From Congeria kusceri (Eukaryota > Mollusca > Bivalvia > Myida > Dreissenidae): a stretch of 64,000 nt of DNA. Positions 1 through 64,000 of the stretch are shown here, piece by piece (positions within the stretch are counted from its first letter, which is position 1; every line of letters starts with the position of its first letter). The position numbers were made by a program, and so were the translations under genes. The stretch is from NCBI GenBank assembly GCA_027627225.1, contig CM051027.1, forward strand, positions 90,208,151 to 90,272,150, read 5' to 3'. The notes below the pieces were generated by a model that did no database searches, was not told the origin of the DNA, and saw only the letters and a list, made by a program, of their open reading frames with translations.

Positions 1-64
1 GTCGGACAAAAATTGTGAAAAAGTTGTTTAAGTTCACTTGTTGTTTATATTTGTGAAACTGAAA

Positions 65-174
65 ATGCCGTCATGTAAACGGAGGTTGGCACAACTTCAA
101 AAGGAGAATGTAAAAGTGGCAAAAAACTACGTTAGTTTATTGAAATTTGTGCAGAGAACAGACGTAACCGAACG
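65..174 (+). CDS. Possible short first coding exon, unrecognised
   Basis: An ATG at 65 opens a 36-codon frame rich in Lys, Arg and Gln (it begins MPSCKRRLAQLQKEN) that would reach a TAA at 176. The stop overlaps a splice-donor-like GTAATT beginning at 175, so the frame could instead be a first exon ending at 174. The composition is coiled-coil-like and basic, but no family is recognised and no partner exon was found downstream. It may be chance. Confidence is low. Confidence 0.15.
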
Positions 175-656
175 GTAATTATATATTTGCTACGATTCTG
201 TATGTTTGTAAATATAAGGTATCGATTAGTAAATAATTAGAATATAATTATGTGGTCCACAGAACTTGCCTCGGTTCCCAAATTTCTCAGTAGTACTGGG
301 TACGTTACGGACAGCCTCGTACTCTTTACTCGCATTATATAAAGAGAATTGCAAAAAACTAACGAGTCAGACAGATATGCAACAAACGCGATTTTTTTCT
401 TATGTTTAATCAGTGTAAATATTTCGTGTGCCAAAACTTTGTCACAATTATATTCGGAATAAATGTGACAACATGCTTCCAGAGGTTTTTTTTTAAAATA
501 TAAAATGTGTATATAGATTAATGGCGCACTTCGTGTAAATTCTGCCCGCTTTTTATGACGATCATCCGAATGTAACGATTCGCACCATCTGACTTGCTAT
601 ACAGCGTTTATAGTATTGAACATTTTTATTATTAATTATAATAAATGTATTGTAAT

Positions 657-1633
657 TAGGGGTGGGACCGAATACTGAAATCAATATTCGTTTTAGGTAT
701 TCGAATATATTCGAATATTCGTTTTGTAAATACTACTATATAATACTATATACGGCACACTGTCCGAATATTTACCTATGCGAAATATGTATTCTACGTG
801 TACGTAGTTGTATTACATTGCTTCTTTGGTAAATGAGCGATATAACTTTGTGAGTGTTAGGCAAATATAAAGAAATGTAAGATATTGTTAAATGTATTGT
901 TAATTAATTTGTTAATAGTTCCGTTTTTTTTTCTCAGGACCATGAAGCTTGTATCTGCTGTGCAGATTACACGTTTCCTGGGTTTTGTCTAATGACCGCG
1001 TAAAGTACTTCCAAGCACGTGTGATGTTGGCATTGTTTATTAATAAAGACTCTTGTATAATATACGGTGTTGATATAATGGAGAATAATTTACATGTGAC
1101 GTATATTAAGGGTGACCAGATCATGCTAATTTTGTTAAAGAAATTGATTGGCTGATAATGGATTCATTTTGATTGGTTTCCTTAGAGAGTAATTGTAATT
1201 TACTGTAAACAAGTTAACCGTATAGGTGTCACTTAAGGATAATAAACAACAATGAACGCCTTGTGCAAACTGTGAAACCGTTATCACAACATGGCCCAGT
1301 TTTGTTATTTGTGGATACAATGCGTCATGTTCGCGCCTCCTAAAAACCGTTCATTCGCGGCCCTAGTGAAGACGTGGCCCCCTGCCAATTATCAATTGTC
1401 GTTAATTGGACATGTTTGGCATGTGTTTTAAAAACGTTAGACTGCCCCTGCCCACATGCTAGGCAGGAAATACGACTGGAATTCATGTTAACTTTCAAAT
1501 CAAACTGGAAAAAACATGACTTTAAACAAAAATTTGTTCTTCAAATAAATGTGAAAATCGAATATTCGTAATCGTTTTTTATATTCGAATATTATCCAAT
1601 ATTCGAATAGTCGAATATTCGGTCCCATCCCTA
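657..1633. mobile_element. hAT-like non-autonomous DNA transposon
   Basis: The ends are terminal inverted repeats: TAGGGGTGGGACCGAATA at 657-674, and its complement with one mismatch at 1616-1633. They are flanked by an 8-bp near-duplication (attgtaat 649-656, attgtaac 1634-1641, 7/8 match). Both subterminal regions carry repeated TATTCGAATA-type motifs. An 8-bp target duplication with GGGTGGGACCG ends is typical of hAT elements. No transposase frame is present, so this is a roughly 1-kb MITE-like derivative. Confidence 0.75.
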
Positions 1634-1641
1634 ATTGTAAC

Positions 1642-3581
1642 TATTGAAACTGACAGTTCTTATTATTATTTCTAGCAAAATCAATAAATGTTGTAGTGTG
1701 TAAAATGTCGTGTTATTTCAAGAAACTATTTACTTGTAGTGGTATTAAATCAATCACCGTGAGTTTTTCGTTGGTAATACATTAGACTGGAAATAAAAGA
1801 CCTGGTGACGATATCAATAATTATGGCGTCTAGTTGAAGATCGAATGTACGTCACAGCCACGTGATGGCGAATTTAATAACTATACTGGTATAAGACGTA
1901 TATTTAGTGTTTATCTTGTTTTACACTTACACTTACTTTACACGCCCCAAAAAAACATCGTTTCAAAAATAAATATAACATTATAACATTATAATAACAA
2001 TAGTACATTTTGTGTCTATGTATTCTGTTACTGTTTAAAACTTTTGCTATGCTGTGTATTGCATAAAAATATAAAACTCATAATAAAATATATGTTTTCG
2101 AATAACTGTTTGTTTTGAAAATATATCAATCATTTAAATATTCAGGTAATTACATGACAATTAATAGTTAATCATATCATGATACTCATAGCCAATACTC
2201 TGAAACACATGTGCCCTTTTAAAAGGACGCCGCGCGCTAAAATGCCCTTTTTGAATATATTGCGCCATGCCCCTCTGCCTTCCTGGATAAAACACTAGTG
2301 GATTACATATATAAATGCAACATCTTGTTGAATAGATTGAGTGTGATATATTCCATTATATGTTGATTGTAGTGAAAGCTTCTGTAAGACAATCTATTTT
2401 ACCATACATTTTCTGAACCAGCCGACAAGTACTCACCGACGGGATTTAAACAATAACGTTTTGCAAGTATATTGTTGCAAAGCAACTTAATTATGTCCAG
2501 TGTACCAAATGTGTTAGGAACTACATTTGGTTATAATGCATGTCACTGTACATGTATATTAATGGTAATTGTAACCTCTATATAGTGTGATATTTGGCTC
2601 TAGACTGCTTTTGCATTGAACAGAACATAGTATACGAGTGTACTAAAGTCAGACTTAATCAATTGAAGTCAATATATCTGACTATAGGAAAAACAGAGGC
2701 GTTGATAGCAAAATATTGTTCCATTTGTCTACAGCGTTGAACAATGCAATGTCTACGATATCGAGACATGTACTTCTCGTCATCACACTTTTATTGAATC
2801 CGTGTAGAAACATAACGCTTGAAAGATGCCAATACGTATTACATTAGTTCATACTGGCAAAGAGAATTTTCCATACAATATGGTTGACCCCTGTTTTAAC
2901 CTAAGTATGATACTCAATATTTCTGAAATATTCCTTCGCTTTATTAACACTTCTTCGTAATAATATACATCTGACGTTTTAAATGTATATTAACTTTCAC
3001 GTTTTTGATATGAAGAGAAAAGTATGTGATTCCCATTTTAATAATTATATTTTATACTATTTGTAGTCACACATTTTCGAATGAGGCTGAGTAAGAAGGT
3101 TTTTCAACAATAATTAATTCGCCGATGCGTATTTCTGCATTCAAAGGTTAAAAAAATTTCATTTGACGAATGTCGATTAAATGCCGATGGACGTCTTTGC
3201 TACATTCCGCCTTATCTGTTGTGGTCATTTACTTGGTTTCCACACAATGCACAGTCACGTTTGGGCCTCGTCTCAATGCTAGAATTAGAAATAAAAATTT
3301 CTCATATATGGTATGTTATGGCTGTTATTTCACGCACGTTAATTAACGCATCAAAGAACGAAAACCTCACAACCACTATCAATATAATATTATGTTGCTT
3401 AACAGTATATTGGTGTGGTAACCAGCTGCAATATATAATAGATGCAGTAGTTGCAGCAGCAGTATTGGCATAAGAAGAATAGTAAGAAAGAAGAAGAAGA
3501 CGTAAAATGAGCTGTGGTAGCCGTAGCAATAGCAGTACTGTAGTAGCAGCAGAAATAGTAGTGGTCGTGTAGTAGTAGTAT
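1642..3581. other. No recognisable gene
   Basis: AT-rich sequence without a supported exon. The alternating CAG/TAG-rich stretch around 3430-3590 is low-complexity and explains the Ser/Thr/Leu-rich frames seen there. I looked here for a cysteine exon (third exon) belonging to gene copy H and did not find one. Confidence 0.5.
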
Positions 3582-4493
3582 TTATTGTAAACAAGCATAC
3601 TCATAATGCATGTCATCGAATACTTCATTCAAGACGCTTCGTTTTATCGGCCGCGTCTGATCTCGGGTAACATCACCTCCGATAGGTACAGAATCTACAA
3701 GAAAAACAAACGGAAAGAGCAATATGAACAATGACATTTTGTAAACAGAATATGTTATTAACCCGGAACAAAAACAATCGATAACGTTATTAACTAACTT
3801 ATATTTAACAAATGCGTTACATAAATTGCTCCTGTAAACGTTGCTGATAAATGTGATGAACCAAACGCACATTTTCTTTTTTTAAATGCATGACCTAATA
3901 GAATAGCGCGTCGCGTAAAAAAATGATAATTTATTAACAATGGACTTCAGTTGAATCTGTTACCATATTTCTATCAATAAGCCACTTTGAATTTCATATC
4001 TGTAATATAGGAAGTAAACGGTTGTTAAAAGGAACAAACATTTTAAATTATATCATATGCTCATTGTTATGATAATTGTTGTATTGTTCTTTTTAATTTC
4101 TTTTTTATATGTCCACCAAAAACATCAATAAAATTATTTAAGGTACATGGACATAATACTGTACGTTTTGTACACATAGAACAGAGCGGAATGTACAGGC
4201 ATATTAATTTTAATATGGTTTACCTTACGTTTTCTATATAGGTAAATACATTGCATTTTACTATTTAGATGCAAAATCAATAACTAGAGACTAGAAAAGG
4301 CAAATCCTTAGGTGGAAACCGCTGCATTATCATATGAATAAATTGAAAACAATATAAAGGGCTTTAGATTAACTTTTTTTCACTTTTTTTTCGTTTTTGA
4401 GTTTTAAAAAAATAACTAAGATCTCTTACCTGCATATCTTACTAGTCCAATAGAAAGTATCAATACACAACTGGTAATTGTCTAAGGCCTCAT
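3582..4493 (-). pseudogene. Copy H of the Cys-rich prepropeptide family (broken)
   Basis: Exon 1 is 4430-4493: exactly 64 coding bases from ATG to a GTAAGA donor, phase 1, as in the other copies. It aligns codon for codon with their signal peptides but has TAG at codon 4 (4482-4484), where the others encode Leu (or Val in F). Exon 2 starts at 3694 behind a polypyrimidine tract and CAG-type acceptor (TTTTTCTTGTAG). It begins Ser-Val-Pro-Ile, matching the Ser-Leu-Pro-Ile opening of copies A-D, and runs open for 36 codons, including a Lys-Arg site, to a stop at 3582. No cysteine exon was found. The stop in the signal peptide makes this a probable pseudogene, unless exon 2 is reached from the signal exon of copy G at 8772-8832. 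Confidence 0.6.
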
Positions 4494-5318
4494 GGTCACA
4501 ATGTAAGCTCGCTCTTGACCACAAAAACGCCACAAGAAATGAACCGTTTACGGGTCGGCTGTTTCATTATATATATTATCTACGCTTAATAGGAAAATGA
4601 TTATTTTTGATACGATAATCTACGTCTTAATTAACACGAATGTATAGACATATTGCGTTAGTTTTCACTGAAAGCATTTTTTCGTCTATAGCTAGATCAA
4701 TATGTTTCGTTTCATACACAAATAATATAACTGATACAGTGGATATTTGTACAAATTCTGATGTGAATAATTTGACCAAACCATACGACAAGGTGGCTCA
4801 TGACGTAAAATATTTCACGTATGTGTATACGATTTGGGAGTCATCATTTGTGTCAATTAAAACAAAATATGACCATTTCGTATCTGTGATTTTGTTTGAC
4901 CGTGCAAGTCATTCAATGATTAACGGCAAAGTAATTCTGTATGTTGTACATAAGGGTTTCTCTCCCGTTAAAGCAGGAATCATTGTATTGTGTTGTTTTA
5001 AAAATGTTTAATATTTAGATAAGCGTTGCTGAAAGTCGTTACAACTCCAAGACTAGTTTAATTTTCGTGTGTACATTGTTATAATTGTATGTAGCGTTTT
5101 CTGACATTTATTGCACTCTTTATAGCAATATAGCAAAACAATTTGCTTAAATGATCATGCGGCTTCCTGCCCTTTGCCCTTCTGAGCTCATGCACGTTTA
5201 GTAGTTGATCCACAGAATGTGCAATCTTGGCGCTTTTTGCTCCTATAAAGCAAACACATTGCACAAGGCTTACTACAACGTGACAAAACTACGGAAACGT
5301 AGAAGGGCCTCCATTTGG
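4494..5318. other. Intergenic, no supported gene
   Basis: The plus-strand open frame at 4640-5011 (123 codons) is the longest unexplained one in this part. It lacks recognisable motifs and shows no exon context. Nothing else is supported. Confidence 0.4.
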
Positions 5319-6795
5319 TGAATCGTTTTTCACAAAGTCGACTTCTTTTTATGCACTTTGATCAGATATTTTAACACAAGTCAATGAATTTGATTCACAA
5401 ATATTTGAACTTTATAGACATTGCACCACTACCTTTTTTTGATGTTTTCGGGAATGCGAATATATATCTTTTCGCCAAATGAAACCATTCAGTCTGTTTG
5501 ACAAATATTTGTCAAAAGGATTAATGCATTATACCTTTCGAAAAGAAACATTTCGACAAGCGAGATGATTTATATTAATTTGTCAACAATTCGTCTAAAA
5601 TACGACGCAAAACCATTATACATTATGAAAACATAGTTTCCGGACTATTGAAAGGCTTCTTATAATTAAACTATTTTAGGTACATAGGTGTAACATCATA
5701 CAATATAGGTAAAGTTCGACTTTGATAACGAACCACTAAATGTTGACAGTGTTATGTACCCATATTGAACTTACTTTTTTCTAAATACCCTGTTTCCGAA
5801 TGATAACTCATGAAAGGCTTTAAAGATTGAAATAATTTTGACTACGCAGGTTTTACATCATAGACTGCATGTAAAGTTCGAGATTTGTTATAAAATACCA
5901 AATGTTGACAGAGTTATGGCCCCTTTTTTACTTAAAATCCCGAAAAACATGGTTTCTGGAAAATATCTCATGAAATATTCACATACTTATATAATTTTCG
6001 GTACATAGGTGTTACATCATAAAATACAGGTGAATTTCGACTTTGGCAACAAACTACTAAATGTTGACAGAATAATGGCCCCTATTGAACTTAATTTTTT
6101 TTCATCATTTTCAGCCGAGATGCATAACGCCACAAAATGTGTATGCTTAAACAAAACATTCACATAATAAAACTGTATTATCCAGGCCTTGCCCTGTCTG
6201 AGACGAGTTTGGGTTCACGCTCTGTAAGGAGCGCGAACAAAGTATCAAAACTCAATCCTGGCACTTGGGTACCGCAGAATGGTGTTCAGTACTGGTTCTT
6301 CCCAGTAAATAGATATTGTATTCACTTGAAACCTCACATATGTCTCTAGGTTCATGATGTTGGTCACTTGCTAAGGGCCAAAATTCTGAAAGGTATTTAA
6401 ATGGCAATGCACCAAAAATACCATGAAACGTCAACAAAATATCACAACATGACGTAAGTCAACATGACGTGATGTATACAGTAATGGTTTGGCGTCGCAT
6501 TTTAGACGAATTGCTGAAAAATAAATATAAATCATCTCACTTGTCGAAATATTTCTTGTCGAGAGGTACTATGCATTAATCCGTTTGACAATTATTTGTC
6601 AAAAGAACGTCATTATTTCATTCGGCGAACATATATTATATATTTCCCTTCACAAAAATATCAAGCGTATCAATAAATTTTTTAGTGGGTCAATGTCTAT
6701 AAAATTCTCGTGTTTGTGAATTAAATTAATTGACTTGCGTTAAATATCTAAACAAAGTGAATAAAAAGAAGTCGACTTAGCGAAAAACATGCCAC
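5319..6795. mobile_element. Foldback element with ~300-bp inverted arms
   Basis: The left arm (about 5319-5620) and right arm (about 6487-6795) are inverted copies over roughly 300 bp. Examples are AAGTCGACTTCTTTTTAT near 5335 against its complement near 6765, and TTCGTCTAAAATACGACG near 5590 against its complement near 6495. The core contains about three diverged 170-190-bp tandem units with the motif AAATGTTGACAG (near 5738, 5898 and 6058). No transposase frame is present. It looks like a non-autonomous foldback transposon inserted between signal exon G and copy H. Confidence 0.8.
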
Positions 6796-6901
6796 CATAT
6801 ATGTAAGTAACAAAGTAGCAAAACATATAACGAAACTATGATAATATCATTTATCTGAACATACAATAAAATGAGATTATTTAATGACTGATTCATATAT
6901 T

Positions 6902-7115
6902 CAGCGGTTTAATTGATATGGTGGTATATACTTCTAATCAAATATTAACTTTCGTGAAAATTTGGCTAATTTACAAGAAAGGTTGTCCACTTGTAATGAA
7001 TTCAACGGTTTAATTGATACTGTAGTATACTTCTTATCAAATGTTAACTATCGTAAAAATGTATATAATTTACAGGAAAGGGTGTCCGCTATTAATGAAA
7101 ACATAAGCAGTTGTT
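6902..7115. repeat. Tandem duplication, ~105-bp unit x2
   Basis: A segment containing GGTTTAATTGATA, a TACTTCT.ATCAAAT stretch and AATTTACA(A/G)GAAAGG is repeated twice in direct orientation with about 80% similarity. The small open frame spanning it is a by-product. Confidence 0.6.
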
Positions 7116-8025
7116 ATAAACTGCAGTGTCCTCTTCACTTACAGTCACCATATTAAATGAACACGTTCATGTTAGTGCCTTTAATTGCATACGATAACTA
7201 TCTAAAGTACGCAATATTTTTCGGGAAAGGATTAATAATGTCATGGAAGTTTCATGCCTAAATAATAACTATCATTCCGGAATAGTTTGAATTGTCATAA
7301 AATTCTAGTTTTTTCGCTATTTTTGCGAAAAATTCAGATTATCTTCTGCACTAGTGCCCATTCATTTGACTTTTTGTTCTTGATAATCAGATAATATTTT
7401 GACGAAAACGCCAAGCAATATTTCGCAAAAGTTTTTTTTTCAAGTTATCTTGAAAATGTGTTAAACTTTCATGATATTATCTAGTTATCTTACAGAGAAG
7501 TATGTAACCATCAATTGATAATTCAGTAGAATTAATTTACTGTTTTTATGCTTGATACTCATTATTCCCATATTTATTTAGCTATATTTAATATATATTT
7601 AATTAATATGAAGGCCTCTTTATATTAGCTATTCCAGTAGTTTTGGACACTTTTGAATGTCTAGTTTCAAACATTTAACATCAAACATACCCAACTAAAT
7701 GAATAAGTAGCTAAAACTTTCGATACATCCATAAAAGTAGTATGTTTTTGACTCTACACGGATCACCCATCCGCTCATGCGTATCTTCAACAATATGGTT
7801 ACAATCTTTCAAGTTGTAACAAGAGTGATTACACTTAGTTATGGCAACAGCTAAATATTCAGCTATAATTTATGTTTCTGAACATGCATGAACATGTATA
7901 TGTTATCACTTTACATTATTTTTAATTCAATTAAAACTACATAGTACACGTATAGATACGTACAATAGCAGGGGTGTTGACCCGAGAAGAACATTTTAAG
8001 TCTTACATATGTAAGTATTAAATTA

Positions 8026-8460
8026 AAGAGACTATGTCAACGAAACAATTGCCTTCCTATTGCACTAAAAATGAGACTACATAATAGAAATGAACTATAC
8101 TACGATATTTCCATTAAATAACTAATAAATGATATAAACAAACTCACGACTTAATAGCCATACGAAGAAATGACAGTAGACAGCGCTTTAACCAACTGCG
8201 CAATTCTGCTTGGTAATGAATCATGTGTTAACTATGGTTATACATAATACTTACAATTCTGACGTCAAAATGTCAACATGAAAAGCGCCGAACAAACAAT
8301 ACCCTTATTGTAAATTGATTTTTATCTCAGAATGCGTACACTCTTTTCCATTTGTATATACCCTGTTTTATCCGTTATTATATGCCAGTATAATAATAAT
8401 CTTAATTTCAGATTATTAAAGAAATTGCCATATTGAGGCCCTTTTCCATTTAAGGGGGCT
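8026..8460 (-). mobile_element. TTAA-flanked MITE, second copy (truncated)
   Basis: It begins after TTAA (8022-8025) with an AGAGACTATGTCAAC end. It is a reverse-orientation relative of the element at 44573-45060. Shared internal blocks include the complement of TGACGTCA and a tRNA-like stretch (complement of GGTTAAAGCGCTGTCTACTGTC, around 8176-8200). The end near 8440-8455 has lost much of its inverted repeat. Confidence 0.6.
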
Positions 8461-8771
8461 TCAACAAAATATTACATTTCTTACCGTTCCATGCCCATAA
8501 CTTGATATAAAATGTTCGTGAAGGCCGCGGCTTCATTCTGGACTTTCTCAATCGGATATGTGAGGTATAAATCCAACTTTGGCGCTGTTTCTGTTGAACA
8601 TCACAAGAAACACATGTAATTTGTTGATCGACATTGTGATTTATATTGATAAAAAATTAGTCTTTTTCGAAATCGGATGTAAAACAATATATATATGTGG
8701 TTGTGAATCGTGTACAACAGAACGATTCTGCTTAAATTTTCAACTCTTTGAAAAAAAATAAATATATTTAC

Positions 8772-8832
8772 CTGCATGCTTCATGTATCCAATCATATAT
8801 ATCAGCAAGCATATCCGCACATAATTTGCCAT
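8772..8832 (-). CDS. Copy G: orphan signal-peptide exon
   Basis: ATG (8832-8830, context CAACATGG) opens 20 codons plus one base before a GTAAAT donor. This is the same phase 1 as every other signal exon of the array. The encoded peptide is hydrophobic (MANYVRICLLIYMIGYMKHA) and ends His-Ala, like the Tyr-Ala ends of the other copies. It lies 4.3 kb from signal exon H and 4.3 kb from F, matching the array's spacing. No exon 2 or 3 was recognised between here and 4500; a 1.5-kb foldback element occupies part of that interval. It could splice to the exon at 3582-3694 or be a remnant. Confidence 0.5.
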
Positions 8833-8999
8833 GTTGCGTTGTACTTTGGCGCTGTTTATGTATGTTGGACGATTGAACAAAATCTTTGTCACGACATGTG
8901 GCATTGCGGAAATATCTATGATTTTTATATAACATCGGATGCAGGATTCGTATGCAAACATGTAATCCAGAAAAGTTGTTAACAGGTTTCTTCTCAAGT

Positions 9000-9850
9000 A
9001 ATTAGAACAATGGAGAAAGCTAAAATGTCACTACTAATGTTGAAAAGAACTAGACGCGTTCATAAGTTCGGATAAAATATGCTATCGACATCAGTTTTAA
9101 AAACACAACTATATTGAATTTGTTTTCCAAAATGATATTTTCTGCACAATAATTGTGTTAGGCAGCACTAGATAATATTTGTTTCGCACACCGTCATAAA
9201 ATAAATGTGATATTTTTATTAGTAATTAGTAATTCAAGCTGTTTACTCGTGGATGGAGTCCGCACTCATCCCATTTCAAAATCCAACCAATGTCTTATAT
9301 GTATTGCTTATTATGTTTAACTCGCATACTGCGATGTCTTTCGAAACCATTAAATTTAATTACTGTAAAAGCAATGATTCCATCTGAACACAATGTTTTT
9401 CGTATTTTAATTGTCCATATATCGGCACATTTTATCATTAATATGCAAATATATTCAACACAAAAGAGAAACATATATATTGCGTTGCGATCGGAGTAAT
9501 ATACAATTCAATACTAAACATGTGGGTGTTAATTTATATAGTTTGGTTCTTTAATTTATTTGATTCCTTGATAAATATTGAATGGATGGCACCAGATAAC
9601 TTGACACAAATTATGGCATGCAGTATAATCATTATTTTTCATTGACACGTTTGATTTATCAAACATTTGTACCATTTCTTAATCAAGCAGCTTAGTTGGA
9701 ACACGAAAATATAAAATTACAATTAAGTAGGCGAGGTAGTGTATTTGTTGATTCATATTAACATTCATTTACAATCAGATAATTTAAAACAACGATTTCA
9801 GAAAATTGTCAACATTGTACATTTTTATGGCGTAAAGTCACTGCATAGTT
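9000..9850. other. Intergenic, nothing recognised
   Basis: AT-rich sequence downstream of copy F and upstream of exon G. No supported exon, repeat end or RNA gene was seen. Confidence 0.4.
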
Positions 9851-9857
9851 GCTTATG

Positions 9858-12800
9858 TTATGGTTCCTTGGTGTTGGAATCACAGAACATACATGCCCTT
9901 GCGTTTTGAAGCATAATCGCAGGTATTTCAAAGCTTCTAAAATAAAAATAAAACAATATAAAATATCAGTTAATTATAATATTCTTTTAGTTAAATAATA
10001 ACGACATAAATGGGAACTAAAGAACGGGTGTGCTGAAATTAGTATTTTTTATAAAAAAAAACCCATATGCATTCAGGAAATTCACGTGCATGTACAAATG
10101 TGTACAGTATCAAAGTGTACTGACCTGGACGCTTAAGCTTATTGTAAATCGTTAGTGTAATGTATGTAGTGGTTTTGTATTTAATAATGCACATATATGT
10201 AGCAGTATACGTAAAGTGATTACCTGTTTGACAAAACTTCCTCTTGTTTGGGGTTGTCTGGTTCTATAGGCGTTACTGCTGAAAGTGGCACCGTGGTAAA
10301 AAGAGAATCTGAAACATTTAAGATTAAATACCTTAGTTAAGCAACCGTAAACGATTCATATTTGCAATATGCGGCATTTAGCATGTTCAATTTAGATATA
10401 TCTGCTTGAACGTGTCAAGAAGATATAGAGAATATTAGGTTAGTGTTGAATAAAGGGGGCTTAGAAAATGAAAAGCACGAACCTTCGCGAATGCTTTTCA
10501 TTTTTTTGCCGAGCATGATAAACTTGATCTTTATTTAACACTTACCAAATATTCTATTAATCACACTTTTTTTTGCAATAAAACTGATTCAATGCTTTCA
10601 GTACTTTGATTTCTATTTAGCCATGGTCAGTGTATTACGCCCCGTTCTAAAAATACACAAACATGAATCGATTTAATCATCAATATAATGTTAAAATAAA
10701 CGTTAATCTATCCTTAAGTATAATTTTATTATAATGTGGTTGCATATGTCTAAGGTTTTTGACAAATACATGTTTGTTTCATAGAACTACATTTTTACCC
10801 TTTTGGCAAATCACACACGTTCACTCTCTATTTCAAGCAACGAGAATGGGGTTTGTGGATTTTTACGGGCATTTGTTTGCATTTTGGTGGAACTAACGAG
10901 AAACTCCGGATATTACAAACTAATTATGTTGAAGTTCTAAATATTGAATGTAGAGCCAAAATTGAGGAGGCAACGTTGTTACACCGTGAAAAAGAATGTT
11001 GCTGCGAGCTAGTACTGAAGTGACTCGGTGGGGTGAACGTCAACATTTTTAGGCAAGGTCAGAGGCTGCCAAATGAAGACTGGAGCTGGGAAGGGGTAAG
11101 CCGATACTGTGCTAGAACTAAATGTGATCTTGTGATTTGGATATTCAGACATGACAGCAGGTGTCCATGCAGTTGGTTTCAAAGCAATACTGTTTATGAA
11201 GTATCGATACTGTTTTCCTTAATGTATGACGTTAACAATGTTCTTTTGAGCATCATTTTGACAACACCTCATATATAACTTTTTTTTTTTTTAATTCCTT
11301 ATGTTCATTCAAATTGATAAAAAAATGATGCAAATTGTTCTTATTTCACCCAATAGTAAACACAACTGACCATGAGTGCAACAGTACGTAAAAAAGTAGT
11401 CCGGTTTGTTTCTAAAAATAACCGTTGTGTAAACTTTACATGTTGAATAAACCTTAGATTTACACCACGTACTGTTATCCAACCGATTTCTCTGTAAAAG
11501 TGTGATACCAAAAAATACGTGAAATAAAGGATTTTTGAAGAGTGTTTTATTTTTCAGACACATTTTTAAATTATGAAGTACCGCTTATTGCGGTTAAGAT
11601 TAAAGGGGCATATCGACGGTATTCCCTTAATATAGCCACATATAAAAACAAGACATATTCCATTCTTTTCTGCAATATATTTTTCAAGCAGCAATAGTAT
11701 ATTGATGCAATCGTTAAAAAAAAAATATACAGAATGCCGAATAAACAGTTTTTGGATACGGTTCCAGCTGGATTCGAACGCCCGCCTGCAAAATCGCACA
11801 CTTCAATTAAATTTTCAATGTTACACATGCGCGTAACGGTACTTCATGTACATTTCATTCATGTCGAGTTTACTACTTAAAATAAATTTTCCGTCCCCCA
11901 CCCCCCAATGTGTTACCGATGACCACTGTTTACATGTTGAAATTATATATATTTGCCCACTGTTTATATTTAATATTATTTCTTTGTAAATAAACTTTAT
12001 TTTTGCAAATGGTATTGTCGATCTAAAGTCGATACGCCCCTTTGAATACAAATTTAAGATATTTCAAATATAGCGCAAAGTATGCCTTTATCCCATGCAA
12101 ATATCCTGCTTGCCAGCAAGCTTCGTTTCTGTAACAGGAGTTCTGGTGTGTTTTCTTGTATGTTTTGCAGGTCCACAGGCGCACACCCTGCAAGGTCAAG
12201 GATTTTGTACAGCTGCTGGGTATCGAAATTGTGTACTGACTTACATGTTATCTAAGTAATACTCTTAGTGAACATATTGACACATTCTTTAAATGATATA
12301 ATTCCAAAACGCTGAAATATATCAATATAAAATAAGTACATTGTACTGTAAAATTTATAACATTTATTAACAACAATAAATGTAGTGTGTTGGTTCTTTT
12401 CTTTGCTATTTGCGACTTACTGCATTTAAAGTGTCACTTCTTTGCCTTGGATAATGGATAATCTCAGAGTGAACCGTATAAGCAGAACAACATATCGGTT
12501 AAATGATTTTCAATGGTTATAACACTATGTAAAAAGCTATGTAAAAACATATTCACGCGGTGATCTTTATAAAATTGGAACAATTGGTATATTTTTAACT
12601 GTAATGATCTTTAACAGTTTCATAAATGGTAATATTGTTTAACCATTGTTTACAAAAGATTATATGAGGCGCGTCGTGGGAAAACCGGTCATAATGCATG
12701 TGCGTAAAGTGTCGTCCCGGATTAGCCAGTGCAGTCCGCACAGGCTAATCCGGGACGTCACTTTCTGCCTACAGTGAATTTATGTTTAGAAGAGATTTTC

Positions 12801-13104
12801 ATTGAAACAGAAAATGCCATAAAAGCGGAAAGACGACACTTTACGCAGATGCATTTTGACCGGTTTTCTCATGACGCGCCACATTTATATTTGTAATTGT
12901 AATCAAATACCCATTACATGACCAATTCCTTTAGTATTTTTTAACATTAACCAATCACTACGAGTTGGTTTCCTTATTAAACAAACAACACAACAGAGAA
13001 ACAGATCGCAATGGAATCACAATCACAAAATAACACCTACCCACGGAGGTAAATATCCTCAGTGAGAACATACACATAATAAAAAATATCGTCACAATCC
13101 TCAT
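9858..13104 (-). CDS. Copy F: secreted prepropeptide with a single CxxC
   Basis: Three exons with consistent phases: 13041-13104 (64 nt, signal peptide beginning MRIVTIFFIMCMF, donor GTAGGT, phase 1), 10224-10308 (85 nt, acceptor TTTCAG, donor GTAATC, phase 2) and 9858-9936 (79 nt, acceptor ATTTTAG, stop TAA). Together they encode 75 residues with no lesion. Exon 2 starts Ser-Leu-Phe where A-D have Ser-Leu-Pro, and gives a Pro/Glu-rich propeptide. Exon 3 keeps only the last pair of cysteines, as ACMFCDSNTK, matching the CPFCDSNGK of copy A, and lacks the Lys-Arg site. The start is the ATG that opens a hydrophobic stretch of the family length. The product should be secreted; its function is unknown. 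Intron 1 (10309-13040) contains repeats, including the palindromic MITE at 12666-12885. Confidence 0.72.
11580..12050 (-). repeat. Dispersed repeat with tRNA-like box B (SINE-like)
   Basis: The complement of 11760-11800 contains GTTCGAATCC, a perfect polymerase III B-box. The segment 11580-11840 is similar to 27205-28075: shared pieces include GGGGCATATCGA.GGTATT, AATCGTTAAA and ACACATGCGCGTAACGGTAC. The 27-kb copy is interrupted by a MITE absent here. A SINE-type origin is likely; the exact ends were not defined. Confidence 0.5.
12666..12885. mobile_element. Palindromic MITE (dreissenid-type)
   Basis: The inverted ends GGCGCGTCGTGGGAAAACCG (12668-12687) and its near-complement ending at 12880 extend inward through GCGTAAAGTGTCGTC on the left and its complement near 12833-12847. 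A second internal palindrome, GATTAGCC...GGCTAATC, lies at 12721-12748. I recall this sequence type as very common in zebra-mussel genomic DNA. It is non-coding and lies in intron 1 of copy F. Confidence 0.75.
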
Positions 13105-13534
13105 TTTGCGTTGAGTTACTTTCAAATCAAATGTAACAATGTAAGTATTGTTCCTTCGGTTATAGGACTTACACCCTGACCATCTGTGTAATACGTGAAA
13201 ATACGAGAAGGCGTATAGCGTAAACAATTACATGGTATTAAGGAACAATAACATATGTGCTTTAATAATATTTTATATATTGTTTCTGAGTGCTATTGTG
13301 GCACATGGCAATTCTTAAAGCTTGATATATTACAGGTCGTTTATCAAATAAGAAGTAATCATCCCTTATTGAATATTCAAAACTTGACACATCATTGTAC
13401 AAACACTATTTTTTTAAGCATATAACTCTGTACTGTTATGAAATTATGAGCATCTTTACACATGCAGTAAATATTTTAATGTCGACAACAAATCCCGCGC
13501 AACATGTAGGTTTGTCCAATTCGACCTCAAGTTT

Positions 13535-14290
13535 TAGCTCCAATGGCCAAAGGCCAGCGACCTATGGCATGGCATTTCGTAGCCCTACGTGCGTGCGTGA
13601 ATGAGTGTGTAAACTTTTCGTTAAACGACATGTTCTCTGGCTTTGATGAAACTTCACAGAAATGTTCCTTAGGTGGTCCTCTATCAAAGTTTAACAAATG
13701 GTTCCGGTCCGCTGCAGAAGATAGCCACCGTAGCCTTAAATTTAAACATGTTGAAACGACATTTCCTCCAAAACTCTTGTGTATATTTTCAAATAATTTC
13801 ATAGAAATGTTCTTTGGTGGTTTTCTCCCAAAGTTGCTCCAATGGTTCCGGTCCGATAAAAAATAAAGCCGCCATTGGGGAAGAACTGTTTCTTGGATGG
13901 TTCTCTACCAAAATACTTCAAATTATTTTACTTTGTTTAAAAAAACATGGCTGCCAGGGGTCGGGGCATTTTTTCCAGATATGGCTTGATGGATTTCTAA
14001 ATTTCAAGGAAATGTTTCTTGGGCGGTTCTCTACCAAAGGTCCTCAAATGGTTCCATTACGTTAACAAAATTGGCCGCCATTTACCTAAATTGCGCAATT
14101 GAAGCCATGGGCCTGGCACGTTTTCCTTATATGACTATATTGGAAACTTTGAAAACTTCTTGTCAGAAACCACTAGTTAGAATTTGACATAATTTCACAG
14201 AAATGTTTGGTTCTCTGCCAATATACCTTAAATTATTTTGAATAGTTAAAATCATGGCCGCCGGAGCATTCTTTTCTTTAAATGGCTCAT
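13535..14290. repeat. Diverged tandem repeat (~180-250 bp unit)
   Basis: The motifs GAAATGTTC(C/T)TT(A/T)GG(T/C)GG and AAATGGTTCC, together with (T)GGCCGCCA-type motifs, recur near 13655, 13805, 14008 and 14200. They describe a degenerate tandem array upstream of exon 1 of copy F. The frames across it are incidental. Confidence 0.55.
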
Positions 14291-14728
14291 CCGGGTCCTT
14301 TCCCTTCTGACACTCCTTACTTAATAAGCCAGTGGAGCGATAAAGGCACACTAGTGCCTCTTACTGTGTATATTGAAGCCGCAATTGAGCGTGCCTGGTG
14401 GTGTGAGTGATTTGACGTTTAAATTACCAATTCATATTAATCACTACTGAGTGGTGTATTTATCGTAAATAATGAATTACAAAAACGTATATGTATTGCG
14501 CATATATAAAATTGACATAAGCGGACAACGGATGCGAAAACAGTTACAGCCATAGATGACGGATGACGCGTACATGGAAAAGCGGGCTAAACTATTCGCC
14601 CATTAACGATTTCCATCAGTAATGTATTGCATCAATAAGCAATTAACAATAATTCCGAGTAAGTGTAGACCAAGCAAAACATCTCCAAGGTAATCCTGTT
14701 CCAGCACAACACCTACCGAGGGATATAA

Positions 14729-15700
14729 ATGCCCGATATTATATTGTTCAAATATCGCCAGAATCTCGAGTCTCGCGGTAGATTTCAAACCACGGTACAC
14801 GAAACTCGAAGCGAGACGCGAGAATCCGGCGATACACGAAGCGAGACACGATATTGTATCGTTCAAATATCGCCAGAATATCGAGTCTCGCGGTTTGAAA
14901 GCAGGGACGCAAAGAAGAGAAACACTCTTTTCTTTTCCCTAACGAACGAATGCGGGTCAGGACGGCCCAAGTCGTTGACGGCCCAGACCATGATGGCCCA
15001 GTCCATGACGCCCACTGTCTGTCTGTCTGTCTGCTTGTCTTCCTGTCTGTCTGTCTGCCTGCCTGTCTGTCTGCCTGTTTGTCTATCTGTTTGTCAGCCT
15101 CTTTGTCCATCAGTCCGCCCATTTGCCTGGAGGACACTGCTGCTTTGTGGCTATTTTTACTCGATTTGATAACTGATTCTGTTGAACTATAATGATGTCT
15201 ATGTTTTATTTATGCTTATTGTTTATTTTCATGAAAAGCCTGATCCAATAGAGGTAACGGTCTGTCTCTATGTCAAGCTGTGTCTTTGTCTGTCTGTCCG
15301 TCCGTTCACCCATCCGTCTTGAAGAAACTGTGGCTGCAATGACTTTTGTGGCGTTTTTAAATAGCTGTAAACTAAAGGCCTTCTTAAGATTAACCTTGAC
15401 ACACTGAATCTATCGAGAGACTCGAGATTCTGGCGTTATTTGAACGATATAATATCGTGCCTCGCTTCGTGTCTGGCTTTGTGTCTCGCCTGAATATCGT
15501 GTATCGTTTCGTGTCCGGCGAAACACGCAGCGAGACACGATATTTTGCCTCGATATTTCGTGGTATGGGATACTGCGACAGTGCGAGATCTCGTGTAATA
15601 ATATCGTGCCTCGCTTCATGTCTCGCGGGAATATCGCGTCTATCTTCGTGTTTCTCGCAATTCTTGTGTCTTGCCCTCGCCGTAAGAGGCGCAATATTCC
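14729..15700. repeat. Foldback array around a (TGTC)n microsatellite
   Basis: The left arm 14729-14905 repeats GATATTGTATCGTTCAAATATCGCCAGAAT and AAGCGAGAC(A/G)CG(A) modules. The right arm 15415-15700 holds their inverted counterparts. Between them lie a (CTGT/TGTC)n tract at 15014-15108 and a smaller one near 15283-15303. The arms can pair, so this is a foldback-type repeat. The Cys/Leu/Ser and Asp/Arg/Gln-rich frames here come from the microsatellite. Confidence 0.7.
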
Positions 15701-16014
15701 ATATGGCCTAACCGGATTCCGTAGTTGACCGAGTAAAATGTAAATAAACTACTATCGCTTTGAATTATTTTCCATTTCACGCTAAAATAAATTATAAACA
15801 AAACATATTATTAAAACATTTATGTACTAAAACTTGATTTTTCATATCATACAGAACATCTAAAATATGAATACATACCGGTTTATAAACCGTGGTATGT
15901 GTTTGAAATGTGTATTTAATATTATCAATAAAGGCATTTCATTTTACATAACTTTATTTTTTGTCTGTAGTTTGTATTATTTTCTATTTCTCTGAAGTTG
16001 TTTTCGTTGGTTTT

Positions 16015-17182
16015 TCACACTTCTTTACTAATAGTGCCACAGAACGGACAGATTTCACACAACGGACAGTCTCGTCGTTTTCTTCCTACTACAGACCTGC
16101 AAAAGATGATACCAGATAATGCTTTTTGTCAGATAAAAGAATAATTAAATGAAACTCCAAAGACATCACCAGGAGAGAAAACCTTATTAACATCCGCTGG
16201 TCTTGAGGAAAGTGACCAATTGCCTATACAATACAGGACAATACGCACAAAACAACGAAAAACATAAAAATGATTAAAACTGGGGTCACCGCCTTGGAAT
16301 GGTCCGGTCATACTAACGAAGTTTGTTTTGCCATTGCTTTTATTTCTGCTTAAATATCTGCTTTCTTCCTTAATGTTCAATTGATTTGTTATTGCTTATT
16401 TCATTGAGAGAATATGGAATAAAATAACATCTACCAATATGTTTTGCAACTATCTGAATGTGTTAACTGTTATTAAAAACAATTATTTTACGGAATTATA
16501 AACATTTCAAAACGCTCACCATCTTGCTTGTCGTCATTAATTCCAGCTGCACCGATACCACCAACAATGTCCCTCGTGTCATTGATGATCGGTGATGAAT
16601 CTGTTCAAAAACACATTTTAGGTGATAAATATTCACACGAAACAAATAAGTATATAAATACATTTATGTTTATTCCAAATTGTGTTTAAGGCTTGTTGGC
16701 AATGTATAACCAATATTGAATCTGTTACTAAAAATATATTTTTGTATCCTAACATTTAGAGAAATTCCAATAAACAACTATGTATTATTATACTATCCTT
16801 ATTGCTGTACAGTTAAGAGAGATGGAGAGAGTGAAATGTTTGCAGCAGGACAATAGAAAGAAGGGCATAAAGGAAATGAGATGTTTGCAGGACAGGTCAA
16901 GTTATTGTTTTCATAATAAACCAAAAAGAAAAGTTTAAAGCCGTACAAAACTTCAAGCACATTTATCACATTATTCAACATGTACGAATAAATGAAGAAA
17001 AAGTGTAACAAAAACCCACGTTTTTTTATTCCTTGATGAGTTTTTTTTTAACAAATTCATAGAATTAAAGCATGTTTTATTTTCATACATTATATTTAAT
17101 AAAATTAAATACGCTTACTTGCATACTGAATCCATTCCAGAGAACATACCAGTATGAAACAAATCAGTGTTAAACAACGCAT
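16015..17182 (-). CDS. Copy E: secreted prepropeptide with four-Cys CxxC ladder
   Basis: Exon 1, 17119-17182 (64 nt), encodes a signal peptide (MRCLTLICFILVC...) ending Tyr-Ala at a GTAAGC donor. Exon 2, 16520-16600 (81 nt, acceptor GAACAG, donor GTGAGC), opens Ser-Ser-Pro-Ile. Exon 3 ends at TGA 16015 and encodes GRKRRDCPLCEICPFCG, keeping the four cysteines and the dibasic site. Exon 2 is 81 nt, not a multiple of 3 plus 1 as in A-D and F, so it ends in phase 1. The acceptor homologous to the other copies (first base 16096) would shift the frame and meet a stop at once. An inner acceptor eight bases on (TGTAG, first base 16088) restores it, giving 72 residues. Either that site is used or the gene is frameshifted. 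Function is unknown. Confidence 0.62.
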
Positions 17183-18736
17183 GATGATTTTAAATTTATT
17201 AATTCTTTGATGTTGAACCAGGTGATGTCTTTGCGAAAACAAACAGTGCTTTATACACCTTATATACTAACTTATAAGTGACTCTACTCATTGATGAATA
17301 ACAAATAGTGTGAATACATTATGTTCGACCTACTTTCCAAGCGTTCGCCTTTCACCACATCTACCGTTGCATCTACCGTACTTTCATACATAGATACATC
17401 AGTCTTTCGTGGGAAACTCTCATCAAAGAGCCAGGGAAATAGTTTTCACGGATGAGATGAGTAATGGCGCATAAAAAAATTCATCCTGATACATTTGTCA
17501 TTCACATAGATTTTCGTACGCACGTATTTCTTAATTATTTAGGATAACTACGTGGAATAGTTCCTTCCAAACATCAATTAAATTGCTACATTTGGACCTT
17601 TTAAATATAAAAGGTACATGCACCATTATGGCTATTACATTAAGCACCAACTAATTAAAAATTGTACAAAGGACATACAGGTGATATAGCATTTAAACGC
17701 GAATGTATATTTCTTGATGTTCTGTGTTAATACTCGTAAATACTGTGTAAATATGCTTAAATAATGTGTGAATATTGATTAATATTCTCTTTATTACTAT
17801 TTATTGCAATGCTATGTGTATTGTGGTTAATTCTGGACCAAGCGTGCAGTTCGACATGCCTTCAAACCGGTTTAAACCGCAAATACTTTGCATTGACCGC
17901 TCCAGTGCTCTGACCCCAGCTCCAATAATTTCATGTTTTCTGTTGTGTTGTGGCTATTGGTCACATGCCTCAAATAAAGGACCACAGAAAGTTAATAGTG
18001 GTGTCACTCCTGCTTATGTTTCTGGTATTTCATGTATCTTATATTTTAATACGACGACAACGACATTATACACGTACGTCCATAAAAGTCATTTAAGTTA
18101 TATGTAACTTAATTTAAACACATTTTATAAATAATATGTACATGTTCTACACTATGTTAAGCTCTTCCATTATTAATAAAACCACGAACTAATCACTGAC
18201 AATAATAATGATGCGCAATAGCTTTATTAGGAGTGTGAATTTTGACATAAGAAATCTAAGTAATGTTGAGCTGGGTGGTATGGAGCAATTGTTTATAATT
18301 GTTTATCATTATTTCATGTATTTACAATCATTTATATCTTCCTTTTTCTTTCCTTTTTTGTTGTTCTAATAAATACACGGTATAATATACTGCATGGACT
18401 ATGAAATAATTTTGTTTCACTTTTTGTCATTTGCCAATATATATTTACATACTAACTTATCTCACTGTACATTAATTTTATGCATATTATAAAGCCATAT
18501 GGATGCATTTAGTTATATCTAACCAGTCTGGAAATTTTTGGGAAGGGTCGTCATCTGATGTTGTTAAAACTTGTGACCTAACCCTTTTGCTTTTTTTAAA
18601 ACATTTCTCTATGTTGAGTATGTACTACTACTAAAGTGTCTACTTTTATGCTGTATTTGCACATTTGTTTATCACTTGAATATATATTATGACAAAGGCA
18701 ATAAAATAGTATTCAACTAAAAGATAAAAGAAGCAC
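17183..18736. other. Interval upstream of copy E; exon 3 of D missing
   Basis: Copy D's cysteine exon would be expected below 18737, but no CxxC-encoding exon was found before 17183. The frame at 17775-18107 has no recognisable content. Confidence 0.4.
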
Positions 18737-21147
18737 CTTTTTGCGGGAAATTGCCGGTCCGCCGCATCACCTTCGATGTCATCGCGGATGTGCTCATTAC
18801 TTATCGGCAAAGAATCTAGATTGAGACAAGAATAAATATATCATATCTGTGTTCGTATTAATTAATAGAATGTACATAATATACAGAAGTTATAAAGGAA
18901 CTATTCGTTTGTGCATTTTATTTGTCTAGCAGTACACCTCATGTGCACTGATAGTACTTATGCATTATTGCCTTACCGATATATAGCTACAATTGTATCA
19001 TAAAGCTCCTTAGGTTAGACTTAATTTAAATTTCTTTAAACAAACCAAATCCTCATGTCTGTGACTGTTTCATTTAATGTTGATTTAAACGGTTTTATTC
19101 ATGTACAAATAAAAAAAGAATGTTAATATATTACAAACATAACATTGCGATTTTCCCACGGAAAAGATGATCTTGCAATTTTCACATAAATACAGCTTTA
19201 GTGAAGATTCTCCTTCGAATCTTAAATATACGGTCTCTGGACAGGTATTCATAAGGCTCCTACTGAACTTTCCACTTTTCAGATCGAAATTGCTATGCGA
19301 ATTTCAATGATGTTTATTTCAAATATTGTCACATAAGCAGTACATGTACATGCTCAGTATTTATTAGAATAACACCGAGAAATGCAAATATAACACTCTA
19401 ATACGAGGGCATAGATTAAAGTATGTTTACAAGTTTAGGGTATTGCTTAATTATGAGCTTTACAATTATGCGTCCTGAGCTATATTACTAATGTCATGCC
19501 AGTACACATATCGCATATTTTAATCCGTTTTCAGTTAAATTAGTAAACACATGTACGGTGGAAAAAGGGAATTTGCCCTTTTGGGAGGAAGTGTGTGTGG
19601 GGGGGTACTCTGTACTGGGTACTCTGTACCCAGGATAAAATAATAATCAACAAATCTTGATTAATGTTTTACATTTGGATTAAAGATGAAAGACAATGTG
19701 AAACAGATAATTAACAAGGCTTTGATAGTATTGATAGTATTGCATGCAATACAGGAGTCCCCTACCGGTGAAAACCTCCACTAATTAAACATTGTGCAAT
19801 ACCGTCACATCGCCCTTTATCTGTAGATGTATAAAGTTTCATATTCTAATCCCATTTGTCACTACAGTATCAAGTTATTGTTTTTTCTATTTTAGTAAAA
19901 TTGACCAGACATTCGAGTTACTTTTGAGTAATTTTTACATTGCTACATTGACAGGGGGCAATCATATAGTCCATTCTGTGTACCAAGTTTCATGATCATA
20001 TGTTATGTTCGTTTCGAATTATGACAGTATTAAGTTTATTTCTATTTTAAGTAATAGTCACGTGACCGTTGACCTCCGGTGAAAAATAAATGGTCGTGTA
20101 CAATCCTCACCTTGCTCTTTCTATGTATACAAAGTTTCATTAAAGTATCTTCAGTACTTTTTGAGTTATCGTAGGATTCAGGTTTTGGGGACGGGACAGA
20201 CAGACAGAGTGAGACCGACGGACGAACAGACAGACAGACGCACACAGACGGAGAGCAAACCCATAGTCCAATCTGTGTACCAAGTTTCATGATGTTTCAT
20301 GATCATATCTTATGCACTTTTTAAAATATTACAGTATTAAGTTTATTTTATTTTTAGTAACTGTCACGTGACCTTTGACCTCTGGTGAAAAATAAAAGGT
20401 CGTGCATAATTCTCACATTGCTGTTGCTACGTATACAAAGTTTCATCAAAGTGTCTTCAGTACTTTCCGAGTTATCAAAGGATCCAGGTTTTGGGAACGG
20501 ACGGACAGACAGACATACGGACGAACAGATAGAGACACACAGACGGATGGCAAACCTATAGTTCAATCTTTGTACCAAGTTTCATGGTAATATCTTATGT
20601 ACTTTTCGAATTATAACAATATTTAGTTTATTTCTGTTTTTAGTAACAGTCACGTGACCTTTGACCTCTGGTGAAAAATGAAAGGTACTGCATACTTCTC
20701 ACATTGCCTTTTATAGGTATACCAAATTTCATGGAAATATCTTCAGTACTTTTTGAGTTATTGCAGGATCCAGTTTGCTTAAGTTTATTTCTATTTTTAG
20801 TAACTGTCACGTGACCTTTGACATTTGGTTAAAAAAATAAAAGGTCGTGCATAATACTCACATTGCCGTTTATATGTATACCAAGTTTCATCGAAGTATC
20901 TTCAGTACTTTCTTGAGTTATCGCAGGAACAATATTTTGCGGACGGACTGACGGACGGACGGACGGACGGAGGGCAAACCTAGTCCCCTTCGTTGAAACA
21001 CCGGTTGGGGACTAAAAACGAAATGTGATCCGTGATGTTTAATAATTGATTCCCATGTATATTTGCATTAGTGCTGCACTTACTTGCATAGCCGATTAAT
21101 CCGATAAGGCAGGCGATAAGTAAACTGACTATTGCCAAACGTCTTAT
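18737..21147 (-). pseudogene. Copy D of the Cys-rich prepropeptide family (start lost)
   Basis: Exon 1, 21084-21147, is 64 nt with donor GTAAGT and encodes RRLAIVSLLIACLIGLIGYA, close to copies A-C. The initiator is ATA (21145-21147) where the others have ATG, and an in-frame TAG lies a few codons upstream with no intervening ATG. Exon 2, 18737-18815 (79 nt, acceptor AATCTAG, weaker donor GTGCTT), is open, starts Ser-Leu-Pro-Ile-Ser, and ends in phase 2 as in A and B. No exon 3 of its own was found; the next cysteine exon downstream is that of copy E (16015-16096), which is phase-compatible with this exon through the outer acceptor. Probably a pseudogene. Intron 1 contains the foldback array at 19754-21014. 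Confidence 0.65.
19754..21014. mobile_element. Tandem-repeat element with short inverted ends
   Basis: The ends are AGTCCCCTACCGGTG (19756-19770 region) and the complement CACCGGTTGGGGACT (21000-21014), 14/15 matching. Inside are 4-5 diverged direct units containing GT.ACGTGACC(T/G)TTGACCT(C/T).GGT, TACCAAGTTTCAT and TATCTTCAGTACTTT.GAGTTATC, plus GACAGACAGACGGACG microsatellite stretches (20190-20250, 20498-20550, 20940-20970). It is non-coding and lies in intron 1 of copy D. Confidence 0.65.
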
Positions 21148-21308
21148 ATTTGATGATATGGTTTGTATCTAACCTGTGCCAAATATCTTTCTGCTTTTAT
21201 TTCTTTGCCTGCGACTTATTTAGTTCTTTAGGTGCTATCTATTACCGTTATTTTTTTCTATCTAGCCCTTCCTACAGTAACGGTGTTGCATAGATGTTAC
21301 CATTGCGT

Positions 21309-21440
21309 GCATACCTTTCCCTTTTTGTCGGATATCATTGACTATACGAGTAATAGAATAGTATAAATAAACAATGACGCACATGTGTCAGAGACCATAA
21401 TTATCTTAAGCAGATTAAAAATTTATTAAGATGTTTATCG
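21309..21440 (-). promoter_or_regulatory. Upstream block of copy D (candidate promoter/5' exon)
   Basis: This block is conserved upstream of copies A, B and D. Read on the minus strand it holds, in order, an AT-rich TATA-like stretch, CACATGTG (palindromic E-box), TGCGTCA (AP-1/CRE-like), and a GGGAAAG|GTATGC sequence resembling a splice donor at the end of an untranslated first exon. No acceptor is convincing just before the signal exon, so the untranslated exon is inference. Confidence 0.35.
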
Positions 21441-21639
21441 GAAAAGCTAGTACACTGCTGACGTATGTGATTGATAATAACCTTATTTCGTCATTTGCGG
21501 GAAATTGGTTTTCGTCACGTCGGAAAATTGATGAGTGCTTGAACTTGAAGTGTAGAACTAATTTCAGCCAACTGGCTATCGGGATAGCGGATAGAGCAGT
21601 GGTGTATATATTCGCCTCCCATATAGGAGATCCAGGCTA

Positions 21640-22020
21640 GATTTACGCCGGTAAGGTGGTATTATTCCGGGCACTCCCGTTCCGACGACAGCACAAGACC
21701 GTATACAATTTAAACTCAGGAGGCAAACATTAAATAGTTGGAAATTTCATCTACGATTCGTCCCAAGTTTCGATATGTCAAAAATAATTAAACTACGTGT
21801 GAGTGGTCCACACAAAATCAGCTTCGACACGAAAGTGCCTAATAAACTGCACAATACAAGATCAAACATATGGCATATCTTCTTTGTGAAATCAGTATAT
21901 TTTTTTATATTCCAATGTACTTATTCCGTCACTGTCTCCCTTCAATTATCCATTCAGTATGTGTTCGTCGTTCGTAGCCAATAAATCCCCGCAAACAAAG
22001 GTAGGTTTTGAAATCTCGTG
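21640..22020. repeat. Paralogous flank shared with 37.2 and 42.4 kb
   Basis: The stretch GAGTGGTCCACACAAAATCAGCTTCGACACGAAA at about 21800 and the following 100 bp match 37201-37310 and 42393-42500. They mark an upstream flank duplicated along with the gene copies. Confidence 0.6.
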
Positions 22021-23387
22021 AACAAGCAGGGATGTAGCTGATACTTGTTTTTACTCCGTTCTATGATGTCTCTAAAAGGGACTTTTTTTAGTTTATTTGT
22101 CGTTATGACATACTGAGATCTCCACCATATAGGTTCTAATTTTATATTCTTATTTCATGTTTAGTGAAATATAATTAGATTACGTCATCTCCATCATTCA
22201 TGTACTTTCTTTGTGTAGTTGCAAATTATTGTACAGTGTTTTCATTGGAGCATGTGATAAAATAATAACAGTTTCTTTTCTCCATCAGCTACCAAACATT
22301 GTATACTTGTTTATTGTTATTGTTCAGCTTTACTCTGTCATTCCATAGTGATGCTTCTTTGTATTATATGTTGTCCCCATGGGTCTCTGAACCGTAATGG
22401 AACTTATGAAAATAAACTATCAAAATGTTTTAGATAACGTCGAGTCAGTTTGTCATTTTAGTTTGTTAGATGGACAATGGTTGACGAAAAAAATCCAATA
22501 TATACACCCACTGAAATAACTGTTCAGATGAATGTCTTTTATCTATCGGTTGGTTCAATCGGTTGTGCATCTATTTTGTTTTTAGACTGTTGGCAGAAAG
22601 CCAACGGTCTTCTGAGAGGGTAATTTCCAAAACAGGTATCGCTGCAAACTACTTCTTTTCTTTGCAGGCTATTAGTCATTAAATCGAAACCAGAAAGGGT
22701 CCTTTTTTCAAAACAACAAAATTTCACACCCGTTTTCTTCATTTTAATCATTTAAGATAATGTATGTAATATGTATTATAATGTGTATATCATGCGATTT
22801 ATTACAAATGCAGTTTGTAAAAAGGTCAATTTATAAAAAAAAATAACTTCAAATTAATGACACCCATACTTTTGCTATTTACTTGTATCTAACCACAGTA
22901 TTAAGACCTGGAATAAGACCACCAAATTAATGCGCTACATCGGTTATTTTTGACTCTTTGCGAAAGTGTTTTTTCTTGTTAATAATTCTCATTCTGAATA
23001 ATTTGACAACAAATTACTGCGATTTATTAATTTTAAACTGCACTCTGGACAGTCAAGAGCTTGCATCGTATGATCTATTTTGACTTAGTATGCTACGAAC
23101 AAAGATCTATAAATAAACATGTTTATTTATAGATCTTTGGCTAGAAAGTACTAACAATTGGTGCGCCTAACTCATTCGCTTCATCTGTTATTCTGGCCCT
23201 TGCATATTGACTTGTTAACTGGCATGTATATAATTCCGTTTGCATAAGATAATTAGCTCGAACAAAATATTTTTCGTTACTTACAAATAAGTTTTCATTA
23301 TGATGTCGTATAATATTGAATAAGAAGCCAAATTATGAAGCTTAAAAGTGGAAAATTGAATTCCATTCAAACAAATGTTTCATTTAA
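22021..23387. other. Intergenic; one dispersed repeat fragment
   Basis: Segment 22575-22700 (ACTGTTGGCAGAAAGCCAAC, and CAAACTACTTCTTTTCTTTGCAGGCTA) resembles pieces at 29918-29945 and 32135-32175, so it is part of a dispersed repeat. Nothing else is recognised. Confidence 0.4.
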
Positions 23388-24355
23388 AGACGATTGCGGT
23401 AGTTTTTTTCTGCGATTCTTTTCGCGCAACAGTGGAGTTGATACAAAATCTTCATAATGGGAAGTGTTTTGACAGATAATAATATGTATTAAATATTGTG
23501 TACACAGTAATTACCAACTAGAATAAAATATATTCATAATAATTGCCATGATCATAGTAGGAGTGTATTGTGACTCGATTTTATTTGCAAAAGTTTGATA
23601 ATACACAGAAAACGAAAGTAGGAAAACGCCGACTTAACACTGGACTCGAATATAGCTGTGCACATGCTTGCGATTATTGTGAAAGTGTTTTGGCTGTAAA
23701 AACGTTTTGTACATAGTCATAATCAACTGCTGTTATTAAAATAATTATATATAATATACATCTATTTACTTTTATAAGTGTATTGTTATAAATTATGACT
23801 GTCATTCCATCCTGGTTTTTTTACAGAAAAATGTCCAATACGCACATGCAAACTACATATTTTTTCTCGAAAACAAGCAAGGTGACCCCCTGTTTTCTTT
23901 TTTGCAGTTTGTTAAGAATATAATTATGTAATAAATATCGAAAATTCAGGAATGTTCACGGAACAGATTTTTTCTATAGTCAACACCAAACTTTTATATG
24001 ATTACAAAATGTATAATTTTTTCGTTAAAAAGGATGAAAAAGCATTTTTTGGCAAATATAGTATTATTGTTTTACCATGTAAAGGATTACTTCTTTACAA
24101 TTTCAACCAATATGATGTCGTTATTTTTTGCCAATCAATGGTAAATACCATTTTTTGGCTAAAACAAAAACAGCATCAAAATTTCCTAAAATGCATTCAC
24201 GGGTAGGTCATTTACATGCATTTTCCAACAAATCTAATGCGGTGACCCCCATTTTTTAGGGTTTCATTGTATTAGGCATTGAACGATCTGCAAAATATGT
24301 AAAAATGAAAAATTTTCACGGAAGGAAAAAAACTGTAGAAATCGTCTTTAAGCAA
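23388..24355. mobile_element. Possible MITE with short inverted ends
   Basis: AAAGACGATTGCGGTAGTTTTTTTC near 23395 is matched by an inverted AAAGACGATTTCTACAGTTTTTTTCC ending near 24350. The motif GGTGACCCCC appears twice inside (23881, 24241). Sequence after the right end (CACTCATAATTCACATGCTTGCTTTTAG) continues as in 32965-33000, where the element is absent. The ends are approximate. Confidence 0.45.
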
Positions 24356-25846
24356 AAATGCACTCATAATTCACATGCTTGCTTTTAGTTTCTTTTGTCG
24401 CGAACAGTCTTTCTACGCTGTCAGCGTTTTGATTCCAATTGACCGCATACGAGCCATTTAAGTCACCGGTATAAAATGGTCATGCAACAACTATCACATG
24501 TTAGATTTGTATTTAGGACGGATTATAAAAGAAGATAAAACAGTGTTTGACATTAATGTGCAGAAAATACGCCGTTCTAGGATTAAAGATGATACCGGTG
24601 TATCCTGTTTTACAATAAAACTGGAAATCTACCTAGATTGTTCTATAATTTAGAACCAATACAATAGTTAAACACAACATATATGAACTGATCTGTTTTG
24701 TTGGCACTTATATGAAGTTGTAATGACATTCTCTACATAAAAATGGACGAAAACTCTATTTGAGATTATCGGGTAATACAGGAATCTTTTTAACTCACTA
24801 CATACTATAAAACACAGCGAACGTTTTATTTATGATCTTAAAACAACTGTGATTTCTTAATTTTGTCTCAACGCATATCATATTTGGTTTCAAATAAAGC
24901 AACAAGTGATCCTGTGCAATTTATTAACTATACCATATTGCAAGAGAAATTTACATAATTTACCAATGACAACTATTTCAATAAATGCATATCCCATTTA
25001 TTACTTAGAATCGCAAAGCTAGCTCTTTATAAATGTATATTAGTTAATTATTAAACAAATCAGACCACACGGGTTTTAGATGACATTTGGAATACCATTC
25101 AATGTTCTTGTTCAGTCAATGGCATCGCTTGTTTGTCTCATTACTCCATTGGCGGGTCTGTTAGGATCTCCAATTTTCCATTGCTGCCACAAAACAGACA
25201 GGGTGTGCAAGTTGGACAATCCTGCCTTTTAACTCTACCCGCTTCACTGAAAATAAAAACTAATAAAAGCTTGAAGCGCTCACTGACACATATTGGTCAG
25301 ATAAGATAGTCATTCAGTTTCCCCTGTACTGCAAAATGCAATCTAAGCCTGATTCAATGTTTAATCAATTTATTCATGACTTATTTTATTCTGCCTCTTG
25401 ACTCTGTTTAACAAAAGCTGCAAGCAACTTGTTGGAACTTGATTACATGCATCATGAAAAACAATATGTTAAGTACATCGACGCTTGTGTACAAAGGTGA
25501 GAAAAAAAAATCATCCTTCTGCGAGAAATTGCCGGTCTACCGCATCGTTGTTATTGTGGATGGGCCCATTACTTATCGGCAAAGAATCTAGTTTAGGAGA
25601 AGAATAAACATATAAAATATATGTGTTTGTATTAATTAATATGATATATGTACACAGGCAGTGATTCGTTTGCCATTGTGTCTGTGGCTGGTAAATATCA
25701 AAACACGTTCCATTTTAACCATATTTAAAACAACATGGTGATTTTCACGCTGACTATTTTGCAATTATCACATAAATCTAGCTAACTAGAGATGATGTTT
25801 TGTATTTCAAAGCTTATTTGAAGGTCCTTCCGCGCCGAAGCAGCAT

Positions 25847-26028
25847 TAGGTGTAGACCTACTAAGTTACAATTAGGTGTAGACCTACTAAGTTACAATTA
25901 GGTGTAGACCTACTAAGTTACAATTAGGTGTAGACCTACTAAGTTACAATTAGGTGTAGACCTACTAAGTTACAATTAGGTGTAGACCTACTAAGTTACA
26001 ATTAGGTGTAGACCTACTAAGTTACAAT
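25847..26028. repeat. 26-bp minisatellite, 7 perfect copies
   Basis: Seven identical head-to-tail 26-bp units (TAGGTGTAGACCTACTAAGT plus TACAAT) run from 25847 to 26028. Each contains the inverted pair TAGGT/ACCTA. Perfect identity suggests recent expansion. It lies in intron 1 of copy C, in the segment homologous to the site of the 30-bp array in copy A. Confidence 0.95.
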
Positions 26029-27308
26029 TTTCCTTAGGTGGCTTAAATATACGGTCTCGGTGTTTGTATTCATACCGCTCATGAAACTCTTAACCTAATT
26101 TACACGTAAGTGGAAATTTCGTATCAACATTTCTATGAGAATTTCAATCATGTATATTCAAAATACGGTTGAATACATAGCACATTAACATGTTCATTAG
26201 TCTTAGAATAATACATTAAAATGCAAATTTATTAATATAAAGCATAGGAAAAAGACTTTAGCATTTTTACAATTTAGGGGGAATTATTAACTTATGAGCT
26301 TTATTAATGCGTCCTGAGCTATACTAATAATGTCATGTCAGTACACATATCGCAAATGCAAGTTTTCACGGGGACCTAAGTCGGTCACAACGTACAGTGT
26401 TGCCTGTTGAGCTCGTGTCACGGCTGCCTGTCGATAGTGTTACGGTTTCCTGCGAGTTTAAATATGGCTAACAACACGCGTCTTGTTTAACAAAAAATTG
26501 AGTCGTGCATATTTTCACAATTTTCTCAATGTAATAGGTAGTTTAGACTTTACACCATCTGATTCGCCATTAATTTGGTTTTTAGCGTCGCATTCAGGTA
26601 CAATATGCAGGTAAACGAATGAATTAACGAGTTGCAGTCTGTAAAATACAGTTTTGTTATTACAATCCAAGAATATGACATATTTCGACTAGTAGTTCAT
26701 GTACGATTGAATCCATAACTAATCGAAATTCTCGGGAAGCATTACAATAGCAAAAGGTAGGATTATTCATGTCTTATGCATTTCATAATTACATTTGTAT
26801 TATGAAATATGTCACGATTTGCACGTTGAGCTAAGATCTAATGTCACGGTTGTCTGTCTATAGGGTAACGGTTTCCTGCCAATTATGGAGGAGGGATCCG
26901 AAGTGTCGTTCTAGGATGAGTCACCATTTTTGAAGAAAAGAATGTTTCTGTGAATCTTCATGTAGAAACATGATTTGCAATGACAAAAACAACAAATCTA
27001 CAGAAAAGTCAATACTTGTTTTCATGTGTTTTAGTAACCATTTTAGGTCATTTCAGTAATTGTTACCATAGCAATGCGTCAAATGAATATGAATCAGCTG
27101 TACTTGAGAAACGTGTAGTTTACAGGAATGACAGAAGCAAATTTACCCTGCTCAGTTAATCCAAACGCAGGTATCACCAACGTTTGGTTTATCATTCACA
27201 ATTTTCTTGACTGCAACGTAATTAAAAGGGCATATCGATAGTATTTGGCATAAACAAAATAATTTCCCATTTTTTCGAATAGCAACAATAAATGATAGAA
27301 TCGTTAAA

Positions 27309-27927
27309 GGTCCTGTCACACTATGGCGTATGGTACCCACGTATGCCAGCGTATGAAAAATATCACGTGTACGCTGGTATACGCTAAGGGTACGTTAGGC
27401 ATACGTATTATACGTTGCAAGCACGTTCGCATGTGGTTGCATACGCTGGTATACGTCGAGGCTTTTATTTTTCAGCATGCATAAAAATCTTATGCGTACC
27501 CGCACGTTTGGTTTATACGCTAAGAATACGTAAGGCAAACGATGAACACGCGAGAGTTACGCTACAGGTACGTTATTCATAGGTCGAGTACGCTTGTCAT
27601 ACGCTGGCCATACACTGATATACGCTGACATGACAGTGTACCGTACAGCTAGCGTATTGATAGCGCATAAGTAACGTACATCCAACGTCATACGCTACCC
27701 ATACGTAGACTACGCTGGCCATACGTTGGTCATACGCTGGCCATACGTTGGCCGTACGCTGAAATTGGCTGACATTCGCTGGCCATACGCTACCCATAGG
27801 CAACTAATTGGTTCAATACGGTAAGTATACGCGCAATTTTGTATTTTCAAGTGCGTATGAAACATATTTATTGAATTTTCATACGCAACTCATTCGTTTC
27901 TAACATGCGGAATAGTGTGACAGGGCC
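27309..27927. mobile_element. MITE rich in CGTATG/CATACG, with an empty site elsewhere
   Basis: The ends are GGTCCTGTCACACTAT (27309-27324) and the complement ATAGTGTGACAGGGCC (27912-27927), 15/16 matching. The interior is packed with TACGCTGG(T/C)(A/C)ATACG modules on both strands. The flanks AATCGTTAAA and AAAATATAtAC are contiguous in the related repeat at about 11720-11735, supporting a clean insertion. No coding capacity. Confidence 0.8.
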
Positions 27928-28127
27928 ATAAGAACAAAATATATACAAAACCAATTACATTATTGTTTTTTTGCTAAAATGTTTCAGTCGGTTTCGAAAT
28001 AGTACCTACAAAATCACACTATTCAATGTTACTTTCCCAAAACTATGTAACACATGTGCGCAACGGTACATCATTAAGGTATAGTTAATTTATATAAATT
28101 TTACATCTGCTGCTATTTTCACGCGCC

Positions 28128-28424
28128 GGGCCCGGCTAGCTCAGTTGGTAGAGCGCTGGAATGTCAGACCGGGAATCGTGAGGTCGAACCCCAGCCCGAC
28201 CACATAACATGTGTGGGGATTGGTCGTGAAATTATTTCTAAGGCCATTCTCCCCCTACCTCTAATTCAAGTAGGGCAGTTGTCAGTTACTGGCATAAGTA
28301 TGTTCACTTAGCACTGGTAAGCAGCTTAGATCGGCTAAGCTTGCCCAGGAAAAGTGTAAGTAGGTTAACTGACCGCCGTGATATGACTGAAATACTGTTA
28401 GAAACGGCGAGAAATCCAAACTAA
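28128..28424 (+). mobile_element. tRNA-derived SINE with 15-bp target duplication
   Basis: The head, 28128-28203, resembles a tRNA: GGCTAGCTCAGTTGGTAGAG (box A region), GGTCGAACCCC (box B) and a terminal CCACA. The body includes CTACCTCTAATTCAAGTAGG and the tail AACGGCGAGAAATCC. A perfect 15-bp duplication, CTATTTTCACGCGCC, flanks it at 28113-28127 and 28425-28439. This is a full-length polymerase III retroposon, not a functional tRNA gene. A second copy lies at 56963-57236. Confidence 0.9.
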
Positions 28425-30477
28425 CTATTTTCACGCGCCCGTGAGAATGCCATCGATAATCAGTGTTTATGTATATACTATAATTCAGTATATATGTGCT
28501 TTAACTGTTATAGAAATAATGCAATCGTTAATTTATGTTGATTCAATATTAGTATCCGTTATTCTTCAGATACCGTAGGGCCGGTGCAACATTAAATATT
28601 TACCCCTTTGAAAATTGACCCATGGGTCCTTTTTCAACGTTGAGAATTGACCCCGCCAACAATTGAAACATTTAACATCAGAAAAAAAACATTATTAATT
28701 GTATATTAATATAAACATTATTTTAATAAGTAAGTGATACGAATATAAATTGTATTAACAATCTAAACATTGTGTCACTTACAATCAGCAAAAAATTAGT
28801 GAACAATACAAACTTTAGGGCCGATTTAGTACAAATTTCCCATAACAAAATATTATATGCACAGAAAGTTTCGGAATGTGCACAATACTATCTCATTCAG
28901 TCTTAAACTGGTAATGGTCTTAATAAATCCACCCATAATATATTAGGCATTCATTTTAGCAAGTGTTTTTTTTACGGTCGTTTAAAGGTGGTGTAACGTT
29001 ATATTGTGACTTCGAGAGTCGTTTTACAACGTTGAAAACAATATTCGGCAATATCTTCATCTTGCCGGACAATGCGGAAAGTATAACTATCGACAGTAAA
29101 ACCGTCACAATGTCCATACTATCGTTATACAAACCGTGCCATGGCGTAATAAAACCGTGACATATTCAAGAACAATATTTTGGTATTTTCTTGATATAAC
29201 CATTGAAATCATACACTTTAACCCAATAATTATATGTTATATTACACGAGAGATGAGCCACTGCATGATGTTTAATGTTTAATGCCCACTGAAAAAAAAT
29301 CGAAATGTGATAAGACGTTGGTTAAAAAACCTGATAAAATCATAAAATTGCTGCATTATACACAAGTTTCAAATAAATAAATCTTTTTACACACTGATAA
29401 AATTATAGGAAATTTATGATCCATCAAATTTGCAATCAGTTTTTTGCTTAGTTATCATTAAAGTATCAGAATTTAGCATTTGCTATTTTTCTGCTTGCAA
29501 AATATCGCAAGAAACCTTAACACTATCCATAGGCAGCCGTGACGCGAGTTCAACAGGCAACATTGTACGTTGTGACCGACTTGGGTCCCCGTGGTTTTCA
29601 GATATATTAGTGAATTCATTTACGGTGTGAATTGGGACTTTGTCCCTTTTGGTAGCAGGGATACTCTGTGCACTGAGTAAAACAAAAAGACCAACAAATA
29701 TTAATTACAATTTTACATTTGGATTATTGATTGAAGACAATACGAAAAGATAATTCAAATGCCCACGTATATTTAAATTAGTACAGCACTTACTTGCATA
29801 CCCGAATAATCCGTTAAGGCAGACGATAAGTAAACTGACTACTGCCAAACGTCTCATACTGGATGACAGGGTTTTAATCTACCTTTGCTATATTATATTT
29901 TATGGTTTTTAAACTGTTGTCGCAAGCCAACAGGATTAAGTAGTTGTATTCAGAAATCGGACTTTAAGAGAACCCAACCCTTTCAAATTTGAATAAAAAC
30001 CACAATTTTCATCAATCTGATCTATTTCGAGAAAGAACATGAAGTCCTATTACACTGGTTTAAAGATTTATTGGAAAAAAATAAAATTGAAAATGTCACA
30101 TATAATGGTGTTTTGAGGCCAACATTTAGACGGAAATAAATGTACTTGGGTACATCTGGAAAACATTATTTTAAATCAGAATTAAGCATAAGTTTGAGTG
30201 TTAATAGGCATAGCAGATACAATATATAAAGTCAGAAGTGAAAACAATCTTAATTGGCATTCTAAATGTTACAGAATAGGTTTTTAATCCGTTTTGAACC
30301 AAATTTTGTTTTTAAGTTTCTGCATTTTTGGGGGTAAAATCCATATAAATGTAGCATTTCAGATGCCATTTGACCCCAGAAAAGGGTTTGTTTACATAAC
30401 AATCAATAGATTTGACCTCCTGTCACACAATAAAAAAGAATTTGGCCCCAAAATGTCAATGCCAGATATTAATTAAC

Positions 30478-31027
30478 AGTCTTCTGTCACACCTGAACCT
30501 GTGGGTGAGATCAGCCGCCTGCAATCTTTAATCTGTTTCAGGTACTCTCTGCTGAGAAATCTGTGAAAATAAAAAGGTTTTCTGTGCATGTTTACTCAAT
30601 ATTGTGATAACGAGTGTAACTTAGACACAATAAGTGTACATAGACAATAGTTTACAACGTTTTATTTACTGCTATAAGGCTAGTCGCTATGCGGGCTTCA
30701 GATTGTCGAGCTCACGTGCGAACAGTTTAGTTCAAAAACGGGTTTGAGAGTCCCAACAAGGGTTAAACTTTTGCTTTTCCTACTGGTGTTGATAAGAAGA
30801 ATGCCAGGCTGGAAAAGAAGTCATTAGATAGTAGAATACATGACAATAATCATGTACTAACCTTCAAAGATACCGATGGTACGGACACGACTGTGTCAAC
30901 TTTACGGCCCCGCCCCAACGCTCCAGTGTAGTTGACATGTAAAGTAGTTTTGATGACTCGTCACTTCACCCAGACTTGTATACCAATGAGTTGATGGTTC
31001 CGGCTGAGGTCCTGGTTCTTTTCAACA
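30478..31027 (-). pseudogene. Two exon-like segments of an unrecognised gene
   Basis: On the minus strand an acceptor-like TTTTTTAAATGCAG precedes a segment, about 30863-31027, whose last part is open in one frame (VNYTGALGRGRKVDTVVSV...) but preceded by an in-frame TGA. It ends AAG|GTTAGT. A second acceptor, TTTTCACAG, at about 30572 begins a short frame that ends soon after (ISQQRVPETD). This looks like the decayed 3' part of a gene or transposon. No family is recognised. Confidence 0.3.
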
Positions 31028-33025
31028 CTGCATTTAAAAAACATACTCAAATTAAACCAAACTGTGATGGTGATTTAAATTTTGATGCCGCTCCATTAGG
31101 TAGGGTCTAGGTTGGCGTGAGCGGCTTAAGTGTTTTATGCATGCATTTCATGTATTTTTCAGCTGAAAGCCTGATTGAAGTATAATTACAAAATAAAATA
31201 TGAACTAAATAGGATCTGTTAACTTTGCAAATTAGGAAAATTGGTATTATTCAAAGTAGGCAGGTCGGACGGTCATCATGGCCAATGAATCGGCCAGTGC
31301 GGACACGACCTTTGCGGGCATTATTGTAAATTACAGGTTCTTAAACTAAATATTCAGGATTACAACACAAGGTATTATGATATAAATGAGAGAATTGTTG
31401 AAACTAATGCAAATTAATGTCAAAATTAAACTGAAAAACAACACGATGAACACAATGGGTCTCGGATTGCCACTCTGGTGGACATTTTGCGTTAATATTC
31501 CCATATTTACCCCCCTAATGCCCCCTAGTGCAACCATCCCATAAAATACAGCCCTAAATGGGGTCAAGATGACATCTGGCAGTTATTCTTTCCAGTACAG
31601 TGTGTTTGGAAGAGTCCATTTTCAAAATCTTTGCAGACGACTAATCTTACGGGAAGTTCTTAAAGGTTACGCATGCGCAAATAAATTCCTTCTTTAGTAC
31701 ATATAAAATATTCAAAATTTGATCTCACTTTTCACCATGACCAAGCTACTTTCCAATATATCACCATACATGGTTGGAAAGATGAGGACATAACCTTTTG
31801 AAAAACAGCATGTCAAAAAAGTCTATGTGTTGTAACTCAAAATATTTACCTTAGAAAAAACACGCCGGTTTTGACGGGCATGGAGGCTGCCATTTTGCGC
31901 ATCAATACATGGGCCAAAAGTTATGAAGCTGGGAACCGCTAGACAAAAAGTAGTGCACAAAACAGCCTTTTTCTTATTGCTTACATATATACCTTTAAAA
32001 TGATACCAAAACATATCGTTTAAACTGTATTTTACAAATTATATGCATCCTGCACTCAACCATATGTGCTTATTATCTAACTGTAACCCGGACGATGTGA
32101 CTTCCGTTTCGGGGTAATTAGACCTTGAGGGAACTACTTCTTTGCTCTGCAGGCTACGAGTCAGTAAATCGATAAATTACTGCGCTTCGCTCGCTGAGCA
32201 GTGAGACTCCCTGTTATGCTACATTCTATGAATAGATGACAATAAATAGATCCGACCTAAATACTAATAAACAATAATAATAATCCAGTTATTCCACATC
32301 TACAAGTGAATTTATGTTATGTCTATTCACACAGGTATGATAGCGTATCTGTTTGTGCGGTTCACTGGTTAAAAAATTAATTGCGTCGGATTACATCATA
32401 TTGCGTAAGTTTAACAACAGTGTATTGACTCAGTACATATAGCGGAGCAATCGTTACCACTCGATTGATGATTGCTGTTGTTTTTGAAGTATGCATAAGA
32501 ATTGTGGAAAAGCAAAGTATTTCTATATAGAGTTTTGAATGTATTTTACAAATTTAACTTTTTTTAATTAAATCGTTTGATAAAAAGCACTGAACATTGA
32601 TTCGAACTTCGGTTCATTGACTGTTTTTACCCGTTGTAGATTGACTTGTATGCATAGAACTATGTTTGTTTTTTAAATGGTTTGCACAAACAATATTTGC
32701 CTCATATGAATTACAAACAAGGAATAATGATGAGAATGTCTTAGATAAATATCAATGAATTAAACGCGCGCTATATGAGTTTTAATGTGCGAAAGACTTT
32801 GGCCTGGATCTCCATCTTCAATTACCGGTAGGTCAAATACCGGCTTACACCAGTTTATTATTGTGGAGTGTATAGTTATGAGTTTCGATATTTGTTTTGT
32901 AGAAATGATATAAAAACAGACAGGTGACTTACTTCAATAAATGTTCCTTATGATAAAAATTCTCTCATAATTCATTTGCTTTTAGTTTCTTTTTTCGCCC
33001 ACAGTCTTTTTACGATGTCAGCGTT

Positions 33026-33530
33026 TTGATGATTTCTTTGCCAACGATTTATTCAGTGCTGGTGTTTTCCATTACTGTAAATTATTTCAGTTTTGCCATT
33101 CCCTCAGCAAACATATATGGTGATTGTCAGATGTTACCATTTTGTACATACCGTTCCCTTTTGTTGGATTTAATTGCCTATAGAAATGCGTCGTATACCA
33201 CTGGCAATAGAGAAGCATGAATGGATAATTACGCACAAGTGTCAGAGATCATAATAATGAGAAGCAGATTGAATATTCATATGTATAAAGATGTTTATCT
33301 CACAAGCTAGTACACTGCCAATGTTGACGTTACTTCAACATGTGCCGGGAATTGATAAGTGCGTGATCTATACATGTGGAACGAATTTCAGCCAACTGAC
33401 AGTCCGGATAGGGCAGTGGTTTGTATATTCTTTTTCCAGACATGAGAGCCGCTGTACACCGGGTTAGATTTTCACCGGCGCATGTGCATGATTGGTTTAC
33501 CATACCGATCAGCTGGTATTAATCCTTCCC
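33026..33530 (-). repeat. Orphan copy of the array's upstream block
   Basis: This segment matches the region upstream of copy B: 33040-33200 with 41260-41400, and 33200-33530 with 42010-42330. It includes the donor-like GTATGT at 33146-33151, the E-box-like CACTTGTG and a TATA-like CTTTATACA at about 33285. No signal exon lies just downstream; the nearest is exon 1 of copy C at 29857. It is probably a leftover of duplication. Confidence 0.55.
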
Positions 33531-33584
33531 CTCCCAAAATCTCGAACCGATGAGTGATAATATGTAAACTAGGTTTATGGCAAA

Positions 33585-33695
33585 ACCGGCCCCGGTCAAA
33601 ACCGGCCCCAGTCTAAACCGGCCCCAAAAAGGCAAAACCGGCCCCACATGTGCTTGCATAAAGACAAAACCGGCCCCAAATTACAAAACGACAGT
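33585..33695. repeat. Short-period repeat AAACCGGCCCCA
   Basis: AAACCGGCCCC occurs five times with irregular spacers between 33593 and 33688, giving a G+C-rich island in AT-rich surroundings. It is probably a degenerate minisatellite near the left edge of the MULE insertion. Confidence 0.75.
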
Positions 33696-33989
33696 GGTAC
33701 ATTTCTAGTTTTATTTGTATTAGTTTTTAATATTCTCATAAGTATTTCGTGCTTAAATAATCAATAACAACGTGATAGACACACAGAATAACTACCACCA
33801 CTATCATTATTTACACACGCCTGAAATGGAATAATATTAAATTAAACAGTATCATATGCATATAAATGAAACAAAAACATGGACATAAAATCCATTGTAG
33901 TTGACGGCATGTCAACATGTGCAAGTTGTCGTCATCATCACATGCAAGTCGTCGGTATCATCATCGTGGGCCTTGTAATCGTCGTCGTC

Positions 33990-36900
33990 GTTGTCGTCCG
34001 TCGTCGTCAGTCTCGGTCTGTAGACAGTGAAGAAATTCTTCAGAAGTGCAGTAGCGGAGAGAACGCCATGTCTGTACTGGCCCCAGGCTGAGAAGACCTG
34101 TTACTGCATGGACCGGTAGATCCGGCGCTGCGTCCGCTGAAAGGACATCTCGCTGACGAGACGGATCTGTCCTTCAACCTCTCTTGTCTCCTAGAAGAGC
34201 AGAGTCACAAGGCGCGACCCCGGTCTTGACGCTGAGGCGCTTATGCCAACCTGAAAATAAAAAAAGTATTATAAGAATTATTAAATTAATAACAAATTAA
34301 ATTAATAATATTTTCATAATAAATTGCAATTCAATTCGCGGCCGGATTTAATATCAATGATTATGTTTTAATTGTAAATGTTTTTATTTGAACTGCTTAA
34401 TTATTTAATAAAAAAATAATTTTTGGCATTCCCTCAACGTCGTTATTAGTGCGGGTTGACTGGCCGAAGATGCAACACGATGTCACAGGCCATGTGGTCG
34501 ACCTCATCTACGTGCTCCTGATGTAGTCAAAGAGTGGCTGCAGGTGGTCAGAGCAATGTATTCCATTCATCAAAGACCTCCTCGATGTGCTCCTCTGGCA
34601 GGAAGGGGAGGCACAGCAGCTTGTGCACGAGGGCGTAGGTTCCCTCGTGCTGGATGTACTGGATCGCAAGACCTATAGTTGCTGAAAGAAAAACATGTTT
34701 ATTATAACCAAGCTGAAAAAATATTATTCACTAAATGCAAATTATAGTCATAATATAAACATATTTATAGATATTTACAGAAATCTGAAAAAAGTCAAAC
34801 GATTACAAAGTACAATTAGTAGATAGAATATTAAATATATGAGAATTAATATGAGTGACTATTAAGTACCTGAACATTCCGCAAAACTGTTTGGTCCCAG
34901 TGAAAGGCACATCCTTTAATATTCACCAGCGGAAAGACTTATGTGACAGCTTTCCATAGCGCTTTTTCAAACTCGCATACAACTTCCTCCATGAGAAATG
35001 TTAAAATGCCTTTCTTGACCACCTAAAATAAATACACTAAATACAGCAACTTGATATAATACATGAAACTGAAGAAGTTACAAATGAATTTTCCGTCCCT
35101 TACAATATTTAACGCAATAATTCGTTTAAATTAAACGGTTGCAATTATAAATGAATTTGCGGTTCTTTATTGTCAGTTATAAATCATATCCAGTTAATAA
35201 ATATCACATTAATCACGCTTACGTTACCTGCAACACCTTTATGTAGTCGCTAGTCTTTCGACCCGACATCATGATGAACAGCAACGGGAGCTGCTTGGAG
35301 ACATCACCTCGACGGACGAAAGCGTGAATTGACAAGAGCATCGTGAAATGAGGTCGCATCACCTGAAAGTAAAAAATAACCTAAAATATAAACTTCGACA
35401 TAACGCCGACCCCCAGCTTGCGATCTCTCTCGATAGAATCCGATCGGAAAGGCTGATTTGTCGAGCTACAATAGGTAAGACTTTTTTTTAATAAATAAAA
35501 CAGTATATTTATAGTAAATCAACATCTGTAATGTCAGTTTAACTGATTGAATGACATTACTAATTAAATTCACAACATTAATTTCATATACAGAAGTAAC
35601 CACCTCAAATTCCATGTCTTTCGGTTCTTCGGGAAGTCGATTCCGTGGAAACCGGTTGATAGCCCTCGCCAACTTCTGCTTGGACATTGACCAGACCTTC
35701 CACACCCTCCATGGCTTCTGTAACTATGCTGGTCGCAGAGGTAAAGACGTTTCTGGAGGCAACCGTTTTACCCTAATATACACAATTGTTTAAAAAGAAA
35801 ACAATGATATTTTACAGTAATCATATTTGTGGTTCTAATTAAAATGCAATATTTCGGAGTATTAATTGAACTTGTTCTAATAAATACAAAATTTGAGAAC
35901 TGAGTAACAAATGCATGTTTATTGGGTGCGGCATTAGGACATTAGCGCGATGTCCACTTTTCATTCTTGAAGGGTGAATGTAATATGTGCCTGCAGATCG
36001 ATAAAAGCCAGCCCGTTCTGTTACTCCAGCACCACAAGTCACACGTATGCTGCGCACCGAGCTTCGCCATGATGTCGTTGGCCCTCGTCGTTGCTAAAAT
36101 ACATGAATGTATTTTAAGATACCTCGTAAATTACGTGCATTATCTTAACTTTTGCGTAACTTGAGGAATACTATTAATTTTCCTTCCTGTCTTCCTGTCT
36201 AAACATACACTAAATGACATACAAACACTTTTGTTTTGTCACAATGCGTACAACTGAGAAAATACAATCATATTATTAACAATGCAAGTGTTGCCTTCAT
36301 TACATAGCAGTAACCATGTGAGTCTACCAGCAGATCGCGGCCAAGTTGTGATCCTCGAGTATTAAATGAGTTCAATGTCAACGGACTAGGAGCTATAGGT
36401 GATGATGGTGGCAGTGGGTCATTGAGCGACCTGCGACAAGTAAATATCAGGTATTAATTATAATACCGAGTATATAAAATATATGTTATCAATATGGTAT
36501 GACATAATACAAATAACACAACATTTTTTTTACCTTTATTATTAGGTAAGTCTATGTATATTATTTATCTGTTATCAATGTGAAATATTGTATATATTGT
36601 ATATATATTCTCAATGAATATCCGCAATGTAATATACACACAATTTGTTTTATACCTTTCGTGTACAAGATTGGGCTCAACGAAGGATCGTTGTACTACG
36701 ATTGACTCGTTTCTGTCAACACACTATAATCATCATCATCATCATCATCATATCATATTATTATTATCATCATCATAATCATCATCGGCATCATTATCAT
36801 CATGAACAACCAACACGCTTATAATTACAGAACACATTAACATTGTAATAAATTATTTATCAAACTCATGATAGTCATCACATTTATTATAAATTCTTCA

Positions 36901-37047
36901 ACGCCGCTTATAATTCATCATCTTAATAATTATAATAATCATCATACGAAACATACCTGACGAGTACGTTCAGTCTCGATCTGCAGACAAAGTGCAGCTC
37001 TTCGTCATTAGCAACAACCCGTCTGTACTGCTCCAAAGAGATTCCTA
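33990..37047 (-). pseudogene. Decayed FLYWCH-MULE transposase gene with introns
   Basis: Minus-strand exon chain with matching splice phases: 36656-36712, 36304-36430 (ends GRDLLVDSHGYCY, the start of a FLYWCH finger) and an exon from 36093 continuing the finger (TSWRS where FLYWCH normally has YWRC). Next come about 35617-35705 (LARAINRFPRNRLPEEPKD, with a frame shift before it), 35229-35361 (FTMLLSIHAFVRR, LPLLFIMMSGRK, transposase core) and 34871-35023 (KALWKAVT, stop TAA, then VNIKGCAFHW). Fragments at 34445-34680 (LVHKLLCLPFLPEEH; QSTRTNND) and about 34000-34250 follow in mixed frames. These peptides match what I know of Mutator-like transposases. An exon-like segment, 36959-37047, may precede. 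Stops and frame shifts make it a relic. Confidence 0.75.
36729..36806. repeat. (ATC)n microsatellite
   Basis: An imperfect run of ATC/ATT triplets lies within an intron-like stretch of the MULE relic. Confidence 0.85.
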
Positions 37048-37194
37048 TTTACAATTGAAAATTCAAGTTTATTCAGAGTATCTAATTTCAATAAATTCAA
37101 TTCAACAATTCTATAGCATTAAAAAACATGTTCGTATGCATATTTATAAAAAAAACGGCATGAATTTACGGAATAACATATTAAAATATAACTC

Positions 37195-38870
37195 CTATGC
37201 CTGAGAGGTCCACACAAAATGCAGCTTCGAAACGAAATGGCCATATAAACTACAAAATATAAGATCAATTACTTAGGCATATATTCTTTGTTAAATCAGT
37301 ATATGTATGGTCTTCTTTGTTAAAACAGAACACCATGTTCATGTTTGAAGTATTAACTTTGATAGCAAACAACAACGACGGATCGCGGAAAGCCATATTT
37401 TTAAACAAATGAAAATAATTTCAAGGAATTGGGTAGAGGATTAACATGTTTGTGTGTATTTTCTAAATCATGCAAGTGATATATGGCCATATAAGAAGGG
37501 TCATGTAAAAAAACATTTCTGTTAAATTATATCGAAATTATATCCAGCAAATGGTTTCAGAAACGAAGAATATCAGTATAGCCATTTAAGCAAAACTGCC
37601 CAGCACGCTGGCGGCCATGTTTTAACGAATAAATGTCATTTGAAGAAATCTGGTAAAGGTTCACCTAAATGAATTTCCACTTAAGCGGTTTCAGAGCAGA
37701 TTTTTGAAGTACATTGTTGACGACGTACGACGACGACGGACGAAGGACGACAACGACGGACAACCACTAACCATAACAGCCCACCTTTGAGCACTTTGTG
37801 CTTATAGTAACCCTTTACTATGTGTTCGCCGCTAGTAGCAAAATCCCAGCAAACTTAGCTAAGTCCAAGTACACACAATATAGCCTGCTATACCACTACA
37901 TGCTCACAGACACGTAGACCACAAAACACCCAAGAGGTGTGTTTCAATATAAACAGACCTCTTTTAGTCAAGTAGTTAATTAGAACGAGGTTGAGTGAGT
38001 AAACACATTGTTTATGTTTGTGGTACTGCTGACGGAAAGTACTTAAGATTTAATCATTCTTTCCAAATATGGTTTTTAACGTTTCTAGTAATATTGCGTT
38101 TGCACTCTGTTTGTGGACGGTTTCAAGACCATAAAATACTGTTTCTCAAGGCAATGCGTTTATTTTACCGTGTATTTGACACGGTACTTTTAAAAATGCT
38201 TTGCATTAATTTTGTTAAATGATTTCACGGGTTGAACACCAGAAGGTACCAACAGATGTTTATTTCAATTACAGATGGTGTCTTTTGGTTTTCAACCTTC
38301 GATTTGTAATTTAATGAATGTTATGCAAATTGATTCAAAATGAAGAAACCAAAGGTGACTTTTACCCCATTGTCTTACACAATTATTTGTCCAGATACGA
38401 GCAATTCCGGTCACAAGTATAAAGTGATCCTTTAACAGGTACCTTCATTTAACTAGGGAAAGATCTAGGATCAAACAAGGTACAGGGTGCTGCTAAAAAG
38501 GAGCATGGTGGAAAACCAGACCAGATTTCTGACATTTTCTAACAATTAACTAAAACCATACTTTTCCAGACTCTAATGCTTTTGAGTAGGTTTTCTTACC
38601 ATAGTCTACTCATGTGTTATTGAATATTTGCAAAAGAATTTTGACTTTCAAAAGTTATTCACCATTTCTGTGTTGACCAGTCCCGAGGGAGAGCAGGGAG
38701 AGCAAAGTTACCAAAATGGAGCAGGGTGCAGCACCCTGCTATGTCGCTCTAGATCTTCTCCTAATGCAAGAGCTGCCATTAATATAATATTTGTCTATCG
38801 GGTAAAATACATGCTTCTCGTCAATTTACATATCATTGTATACTAGTTAGTAAGGATTTATAACAGATTT
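37195..38870. repeat. Segmental duplication, left copy (paralog of 42390-44330)
   Basis: From TGAGAGGTCCACACA at 37201 to the TATCATTGTATACTAGTTAG stretch near 38830, this block follows 42394-44310 in order. Shared pieces include the GACGACGGAC-rich patch (37720-37770 and 42920-42955), a single copy of the 43.1-kb minisatellite unit (37880-37925), and GTCTTACACAATTATTTGTC (38372 and 43964). It precedes copy B as the right copy precedes copy A. No coding content was recognised. Confidence 0.75.
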
Positions 38871-39496
38871 TAATTAATTTTTTGTGTTGACACTGGTGTA
38901 CAGAAAATAAGCAGTACAATGATTAAAGAGTATAATTCCTGTTATATAATACACTGCAAATGAACATAGTGTTGTGAGGTAATAAAAAGAAACAACGTAC
39001 ATGAACTCGTATAATTTTATTTGCTAATTATAAGAATATTTACAAAGTAATCGTACTTTAAAAATAACGGAAAATTATTTGAGAGAATTATTATCGTGGA
39101 CTTAACAAAAACACTTCGTACTATAAAACTGAACCAACGTTTCATTTATGATATTACAACAGAAATGTTTTCGTAATTTTAAGTCGGTGTCATGTTGGGG
39201 TTTAACAGCAACAAATGATATTGTGCAATTTGTTTACATTACCATTTTAGTGGGAATTATTGTATTTTGCCAATTACACATACAAGTACAAATGTATATC
39301 AAGAAGTAAATAAACAAATTATTACTCATAATCGCAATGCTAGCTCATAAACAATCCAAATTCATAAATTATTAAAAACAAATCAAGCATTGAACAATTT
39401 TACATATGAAAGGCGTTATTAATAAAACAATTGTTTCAGACCACATTGTGCGTAGGAAACCCATTAGGATTCAGTCAATGGTGTCGCTGATTTGTC

Positions 39497-41173
39497 TCAG
39501 TATTCCATCGGTGGGTCTGTAATTGAAATCATCCATTTTCCATTGGTATCACAAAATGGACAGGGGATGCAAAGTGGACATGGCTGTCGTTTTATTCTAC
39601 TCGTTCGACTGGAAATAAAAACATGTAAAATATATAACATAGCTCACTGACACATCTGGGTAACTGAAAGTTACTTGTAATTTCAGTTTCCTGAATGCAG
39701 AACTATTTCAAGTCAGATTTGGTGTTGATTGAACCCACTGAATTATCAATTATATTTATTAGAATAATGTATTATGTTGCAGTAGTTATCTGGAGATCGT
39801 GACTTCGATAACTACTCTGGCAGCGTTAGAATGAACTTTCTCAAAATACACTTAACTCGAACGTGTCGCTATAAGCTTCTGGCTTAAGACACAATTGAGC
39901 TGAAATAAATAGGTGCAAAAATATTTATCACGTCTCCAGAAAGAAATTTAATAAAAATTACCTGCATGTTTTTGCATGTCTTTCATCAGTCAATACGTCG
40001 CTTATGATGTACGCATGTAAGAAACACTCACCTTTCTGTGAGAGACTGCACGCCTGCCTCACCGTTGTCATTGTGGATGTGCCCATCACTTATCGGTAAA
40101 GAATCTATATTGAGAGAAGAATAATCATATACAAGTATTTGTTTCAGTGAATAAATATTCAGGTTAATATATGGGACTGATTCCATCGTGGATTCCCGTA
40201 TATCTCATACATACTGACATTGAAAAGAATTATTTGCATAGCGCTGTATGTAAACAGCTGGTCTTGTATTCTTAGAGTCGTTAGGAAACTATTAACTATT
40301 ATCAGATCGAAATTTCTATGTGAATATCAATAATTTATAATCAAATAGGAAGTATATGTTCAGTGTTTACTGGAATAATTAATTTCCATGCAATTTAACC
40401 AAAAATGACACAGGCGATTTGTACACTTTTAATGGATTTTCTTAAACTTGTACTTATCTAAATCTAAAAATATTTATTCTGAGCTCTATTAATGTCATGC
40501 CAGCACATATCTCGCTGTCATAAGTCTAGAAATTCAAATAAAAGAAAAACACAGCATTATGCCCTTTTGTGGGGGTGGGTGGGTAATAGTTTGTCCGCAG
40601 TGTTAAAGACATATAATCAACACATGTTAATCATTTTACAGTTGGCATAAGTTAGTTAAATAACTGAAAACAATAGAGTATAATTACATGTACGTATATG
40701 AAATTTGCATCGTGATAATTATTTAATGTTTCAATTGCCCACGTATTATTAGATATTATAATATGATAGTTGCTTATTTTGCTATAGACAAAGAACACAA
40801 TTATCGTTGTTAAACTATACAATAAACAACGCAAAAAGTAGTCCCGATTCTGAGCGGAGCCTAGTAAATAGTAGTGCTAATTACAATTGCAAAATCATAT
40901 GTCCAACCATGTCAGAATCGAAATAATTTTCGCATTATCGTTGTTAATCGGACAATAAAAAACTCTTTGTCGTTTTGATGCGTGGCTATTAAACAACTCG
41001 GGCTAACGCCCTCGTGGTTTAATTCATTCGCATCAGAACTCCAAGTCGTTGTTTATTCGCCGATAAACAACGATAAATAGAAAATTATTTCTTAAATGAC
41101 AACACTTACTTGCATAGCCGATAAATCCGTTAAGGCAGACGATAAGTAAACAGACTATTGCCAAACGTCTCAT
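39497..41173 (-). CDS. Copy B: secreted four-Cys prepropeptide (intact)
   Basis: Three exons, 41110-41173 (64 nt), 40032-40104 (73 nt) and 39497-39608 (112 nt), with donors GTAAGT and GTGAGT, acceptors ATATAG and TTTCCAG, and phases 1 and 2. Together they encode 82 residues. Exon 1 is a clear signal peptide (MRRLAIVCLLIVCLNGFIGY). Exon 2 gives a polar, His/Asn-rich propeptide starting Ser-Leu-Pro-Ile-Ser-Asp. Exon 3 encodes RIKRQPCPLCIPCPFCDTNG, then Lys and about 12 more residues to TGA. The Lys-Arg fits prohormone-convertase cleavage, leaving an N-terminal Gln that could cyclise. Asn-Gly-Lys after the last Cys could serve as an amidation signal. The four Cys at x2 spacing could form disulfides or bind metal. 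Role unknown: a peptide hormone, defence peptide or matrix peptide are all possible. Closest relative is copy A. Confidence 0.82.
40921..41090. mobile_element. Short inverted-repeat element in intron 1 of copy B
   Basis: The ends AAATAATTTTCGCATTATCGTTGTT (40921-40945) and its near-complement at 41066-41090 form inverted repeats. The interior carries GGGCTAACGCCCTCGTGGTTTAA. A related copy in the opposite orientation lies at about 55321-55490. It sits 19 bp downstream of the exon-1 donor of copy B. Confidence 0.65.
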
Positions 41174-41341
41174 TATGGATGACTGAGTTTGAATCTACCG
41201 TCGCCAGATATGCAACTGTGTTTTTTCTTTACACCCGGCAACTTATTAAGTGTTTAGGTGCTTTTCCATTTCTGTATTGTTTTCTGTCTTGCCATTCCCT
41301 CTGCAAATTTAGTCGGCGTTTTACAGATGTTACCATTTCGT

Positions 41342-41490
41342 ACATACCTTTCCCTTTTTGTAGGATGCCATTGCCTATGGCGCCATTGAGTTCACACCAC
41401 AGGCAATAAAAAGCATGAATGGTCAATGACGCACATGTGTCATCGTAATCAGAAACAGATTGAATATTCATACATTCATTTATAAAGATT
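41342..41490 (-). promoter_or_regulatory. Upstream block of copy B (candidate promoter/5' exon)
   Basis: Minus strand: TATAAA (41484-41479, with a second TATATAAAA just upstream), CACATGTG E-box, TGCGTCATTG (AP-1/CRE-like), then a donor-like GGGAAAG|GTATGT (GT at 41347-41346). The same order is seen at 47354-47500 and 21309-21440. A start about 30 bp below the TATA box and an untranslated first exon ending at 41348 are inference from conservation. Confidence 0.4.
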
Positions 41491-42004
41491 TTTATATAGG
41501 AAGCTACTACAATGCCCATGTGTGTGTTTTATAATAATTGGAATTGATAAGTGTGGAACATCGAAATTTGAAGCAACTGGCTGTCCGGTAACGGGAGTAG
41601 TTGGCGTATGTTTGCTTCTTATTTAAGAGGATTCGGGTTCGTCTCCATATCAAAAGTCAAATATGTTATGGCAAACAATAGATAGCTGGAAATGTCTAGC
41701 TGATTTAGAAATCGTCCCCATAAGTGTCTTAATTATTAGGTAAGTGCGAGTGATTCATGCATGCCTAAGGCGGCTTCAGCACGAAAGTACATCAGAAACA
41801 ACGAAATACAAGTTCAACGATTAGGCATAGCTTCTTTTTAACATTGGTAAATAAATTTATGAATGAACAGGTAGTTATTCAGTCACTATATGTGTTCGCC
41901 TCGTGTAACAATTCCCCACAAATATAGCCCAGTTCCTTTGCACTAAAGGAACCCGGGTTTACTATTACATGTATCTTTACATTCTTACTGACTTGTAGAC
42001 CTCA

Positions 42005-42140
42005 ATTTCCTATTGATATGCAGTGTATACCACTGGCAATAGAAAAGCATGAATGGACATTGACGCACAAGTGTCAGAGATCATATTGATGAGAAGCAGA
42101 TTGAATATTCATATTTATAAAGATGTTTATCTTACAAACT
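42005..42140 (-). repeat. Second, partial copy of the upstream block
   Basis: ACCACTGGCAATAGAAAAGCATGAATGG through CTTTATAAATATG on the minus strand repeats the distal half of the block at 41390-41490 and the orphan at 33195-33300, but lacks the donor-like end. It is a duplicated flank without its own gene. Confidence 0.5.
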
Positions 42141-42389
42141 AGTGCACTGCCACTGTTGACGTTATTTCAACACAATTGATCAGTGTGGAACCCATTTGAG
42201 CCCACTGGCAGTCCGAATAGGGCAGTGGTTTGTATATTCTTTTCCCAAACAGGAGAGCCGGGCTAGATTTTCGCCGGCGCATGTGCATGATCGGTTCACC
42301 ATACCGAACAGGTGGTATTAATCCGGACACTCCCGTTTCACCACATACAATTAAAACTCAGGAAGCGATGCGTCAAAATAAGTAAACTA

Positions 42390-44330
42390 CGCGTGAGAGG
42401 TCCACACACAATGCAGCTTAGGAACGAAATGGCCATATACACTACAAAATATAAGATCAATTCCTTAGGCATATCTTCTTTGTGAAATCAGTATATATAT
42501 GATCCTCTTTGTTAAAACAGTGCACCATCATCAACGGAAAGCCATATTTTAACAAATCAAAATAATTTGAAGGAATTGGGTTGAGATATAACATTTTTGT
42601 GTGTATTTTCTAAATCCTGCAAGTGACATATGGCAATATAAGGAAAACTCTCCCTGGCGGCCGTATTTCTTAACGAATCAAAATGATTTGAAAGAATTAG
42701 GTAGAAGGTCGCGCAAGGATCATTTTTGTAAAATTATATCGAAATCTAGCAAGTGGTTTTAGAAACGAAGATTTTCAATATGGCCATTTAAGGAACTGCT
42801 TCTCCTGGCAGACATGTTTTAAACGAATAAAAGTCATTTGAAGAAATCTTGTAAAGGGTCACCGAAATAAAGTTCCACCAATAAGTTTCAGAGGAGAAGG
42901 TTTTTGAAGTACATTGTTGACGTCGGACAATGACGACGGACGTCTACGACGGACAACCACTGACCAAACAAGCCCACACTTGAGCTGTTCGTGCTCAGAT
43001 GAGCTTATTAACCCTCCATAGGTGGTCGCAGCTAGTTACAAATTCTTCGCAAACTTAGCTAAGTTCGAGTGCAACAAAAATAGTTCTGGGTTTAATATCT
43101 CCAACACAAAATAGCCTGGTATACAACTACATGCTCACAGACACGTAGTGGGTTTAATATCTCCGACACAAAATAGCCTGGTATACCACTACATGCTCAC
43201 AGACACGTAGTGGATTTAATAAATCTTACACAAAATAGCCTGGTATACCACTACATGCTCACAGACACGTAGTGGGTTTAATATCTCCGACACAAAATAG
43301 CCTGGTATACCACTACATGCTCACAGACACGTAGTGGGTTTAATATCTCCGACACAAAATAGCCTGGTATACCACTACATGCTCACAGACACGTAGTGGG
43401 TTTAATATCTCCGACACAAAATATCCTGGTATACCACTACATGCTCACAGACACGTAGACCACAAAATAGCCTGGTATACCACTACATGCTCACAGACAC
43501 GTAGACCACAAAATAGCCTGGTATACCACTACATGCTCACAGACACGTAGACCACAATAAATCCTGAAATCGTAAATGAATAATTGTTCGTTGTGTTTCA
43601 ATATAAATAGACCTCTCTTAGTCAAGTAGTTCACCAGAATGGCGTTGAGTGAGCAAACACACTGTTCATGTTTCTGGCACTGCGTTCGAAAAGTACTGAG
43701 GATTTTATATCATTATTATTTCCAAATATGTGTTTTGCGTTTCTATTAATATTGCGTTTGTACTCATTAGTTACTGTGTTTCTAGGCAACGCGTCTAGTT
43801 TACAATGTATTTGACATGATACCTTCTAATGAAAACCAGAATGTACCAACTGCTATTGATTTCAATTACATATGGTACCTTCTGGTTGTCAAACCTTTAT
43901 TTGTAATTAAACGAATGTTATGCAAATAGATTCAAAAAGAAAACAAACATGAAGTTTAACCCATTGTCTTACACAATTATTTGTCTGGTTACGAGCAAAT
44001 CCGGTCACCAGTATAAAGTGATAATTCAACTAAGGACCAGACCAGATTTCTGATATTTTCTAACAATTTACTAAAACCATATTTCCTGAGTCTAATGCTT
44101 TTGATTATGGTTTTTCACCATAGTATATTCATTTGTCATTGAATACATGCACAAGAATTTTTGCCGAGGGATAGCAGGGAGTGACCAAAAAATGAGCAGG
44201 GTGCAACATCCTGCTATTTTGCTCTATTTCTTTCAACTGCCACATGTTATATAATTGTCTATCTGTAAAATTCTTCTTCTCCATTAAACATATCATTGTA
44301 TGATAGTTAGTTAGGATTTATAACATATGA
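42390..44330. repeat. Segmental duplication, right copy
   Basis: Paralog of 37195-38870 (see there). The main difference is expansion of one unit into the minisatellite at 43085-43557. Confidence 0.75.
43085..43557. repeat. 62-bp minisatellite grading into a 42-bp unit
   Basis: CTACATGCTCACAGACACGT recurs with a 62-bp period (43127 to 43437) and then a 42-bp period (43479, 43521). The long unit contains TGGGTTTAATATCTCCGACA, which is replaced by ACCA in the short units. One unit has GGATTTAATAAATCTTA. The left paralog has a single unit at 37880-37925. Confidence 0.92.
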
Positions 44331-44572
44331 TATTATATTTTGTGTTAAAACTGGTGTACAGATACGATACAGTACACTCATTAAAGAGCATAATTGCTAT
44401 TAAATAAAATTGCAAAATAAAACTGTGATTCAACCTAGTGTAGATTGTTGTGAAGCAATAAAAAGAAAGAACATACATGAAGTCGCCATATTTTATTTGC
44501 TTATTATATGTATATAATGTATGCAATGTTAGTACAGCCTATACTTTAAAAATAATGGAAAGCACTATTTAA

Positions 44573-45060
44573 AGGGACTATGTCATCGAAAAGGGCCTCA
44601 AGGGGGCAGTTGTTGTTGTTTAATCTGAAATTTAGATATTATTACTGGCATTTAATAACGGTTAAAACAGGGGATATATATCGGGAAAAGGGTGTACGCA
44701 TTCTGAGATAAAAATCAATTTTTGATATGGGTTGTGTTGTTTTGCCCGTTTCCTGTTTACAATTTGACGTCAGAATTGTGAGCATTTTGTATAAGCAGTT
44801 GACTAACGAATCCTTACCAAGCAGTTGGTTAAAGCGCTGTCTACTGTCATTTCTTCGTATGGCTCCTAAGTCGTGAGTTCGACACTCGCTTGGGGTTTTA
44901 ATTTTTTCTGGCTTTTTTGCTAATTTGTTTTTATCAAATATCCTATTGTGATTATATTAGTTTCATTTATTTTATGTCCGTGTCTTAGTAAAGCGCATTT
45001 CTATCAAATAGTATAATTTACAGTGCAATAGGAAGCCAAGTTTTTGTTGACATAGACCCT
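44573..45060 (+). mobile_element. TTAA-flanked MITE with tRNA-like interior
   Basis: Inverted ends AGGGACTATGTCA (44573-44585) and the complement TGACATAGACCCT (45048-45060, one mismatch) are bordered by TTAA on both sides (44569-44572, 45061-45064), as in piggyBac-type insertions. The paralogous site at about 39075-39095 lacks it. The interior has a GGTTAAAGCGCTGTCTACT...GAGTTCGACAC stretch resembling tRNA boxes A and B. There is no open frame of note. A relative lies at 8026-8460. Confidence 0.75.
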
Positions 45061-45441
45061 TTAAGTAAATTATTATCGGGTATACGGGAATTTAAAACTC
45101 ACTGCATACTATGCAATTCAATCAATGGTTAATTTATGATATTACAGTAGTAATGTTTTCTTAATGTCATCTCGGTGTCATATTGGGGTTAAAACAACAA
45201 CCAATGATATTGTGCAAGTTTTTTACATTACCATTCTTCTACGGGAATTATTGTATTTTGCCAATTACACATACAAGTACAAATGTATATCAATCAGTGA
45301 ATAAACAAATTATTACTCACAATCGCGATGCTAGCTCATAAACAATCCATTTTCATGAATTTTGTAAAAAAAAAAATGCCAGCATTGAACAACTTTTGCA
45401 TATGAAAGGCGTTATCAACAACACAATTATTTCAGACCACA

Positions 45442-45447
45442 TTTATT
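45442..45447 (-). terminator. AATAAA polyadenylation signal of copy A
   Basis: AATAAA on the minus strand, 50 bases after the stop codon of copy A, is well placed for the 3' end of that transcript. Confidence 0.5.
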
Positions 45448-45496
45448 AGGAAAACTATTCCGATTCAATCAATGGTATCGTTGCTTTGTCTCATTG

Positions 45497-47183
45497 CTAC
45501 GTCGGTGGGTAGGTTTGGTCTTTCCCATTGCTGTCACAAAATGGACAGGGGTTGCATAGTGGACATTGCTGCCGTTTTATTCTGTCTGTTCTACTGGAAA
45601 TAAAACACAACAATGTGAAATATAGACAAAGCGCTCACTGACACATCTTGTTAACTGAAAGTTACTTGTCAGATTCGATGTTGATTGAACCCACTGGTGG
45701 TGCACTGGCTGTAGTGTCCGCCTTGCGATCGAAAGATCGAAATTTCGATTACTACTCGCGTAGCGTTAGACCATTTTCTCAAAAAACACCACATAGGTCT
45801 ACTAGTTCTACTCAAAAAACTAGAACGTGTCGCAATAAGCCTCTGGCTTTAGACACAATGGAGCTACAATAAACAGGTTCACAATTATTTATTACGTCTC
45901 CAGAATATGTTTAATAAAAATCGCCTGCATGTTTTTGCATATGTCTTTCATCAGTCAATACGTCTCTTATGATGTACGCATGTAAAAGAAACACTCACCT
46001 TTCTGTGAGAGACTGCACGTCTGCCGCATTGTTGCCATTGTGGATGTGCCCATCATTTATCGGCAAAGAATCTAGATTGAGACAAGAAATCAAGAAGCAA
46101 TCAGGTGTTGTGGTAAATAAATATTCAGGTACGTAATGGAAATGATCACACCGTGCATTCTTGTATATCGTGCATCACATACACACTGCCATTGCGAATG
46201 TTCTTAAAGCTGTATACAGCTGGTCTAGTATTCTTAAAGCTGTATACAGCTGGTCTAGTATTCTTAAAGCTGTATTCAGCTGGTCTAGTATTCTTAAAGC
46301 TGTATACAGCTGGTCTAGTATTCTTAAAGCTGTATACAGCTGGTCTAGTATTCTTAGAGCTCTATACAGATGGTCTAGTATTCTTAAAGCTGTATACAGC
46401 TGGTCTAGTATTCTTAAAGCTGTATACAGCTGGTCTAGTATTCTTAAAGCTGTATACAGCTGGTCTAGTATTCTTAAAGCTGTATACAGCTGGTCTAGTA
46501 TTCTTAAAGCTGCATACAGCTGGTCTAGTATTCTTAAAGCTGTATACAGCTGGTCTAGTATTCTTAAAGCTCGTGAGGAAACTATTAACTGAAGTTACAC
46601 TAGAACTTAAGTGTAAATTTTGAATAATAATTTCTATGTGATTATCAATAATTTATATTCAAATAAGAAGTATCTGTTAAGTTTTTACTATAACAATACA
46701 TTTACATGCAAATTTAACCATCAATGACACAGACAAATTGTACATTCTAATGAATTTTCATAAACTGTTACTTTTCATATTAATTAATATAGATTTTGAG
46801 CTCTATAACTAATGTCATGCCAGCACATATCTCGCTGTCATAAGTCAAGAAATTCAATAAAAGGTCAGAAAATAAAACAGGATTATGACTTTTGGGGGGG
46901 GGGGGGGGGGAGTTGGTGGGGAATAGTCTCTTTGCAGGGTTAAAAAATATAATCAACAAGTTTTAATTATTTTACATTTGGCTTAAGTTAGTTAAAAATT
47001 GAAAATAATAACCGTAAATGTAAATGTAATTAAAAGTAGGTATGAAATTCGCATATTGATAATTATTTAATGTTTCCAATGCCCACGCATAATTACTTTT
47101 AGATAATAACAACACTTACGTGCATAGCCGAGATATCCGCTGAGGAAGACGATAAGTAAACAGGCTATTGCCAAACGCCTCAT
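45497..47183 (-). CDS. Copy A: secreted four-Cys prepropeptide (intact)
   Basis: Three exons, 47120-47183 (64 nt), 45999-46071 (73 nt) and 45497-45593 (97 nt), with donors GTAAGT and GTGAGT, acceptors AATCTAG and TTTCCAG, and phases 1 and 2. Together they encode 77 residues. The signal peptide begins MRRLAIACLLIVFLSGYLGY. The propeptide starts Ser-Leu-Pro-Ile-Asn-Asp. Exon 3 encodes RIKRQQCPLCNPCPFCDSNG, then Lys and seven residues to TAG. All features of copy B are kept: Lys-Arg, Gln after it, C-x2-C-x2-C-x2-C, Asn-Gly-Lys. The tail beyond Gly-Lys differs completely between A and B, as expected for a spacer trimmed off. The exon-3 acceptor is a CAG/TAG tandem, so an alternative loss of one Ser is possible. 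Intron 1 holds the 30-bp minisatellite. Function unknown. Confidence 0.82.
46201..46571. repeat. 30-bp minisatellite, 12.4 copies
   Basis: The unit TTCTTAAAGCTGTATACAGC plus TGGTCTAGTA is repeated 12 times in exact 30-bp register, with a partial 13th. Variants are in units 3, 6 and 11. Each unit contains the 14-bp perfect palindrome AGCTGTATACAGCT. Because the period is a multiple of three, long repetitive frames appear on the plus strand. It lies within intron 1 of copy A. The homologous intron of copy B has one diverged unit (about 40237-40273). Confidence 0.97.
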
Positions 47184-47353
47184 TATGGATGACTGAGCTT
47201 GAATCTACCTTCGCCAGATATGTAAGTAACTATTTGTTTTCTTTACGCTCGGCTACTTATTAAGTTTTTTCGGTGCTTTCCATCTGTTTTGTTTTCTGTC
47301 TTGCAATTCCCTCTGCAAATTTATACGGTGTTTTACAGATGTTACCATTTCGT

Positions 47354-47500
47354 ACTTACCTTTCCCTTTTTGTCATTGCCTATAGCGACATTGAGTGCAC
47401 ACCACAGGCATAAAAAGCCTCAATGGACAAAGACGCACATGTGTCAATGATCAATTTAATCAGAAACTGATTGAATATTCACATATGTATTTGTAAAGAT
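47354..47500 (-). promoter_or_regulatory. Upstream block of copy A (candidate promoter/5' exon)
   Basis: It holds CACATGTG, a TGCGTC half-site and a donor-like GGGAAAG|GTAAGT (GT at 47359-47358), in the same order as upstream of copy B. The TATA-like position reads TTTACAAATA here, weaker than in B. Confidence 0.35.
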
Positions 47501-47886
47501 GTTTATCGAGTAAGCGAGTACACTGCCAAAGTATGTGTTTTATAATAATAAAACGTGTTGGTTTACCACGCGTGTGGAATTGATAAGTGCGGAACATCGT
47601 ATATTGCCTTATTTTATTACTTTGTCGGAATTGGGCTTTGATCTTACACAAGCAATAAACGGCTGGCTTGTCACTTGTGTACCGTATACTGCCCAATCTA
47701 TCACTTTATCTGGACATAATCTGGGGGCTGGGTGGTACCTTGCTGAACATACACCAATCATGGTGTTCGAGTGCTGGAAACATATTGATTGATAGAATAA
47801 TATTTGTCACAGGCTCGACGTCGTTAATTAACCACAGTCGGAAGCACCCTAATTGTAATTAAGAGAGTTACTAAGGCGTAAGCAAT

Positions 47887-48182
47887 TATGTTTGTTTCAG
47901 GTTATCCGACCTACCCTAAAAAATGCCCCGACCCTAGAACATTCTATAGAGTTTGTCAGAATTTTTTGAAACTTTTTTTCAATAATGTTTTTTGAATAAA
48001 TAAGTGTTTTGTTTTTATAGCATCCACTTAAAAACAATGTTTAAAGATATTACCGATATGTTTAGAATATTCATTTTGTTCTAGAATCTTAAAGTTGACC
48101 ATTTACCAAATACAAAAATAATAAACAAAAAAAAATCCGATTCCTATCTACCTTAATGTTTGGGGGCATGTTGAACAAACAT
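47887..48182 (+). mobile_element. Small MITE, copy 1 (inverted relative of 51718-52022)
   Basis: TATGTTTGTTTCAGGTTA at the left and a GAACAAACATA end at the right form imperfect inverted ends. The whole roughly 295 bp aligns with the reverse complement of 51718-52022 (for example CATTTACTT(A)AAACAATGTTTAA and CTAGAACATT.TAT.GAGTTTGTCAGA). Confidence 0.7.
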
Positions 48183-48929
48183 AATATTTTGTACGCCTTA
48201 TTCAAACTACATGTCTCTGGTTTAGGTAGAGGTATGGCACATACTTCATAACAAATATGTTTATTTTTTTATTTTTATAAGGCTGATTGATGATGGGACT
48301 GAATTCCAAAGTTTTAGGAAAAATATCTACCACAATGCCTTTGGCTCGTACAGAGATGTATCGATACAATAATGATATAATATTGATAATGTTATATAAT
48401 ACGAATACCCCCGTAGATACAGAAACAATCCTTGTAAAAGACCATTTAGGATTAAAAGCTCGTGATTTAAAAATTGCAAAGATATGGCTTAGCCGCTACA
48501 TATGGTCCCTGCTATATTAGTATATGGTATATAGCCTATTTTGTTTTAGGGCATAATAATTATATTTGGTAAAAAAAATATGTGCTTTGTCGAATTGTAT
48601 GTACGACAGTTGAAACAGTCCTTTTAACATACAATAAAAAAAAAAACCGAACAAAACTAGTTAAAGCCATCACAAATTACCATTCCTAATATATTATAAA
48701 GTGGTAGCCAAAATAATATTTGTCTGCTTTTTTTAATTTGCAAGGTTTTTCAAGGTCCATAACAGTGTATTTTTTTATAATCTGTGATTTATATTTAAAC
48801 AAGAAACGTTGAAATTCCACGAAAACCAAATTTTCGAACGAAATGCATAAAGTCAGCACAATAATGAAAGAAAGTTCTGGGTGCCATATGCATTCCTAGC
48901 GAGGTCTCGTTCCTAAGCGAGGTCTCATT

Positions 48930-49990
48930 ATAAGGTATCTATGTATGCAGTTTCATTTAAATATCGCAATGCGTTCTCAAATTATTGGGCAGAAACCGTT
49001 TTTGTATTTTTAGTAAAATTGACCTTGACCTTGATCTCACCCACCCCGTATGCAATCCCAAGCGTGGTCTAGATACAAGGTATCTATGTATGAAGTTTCA
49101 TTCAAATAGCTTGATGCATTCTAAAGCTATTGAGCGGAGACCATATTTTAATTTTTAGTAATGGTGACCTTAACCCCACCCACCCTATATGCAATCCCAA
49201 GCGAGGTCTCGATATAAGGTAGCTATGTATGAAGTTTCATTAAAATATCTTGATGCGTTATCAAGTTCTTAAGCGGAAACCATTTTCTATTTTTAGCAAC
49301 TGTCACCTTGACCTTGACCACGCCCACCCCATATGCAATGGCAAGCAAGGCTTCGATATATGGTATATATGTATGAAGTTTCATTAAAAACTTTCGATGC
49401 GTTCTTAAGTTATTGAGCAGAAACCGTTTTTCTATTTTTAGTAACGGTGACCTTGACCTTGGCCCAACGCATCCTATATGAATCCTAAGCGAAGTCTCGA
49501 TATAAGGCATCTATGGATGAAGTTTCATTAAAATATCTTTATGGATTGTAAAGTTATTGAGCAGAAACCGTTTTTCTATTTTTAGTAACGGTGACCATGA
49601 CCTTGATCCCACCCACCCCATATGCAATCTCTAGCAAGGTCTCGATATAAGGTATATATGTATGAAGTTTCATTAAAATATATCAATGCGTTCTCAAGTT
49701 ATTGAGCGGAAACCGTTTTTCTATTTTTAGTAACGATGACCTTGGCCTTGATCCCACACACCCTATATGCAATCCCAAGTGAGGTCTCGGTATAAGGTAT
49801 CTATGTATGAAGTTTCATTAAAATATCTCGATGCGTTCTCAAGTTATTGAGCGGAACCCGTTTTTTCTAATTTTAGCAACGGTGACCTTGACCTGGACCC
49901 CACCCATCCCATATGCAAACCGAAGCGAGGTCTCGATATAAGGTATCTATGTATGAAGTTTCATTAAAATATCTCATTCGTTCGCGAGTT
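48930..49990. repeat. Tandem repeat, ~142-bp unit x8
   Basis: TATGTATGAAGTTTCATT recurs about every 142-148 bp (48943, 49085, 49226, 49369, 49513, 49660, 49806, 49950). Each is followed by TTATTGAGCGGAAACCGTTT, TATTTTTAGTAACGGTGACC and CCCACCCACCCCATATGCAA. Seven units carry TGACCTTGACC-like stretches. Units are 80-90% similar. No coding potential. Confidence 0.9.
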
Positions 49991-50160
49991 AGAGAGCGGA
50001 AACGAAAAGTTGACGCCGCCACCCCGGCCGCTGCCCCTGCTGCTGTTGTTGATATTATTGCCACTGATGCTGCTGCTGTTGCAACTGCTGCTAAAATTAC
50101 GGTCACAACCAATTCTACACCATCTTAGTCCAGCCCCCCCCCCCCCCCCCCCCCCCACCC
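49991..50160. repeat. Low-complexity GCTGCT/CCG tract and poly(C)
   Basis: An imperfect GCT/GTT/GCC triplet run (50008-50095) is followed by a C homopolymer with over 20 Cs (about 50135-50156). Ala/Pro/Leu-rich frames here are by-products. Confidence 0.85.
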
Positions 50161-50811
50161 TCGGCCAAGCCTGGTCTGCGACTGGCCCTGATAGTTATGA
50201 TGTTAGAATGTCTAGTAATATTGTTTGAATGGTGATATGTGTAGGACAGGTGGCAAAGCAATTTTACTCCACAGAATAAACATTGTTTACAAGTTGACGA
50301 GTGTGTACGGGTTCCCCCTTTTATTATGACATTAGTAACTTTGATGATAAACCTATTACTATTAGGTAGTTCTGCATTTACACGACAACACGACCGATGC
50401 ATTTAAAGATGGAGCATTTAAATTTACTGATTCGGTGGCAAATTGATGAAATAGGATATCCAACACTTTCATCATCGGCAAATACCCACGTGTGATATGC
50501 CGTTACACTAGAGTGATCTATAATCAATGTAGTATAATAAATTAAGCCTGGGCTACCGTGGATGCACTTTCATAAGTGTCGCGCAAGTATCTGAACATAC
50601 TCGTTTGCAATATTGGTGCTTTTGGAGCACGAGATTACATGGTTTACCGCCACAAGACTACGAATTCTGAAGTCATTTTGCACTACTTGTACAAAAAATT
50701 TAAAACCTACTGTTTTTGCATTTACCAGAAGAGATAGTCGATAGAAATAGTCCGAGCATTTGAAATAAGTCCCTACCAGCAATGACTTGCTGTTTTGTAG
50801 TCATTGACATA

Positions 50812-50990
50812 TTTTACATATTGTGTTGTTTGGGGTGTTAAATGCATAAAATACGCGTTAATACAAACGTGATTTATTACTATTCGTGTAGTTAACTATT
50901 TTACATATTGTATTGTTTGGGGTGTTAAATGCATGAAATAGATTAATACAAACGTGTTTTATTACTGTTCCTGTAGTTAAGCAATTAATT
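50812..50990. repeat. Tandem duplication, ~90-bp unit x2
   Basis: TTTTACATATTGT(G/A)TTGTTTGGGGTGTTAAATGCAT is present twice, each followed by AATACAAACGTG and TTATTACT. It is a recent direct duplication. Confidence 0.8.
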
Positions 50991-51205
50991 TACGACACTA
51001 AGTTTTCACTACCCGGGTACCCGCCAAACCTTATCTCACCCACGGGTGCCCGTCCAGTCTCTAGTGATATAGGATGTTTGGCCTTTATTTCTTTGGTTGC
51101 ACGTCTATTGATTTCCTCCTAGCGGTCTGCTCTGCTTCTTCACAGTGGTATCCGTGTATGTGTATTTCGAGGTTGGTGAGGGCCTTTTGCGCCGAAGCTG
51201 CATCA

Positions 51206-51345
51206 TGTGAGGACCCGGTATGTGGGTGTGTCCCAGCACCCCTGCCTAACTATGTGAGGACCCGGGCTGGGGGTGTGTCCCAGCACCCCTGCCTAACTAT
51301 GTGAGGACCCGGGATGGGGTGTGTCCCAGCACCCCTGCCTAACTT
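51206..51345. repeat. 47-bp minisatellite x3
   Basis: TGTGAGGACCCGG and GTGTGTCCCAGCACCCCTGC recur three times at a 47-bp period (last unit one base shorter), in a G+C-rich island. Confidence 0.9.
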
Positions 51346-51717
51346 ACTTTTGGAGACACATTGAAAGTTGGGGCGAATTTTGAATCATAGCTTATTTGTT
51401 ACTGAAATATCTGTTTCTGCGTGGTCTTGAGCTGTGCGGGGGGGGGGGGGGGGGCGGGGGATTAACCAAAAGGGGAGACCCTTGTGCTGAGTTTCCACGT
51501 CTATATCATGTGTATTGGACACGTTACTTTTAAATGCTTGGCATCTGTTATATAATTAATTCAGTCAACGTTATACCAATTACATGTAATACATAAATAA
51601 CAAGACTACTATAGTATATACTTTCAAAGCATTGTCTTGAACAATTAATAAAAAAAACATGCTACCGTTACTCAGACAACAATACATATTATAACACACT
51701 GTATTCAGGCGTAGAAA

Positions 51718-52022
51718 TATGTTTGTTTCAGGTTACATGCCCCCCCCCCCTAAAAAAATGGTAGGAAGGTAGGGATTGTTTTTTTTTTGGAAAATGGTCA
51801 ATTTAAGGATTATAAAACTGAATAAATATTCAAACCATATCGGAAATATCCTTAAACATTGTTTATAAGTGAATGCTATCAAAAGAAAACACTTATTTAT
51901 CCAAAAAATATTTAGTTATTGGAAAAAAAGTAAATTATACAAAAAATATCTGACAAACTCAATAAAATGTTCTAGGGTCCGGGCTTTTTTAGGGTAGATC
52001 GGGTAACCCTAAAACAAACATA
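51718..52022 (-). mobile_element. Small MITE, copy 2
   Basis: The ends ATATGTTTGTTTCAGGTTAC and GGGTAACCCTAAAACAAACA are inverted. The body is the reverse complement of 47887-48182. It shares a poly(C)/A patch next to the left end. Confidence 0.7.
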
Positions 52023-52535
52023 TTTTTACCCCTCATAACATATCATTTTTAAGTTAATTCTATTGTATTAGAATGAGCTTCTAGAATGTAAACTGTTAAT
52101 TGCAAAATATAGTTTTCGCAAAAAAAGTCGCATAATAATACCAGCAGATGAACATCGCTTGCGGAGTTATAAAAATGCTACCAAAAAAACGAGTCATCAA
52201 TCGACATCAGTAGATTTCTTTACTTAAATAGTTACCAACAAAATATAGTCATCTCAAATAAAAAAAATGTAACAAAAAAGGTCGCCTATACAATAATAAT
52301 CAGATAAACAGCGCTCGAAGAGTTAATACAAATATGAGAACATAAAAAAGCATTATCAACCACAATCTACTAAGCAGTCCTCGAATTATATACTCAGTTT
52401 CAGTTCCAATGCATTGTCAGCATGCATAGTACTAACGCATGATTCTACGTAAATATACACAACTATTTCATTTCAACAACTGTCGACAAAAACACAAACT
52501 TTCAACAAATTGCCCGATCGTCATCATCCTTAAAG

Positions 52536-53591
52536 TTATTCGGCAGCGTTGACTGTGACCTTGCCACGAGCTTCCGGGGTCGAAAGGTCACAGGTGGACT
52601 GGATCACCGTCGACGTGACCGGAACTGTGGTGCCGGTCGTTTCGATGACCACGTCGCCATCGACAGCGTGTGCAGCGCTCTTTTCATCCTTTACAATATT
52701 TGCATACGCATCATCGAAGTTCCTTTCAAATCCGAAATTGACAACGCCGGACTCCGAACCGGATGGGGAGCCACTTGCTGATGGGTTGTCGTGATCGTGG
52801 ACATCTATGACATACTTGGCGTGGATATCGGCCGGATCAAAAGCCTCCAAGTCAGTGAACTGGGGTTTCGCGTCTCGGCCAAGGCTGTCAATTGATTGGT
52901 AATGGCCCAAATCCGTTATTGCGTTATCCAATGCCTCTTCAGATTCGATCTTTTCTTGTTTCCTCACATGCGCAGTCGCCTTTGGGCTTCCATTCAATCC
53001 GTCGGCGACGTAATAAATGCTGTCGTCCAGTTTCGAAGTCGGTACTGTAACAGCGTCGGTCTTGTTCTCTGCGCCGTATTCAACACCGCGCTTCTCGGTC
53101 GCCAGTCTGTTATGATGGCAGTACCTACATGCAATCCATATGAATATCAGTAATAGAAGAGCCGCGGCGGCCGCAGCACCACCGATAATAGCGCTGTGCT
53201 TGATAGCTTCCCAGTGATCTTCCCCATAGTACGGCCCGTCGATGTTGACGCCTTTCTTGACCACTGCTGACGAATTCAAGCCAGATGCAAGGATACAGAA
53301 ATAGAGTCCGAAATCTTCATCGTCAACGCGCGTTATTTCAAGCGTAAAACCGTTGTCTCTTATACTAATGTGGCCATCCGAACGCGTACTACCAACTGTC
53401 GGAGATATGATTTCTCCGGAGGGCAGTATCCAAAAGTGAACCGCCGTGGCAACCGCTCCTGGTCCATCTAGGTGACACCGGAGCTCTGCTTTGTCGAAAT
53501 ACTCGACTTTAGCGTTCCAGTCATCGGTATTACCAAACGTCTGCCTGAGGCTGATCATCATCAGCAGCGCTGTGAGCCTGCCACGTGCCAT
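52536..53591 (-). CDS. Type I membrane protein with one V-like Ig domain
   Basis: One coding exon for 351 residues. The start chosen is ATG 53591-53589, because a polypyrimidine tract and CAG acceptor (TTGCTTTTCAG|GGTCAAC) lie just upstream. The longer frame starting at 53618 therefore reads through an intron end, and an untranslated 5' exon should exist. Residues 1-20 are a signal peptide. Residues about 25-117 form an Ig fold with C39, W54 and the DEDFGLYFC motif ending at C99. There is an N-glycosylation sequon at N106. A membrane segment spans about 134-155, after an acidic stalk. The cytoplasmic tail (about 195 residues) is acidic and Ser/Thr-rich with tyrosines at 193, 194, 231 (YQSI), 260 and 296 (YANI, a Grb2-type YxN). 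Probably a cell-surface recognition or adhesion receptor; ligand unknown. Domain, membrane and tail in a single exon is unusual. Confidence 0.85.
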   Translation of the reverse strand: MARGRLTALLMMISLRQTFGNTDDWNAKVEYFDKAELRCHLDGPGAVATAVHFWILPSGEIISPTVGSTRSDGHISIRDNGFTLEITRVDDEDFGLYFCILASGLNSSAVVKKGVNIDGPYYGEDHWEAIKHSAIIGGAAAAAALLLLIFIWIACRYCHHNRLATEKRGVEYGAENKTDAVTVPTSKLDDSIYYVADGLNGSPKATAHVRKQEKIESEEALDNAITDLGHYQSIDSLGRDAKPQFTDLEAFDPADIHAKYVIDVHDHDNPSASGSPSGSESGVVNFGFERNFDDAYANIVKDEKSAAHAVDGDVVIETTGTTVPVTSTVIQSTCDLSTPEARGKVTVNAAE

Positions 53592-56500
53592 TTTGATATT
53601 GTTGACCCTGAAAAGCAATTACAAATCTGTTCACTCGCACTATTTCTGCAAATGGAATTACCAGGCAACGTTAATCATGGTCAGACACTCCGACACGTTT
53701 TCATAAAGGCTAATTTGAGGTTAAGGGGCTAAAAAGGTTTTTTTACTAGAAATTAAAATAAGTATTATTCATTTATTTTAAAACTGAGTATATCAAGTTT
53801 AATGTCAAAATGTTTTGATTTCAAGAATAATCTTTTTGCTTAGTGAAAAGTAATACATATAAAGTTACTAGATCTATACACCCATATTAATATCGAAAAA
53901 AACACCCACATATTTTAAAATACATATCGAAATTCAGAAGAGTTTATACACATACTACTTTGCATTTAATCTTAAGTCTTATACCTGTTATTTGTGAAAT
54001 GCTATTCTGACCAAGAAACACACTGGCTGTGTTTATAGACAAAATTATTTTGTGATTTTAAATAAATTAATAAAAAAATAAAGCATCGATGTTCACGATC
54101 CGACTTTCAAGCTGCATTCTTTAAATAAAACTGAAATATAATTATATTTTAGAGGATCACAAAACCGAAAACCGTTTCACATTGAATATTATTACGATGT
54201 ATAAAAGTTCATTCGTAAATATATTAATACTTGTATAAATATTCGTAAATTATAATTACTTTACTCAACGATTATAGACTATATAAGAGGCGCACAACAC
54301 TTCTCTTACCGCAACCAATCACTAAATAAGAGTCACTGAAAACGCGCATCCTTCGCGCTTCACAAAACAAGAGTGTATTACTTACTTTCGCATGCAACTT
54401 TGTTATTTTATCTGTAAACTCAGTTTCGCCCGTGTTTAATGTATACATTCCTAAATCACTTGTATTTGAGTCCAGATAAGCTGTGTTTGATAAGCTAGAA
54501 CACAAACCACGACCACCTTACAAATTGCAGCCTGTTCTGAGGGTACAGTTTTAAAGTTTATCGGTTGAACATTATGGTTTCATGACACGGAGATATCCTT
54601 CGGGAGCTGTTTATAAATTTTTAATGAAAGTTCGTTTAGTATAAACATGTTTGTTTTAGTTCGATTATGACATAGCCCAAGCCTGTGGCTTAATTTATTG
54701 AGACAGCGTCTAATCCGTTTCCTGGGTAGAATCAGAACCTGCTGTCGTTGAGAAAGACCACTTGAACGTTCTCTGAGTAGTGATCGAAATGATCGATCGT
54801 AAGGCGGAAACAATAACCCCTACACTTCACCCATAGGCACTTCCAACCAGACCTTTTTTTTGTTGCGGTTTTCTCGAAAATGACAAATCACATCGGTTTA
54901 CAATTTTTCACAGCACCATTAGACCCATGTTCAATACAGGTATGATGAAAATCGAACGGTTCAGTGATCATTTATATTGGCACGTGCCATCAGGTGTAAA
55001 AACAAATAATTGCACGAGAAAATCGTGGTGTATGTAGAAAAAATTGCCATTTATAATCAAAGTGTTTAACAACGACAATACAGCCAAAAAACAACAACAA
55101 CATTTAACATCAATTATTTCACAAATAAGGTTATCCCACAATGAATAATATATGTTTCCAAAAATGTCAATCATACGCAAATTAATCTGCAAATTTATCC
55201 AATTATTGTACTTCGATATCACGTGATAAACATTTAACCGATCTTACACAAAGGACCATGTAGTAAAGTTCTAATCTCTTTCTGATATTAAATGAATATA
55301 AATTTACGAAAACAATCGAATTATCGGTGTCTATTGACCAATAAACAACGATTTGGAGTCGTGATGCGCAGGAATTAAACCACGAGGGCGTTAGCCGGAG
55401 TGTTTAACAGCCACGTATCAGAACGACAAAGAACTGTTTATTGGCCGATAAACAACGATGATGCGAACATTATTTCTATTTTAACGTGATTTGCGAATGT
55501 TTGTGTTGATATTATGTTATATTTTTGTCAAGTTTTGTATGAAAACGAAATTTCAGATAAAGGAAATTAAACAAATCGAAGTCTAACATATATTTTTGTG
55601 TTCTTGAAAAGTTTGGAGAAATTCGGGCTAAAAATACAAAAGTTATAGCCGATTTAGCGAAGGTCTAGATAGACGTGTATATGGGTGTATACTGCGGCTA
55701 TAAATGAGCTATCATTTATACAAAAAGTTGCACATATGTTTTTTGTTTGTTCTTTTTTGGTACTTCATTTCATAAACAGTAAATGTGTTATGGTTGAGAA
55801 TACCGGTACTTCCTTTCAATTGTCTGGCGCATGTAATATCTGCACGCACTACACCTCGGAACAGCACAATTGAGTCACTTCCGGCTAGGATTCATTGTTT
55901 GCTGTAAACACATATTTTGGTGTTTACAGTGTAACTAGGTTAACAACTCAGTGCGTTTTGTAATGGGAGGGTATTATATTTTACTCGCGGGTTAATGTTT
56001 AATATACACTTTTTGTCGTATTTTAAACGCCTAGTTTAATACTTCTTTATTTGCCCTCCCCCCAGCCTCCCCCCAACCCCCAAACCTAGGGTATTATATC
56101 CCAGTGTATTGGTACCCTACTGTGGTCACAGTGTGGTGAACCTAATCAGCTGCGATAATACACTGCTGCAGAGGTAGAGATATATTCAAAAAATGCACAA
56201 AGCCATCGCTCAGTCAGCTGAGAGAAAAGATAGAAGATTTTGTGGTGGACTGAGTGGAATACCCCATGGAGTGGCCAGGCATTCCTTAAACTAGGCCTTT
56301 AAGGCAATTGTGCCAACGGTATCAAGGGTCTTAATCAAGCGTCACTCGAGTCGGTTTGCGGAGAAAGACTGGAACTTTATGTACTGAACATCACTACGTC
56401 TATTCACGATTTCGACTGACGAGATAACGCGAGATTTTGACTGCTATTAAAACTAAAGTAATAAAAATTAATTAACGTTATATGAAGACATATTGCTTTA

Positions 56501-56962
56501 TGTGGTAATTTACGATTTTAATGTTCACATACAGAATTTAGACCTGGCTGGATAACAGTATTAATGGTCACACGAGTAGTGTGTCAAAATAGGCAAAAAT
56601 ACAAAAGAAACACCACACCAGACCTACGGTCAGAAGTAAACCATACTAATTATTTTGACATGCCACTTTGAAAACACCCACTCACCTATTTCATAAACAT
56701 TTAATTGGTCGGTCTTTTTTTTGTTGTTGACGAATTAAATGATTTACTTTGTACTCAATGTTTAAAAAAAAGCCCAAATTAGAATAGGTTTTCATAGATC
56801 AGGAAAAGTTTTATATGATTTAGAGAGTGGGGTTTCTCACAGATATATTAATTTAATGTATTAGTTTTATTTGATTTGGTGAGTGGGGTTTCTCACAGAT
56901 ATATTAATTTAATATATATATATATATTATTTCTTTTGACAATTGCAACCTGAATACAAACC
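53592..56962. other. Upstream/intergenic region, one MITE copy
   Basis: No exon is supported. The 5' untranslated exon of the Ig-domain gene should lie to the right of 53610 on the minus strand but cannot be placed. 55321-55490 is a copy of the short inverted-repeat element seen at 40921-41090 (ATAAACAACGAT, CCACGAGGGCGTTAGCC). 56840-56910 holds a 62-bp direct duplication (GAGTGGGGTTTCTCACAGAT, twice) beside an AT run. Confidence 0.5.
55321..55490. mobile_element. Short inverted-repeat element, second copy
   Basis: ACCAATAAACAACGATTTGGAGTCGTGATGCG, AATTAAACCACGAGGGCGTTAGCC and GGCCGATAAACAACGATGATGCG match the complement of 40921-41090 in order. Confidence 0.6.
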
Positions 56963-57236
56963 GGGCCTAGCTAGCTCAGTTGGTTGAGAGCTGGACTGTC
57001 AATCCGGGTGTTCGTGAGTTCGAGCCCCAGCCTGGCCACATAACTTGTGTGGGATTGGTCATAAAATAATTTCTACGGCCATTCTCTCCCTACCTCTGAT
57101 TCAAGCAGGGCAGTAGTAATGCATTTAAGTATGTGTACTTGGTACAGCTAAACCGCTTAGATCTGCGAAGCTTGCCCAGGAAAAGTGAAAAGAATAACTG
57201 ACCGCCGTTATATGACTGAAAAAGCAAACAAACTAA
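56963..57236 (+). mobile_element. tRNA-derived SINE, second copy
   Basis: GCTAGCTCAGTTGGTTGAGA and GTGAGTTCGAGCCCCAGCCT are the box A and B regions, followed by CCACATAACTTGTGTGGGATTGGTC and CTACCTCTGATTCAAGCAGGGC, and a tail GCAAACAAACTAAC. It is colinear with 28128-28424. No clear target duplication was found, and the head lacks a base relative to a tRNA, so it is not a tRNA gene. Confidence 0.85.
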
Positions 57237-60200
57237 CTTGACATCAAAGTCTGTAATTGTAGAAGATCTGGCAGCAGTATACACAGGATGAGTCCTTCAG
57301 TTCCAAATAATAGACCTGTGTCCTACTAGTACCATCATAAGGAATATATGCAGGTTAATTATCTTCACTTATTTAATAATCAATAACACAACAAGAAAAT
57401 TTTTCCATGTATTCTCTTTTAATCATAAGCAATAAATATAAAGTATTTCTAAATCACATCCACAGCACACAGCTAAACAAAATTACATAACATATTCGAT
57501 TATACTGAAACAAGTATCACCAAAAAAAAACCAACAACATTAGTAATGCTCAAAGCATGGAAATCTTGTAATTAGTATAGTCGTGTGTTGAACCAGTACT
57601 TAGTCACTTTTTCACTAGTTTTAGTATAGTTCAGTCAAGATCAAGCAGGTTCATCACCAGCTATTAAGTTGGGCTGATACCCCAGACACTTCCAACGTAC
57701 CCATGTTGAACAGCAACTTAAACAGTCTCAGTATATGATGGTTCTAATGTCACAATGAACAATTTTTCTATAGCATATATATCTACTTCCCGCAGAGGTT
57801 CGTCACACAAATCACAAGGCGGAAGAAAATTATTCATGTTGCCGATGGGTCGCTTTTCCACTGTCTGCGGGTTCCGGAATGTTTCACCCCAGTGGATGTT
57901 TTGCCCATGGATGTTTCAACTTAGAACTTTGTATGTGCACAGATGTGTGGTTACTGAATACTTATGAAAATCAACCATCTGTTATGATAACAACAATTCA
58001 TTAACATTATTATTTTTAATATATCTACTTGAATTTGGGCAATTAATAATATCCCTCCTCGAAAAAGCGTATTAAACGCTGCGGTATTGGCACCGTATTT
58101 TTTCTGCGTTTAATACGCATTTAATGCACTCCAAAATGCAGAAAAATAAAATTATTACAGAAATAAAGTGTATTTTTTCTGCATTTTTCCTGCATAAACA
58201 CACTTAAGTGCATTTAAAGTGTATTTTTCTCCTTGAAAATACACTATATGTATTTAAAGTGCATTTAAAGTGTATTTTCTAGTGCATTAATACACATTTT
58301 GTAAAAAAAAAATGCAGAACAAGTACAGAAAAAAATACACTTAATGTACTAAAAGTGTATTTAATGCGCATTTAACGCAGGAAAAATACGGTGCCAATAC
58401 CGCAGCATTTAATACGCATTAAATGCGTATTAAATACACTTTTTCGAGAAGGGATTACTTAACTTGAGCACATATTATATAATATTTCTAGATTTTTTAA
58501 ATACATTTTAACAACAGTAGTGGTGTTGTGTGACACTATATTCAAATTTAAGAAGGAATGCTACAATCAGGTGAATAATCCGCTGGAAAAACATATTTCA
58601 GGGTGAGACATCTCAGATTATGTTTGTGATAGTTACCTGAAACAAATAAATTTCAAATAATATACTATTTATATAAAAATTATTATTTTATTATTGCAAT
58701 GATGTACTGTAATATAAATACACTATAATATTATGTATAAACATACTGAACTGGCTACTCCATGCAATTCCTATTTTATATACTTTAAAAATTCTAAATA
58801 TTCCCATACCCCACCCACGTTTGAAATGTTAAATTTTAACCTGTTTAAAACATAGCAAAGCAGGCCCGTCGCCGGCATTTTTAGAGTGGTGCGGCCAAAC
58901 TAATACTAGTACCATGTAAAGAGTTAGTTAAGGATTTTTGCGCTAAATAAGAGCCAGTTCTAACATAACATAGATATACCGTTTTGCACAACTCTTCGGC
59001 TGCGAGAGCTGTGCATGCATAAATAAAATGCACGTCTTTATGAAACCCATGTTCACATCTTTAACACATTCGTTTTGCAGGAAATGTTAATTTATCCTGT
59101 TTAGTATTTTCAATTTTTGCGAAAACTTCTTACAGTTCAAAGTAACACGTACTTTTTATTTTAATTAATTAATAAAATGCATGTATGTAAATACAATGTA
59201 TGATATATAATATGTAACATACTATATACTAATAGAAAAAAATAAACTAGACATTGTTTCATTTCGTATTTTTATATTTTGTAAGATTTAAATATGGATG
59301 AATTCGGTTTAGATGACGTTAATGTTTTAATGATTTATCAATTTTGGAGGCATTACAATTATTGATAAGTTCATTAGAAAACCTAAATTTTGATACCAAA
59401 TTCTTCCATATTTAAATCAAACAACATACAAAATACGAAATGAAACAAATGCCCACTTTCTTTTTTCTATTAGTATATTAATTATGTATGGCCGTTTGAC
59501 GATTATTTTATTATAATGCGAGTTATGTAGTACTATTAATGTAGATATGTTGTATGGTGTGAAGAAATCGTTGGTAGGCGAATTTATTTCATATTTATTT
59601 TCAAGTAGATACATACTTTAAAAAATATAATTAGTGAAACACACTGGAAACTGCTTTGCACTTAACGGAGTCCAAGTATAGGCGTTGATTTTATCAGCTA
59701 TTAGGGACATGCGTGTTATCATTGTCTACACTGATTAGGGTAATAAAACTTGCCAACCGAGCGTGACTGCCACGTGATTTAGCCGGCGGCGGATTAGAGA
59801 AAGGGAAATAACGGAGTAGCAACTAAAAAACAGCGTTAAAATAAATAGTCTATGCAATTTATGATTTAGGCCTTTATCGGCTGAAAATGTGCACCGCCCA
59901 CGACGGCCTTGCCAAGTGCATATAAAGTATAAATACAGTACAGTTTGTAAAACAGCCGCCTTACATATATTCCTCCACAACAAGTAAACGTTTTCTTTTC
60001 CATTCATGTAGTTAAATGAGCAAAAATGCTCTCATCAACGATTATCAGTACATGCAGAAGAAACCTAATCAGTATACTAGTAGTAACCCCCTAACCATAA
60101 TCTTCTACGCAGAGTGATCTCCCTTTATTGGAATGTCGAAAAGGTACATTATAGTTCAGCAAAATGAACCGCAGTATTCCTCTTAAAATTTTAGACATTC

Positions 60201-61820
60201 TACACAAAGGACAAAAATGTGTCAGGGGTGCTATTTCGTTTATTTATATATTCTATTATATTATTTGTTGGAATCTGTGACAAGAATTTTGAAAGTTGTC
60301 AATCTGTAAATAAGTCCCTATAAGATTGAATTAGCAGAATGACATTACTCCATACAAGTTTTTGTTTACGGATTTATTTTACATGAATATTTAACTACAG
60401 TAGTTAATAAGCATTTAATATGACAGTTGATCTAAATTCATACAAATATGCCTGATTTATTATGATTATAAACGATTTTTTGCAGCTAAATTTCATATAA
60501 TTATTTTTGTTCTTGTCTTTATTTTTTGTTCTTGTCTTTATTTATGCAGCTATTTAACGGTGCAAGATACACAACTCCGCTGTGACATTGCACGACAGGC
60601 CGCACCGAGTTACAGTTATTGATTCAGCCATATAGTCTGATGCCAACCGCTTCAAACGGGTTCTACGGCCTTGACACGTTCTTTGTGTTTGATCGATATA
60701 ATGAAAATTTGAATCTGGGGAGCTATACCCGACACTTAATGTACAACAAAGAGTGTTAAATTATCAACAAAAAAAGAACGGAATAGACTTGCAGATTATA
60801 ACTTCATCGCCTTGAATAAAAAGATTCAGATGCAACACGGTATATAGTTAAATAGCTCTACGTGATATTTAATAAGAACATGTGCTCTTAAAAACATAAA
60901 CATTGAACGAAATCAGTTATATTTCAAACACATCAACTCCTGTCATTTCTGTATTAAACTTCAAAGGTTCGCAAACACGGTGAAATGTCGTTGATAATAG
61001 CAAAAGAAATAGGTCTCTAAATACATTTTTTCCCCACAAATATTTACCAAACCGTATATAAACACGTGCTCATGCTCTGTATGACCCAAGTTGTTGTTCA
61101 TAACGTCGATGTACTCACTTTCTTGTTCACAATATGCCATTGTTAATCCATTCACGTCGGGAATAATGAATTTCAACACTACTGTAGTGATTGTTCTTTC
61201 TGTTTACGTTGAACAGCCAGCCATATACGATCGGCCGAACACAAAATAACAACAAACATAAAATCAACATTTCAACATTTTTTTGTCAACAGCCATCGAT
61301 AAATGTAATTAACATATTTGTGACTAGTCTGATACATAACACAGCTGTATTAAGATGCATGACGGGTGTTTTGCACAATGCCTGGAAGATGCCGTACATG
61401 TATATTTATTTGTGTGCTAAGGGTATGGATTTAAACCATTATTTTCTAATAGTCAGAATAACATTTTTTCAACTAAACTTCTGAAAATGAATGTGAGACA
61501 CATTGGTTTTAGATATAATACATTGTTTTTGTCTATATATTTTATAAAAGTGGAGAAATTTGACTTTAATTACAAAATGTCTGAACGAATAACTTGACCC
61601 TTGTATGTTTTATCACTCTTGCGTTAAAAACTCACATTTTGACAGCAAACAACCCGCATATAAGTTTTTCCCCAAATAATTGTAGAATATATCAAAGCAA
61701 ACGGATTTTTGATTCATTACGTAGTTTTCGAGATATTCGACTTTTAGTGCAAATTTGAAAGCACACTTTTCAGTCTATGAGAGCTGTCGTTTGTACACTA
61801 CTGGTGCTCTCTTACAGGTC
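57237..61820. other. Intergenic; one foldback element, no supported gene
   Basis: AT-rich sequence between the SINE and histone H1. A short minus-strand frame near 57720-57840 (begins NNFLPPCDLCDEPLREVDI) has one CxxC and no exon context. Apart from the foldback at 58053-58453, nothing was recognised. Confidence 0.4.
58053..58453. mobile_element. Foldback MITE with (GTGCATTTAA)-type interior
   Basis: The ends CCCTCCTCGAAAAAG (58053) and CTTTTTCGAGAAGGG (ending 58453) are inverted, as are CTGCGGTATTGGCACCGTATTTT (58080-58102) and its complement at about 58386-58408. Between them GTGTATTT, GCATTTAA and AATACACTT recur on both strands. The whole can fold back on itself. Non-coding. Confidence 0.8.
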
Positions 61821-61831
61821 CGCGCGTTTGA

Positions 61832-61838
61832 TATAAAT
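61832..61838 (+). promoter_or_regulatory. TATA box of the histone H1 gene
   Basis: TATAAAT lies 87 bases upstream of the H1 start codon, in GATATAAATACATGAC. It would place transcription start near 61862, giving a short untranslated leader without an upstream ATG. Confidence 0.6.
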
Positions 61839-61924
61839 ACATGACATAGCAAAAACGAAAGTACACACACATCTTGTTTCAAGTGCTTGCGGTGGTTGTT
61901 GGGATAATTTGAGATTTGAAAAGA

Positions 61925-63730
61925 ATGTCTGCAGCAGTGGAAGCTAAGCCAGATGAAGCCCAGCCACTGGGTGATGATAGTGCTGATACCGGAGCAGCAC
62001 CAATGGACACAGCAGATGCTGCTGAAGCCGCGCCAACCAAATCCAGGGGCAGACCGAAGGCCGCTCCCGCCAAACCGGCAGCCAAGGTAGCGACTCCGAA
62101 GACAGCCAAGTCCCCAAAGAAAGCAAAGGGATCACCGGAAACTCACCCAAAATACAACCAGATGATCCAGGAGGCTATCACCGCTCTCGGCGAGAGGAAT
62201 GGGTCTTCTAGACAAGCCATTCTGAAGTACATACTCGCCCATTACACGGTGAATGCTGATGAGCGCCAGGTGAACAACCATCTGAAAATGTCTCTGAGGG
62301 CCGGCGTCAAAAACGGCAAGATTCAACAGGCGAAAGGATCTGGTGCATGTGGTGAGTATAATTGTTTTTGTACTGAAGCATTGATAAATGATAACTTGAC
62401 TTCTGGCTGCCATAATTAAATCTTATAAAAACACTTTTGATAGTATTTATCTATTTATATTGGTTTATAATTGTCATTTATATTAGTTTCAATTTTGAAA
62501 TGTCGGTTCATCCAGTTTTCATTTTATGTGGCATTTAACATTTTTAAGGCAGTATTAAAATGTAATTTTGAAATCTTGTTCACAGTCACCTGAAACAAAG
62601 ATTATATGTGTTCCATATGTATACTATAATAAGACTCTTATAGAATATATATATATATATACAGGGTTGTCATTAGTAACCGACTGCCGATCAAATTCAT
62701 CATTTTGAAATCGTGAGAAAATCTGTTTGTTTGTTTTCAGGACCTTTAAAATTGCGATCAATAATGTCACAATGGGCCCCCCTAGACCCCTGGCCAGATC
62801 ACTTAACATTTAGACAAAAATCGCTTGTTTCATTTGATAATGACAACCCTGTATATATATATGTATATACGTATGGAACATAAATTATCATTGTTACAGG
62901 TGCCTGTGTTCACAGTCACACAGTGGCATTATAAATTTGATTAAAACATTTATAATACATATTATTAAGTAAGTGTTTTGATGAAATTTAAATTTTAGTA
63001 ATACTCATCTCATGTGTTATTAAATACAGATTTTTGAAAGGTTTTGTCCAACATAAACTATTGTAAAAAGTTGCGAGTTCAGTATTTTGGAAACCAGGCG
63101 TTGAGACTTCAGTATCTTCAAAATTCTGTACGACGTTACATAATCGTATACTGCTGCACTTTTGTTAATGAAACCTTTTTCTTATTTTTAGGGTCATACA
63201 AACTTGCCAAGGTTGAAAAGAAATCTCCCAAGAAGTCTAATAGCACATCATCAACAAATCTGACGAAGGTAAAGAAGCCAGCACCTGCCAAGGCTGCAGC
63301 AAAGAAGGTCAAGAGTCCCAAGAAGTCTCCAGCAAAATCGCCAGCTAAGAAGGCAGCAAAATCTCCCGCCAAGGCAAAGGCAAAAACTCCAGCAAAAGCT
63401 AAAACCCCAGCAAAGAAGGCAGCAGCAAAGAAAGAGAAGACCCCAAACGTAGCCAAGACTCGCAAAACTCCTAAGGGAAAGAAAAGCGAGGAACCCGAGG
63501 TCGATGCGCCTGCAGCTGACGAGAAAGAGCCAGAGGCTCCAGCCCCTGAACCAGCTGTAGCTGCCCCAGAGCCTGCTGCCGAGACCCCTGCAGCTGAGAC
63601 AGAATCCAAGCCACAAGAAAAAAGTGCTCCAGTGGCAAAAGGAAAGGGTGCTGCCAAGGGCAAACGTGGTGCCAAGGCCCAGAAGGCTGCCCCAGACACT
63701 GCGGCTCCTGCAGAGGCAGCCTCCGAATAA
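61925..63730 (+). CDS. Linker histone H1, intron-containing variant
   Basis: Exons 61925-62351 and 63192-63730, donor GTGAGT, acceptor TTTTTAG, phase 1; 321 residues. The ATG at 61925 has A at -3. Residues 1-70: an Ala/Pro-rich tail with an AT-hook-like RGRPK (41-45) and SPKK (63-66). Residues about 74-148: winged-helix globular domain (HPKYNQMIQEAITALGERNG, then SSRQAILKYI, then GSGACGSYKLAK). The C tail is rich in SPKK/SPAK/TPAK, interrupted by a long acidic Glu/Pro/Ala stretch before a final basic segment. It binds linker DNA at the nucleosome. Canonical replication-dependent H1 genes lack introns and end in a stem-loop. Here there is an intron at the end of the globular domain, no stem-loop seen, and an ATTAAA signal, pointing to a replacement-type H1. 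Confidence 0.93.
62662..62851. mobile_element. hAT-like MITE in the H1 intron
   Basis: Perfect 14-bp inverted ends CAGGGTTGTCATTA (62662-62675) and TAATGACAACCCTG (62838-62851) are flanked on both sides by TATATATA (62654-62661, 62852-62859). This fits an 8-bp target duplication, though the AT run makes that partly ambiguous. 190 bp, non-coding. Confidence 0.8.
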
Positions 63731-63858
63731 ACTGATCTCAGTTTTGACCATTGTGTGTTCAACAAAACTTATGAAGGTCAATATGAGGGGAGATTAACAA
63801 ACTCTTGTGGACATTACAAGTCAGTGGCCCAAATATTGTGATCATTGTTGTGTGTGCC

Positions 63859-63864
63859 ATTAAA
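63859..63864 (+). terminator. ATTAAA polyadenylation signal of H1
   Basis: ATTAAA 129 bases after the stop codon is the best poly(A) signal candidate. No histone 3' stem-loop (GGCTCTTTTCAGAGCC-like) was seen between the stop and the window end. Confidence 0.45.
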
Positions 63865-64000
63865 AAATGTTTTCATTGTATTTGTTCATCACCACCTTAC
63901 TTTTAATGTTATTTCCTTCAAAGATAGGATTACAGCATTACATTTTCATTTCTCATTTTGCGTTTCATTTTCAATCATGCCATTTTTGTTATTGTTACAT

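Follow-up and report, generated by a model that had tools for sequence, protein, structure and literature searches.

A Tandem Array of Putative Secreted Cysteine-Peptide Genes in the Bivalve Congeria kusceri

The 64,000-nucleotide stretch of Congeria kusceri DNA analyzed here (the window) carries eight related genes and broken gene copies in a row (A to H), all located on the minus strand. The copies are homologous to one another, they have a common exon anatomy with defined intron phases, and purifying selection acts on the core of their third exon. The sequences of the copies support the original prediction that genes in tandem encode a family of Cys peptides destined for secretion and processing, and it is quite probable that they constitute a birth-and-death gene family for small secreted peptides, most likely short ligands. 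Since the intact copies have coding exons of only 55–112 bases, the family escapes open-frame searches, as had been predicted; exact junctions are given below for four intact genes. Searches with its four-Cys copies found no homologue, and the array may represent an undescribed family of hormone or defence peptides that ordinary gene finders would miss.

In the proposed scheme, exon 1 would encode the signal peptide, exon 2 the propeptide, and exon 3 a basic cleavage site followed by the mature peptide. The predicted precursor (72–82 aa) would enter the secretory pathway and be cut by a proprotein convertase at KR or RKRR. This would release a peptide of ~12–29 aa, containing either a single CxxC or the tandem CxxCxxCxxC, whose extracellular role would most likely be that of a ligand (in signalling or defence). 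The sequences of copies A, B, E and G contain all parts of this plan, i.e., a putative signal peptide, a putative convertase site and a short conserved mature peptide.

Exon anatomy of the eight copies

The eight predicted signal-peptide exons were all found on the minus strand where they had been placed, and their length (64 nt in seven copies, 61 nt in G) and phase-1 donors (a GT directly after each exon) agree with the prediction. Six of the eight are open; codon 4 of H is an in-frame TAG, and D has ATA in place of the start codon. The partner exons, which were said to be shared where present, comprise exon 2 in every copy and exon 3 in all copies but D. The predicted AG/ATTC opening of exon 2 (the slash marks the exon border) is found in seven copies, with AG/AAAC in G, and S-x-P-I is encoded in six, F and G being the exceptions. 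Exon 3 with CxxC is present in seven copies (not in D), and the expected dibasic site precedes CxxC in A, B, C, E, G and H, while F has a single Arg (NAR/ACMFC). The copies fall into two Cys subtypes, with CxxCxxCxxC in A, B, C and E and one CxxC in F, G and H. The description of the family as Cys-rich is generous for the two-Cys copies.

Among the four-Cys copies (all coordinates in this section refer to the minus strand), copy A consists of exon 1 (47120..47183; signal peptide MRRLAIACLLIVFLSGYLGYA), exon 2 (45999..46071; propeptide, AG/ATTC, phase 1 to 2) and exon 3 (45497..45593), where KR is followed by QQCPLCNPCPFCDSNGKDQTYPPT and a stop codon. The predicted junctions of this copy, 47120 to 46071 and 45999 to 45593, yield an open frame. 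The block upstream of A (47184..47545) is 87% identical to that of B (304/351 ungapped positions), and some of its motifs are common to D and to an upstream-type block at 33075..33340 that resembles those of A, B and D. The latter is possibly copy C's own upstream block, moved ~3.1 kb from C exon 1; part of it (33161–33340) matches a second block near B (41993–42172). Copy B has exons at 41110..41173, 40032..40104 and 39497..39608, the last with KR followed by QPCPLCIPCPFCDTNGK and further residues. In copy C (29794..29857, 25515..25587 and 25141..25246, the last with KR followed by QDCPTCTPCLFCGSNGK and further residues), exon 2 is not followed by a splice donor GT, and we therefore regard this copy as damaged. 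Copy E has exon 1 at 17119..17182, exon 2 at 16520..16600 (AG/ATTC, SSPI, phase 1 to 1) and exon 3 at 16015..16088, with RKRR followed by DCPLCEICPFCGTISKEV and a stop. Its three-exon frame, with intron phases 1 and 1, is open only when a second AG, located 8 nt downstream of a competing CAG, is used as acceptor, so that exon 3 starts at 16088 instead of 16096.

The two-Cys copies F and G, like A and B, each give a prepropeptide frame that stays open across three exons, the two introns being of the GT-AG type and in phases 1 and 2. Copy F has exon 1 at 13041..13104, exon 2 (AG/ATTC) at 10224..10308 and exon 3 at 9858..9936, where NAR is followed by ACMFCDSNTKEP and a stop. An exon near 12187 (QKRSLLASRIF...) was rejected as a partner of F exon 1: it is in phase but unlike the family, and better partner exons were found. 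Copy G has the 61-nt exon 1 at 8772..8832, the longest exon 2 of the family (8485..8590; AG/AAAC) and exon 3 at 5188..5242, with KKR followed by QDCTFCGSTTKRA and a stop. In copy H, the interrupted exon 1 (4430..4493) is followed by exon 2 (3601..3694; AG/ATTC, SVPI), whose donor GTATGC was chosen visually to fit the phase of the third exon, and by exon 3 (3212..3278; PKR followed by DCALCGNQVNDHNR and a stop). Copy D comprises exon 1 (21084..21147; ATA replacing the start codon) and exon 2 (18737..18815); an exon 3 was looked for downstream of exon 2 and was not found. At least three of the eight copies are thus damaged: C has lost a splice donor, D starts with ATA and lacks exon 3, and H is cut short by a stop codon.

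The weak points of the gene models are the competing acceptor CAG of E, the absence of a dibasic site in F and the signal exon of G, which taken alone is at noise level. A linker-histone gene neighbours the peptide-gene array and supports a molluscan origin of the DNA.

Signature searches and selection on the Cys core

A DNA profile of exon 1 trained on copies A–E recovered these five copies and the untrained H (E = 0.007); G appeared only as a noise-level fragment (E = 11, ranked under three unrelated fragments), and F was not found. Exon 1 alone is therefore no proof for F and G. With an exon-3 profile built from A, B, C and E, G (E = 0.0017) and F (E = 0.0024) were the top untrained matches among 3548 six-frame ORFs, the next match being unrelated (E = 0.015); these E-values are without null2 correction, and the best single-domain values are 0.082 for G and 2.7 for H. 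The pattern C-x-[FL]-C-[DG]-[STN] before a stop occurs seven times on the minus strand and never on the plus strand (0.11 expected per strand in 100 simulations), and the exon-2 pattern AGATTC-N4-CC-N-ATH occurs six times on the minus strand, missing F, and never on the plus strand (0.025 expected per strand), these nulls being tilted toward the signatures because the latter were written after the copies had been seen. Two of the eight matches to a looser exon-2 pattern are unrelated. The exon-1 DNA model gave no further copy above noise at 47.2–64 kb or on the plus strand, and none was present in the top 16 ORFs ranked by a seven-copy exon-3 profile.

Purifying selection is evident in the Cys cores. 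In a 20-codon core around the Cys residues, also defined after the copies were seen so that the ratios are tilted toward it, dN/dS is 0.15 for A–B; for A–E, synonymous sites are saturated and 8/19 residues are changed, with every Cys kept. Fisher p values for this core are 0.025 (A–B), 0.024 (A–C) and 0.0003 (A–E). In a nine-codon core, pS exceeds pN in 15/15 pairs without H; in pairs with this damaged copy, pS is clearly higher only against E. Between A and B, the 210 coding bases up to NGK contain no indels, versus an intron 2 that is gap-free at 363/453 columns. The DNA identity of exon 3 between A and B (61/73) is no higher than that of the 3′ flank (345/413), and the contrast between coding sequence and intron 2 is marginal (p = 0.0499).

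One could suppose that the array is a non-coding region, duplicated in tandem, whose repeats and fortuitous exons mimic genes, since flanks and introns were duplicated as well and several copies are broken. We consider this very improbable, for divergent copies have retained the frame, phases, splice sites and Cys codons to a degree that far exceeds the nulls, and the core has an excess of synonymous changes.

Comparison with known peptide families

A protein database that included molluscs returned no homologue for copy A or for an A+B+E alignment (queries all of the four-Cys type), and a Pfam scan of A and E assigned neither copy to a family. A PDB search with the 24-residue mature part of A gave nothing beyond one chance zinc-finger match (E = 1.1), and an Rfam search at gathering thresholds was empty. 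The literature searched did not contain the four-Cys motifs as literal strings, and none of the Cys-peptide and antimicrobial families in titles and opening lines of abstracts was recognised as this family. In line with the original reading, no named family was found for the four-Cys copies that were searched, namely A and A+B+E against proteins and A and E in Pfam.

The CRP-I genes of Mytilus (PMC10138031) form a mollusc gene cluster with many pseudogenes; their coding sequence lies in three exons, the last containing the mature peptide, and there is a KR/RR site. The array resembles them in being a gene cluster with pseudogenes, and in that the third and last coding exon would encode the mature peptide, downstream of a dibasic site (A, B, E, G; a single Arg in F). 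The CRP-I peptides are knottins, C(X3-6)C(X1-7)CC(X3-4)C(X3-5)C, whose signal and propeptide are conserved and whose mature part is hypervariable. In contrast, our copies have two or four Cys, none adjacent, instead of the C-C-CC-C-C array. Against E their mature core tends to be better kept than the signal; against C it is not.

The gene plan is that of conotoxin genes, while the Cys array differs. Three-exon conotoxin genes (O2, M, contryphans) have signal, propeptide and mature exons with intron phases 1 and 2 (PMC3862624, PMC10501145, PMC4278219), as do A, B, F and G (1 and 1 in E). Basic cleavage would precede a short C-terminal Cys peptide in both, and four non-adjacent Cys correspond to conotoxin framework XIV (C-C-C-C). 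Among the exons of conotoxin genes, the third evolves most rapidly and the first most slowly (Dn table, PMC3862624); in the array, comparisons with E tend the other way, though not significantly, whereas B–C follows the conotoxin order. Nothing suggests a cone snail as the source of the DNA.

Two other mollusc systems were compared. The PXRX proneuropeptides (PMC6425005) share with the array four Cys in a secreted precursor, but their P[FM]R[WY] motif, which two Dreissena members lack, is absent by eye from the predicted precursors A, B, E, F and G. The myticalins (PMC12294457) likewise form a multigene prepropeptide cluster, in which a dibasic site is encoded and the coding sequence is interrupted by a phase-1 intron; they differ in being linear, cationic and devoid of Cys, with the mature part in the middle of the precursor and the coding sequence in two exons. 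If expressed, the family would add to mollusc peptides one whose Cys pattern is unlike those compared.

Possible roles of the predicted peptides

The copies could encode signalling ligands, a family of short, possibly amidated neuropeptides, hormones or pheromones, a reading that we put forward tentatively. Relative to A, B and C, the signal of E is changed at 12–14/21 positions and the dibasic-mature part at 7–8/19, the pattern given for signalling peptides in PMC10501145. Also in its favour, Gln after KR and N-G-K are conserved in A, B and C, which would permit pyroglutamate and amide ends, and the predicted mature peptides of A, B and E are acidic (net charge −1, −2 and −2). Past N-G-K the tail is variable, and those of A and B differ in length. 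On the other hand, one would not usually expect a conserved hormone to be encoded by a cluster with several damaged copies, a CxxC ring would be a tight disulfide, and the contrast in conservation is not significant: invariant residues in A, B and E make up 9/17 of the mature part versus 15/53 of the rest (Fisher p = 0.06).

Changes between A and B (3/17 mature, 7/32 pro, 5/21 signal) are to be set beside comparisons with E, in which the signal changes more, and B–C, in which the core does. Comparisons with C reverse the order, with dN in exon 1 versus core of 0.088 versus 0.235 (B–C) and 0.188 versus 0.203 (A–C). The B–C comparison argues against a conserved mature part; it weakens the signalling reading and strengthens that of a defence or toxin-like effector family, a diverging Cys-peptide cluster with pseudogenes as in Mytilus CRP-I, directed at microbes or parasites. 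We likewise regard this reading as possible without leaning on it. Besides the greater B–C divergence in the core than in exon 1, the tandem cluster, its pseudogenes and the two Cys subtypes speak for such effectors, as does the three-coding-exon plan known from CRP-I (PMC10138031) and conotoxins (PMC3862624). Two features speak against them: the core of A, B and E is under purifying selection, and the Cys array is unlike C-C-CC-C-C. So does charge: the net-positive mature peptide of cationic antimicrobials is not seen in the acidic A, B and E, and G is only +1.

Motifs such as CxxC and CPxC(G) occur in metal knuckles and serve in thiol-disulfide exchange, and we take the tandem CPLCxPCPFC spacing and the CxFCG of E and G to resemble them. 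The Cys residues might accordingly bind metal or exchange disulfides in a secreted peptide without fixed disulfides, and the two-Cys forms retain exactly one CxxC. This appears unlikely, as no other evident ligand residue is common to the copies, a metal site of 10–15 residues would be very short, and fold prediction for A exon 3 alone is uninformative (pLDDT 56, pTM 0.19).

Returning to peptide ligands, a more specific and rather doubtful proposal, likewise weakened by the B–C comparison, is that in this undescribed molluscan family one CxxC module (CxFC[DG]S) would be the active unit, doubled to CPxCxxCPFC in one branch. With its conotoxin-like gene plan, the family could exemplify the endogenous signalling-peptide genes that give rise, by recruitment, to venom-type families. 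If expressed, the array would test whether the three-exon, phase 1 and 2 plan of conotoxins is a wider template of mollusc peptide genes.

Signal-peptide exons and gene models of the eight copies

All eight signal-peptide exons of the original prediction were found on the minus strand at the expected positions, each with a GT in phase 1. Along the window, copies H (4430-4493), G (8772-8832) and F (13041-13104), of the two-Cys type (one CxxC), are followed by E (17119-17182), D (21084-21147), C (29794-29857), B (41110-41173) and A (47120-47183), a group in which exon 3, where present, always has the four-Cys pattern (CxxCxxCxxC). A DNA profile of exon 1 trained on A-E recovered these five plus H (E = 0.007); it gave no match for F and a noise-level fragment for G (E = 11). 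Since ORFs that resemble a signal peptide and carry a phase-1 GT are frequent (19 rows for the minus strand, with E counted twice, 10 for the plus strand and a mean of 9 per strand in simulated sequence), exon 1 is insufficient by itself to establish F or G.

The pattern C-x-[FL]-C-[DG]-[STN] with a stop no more than 25 residues on occurs seven times on the minus strand, once per copy except D, at correct intervals and with compatible acceptors and phases, and not at all on the plus strand; 100 simulations gave an expectation of 0.11 per strand, a null that understates chance because the pattern was composed after viewing the seven. Four loci (five rows) combine a dibasic site with CxxCxxCxxC (0 in 40 simulations). 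Exon 2, which had been said to begin AG|ATTC, does so in seven of the eight copies and departs from it in one. The strict exon-2 pattern was matched six times on the minus strand and never on the plus strand (null 0.025); a looser one retrieved eight matches, two of them unrelated.

Splicing copy A at the junctions proposed for it (47120 to 46071 and 45999 to 45593) yields 77 aa, and the spliced model of copy B has 82 aa. Copy E gives 72 aa, provided that splicing uses the downstream one of two acceptor AGs; the upstream AG lies 8 nt away and is by eye the better site, but would break the frame. No last-exon coordinates had been proposed for F, G and H. A profile of the region around the exon-3 cysteines (the core) of A, B, C and E located exon 2 (10308-10224) and exon 3 (9936-9858) of F on the minus strand. 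Over 3548 ORFs, G ranked first among its untrained matches (E = 0.0017), F second (E = 0.0024) and an unrelated ORF third (E = 0.015); H scored poorly (domain i-E 2.7). Exon 3 of G (5242-5188, minus), reading KKRQDCTFCGSTTKRA and then a stop, came from a candidate-exon scan and fits phase 2, and that of H (3278-3212, minus), reading PKRDCALCGNQVNDHNR and then a stop, from a looser scan for a dibasic site plus CxxC, for which 1.2 hits per strand are expected by chance.

Judged from their sequence, A, B, F and G are predicted to be intact and E is probably usable. Copies C (exon-2 donor lost), D (start codon lost, with ATA in its position) and H (TAG at codon 4 of exon 1) are damaged, and no exon 3 of D was found in the window by the candidate-exon scan or the exon-3 signature search. 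A conserved upstream block at 47283-47373, with counterparts in B, D and at 33075, is perhaps a promoter or an untranslated first exon. The upstream-type block at 33075-33340 may be copy C's own, shifted by ~3.1 kb; part of it also resembles a second block near copy B. Intron 1 of copy A carries a 30-bp minisatellite of 12.4 copies (46201-46571), represented in B by roughly a single unit. In copy C, intron 1 holds seven identical 26-bp repeats (25845-26029) and 89-nt inverted arms (26367-26455 and 29505-29593, 91% complementary, 3 kb apart) that are possibly a mobile element.

Selection and the nature of the peptides

The family is best read as secreted, processed peptides, a reading favoured by the signal, propeptide and mature exons, the intron phases 1 and 2, the basic cleavage site and the short C-terminal Cys peptide. 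Between A and B, dN/dS is 0.44 over 70 codons (signal 0.75, pro 0.47, mature 0.20). For a 20-codon core it is 0.15 in A-B and 0.29 in A-C, synonymous sites being saturated in A-E; Fisher p values are 0.025, 0.024 and 0.0003, respectively. Identity of A and B is 183/210 in coding sequence versus 292/363 in intron 2 (p = 0.0499); exon 3 alone (61/73) is similar to the 3′ flank (345/413). In a nine-codon core of seven copies, pS exceeds pN in 15 of the 15 pairs without H; when H is paired with A, B or F, pS falls below pN, with C the two are nearly the same, and pS is higher slightly with G and clearly with E. The conservation contrast between the mature part and the rest gave p = 0.06, and B-C dN (exon 1 0.088, core 0.235) runs against the mature part being more conserved. 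Exon-1 dN/dS is 1.25 in B-C, above 1 in A-D and C-D and undefined in B-D, with few changes in all.

The core preserved relative to E and the acidic charge would favour a ligand whose target is conserved, and a hormone or pheromone is one tentative reading; the selection pattern expected for signalling peptides is set out in PMC10501145. A cluster containing broken copies would suit defence peptides, a reading that is just as tentative and equally likely. That these secreted products are metal or redox peptides seems unlikely.

Comparison with known peptide families

According to PMC3862624, eight of nine conotoxin superfamilies studied have three exons, intron 1 is in phase 1 everywhere but I2, intron 2 is in phase 2 everywhere but I2 and T, and exon 3 evolves fastest. 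Other sources describe intron phases 1 and 2 in a contryphan gene (PMC10501145), CRP-I clusters that include pseudogenes, with a C-C-CC-C-C array (PMC10138031), framework XIV as C-C-C-C (PMC4278219), PXRX (PMC6425005) and myticalins (PMC12294457). The gene plan is shared with known families such as the conotoxins; the Cys array is different. Since the array differs and the pattern of change is ambiguous, the family was assigned to none of them.

Neighbouring features

A linker histone H1 gene lies at 61913-63730 on the plus strand, apparently split by an intron into a globular domain (ORF 61913-62419, Pfam Linker_histone, 6.5e-26) and a Lys/Ala/Pro-rich tail with an acidic part (ORF 63038-63730). 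Among the best 120 of its 292 relatives, the top identity is 72%; the top named ones are the molluscs Lottia, Sinanodonta, Patella and Mytilus (59-70% identity with 48-67% query coverage), ahead of the named annelids. Because mollusc proteins are thus present and the window's own species is not among the matches listed (the best 120 of 292), the null result in the protein database for the peptide (copy A, and an alignment of A, B and E) is only moderately informative.

On the minus strand, a 360-aa ORF (52536-53618) shows, on visual inspection, a signal peptide and a transmembrane segment; its single immunoglobulin match is weak (E = 0.005) and does not reach the Pfam cut-off. A tandem repeat array of 145/289 bp at 48911-50003 is, by eye, akin to the array at 19956-20773.
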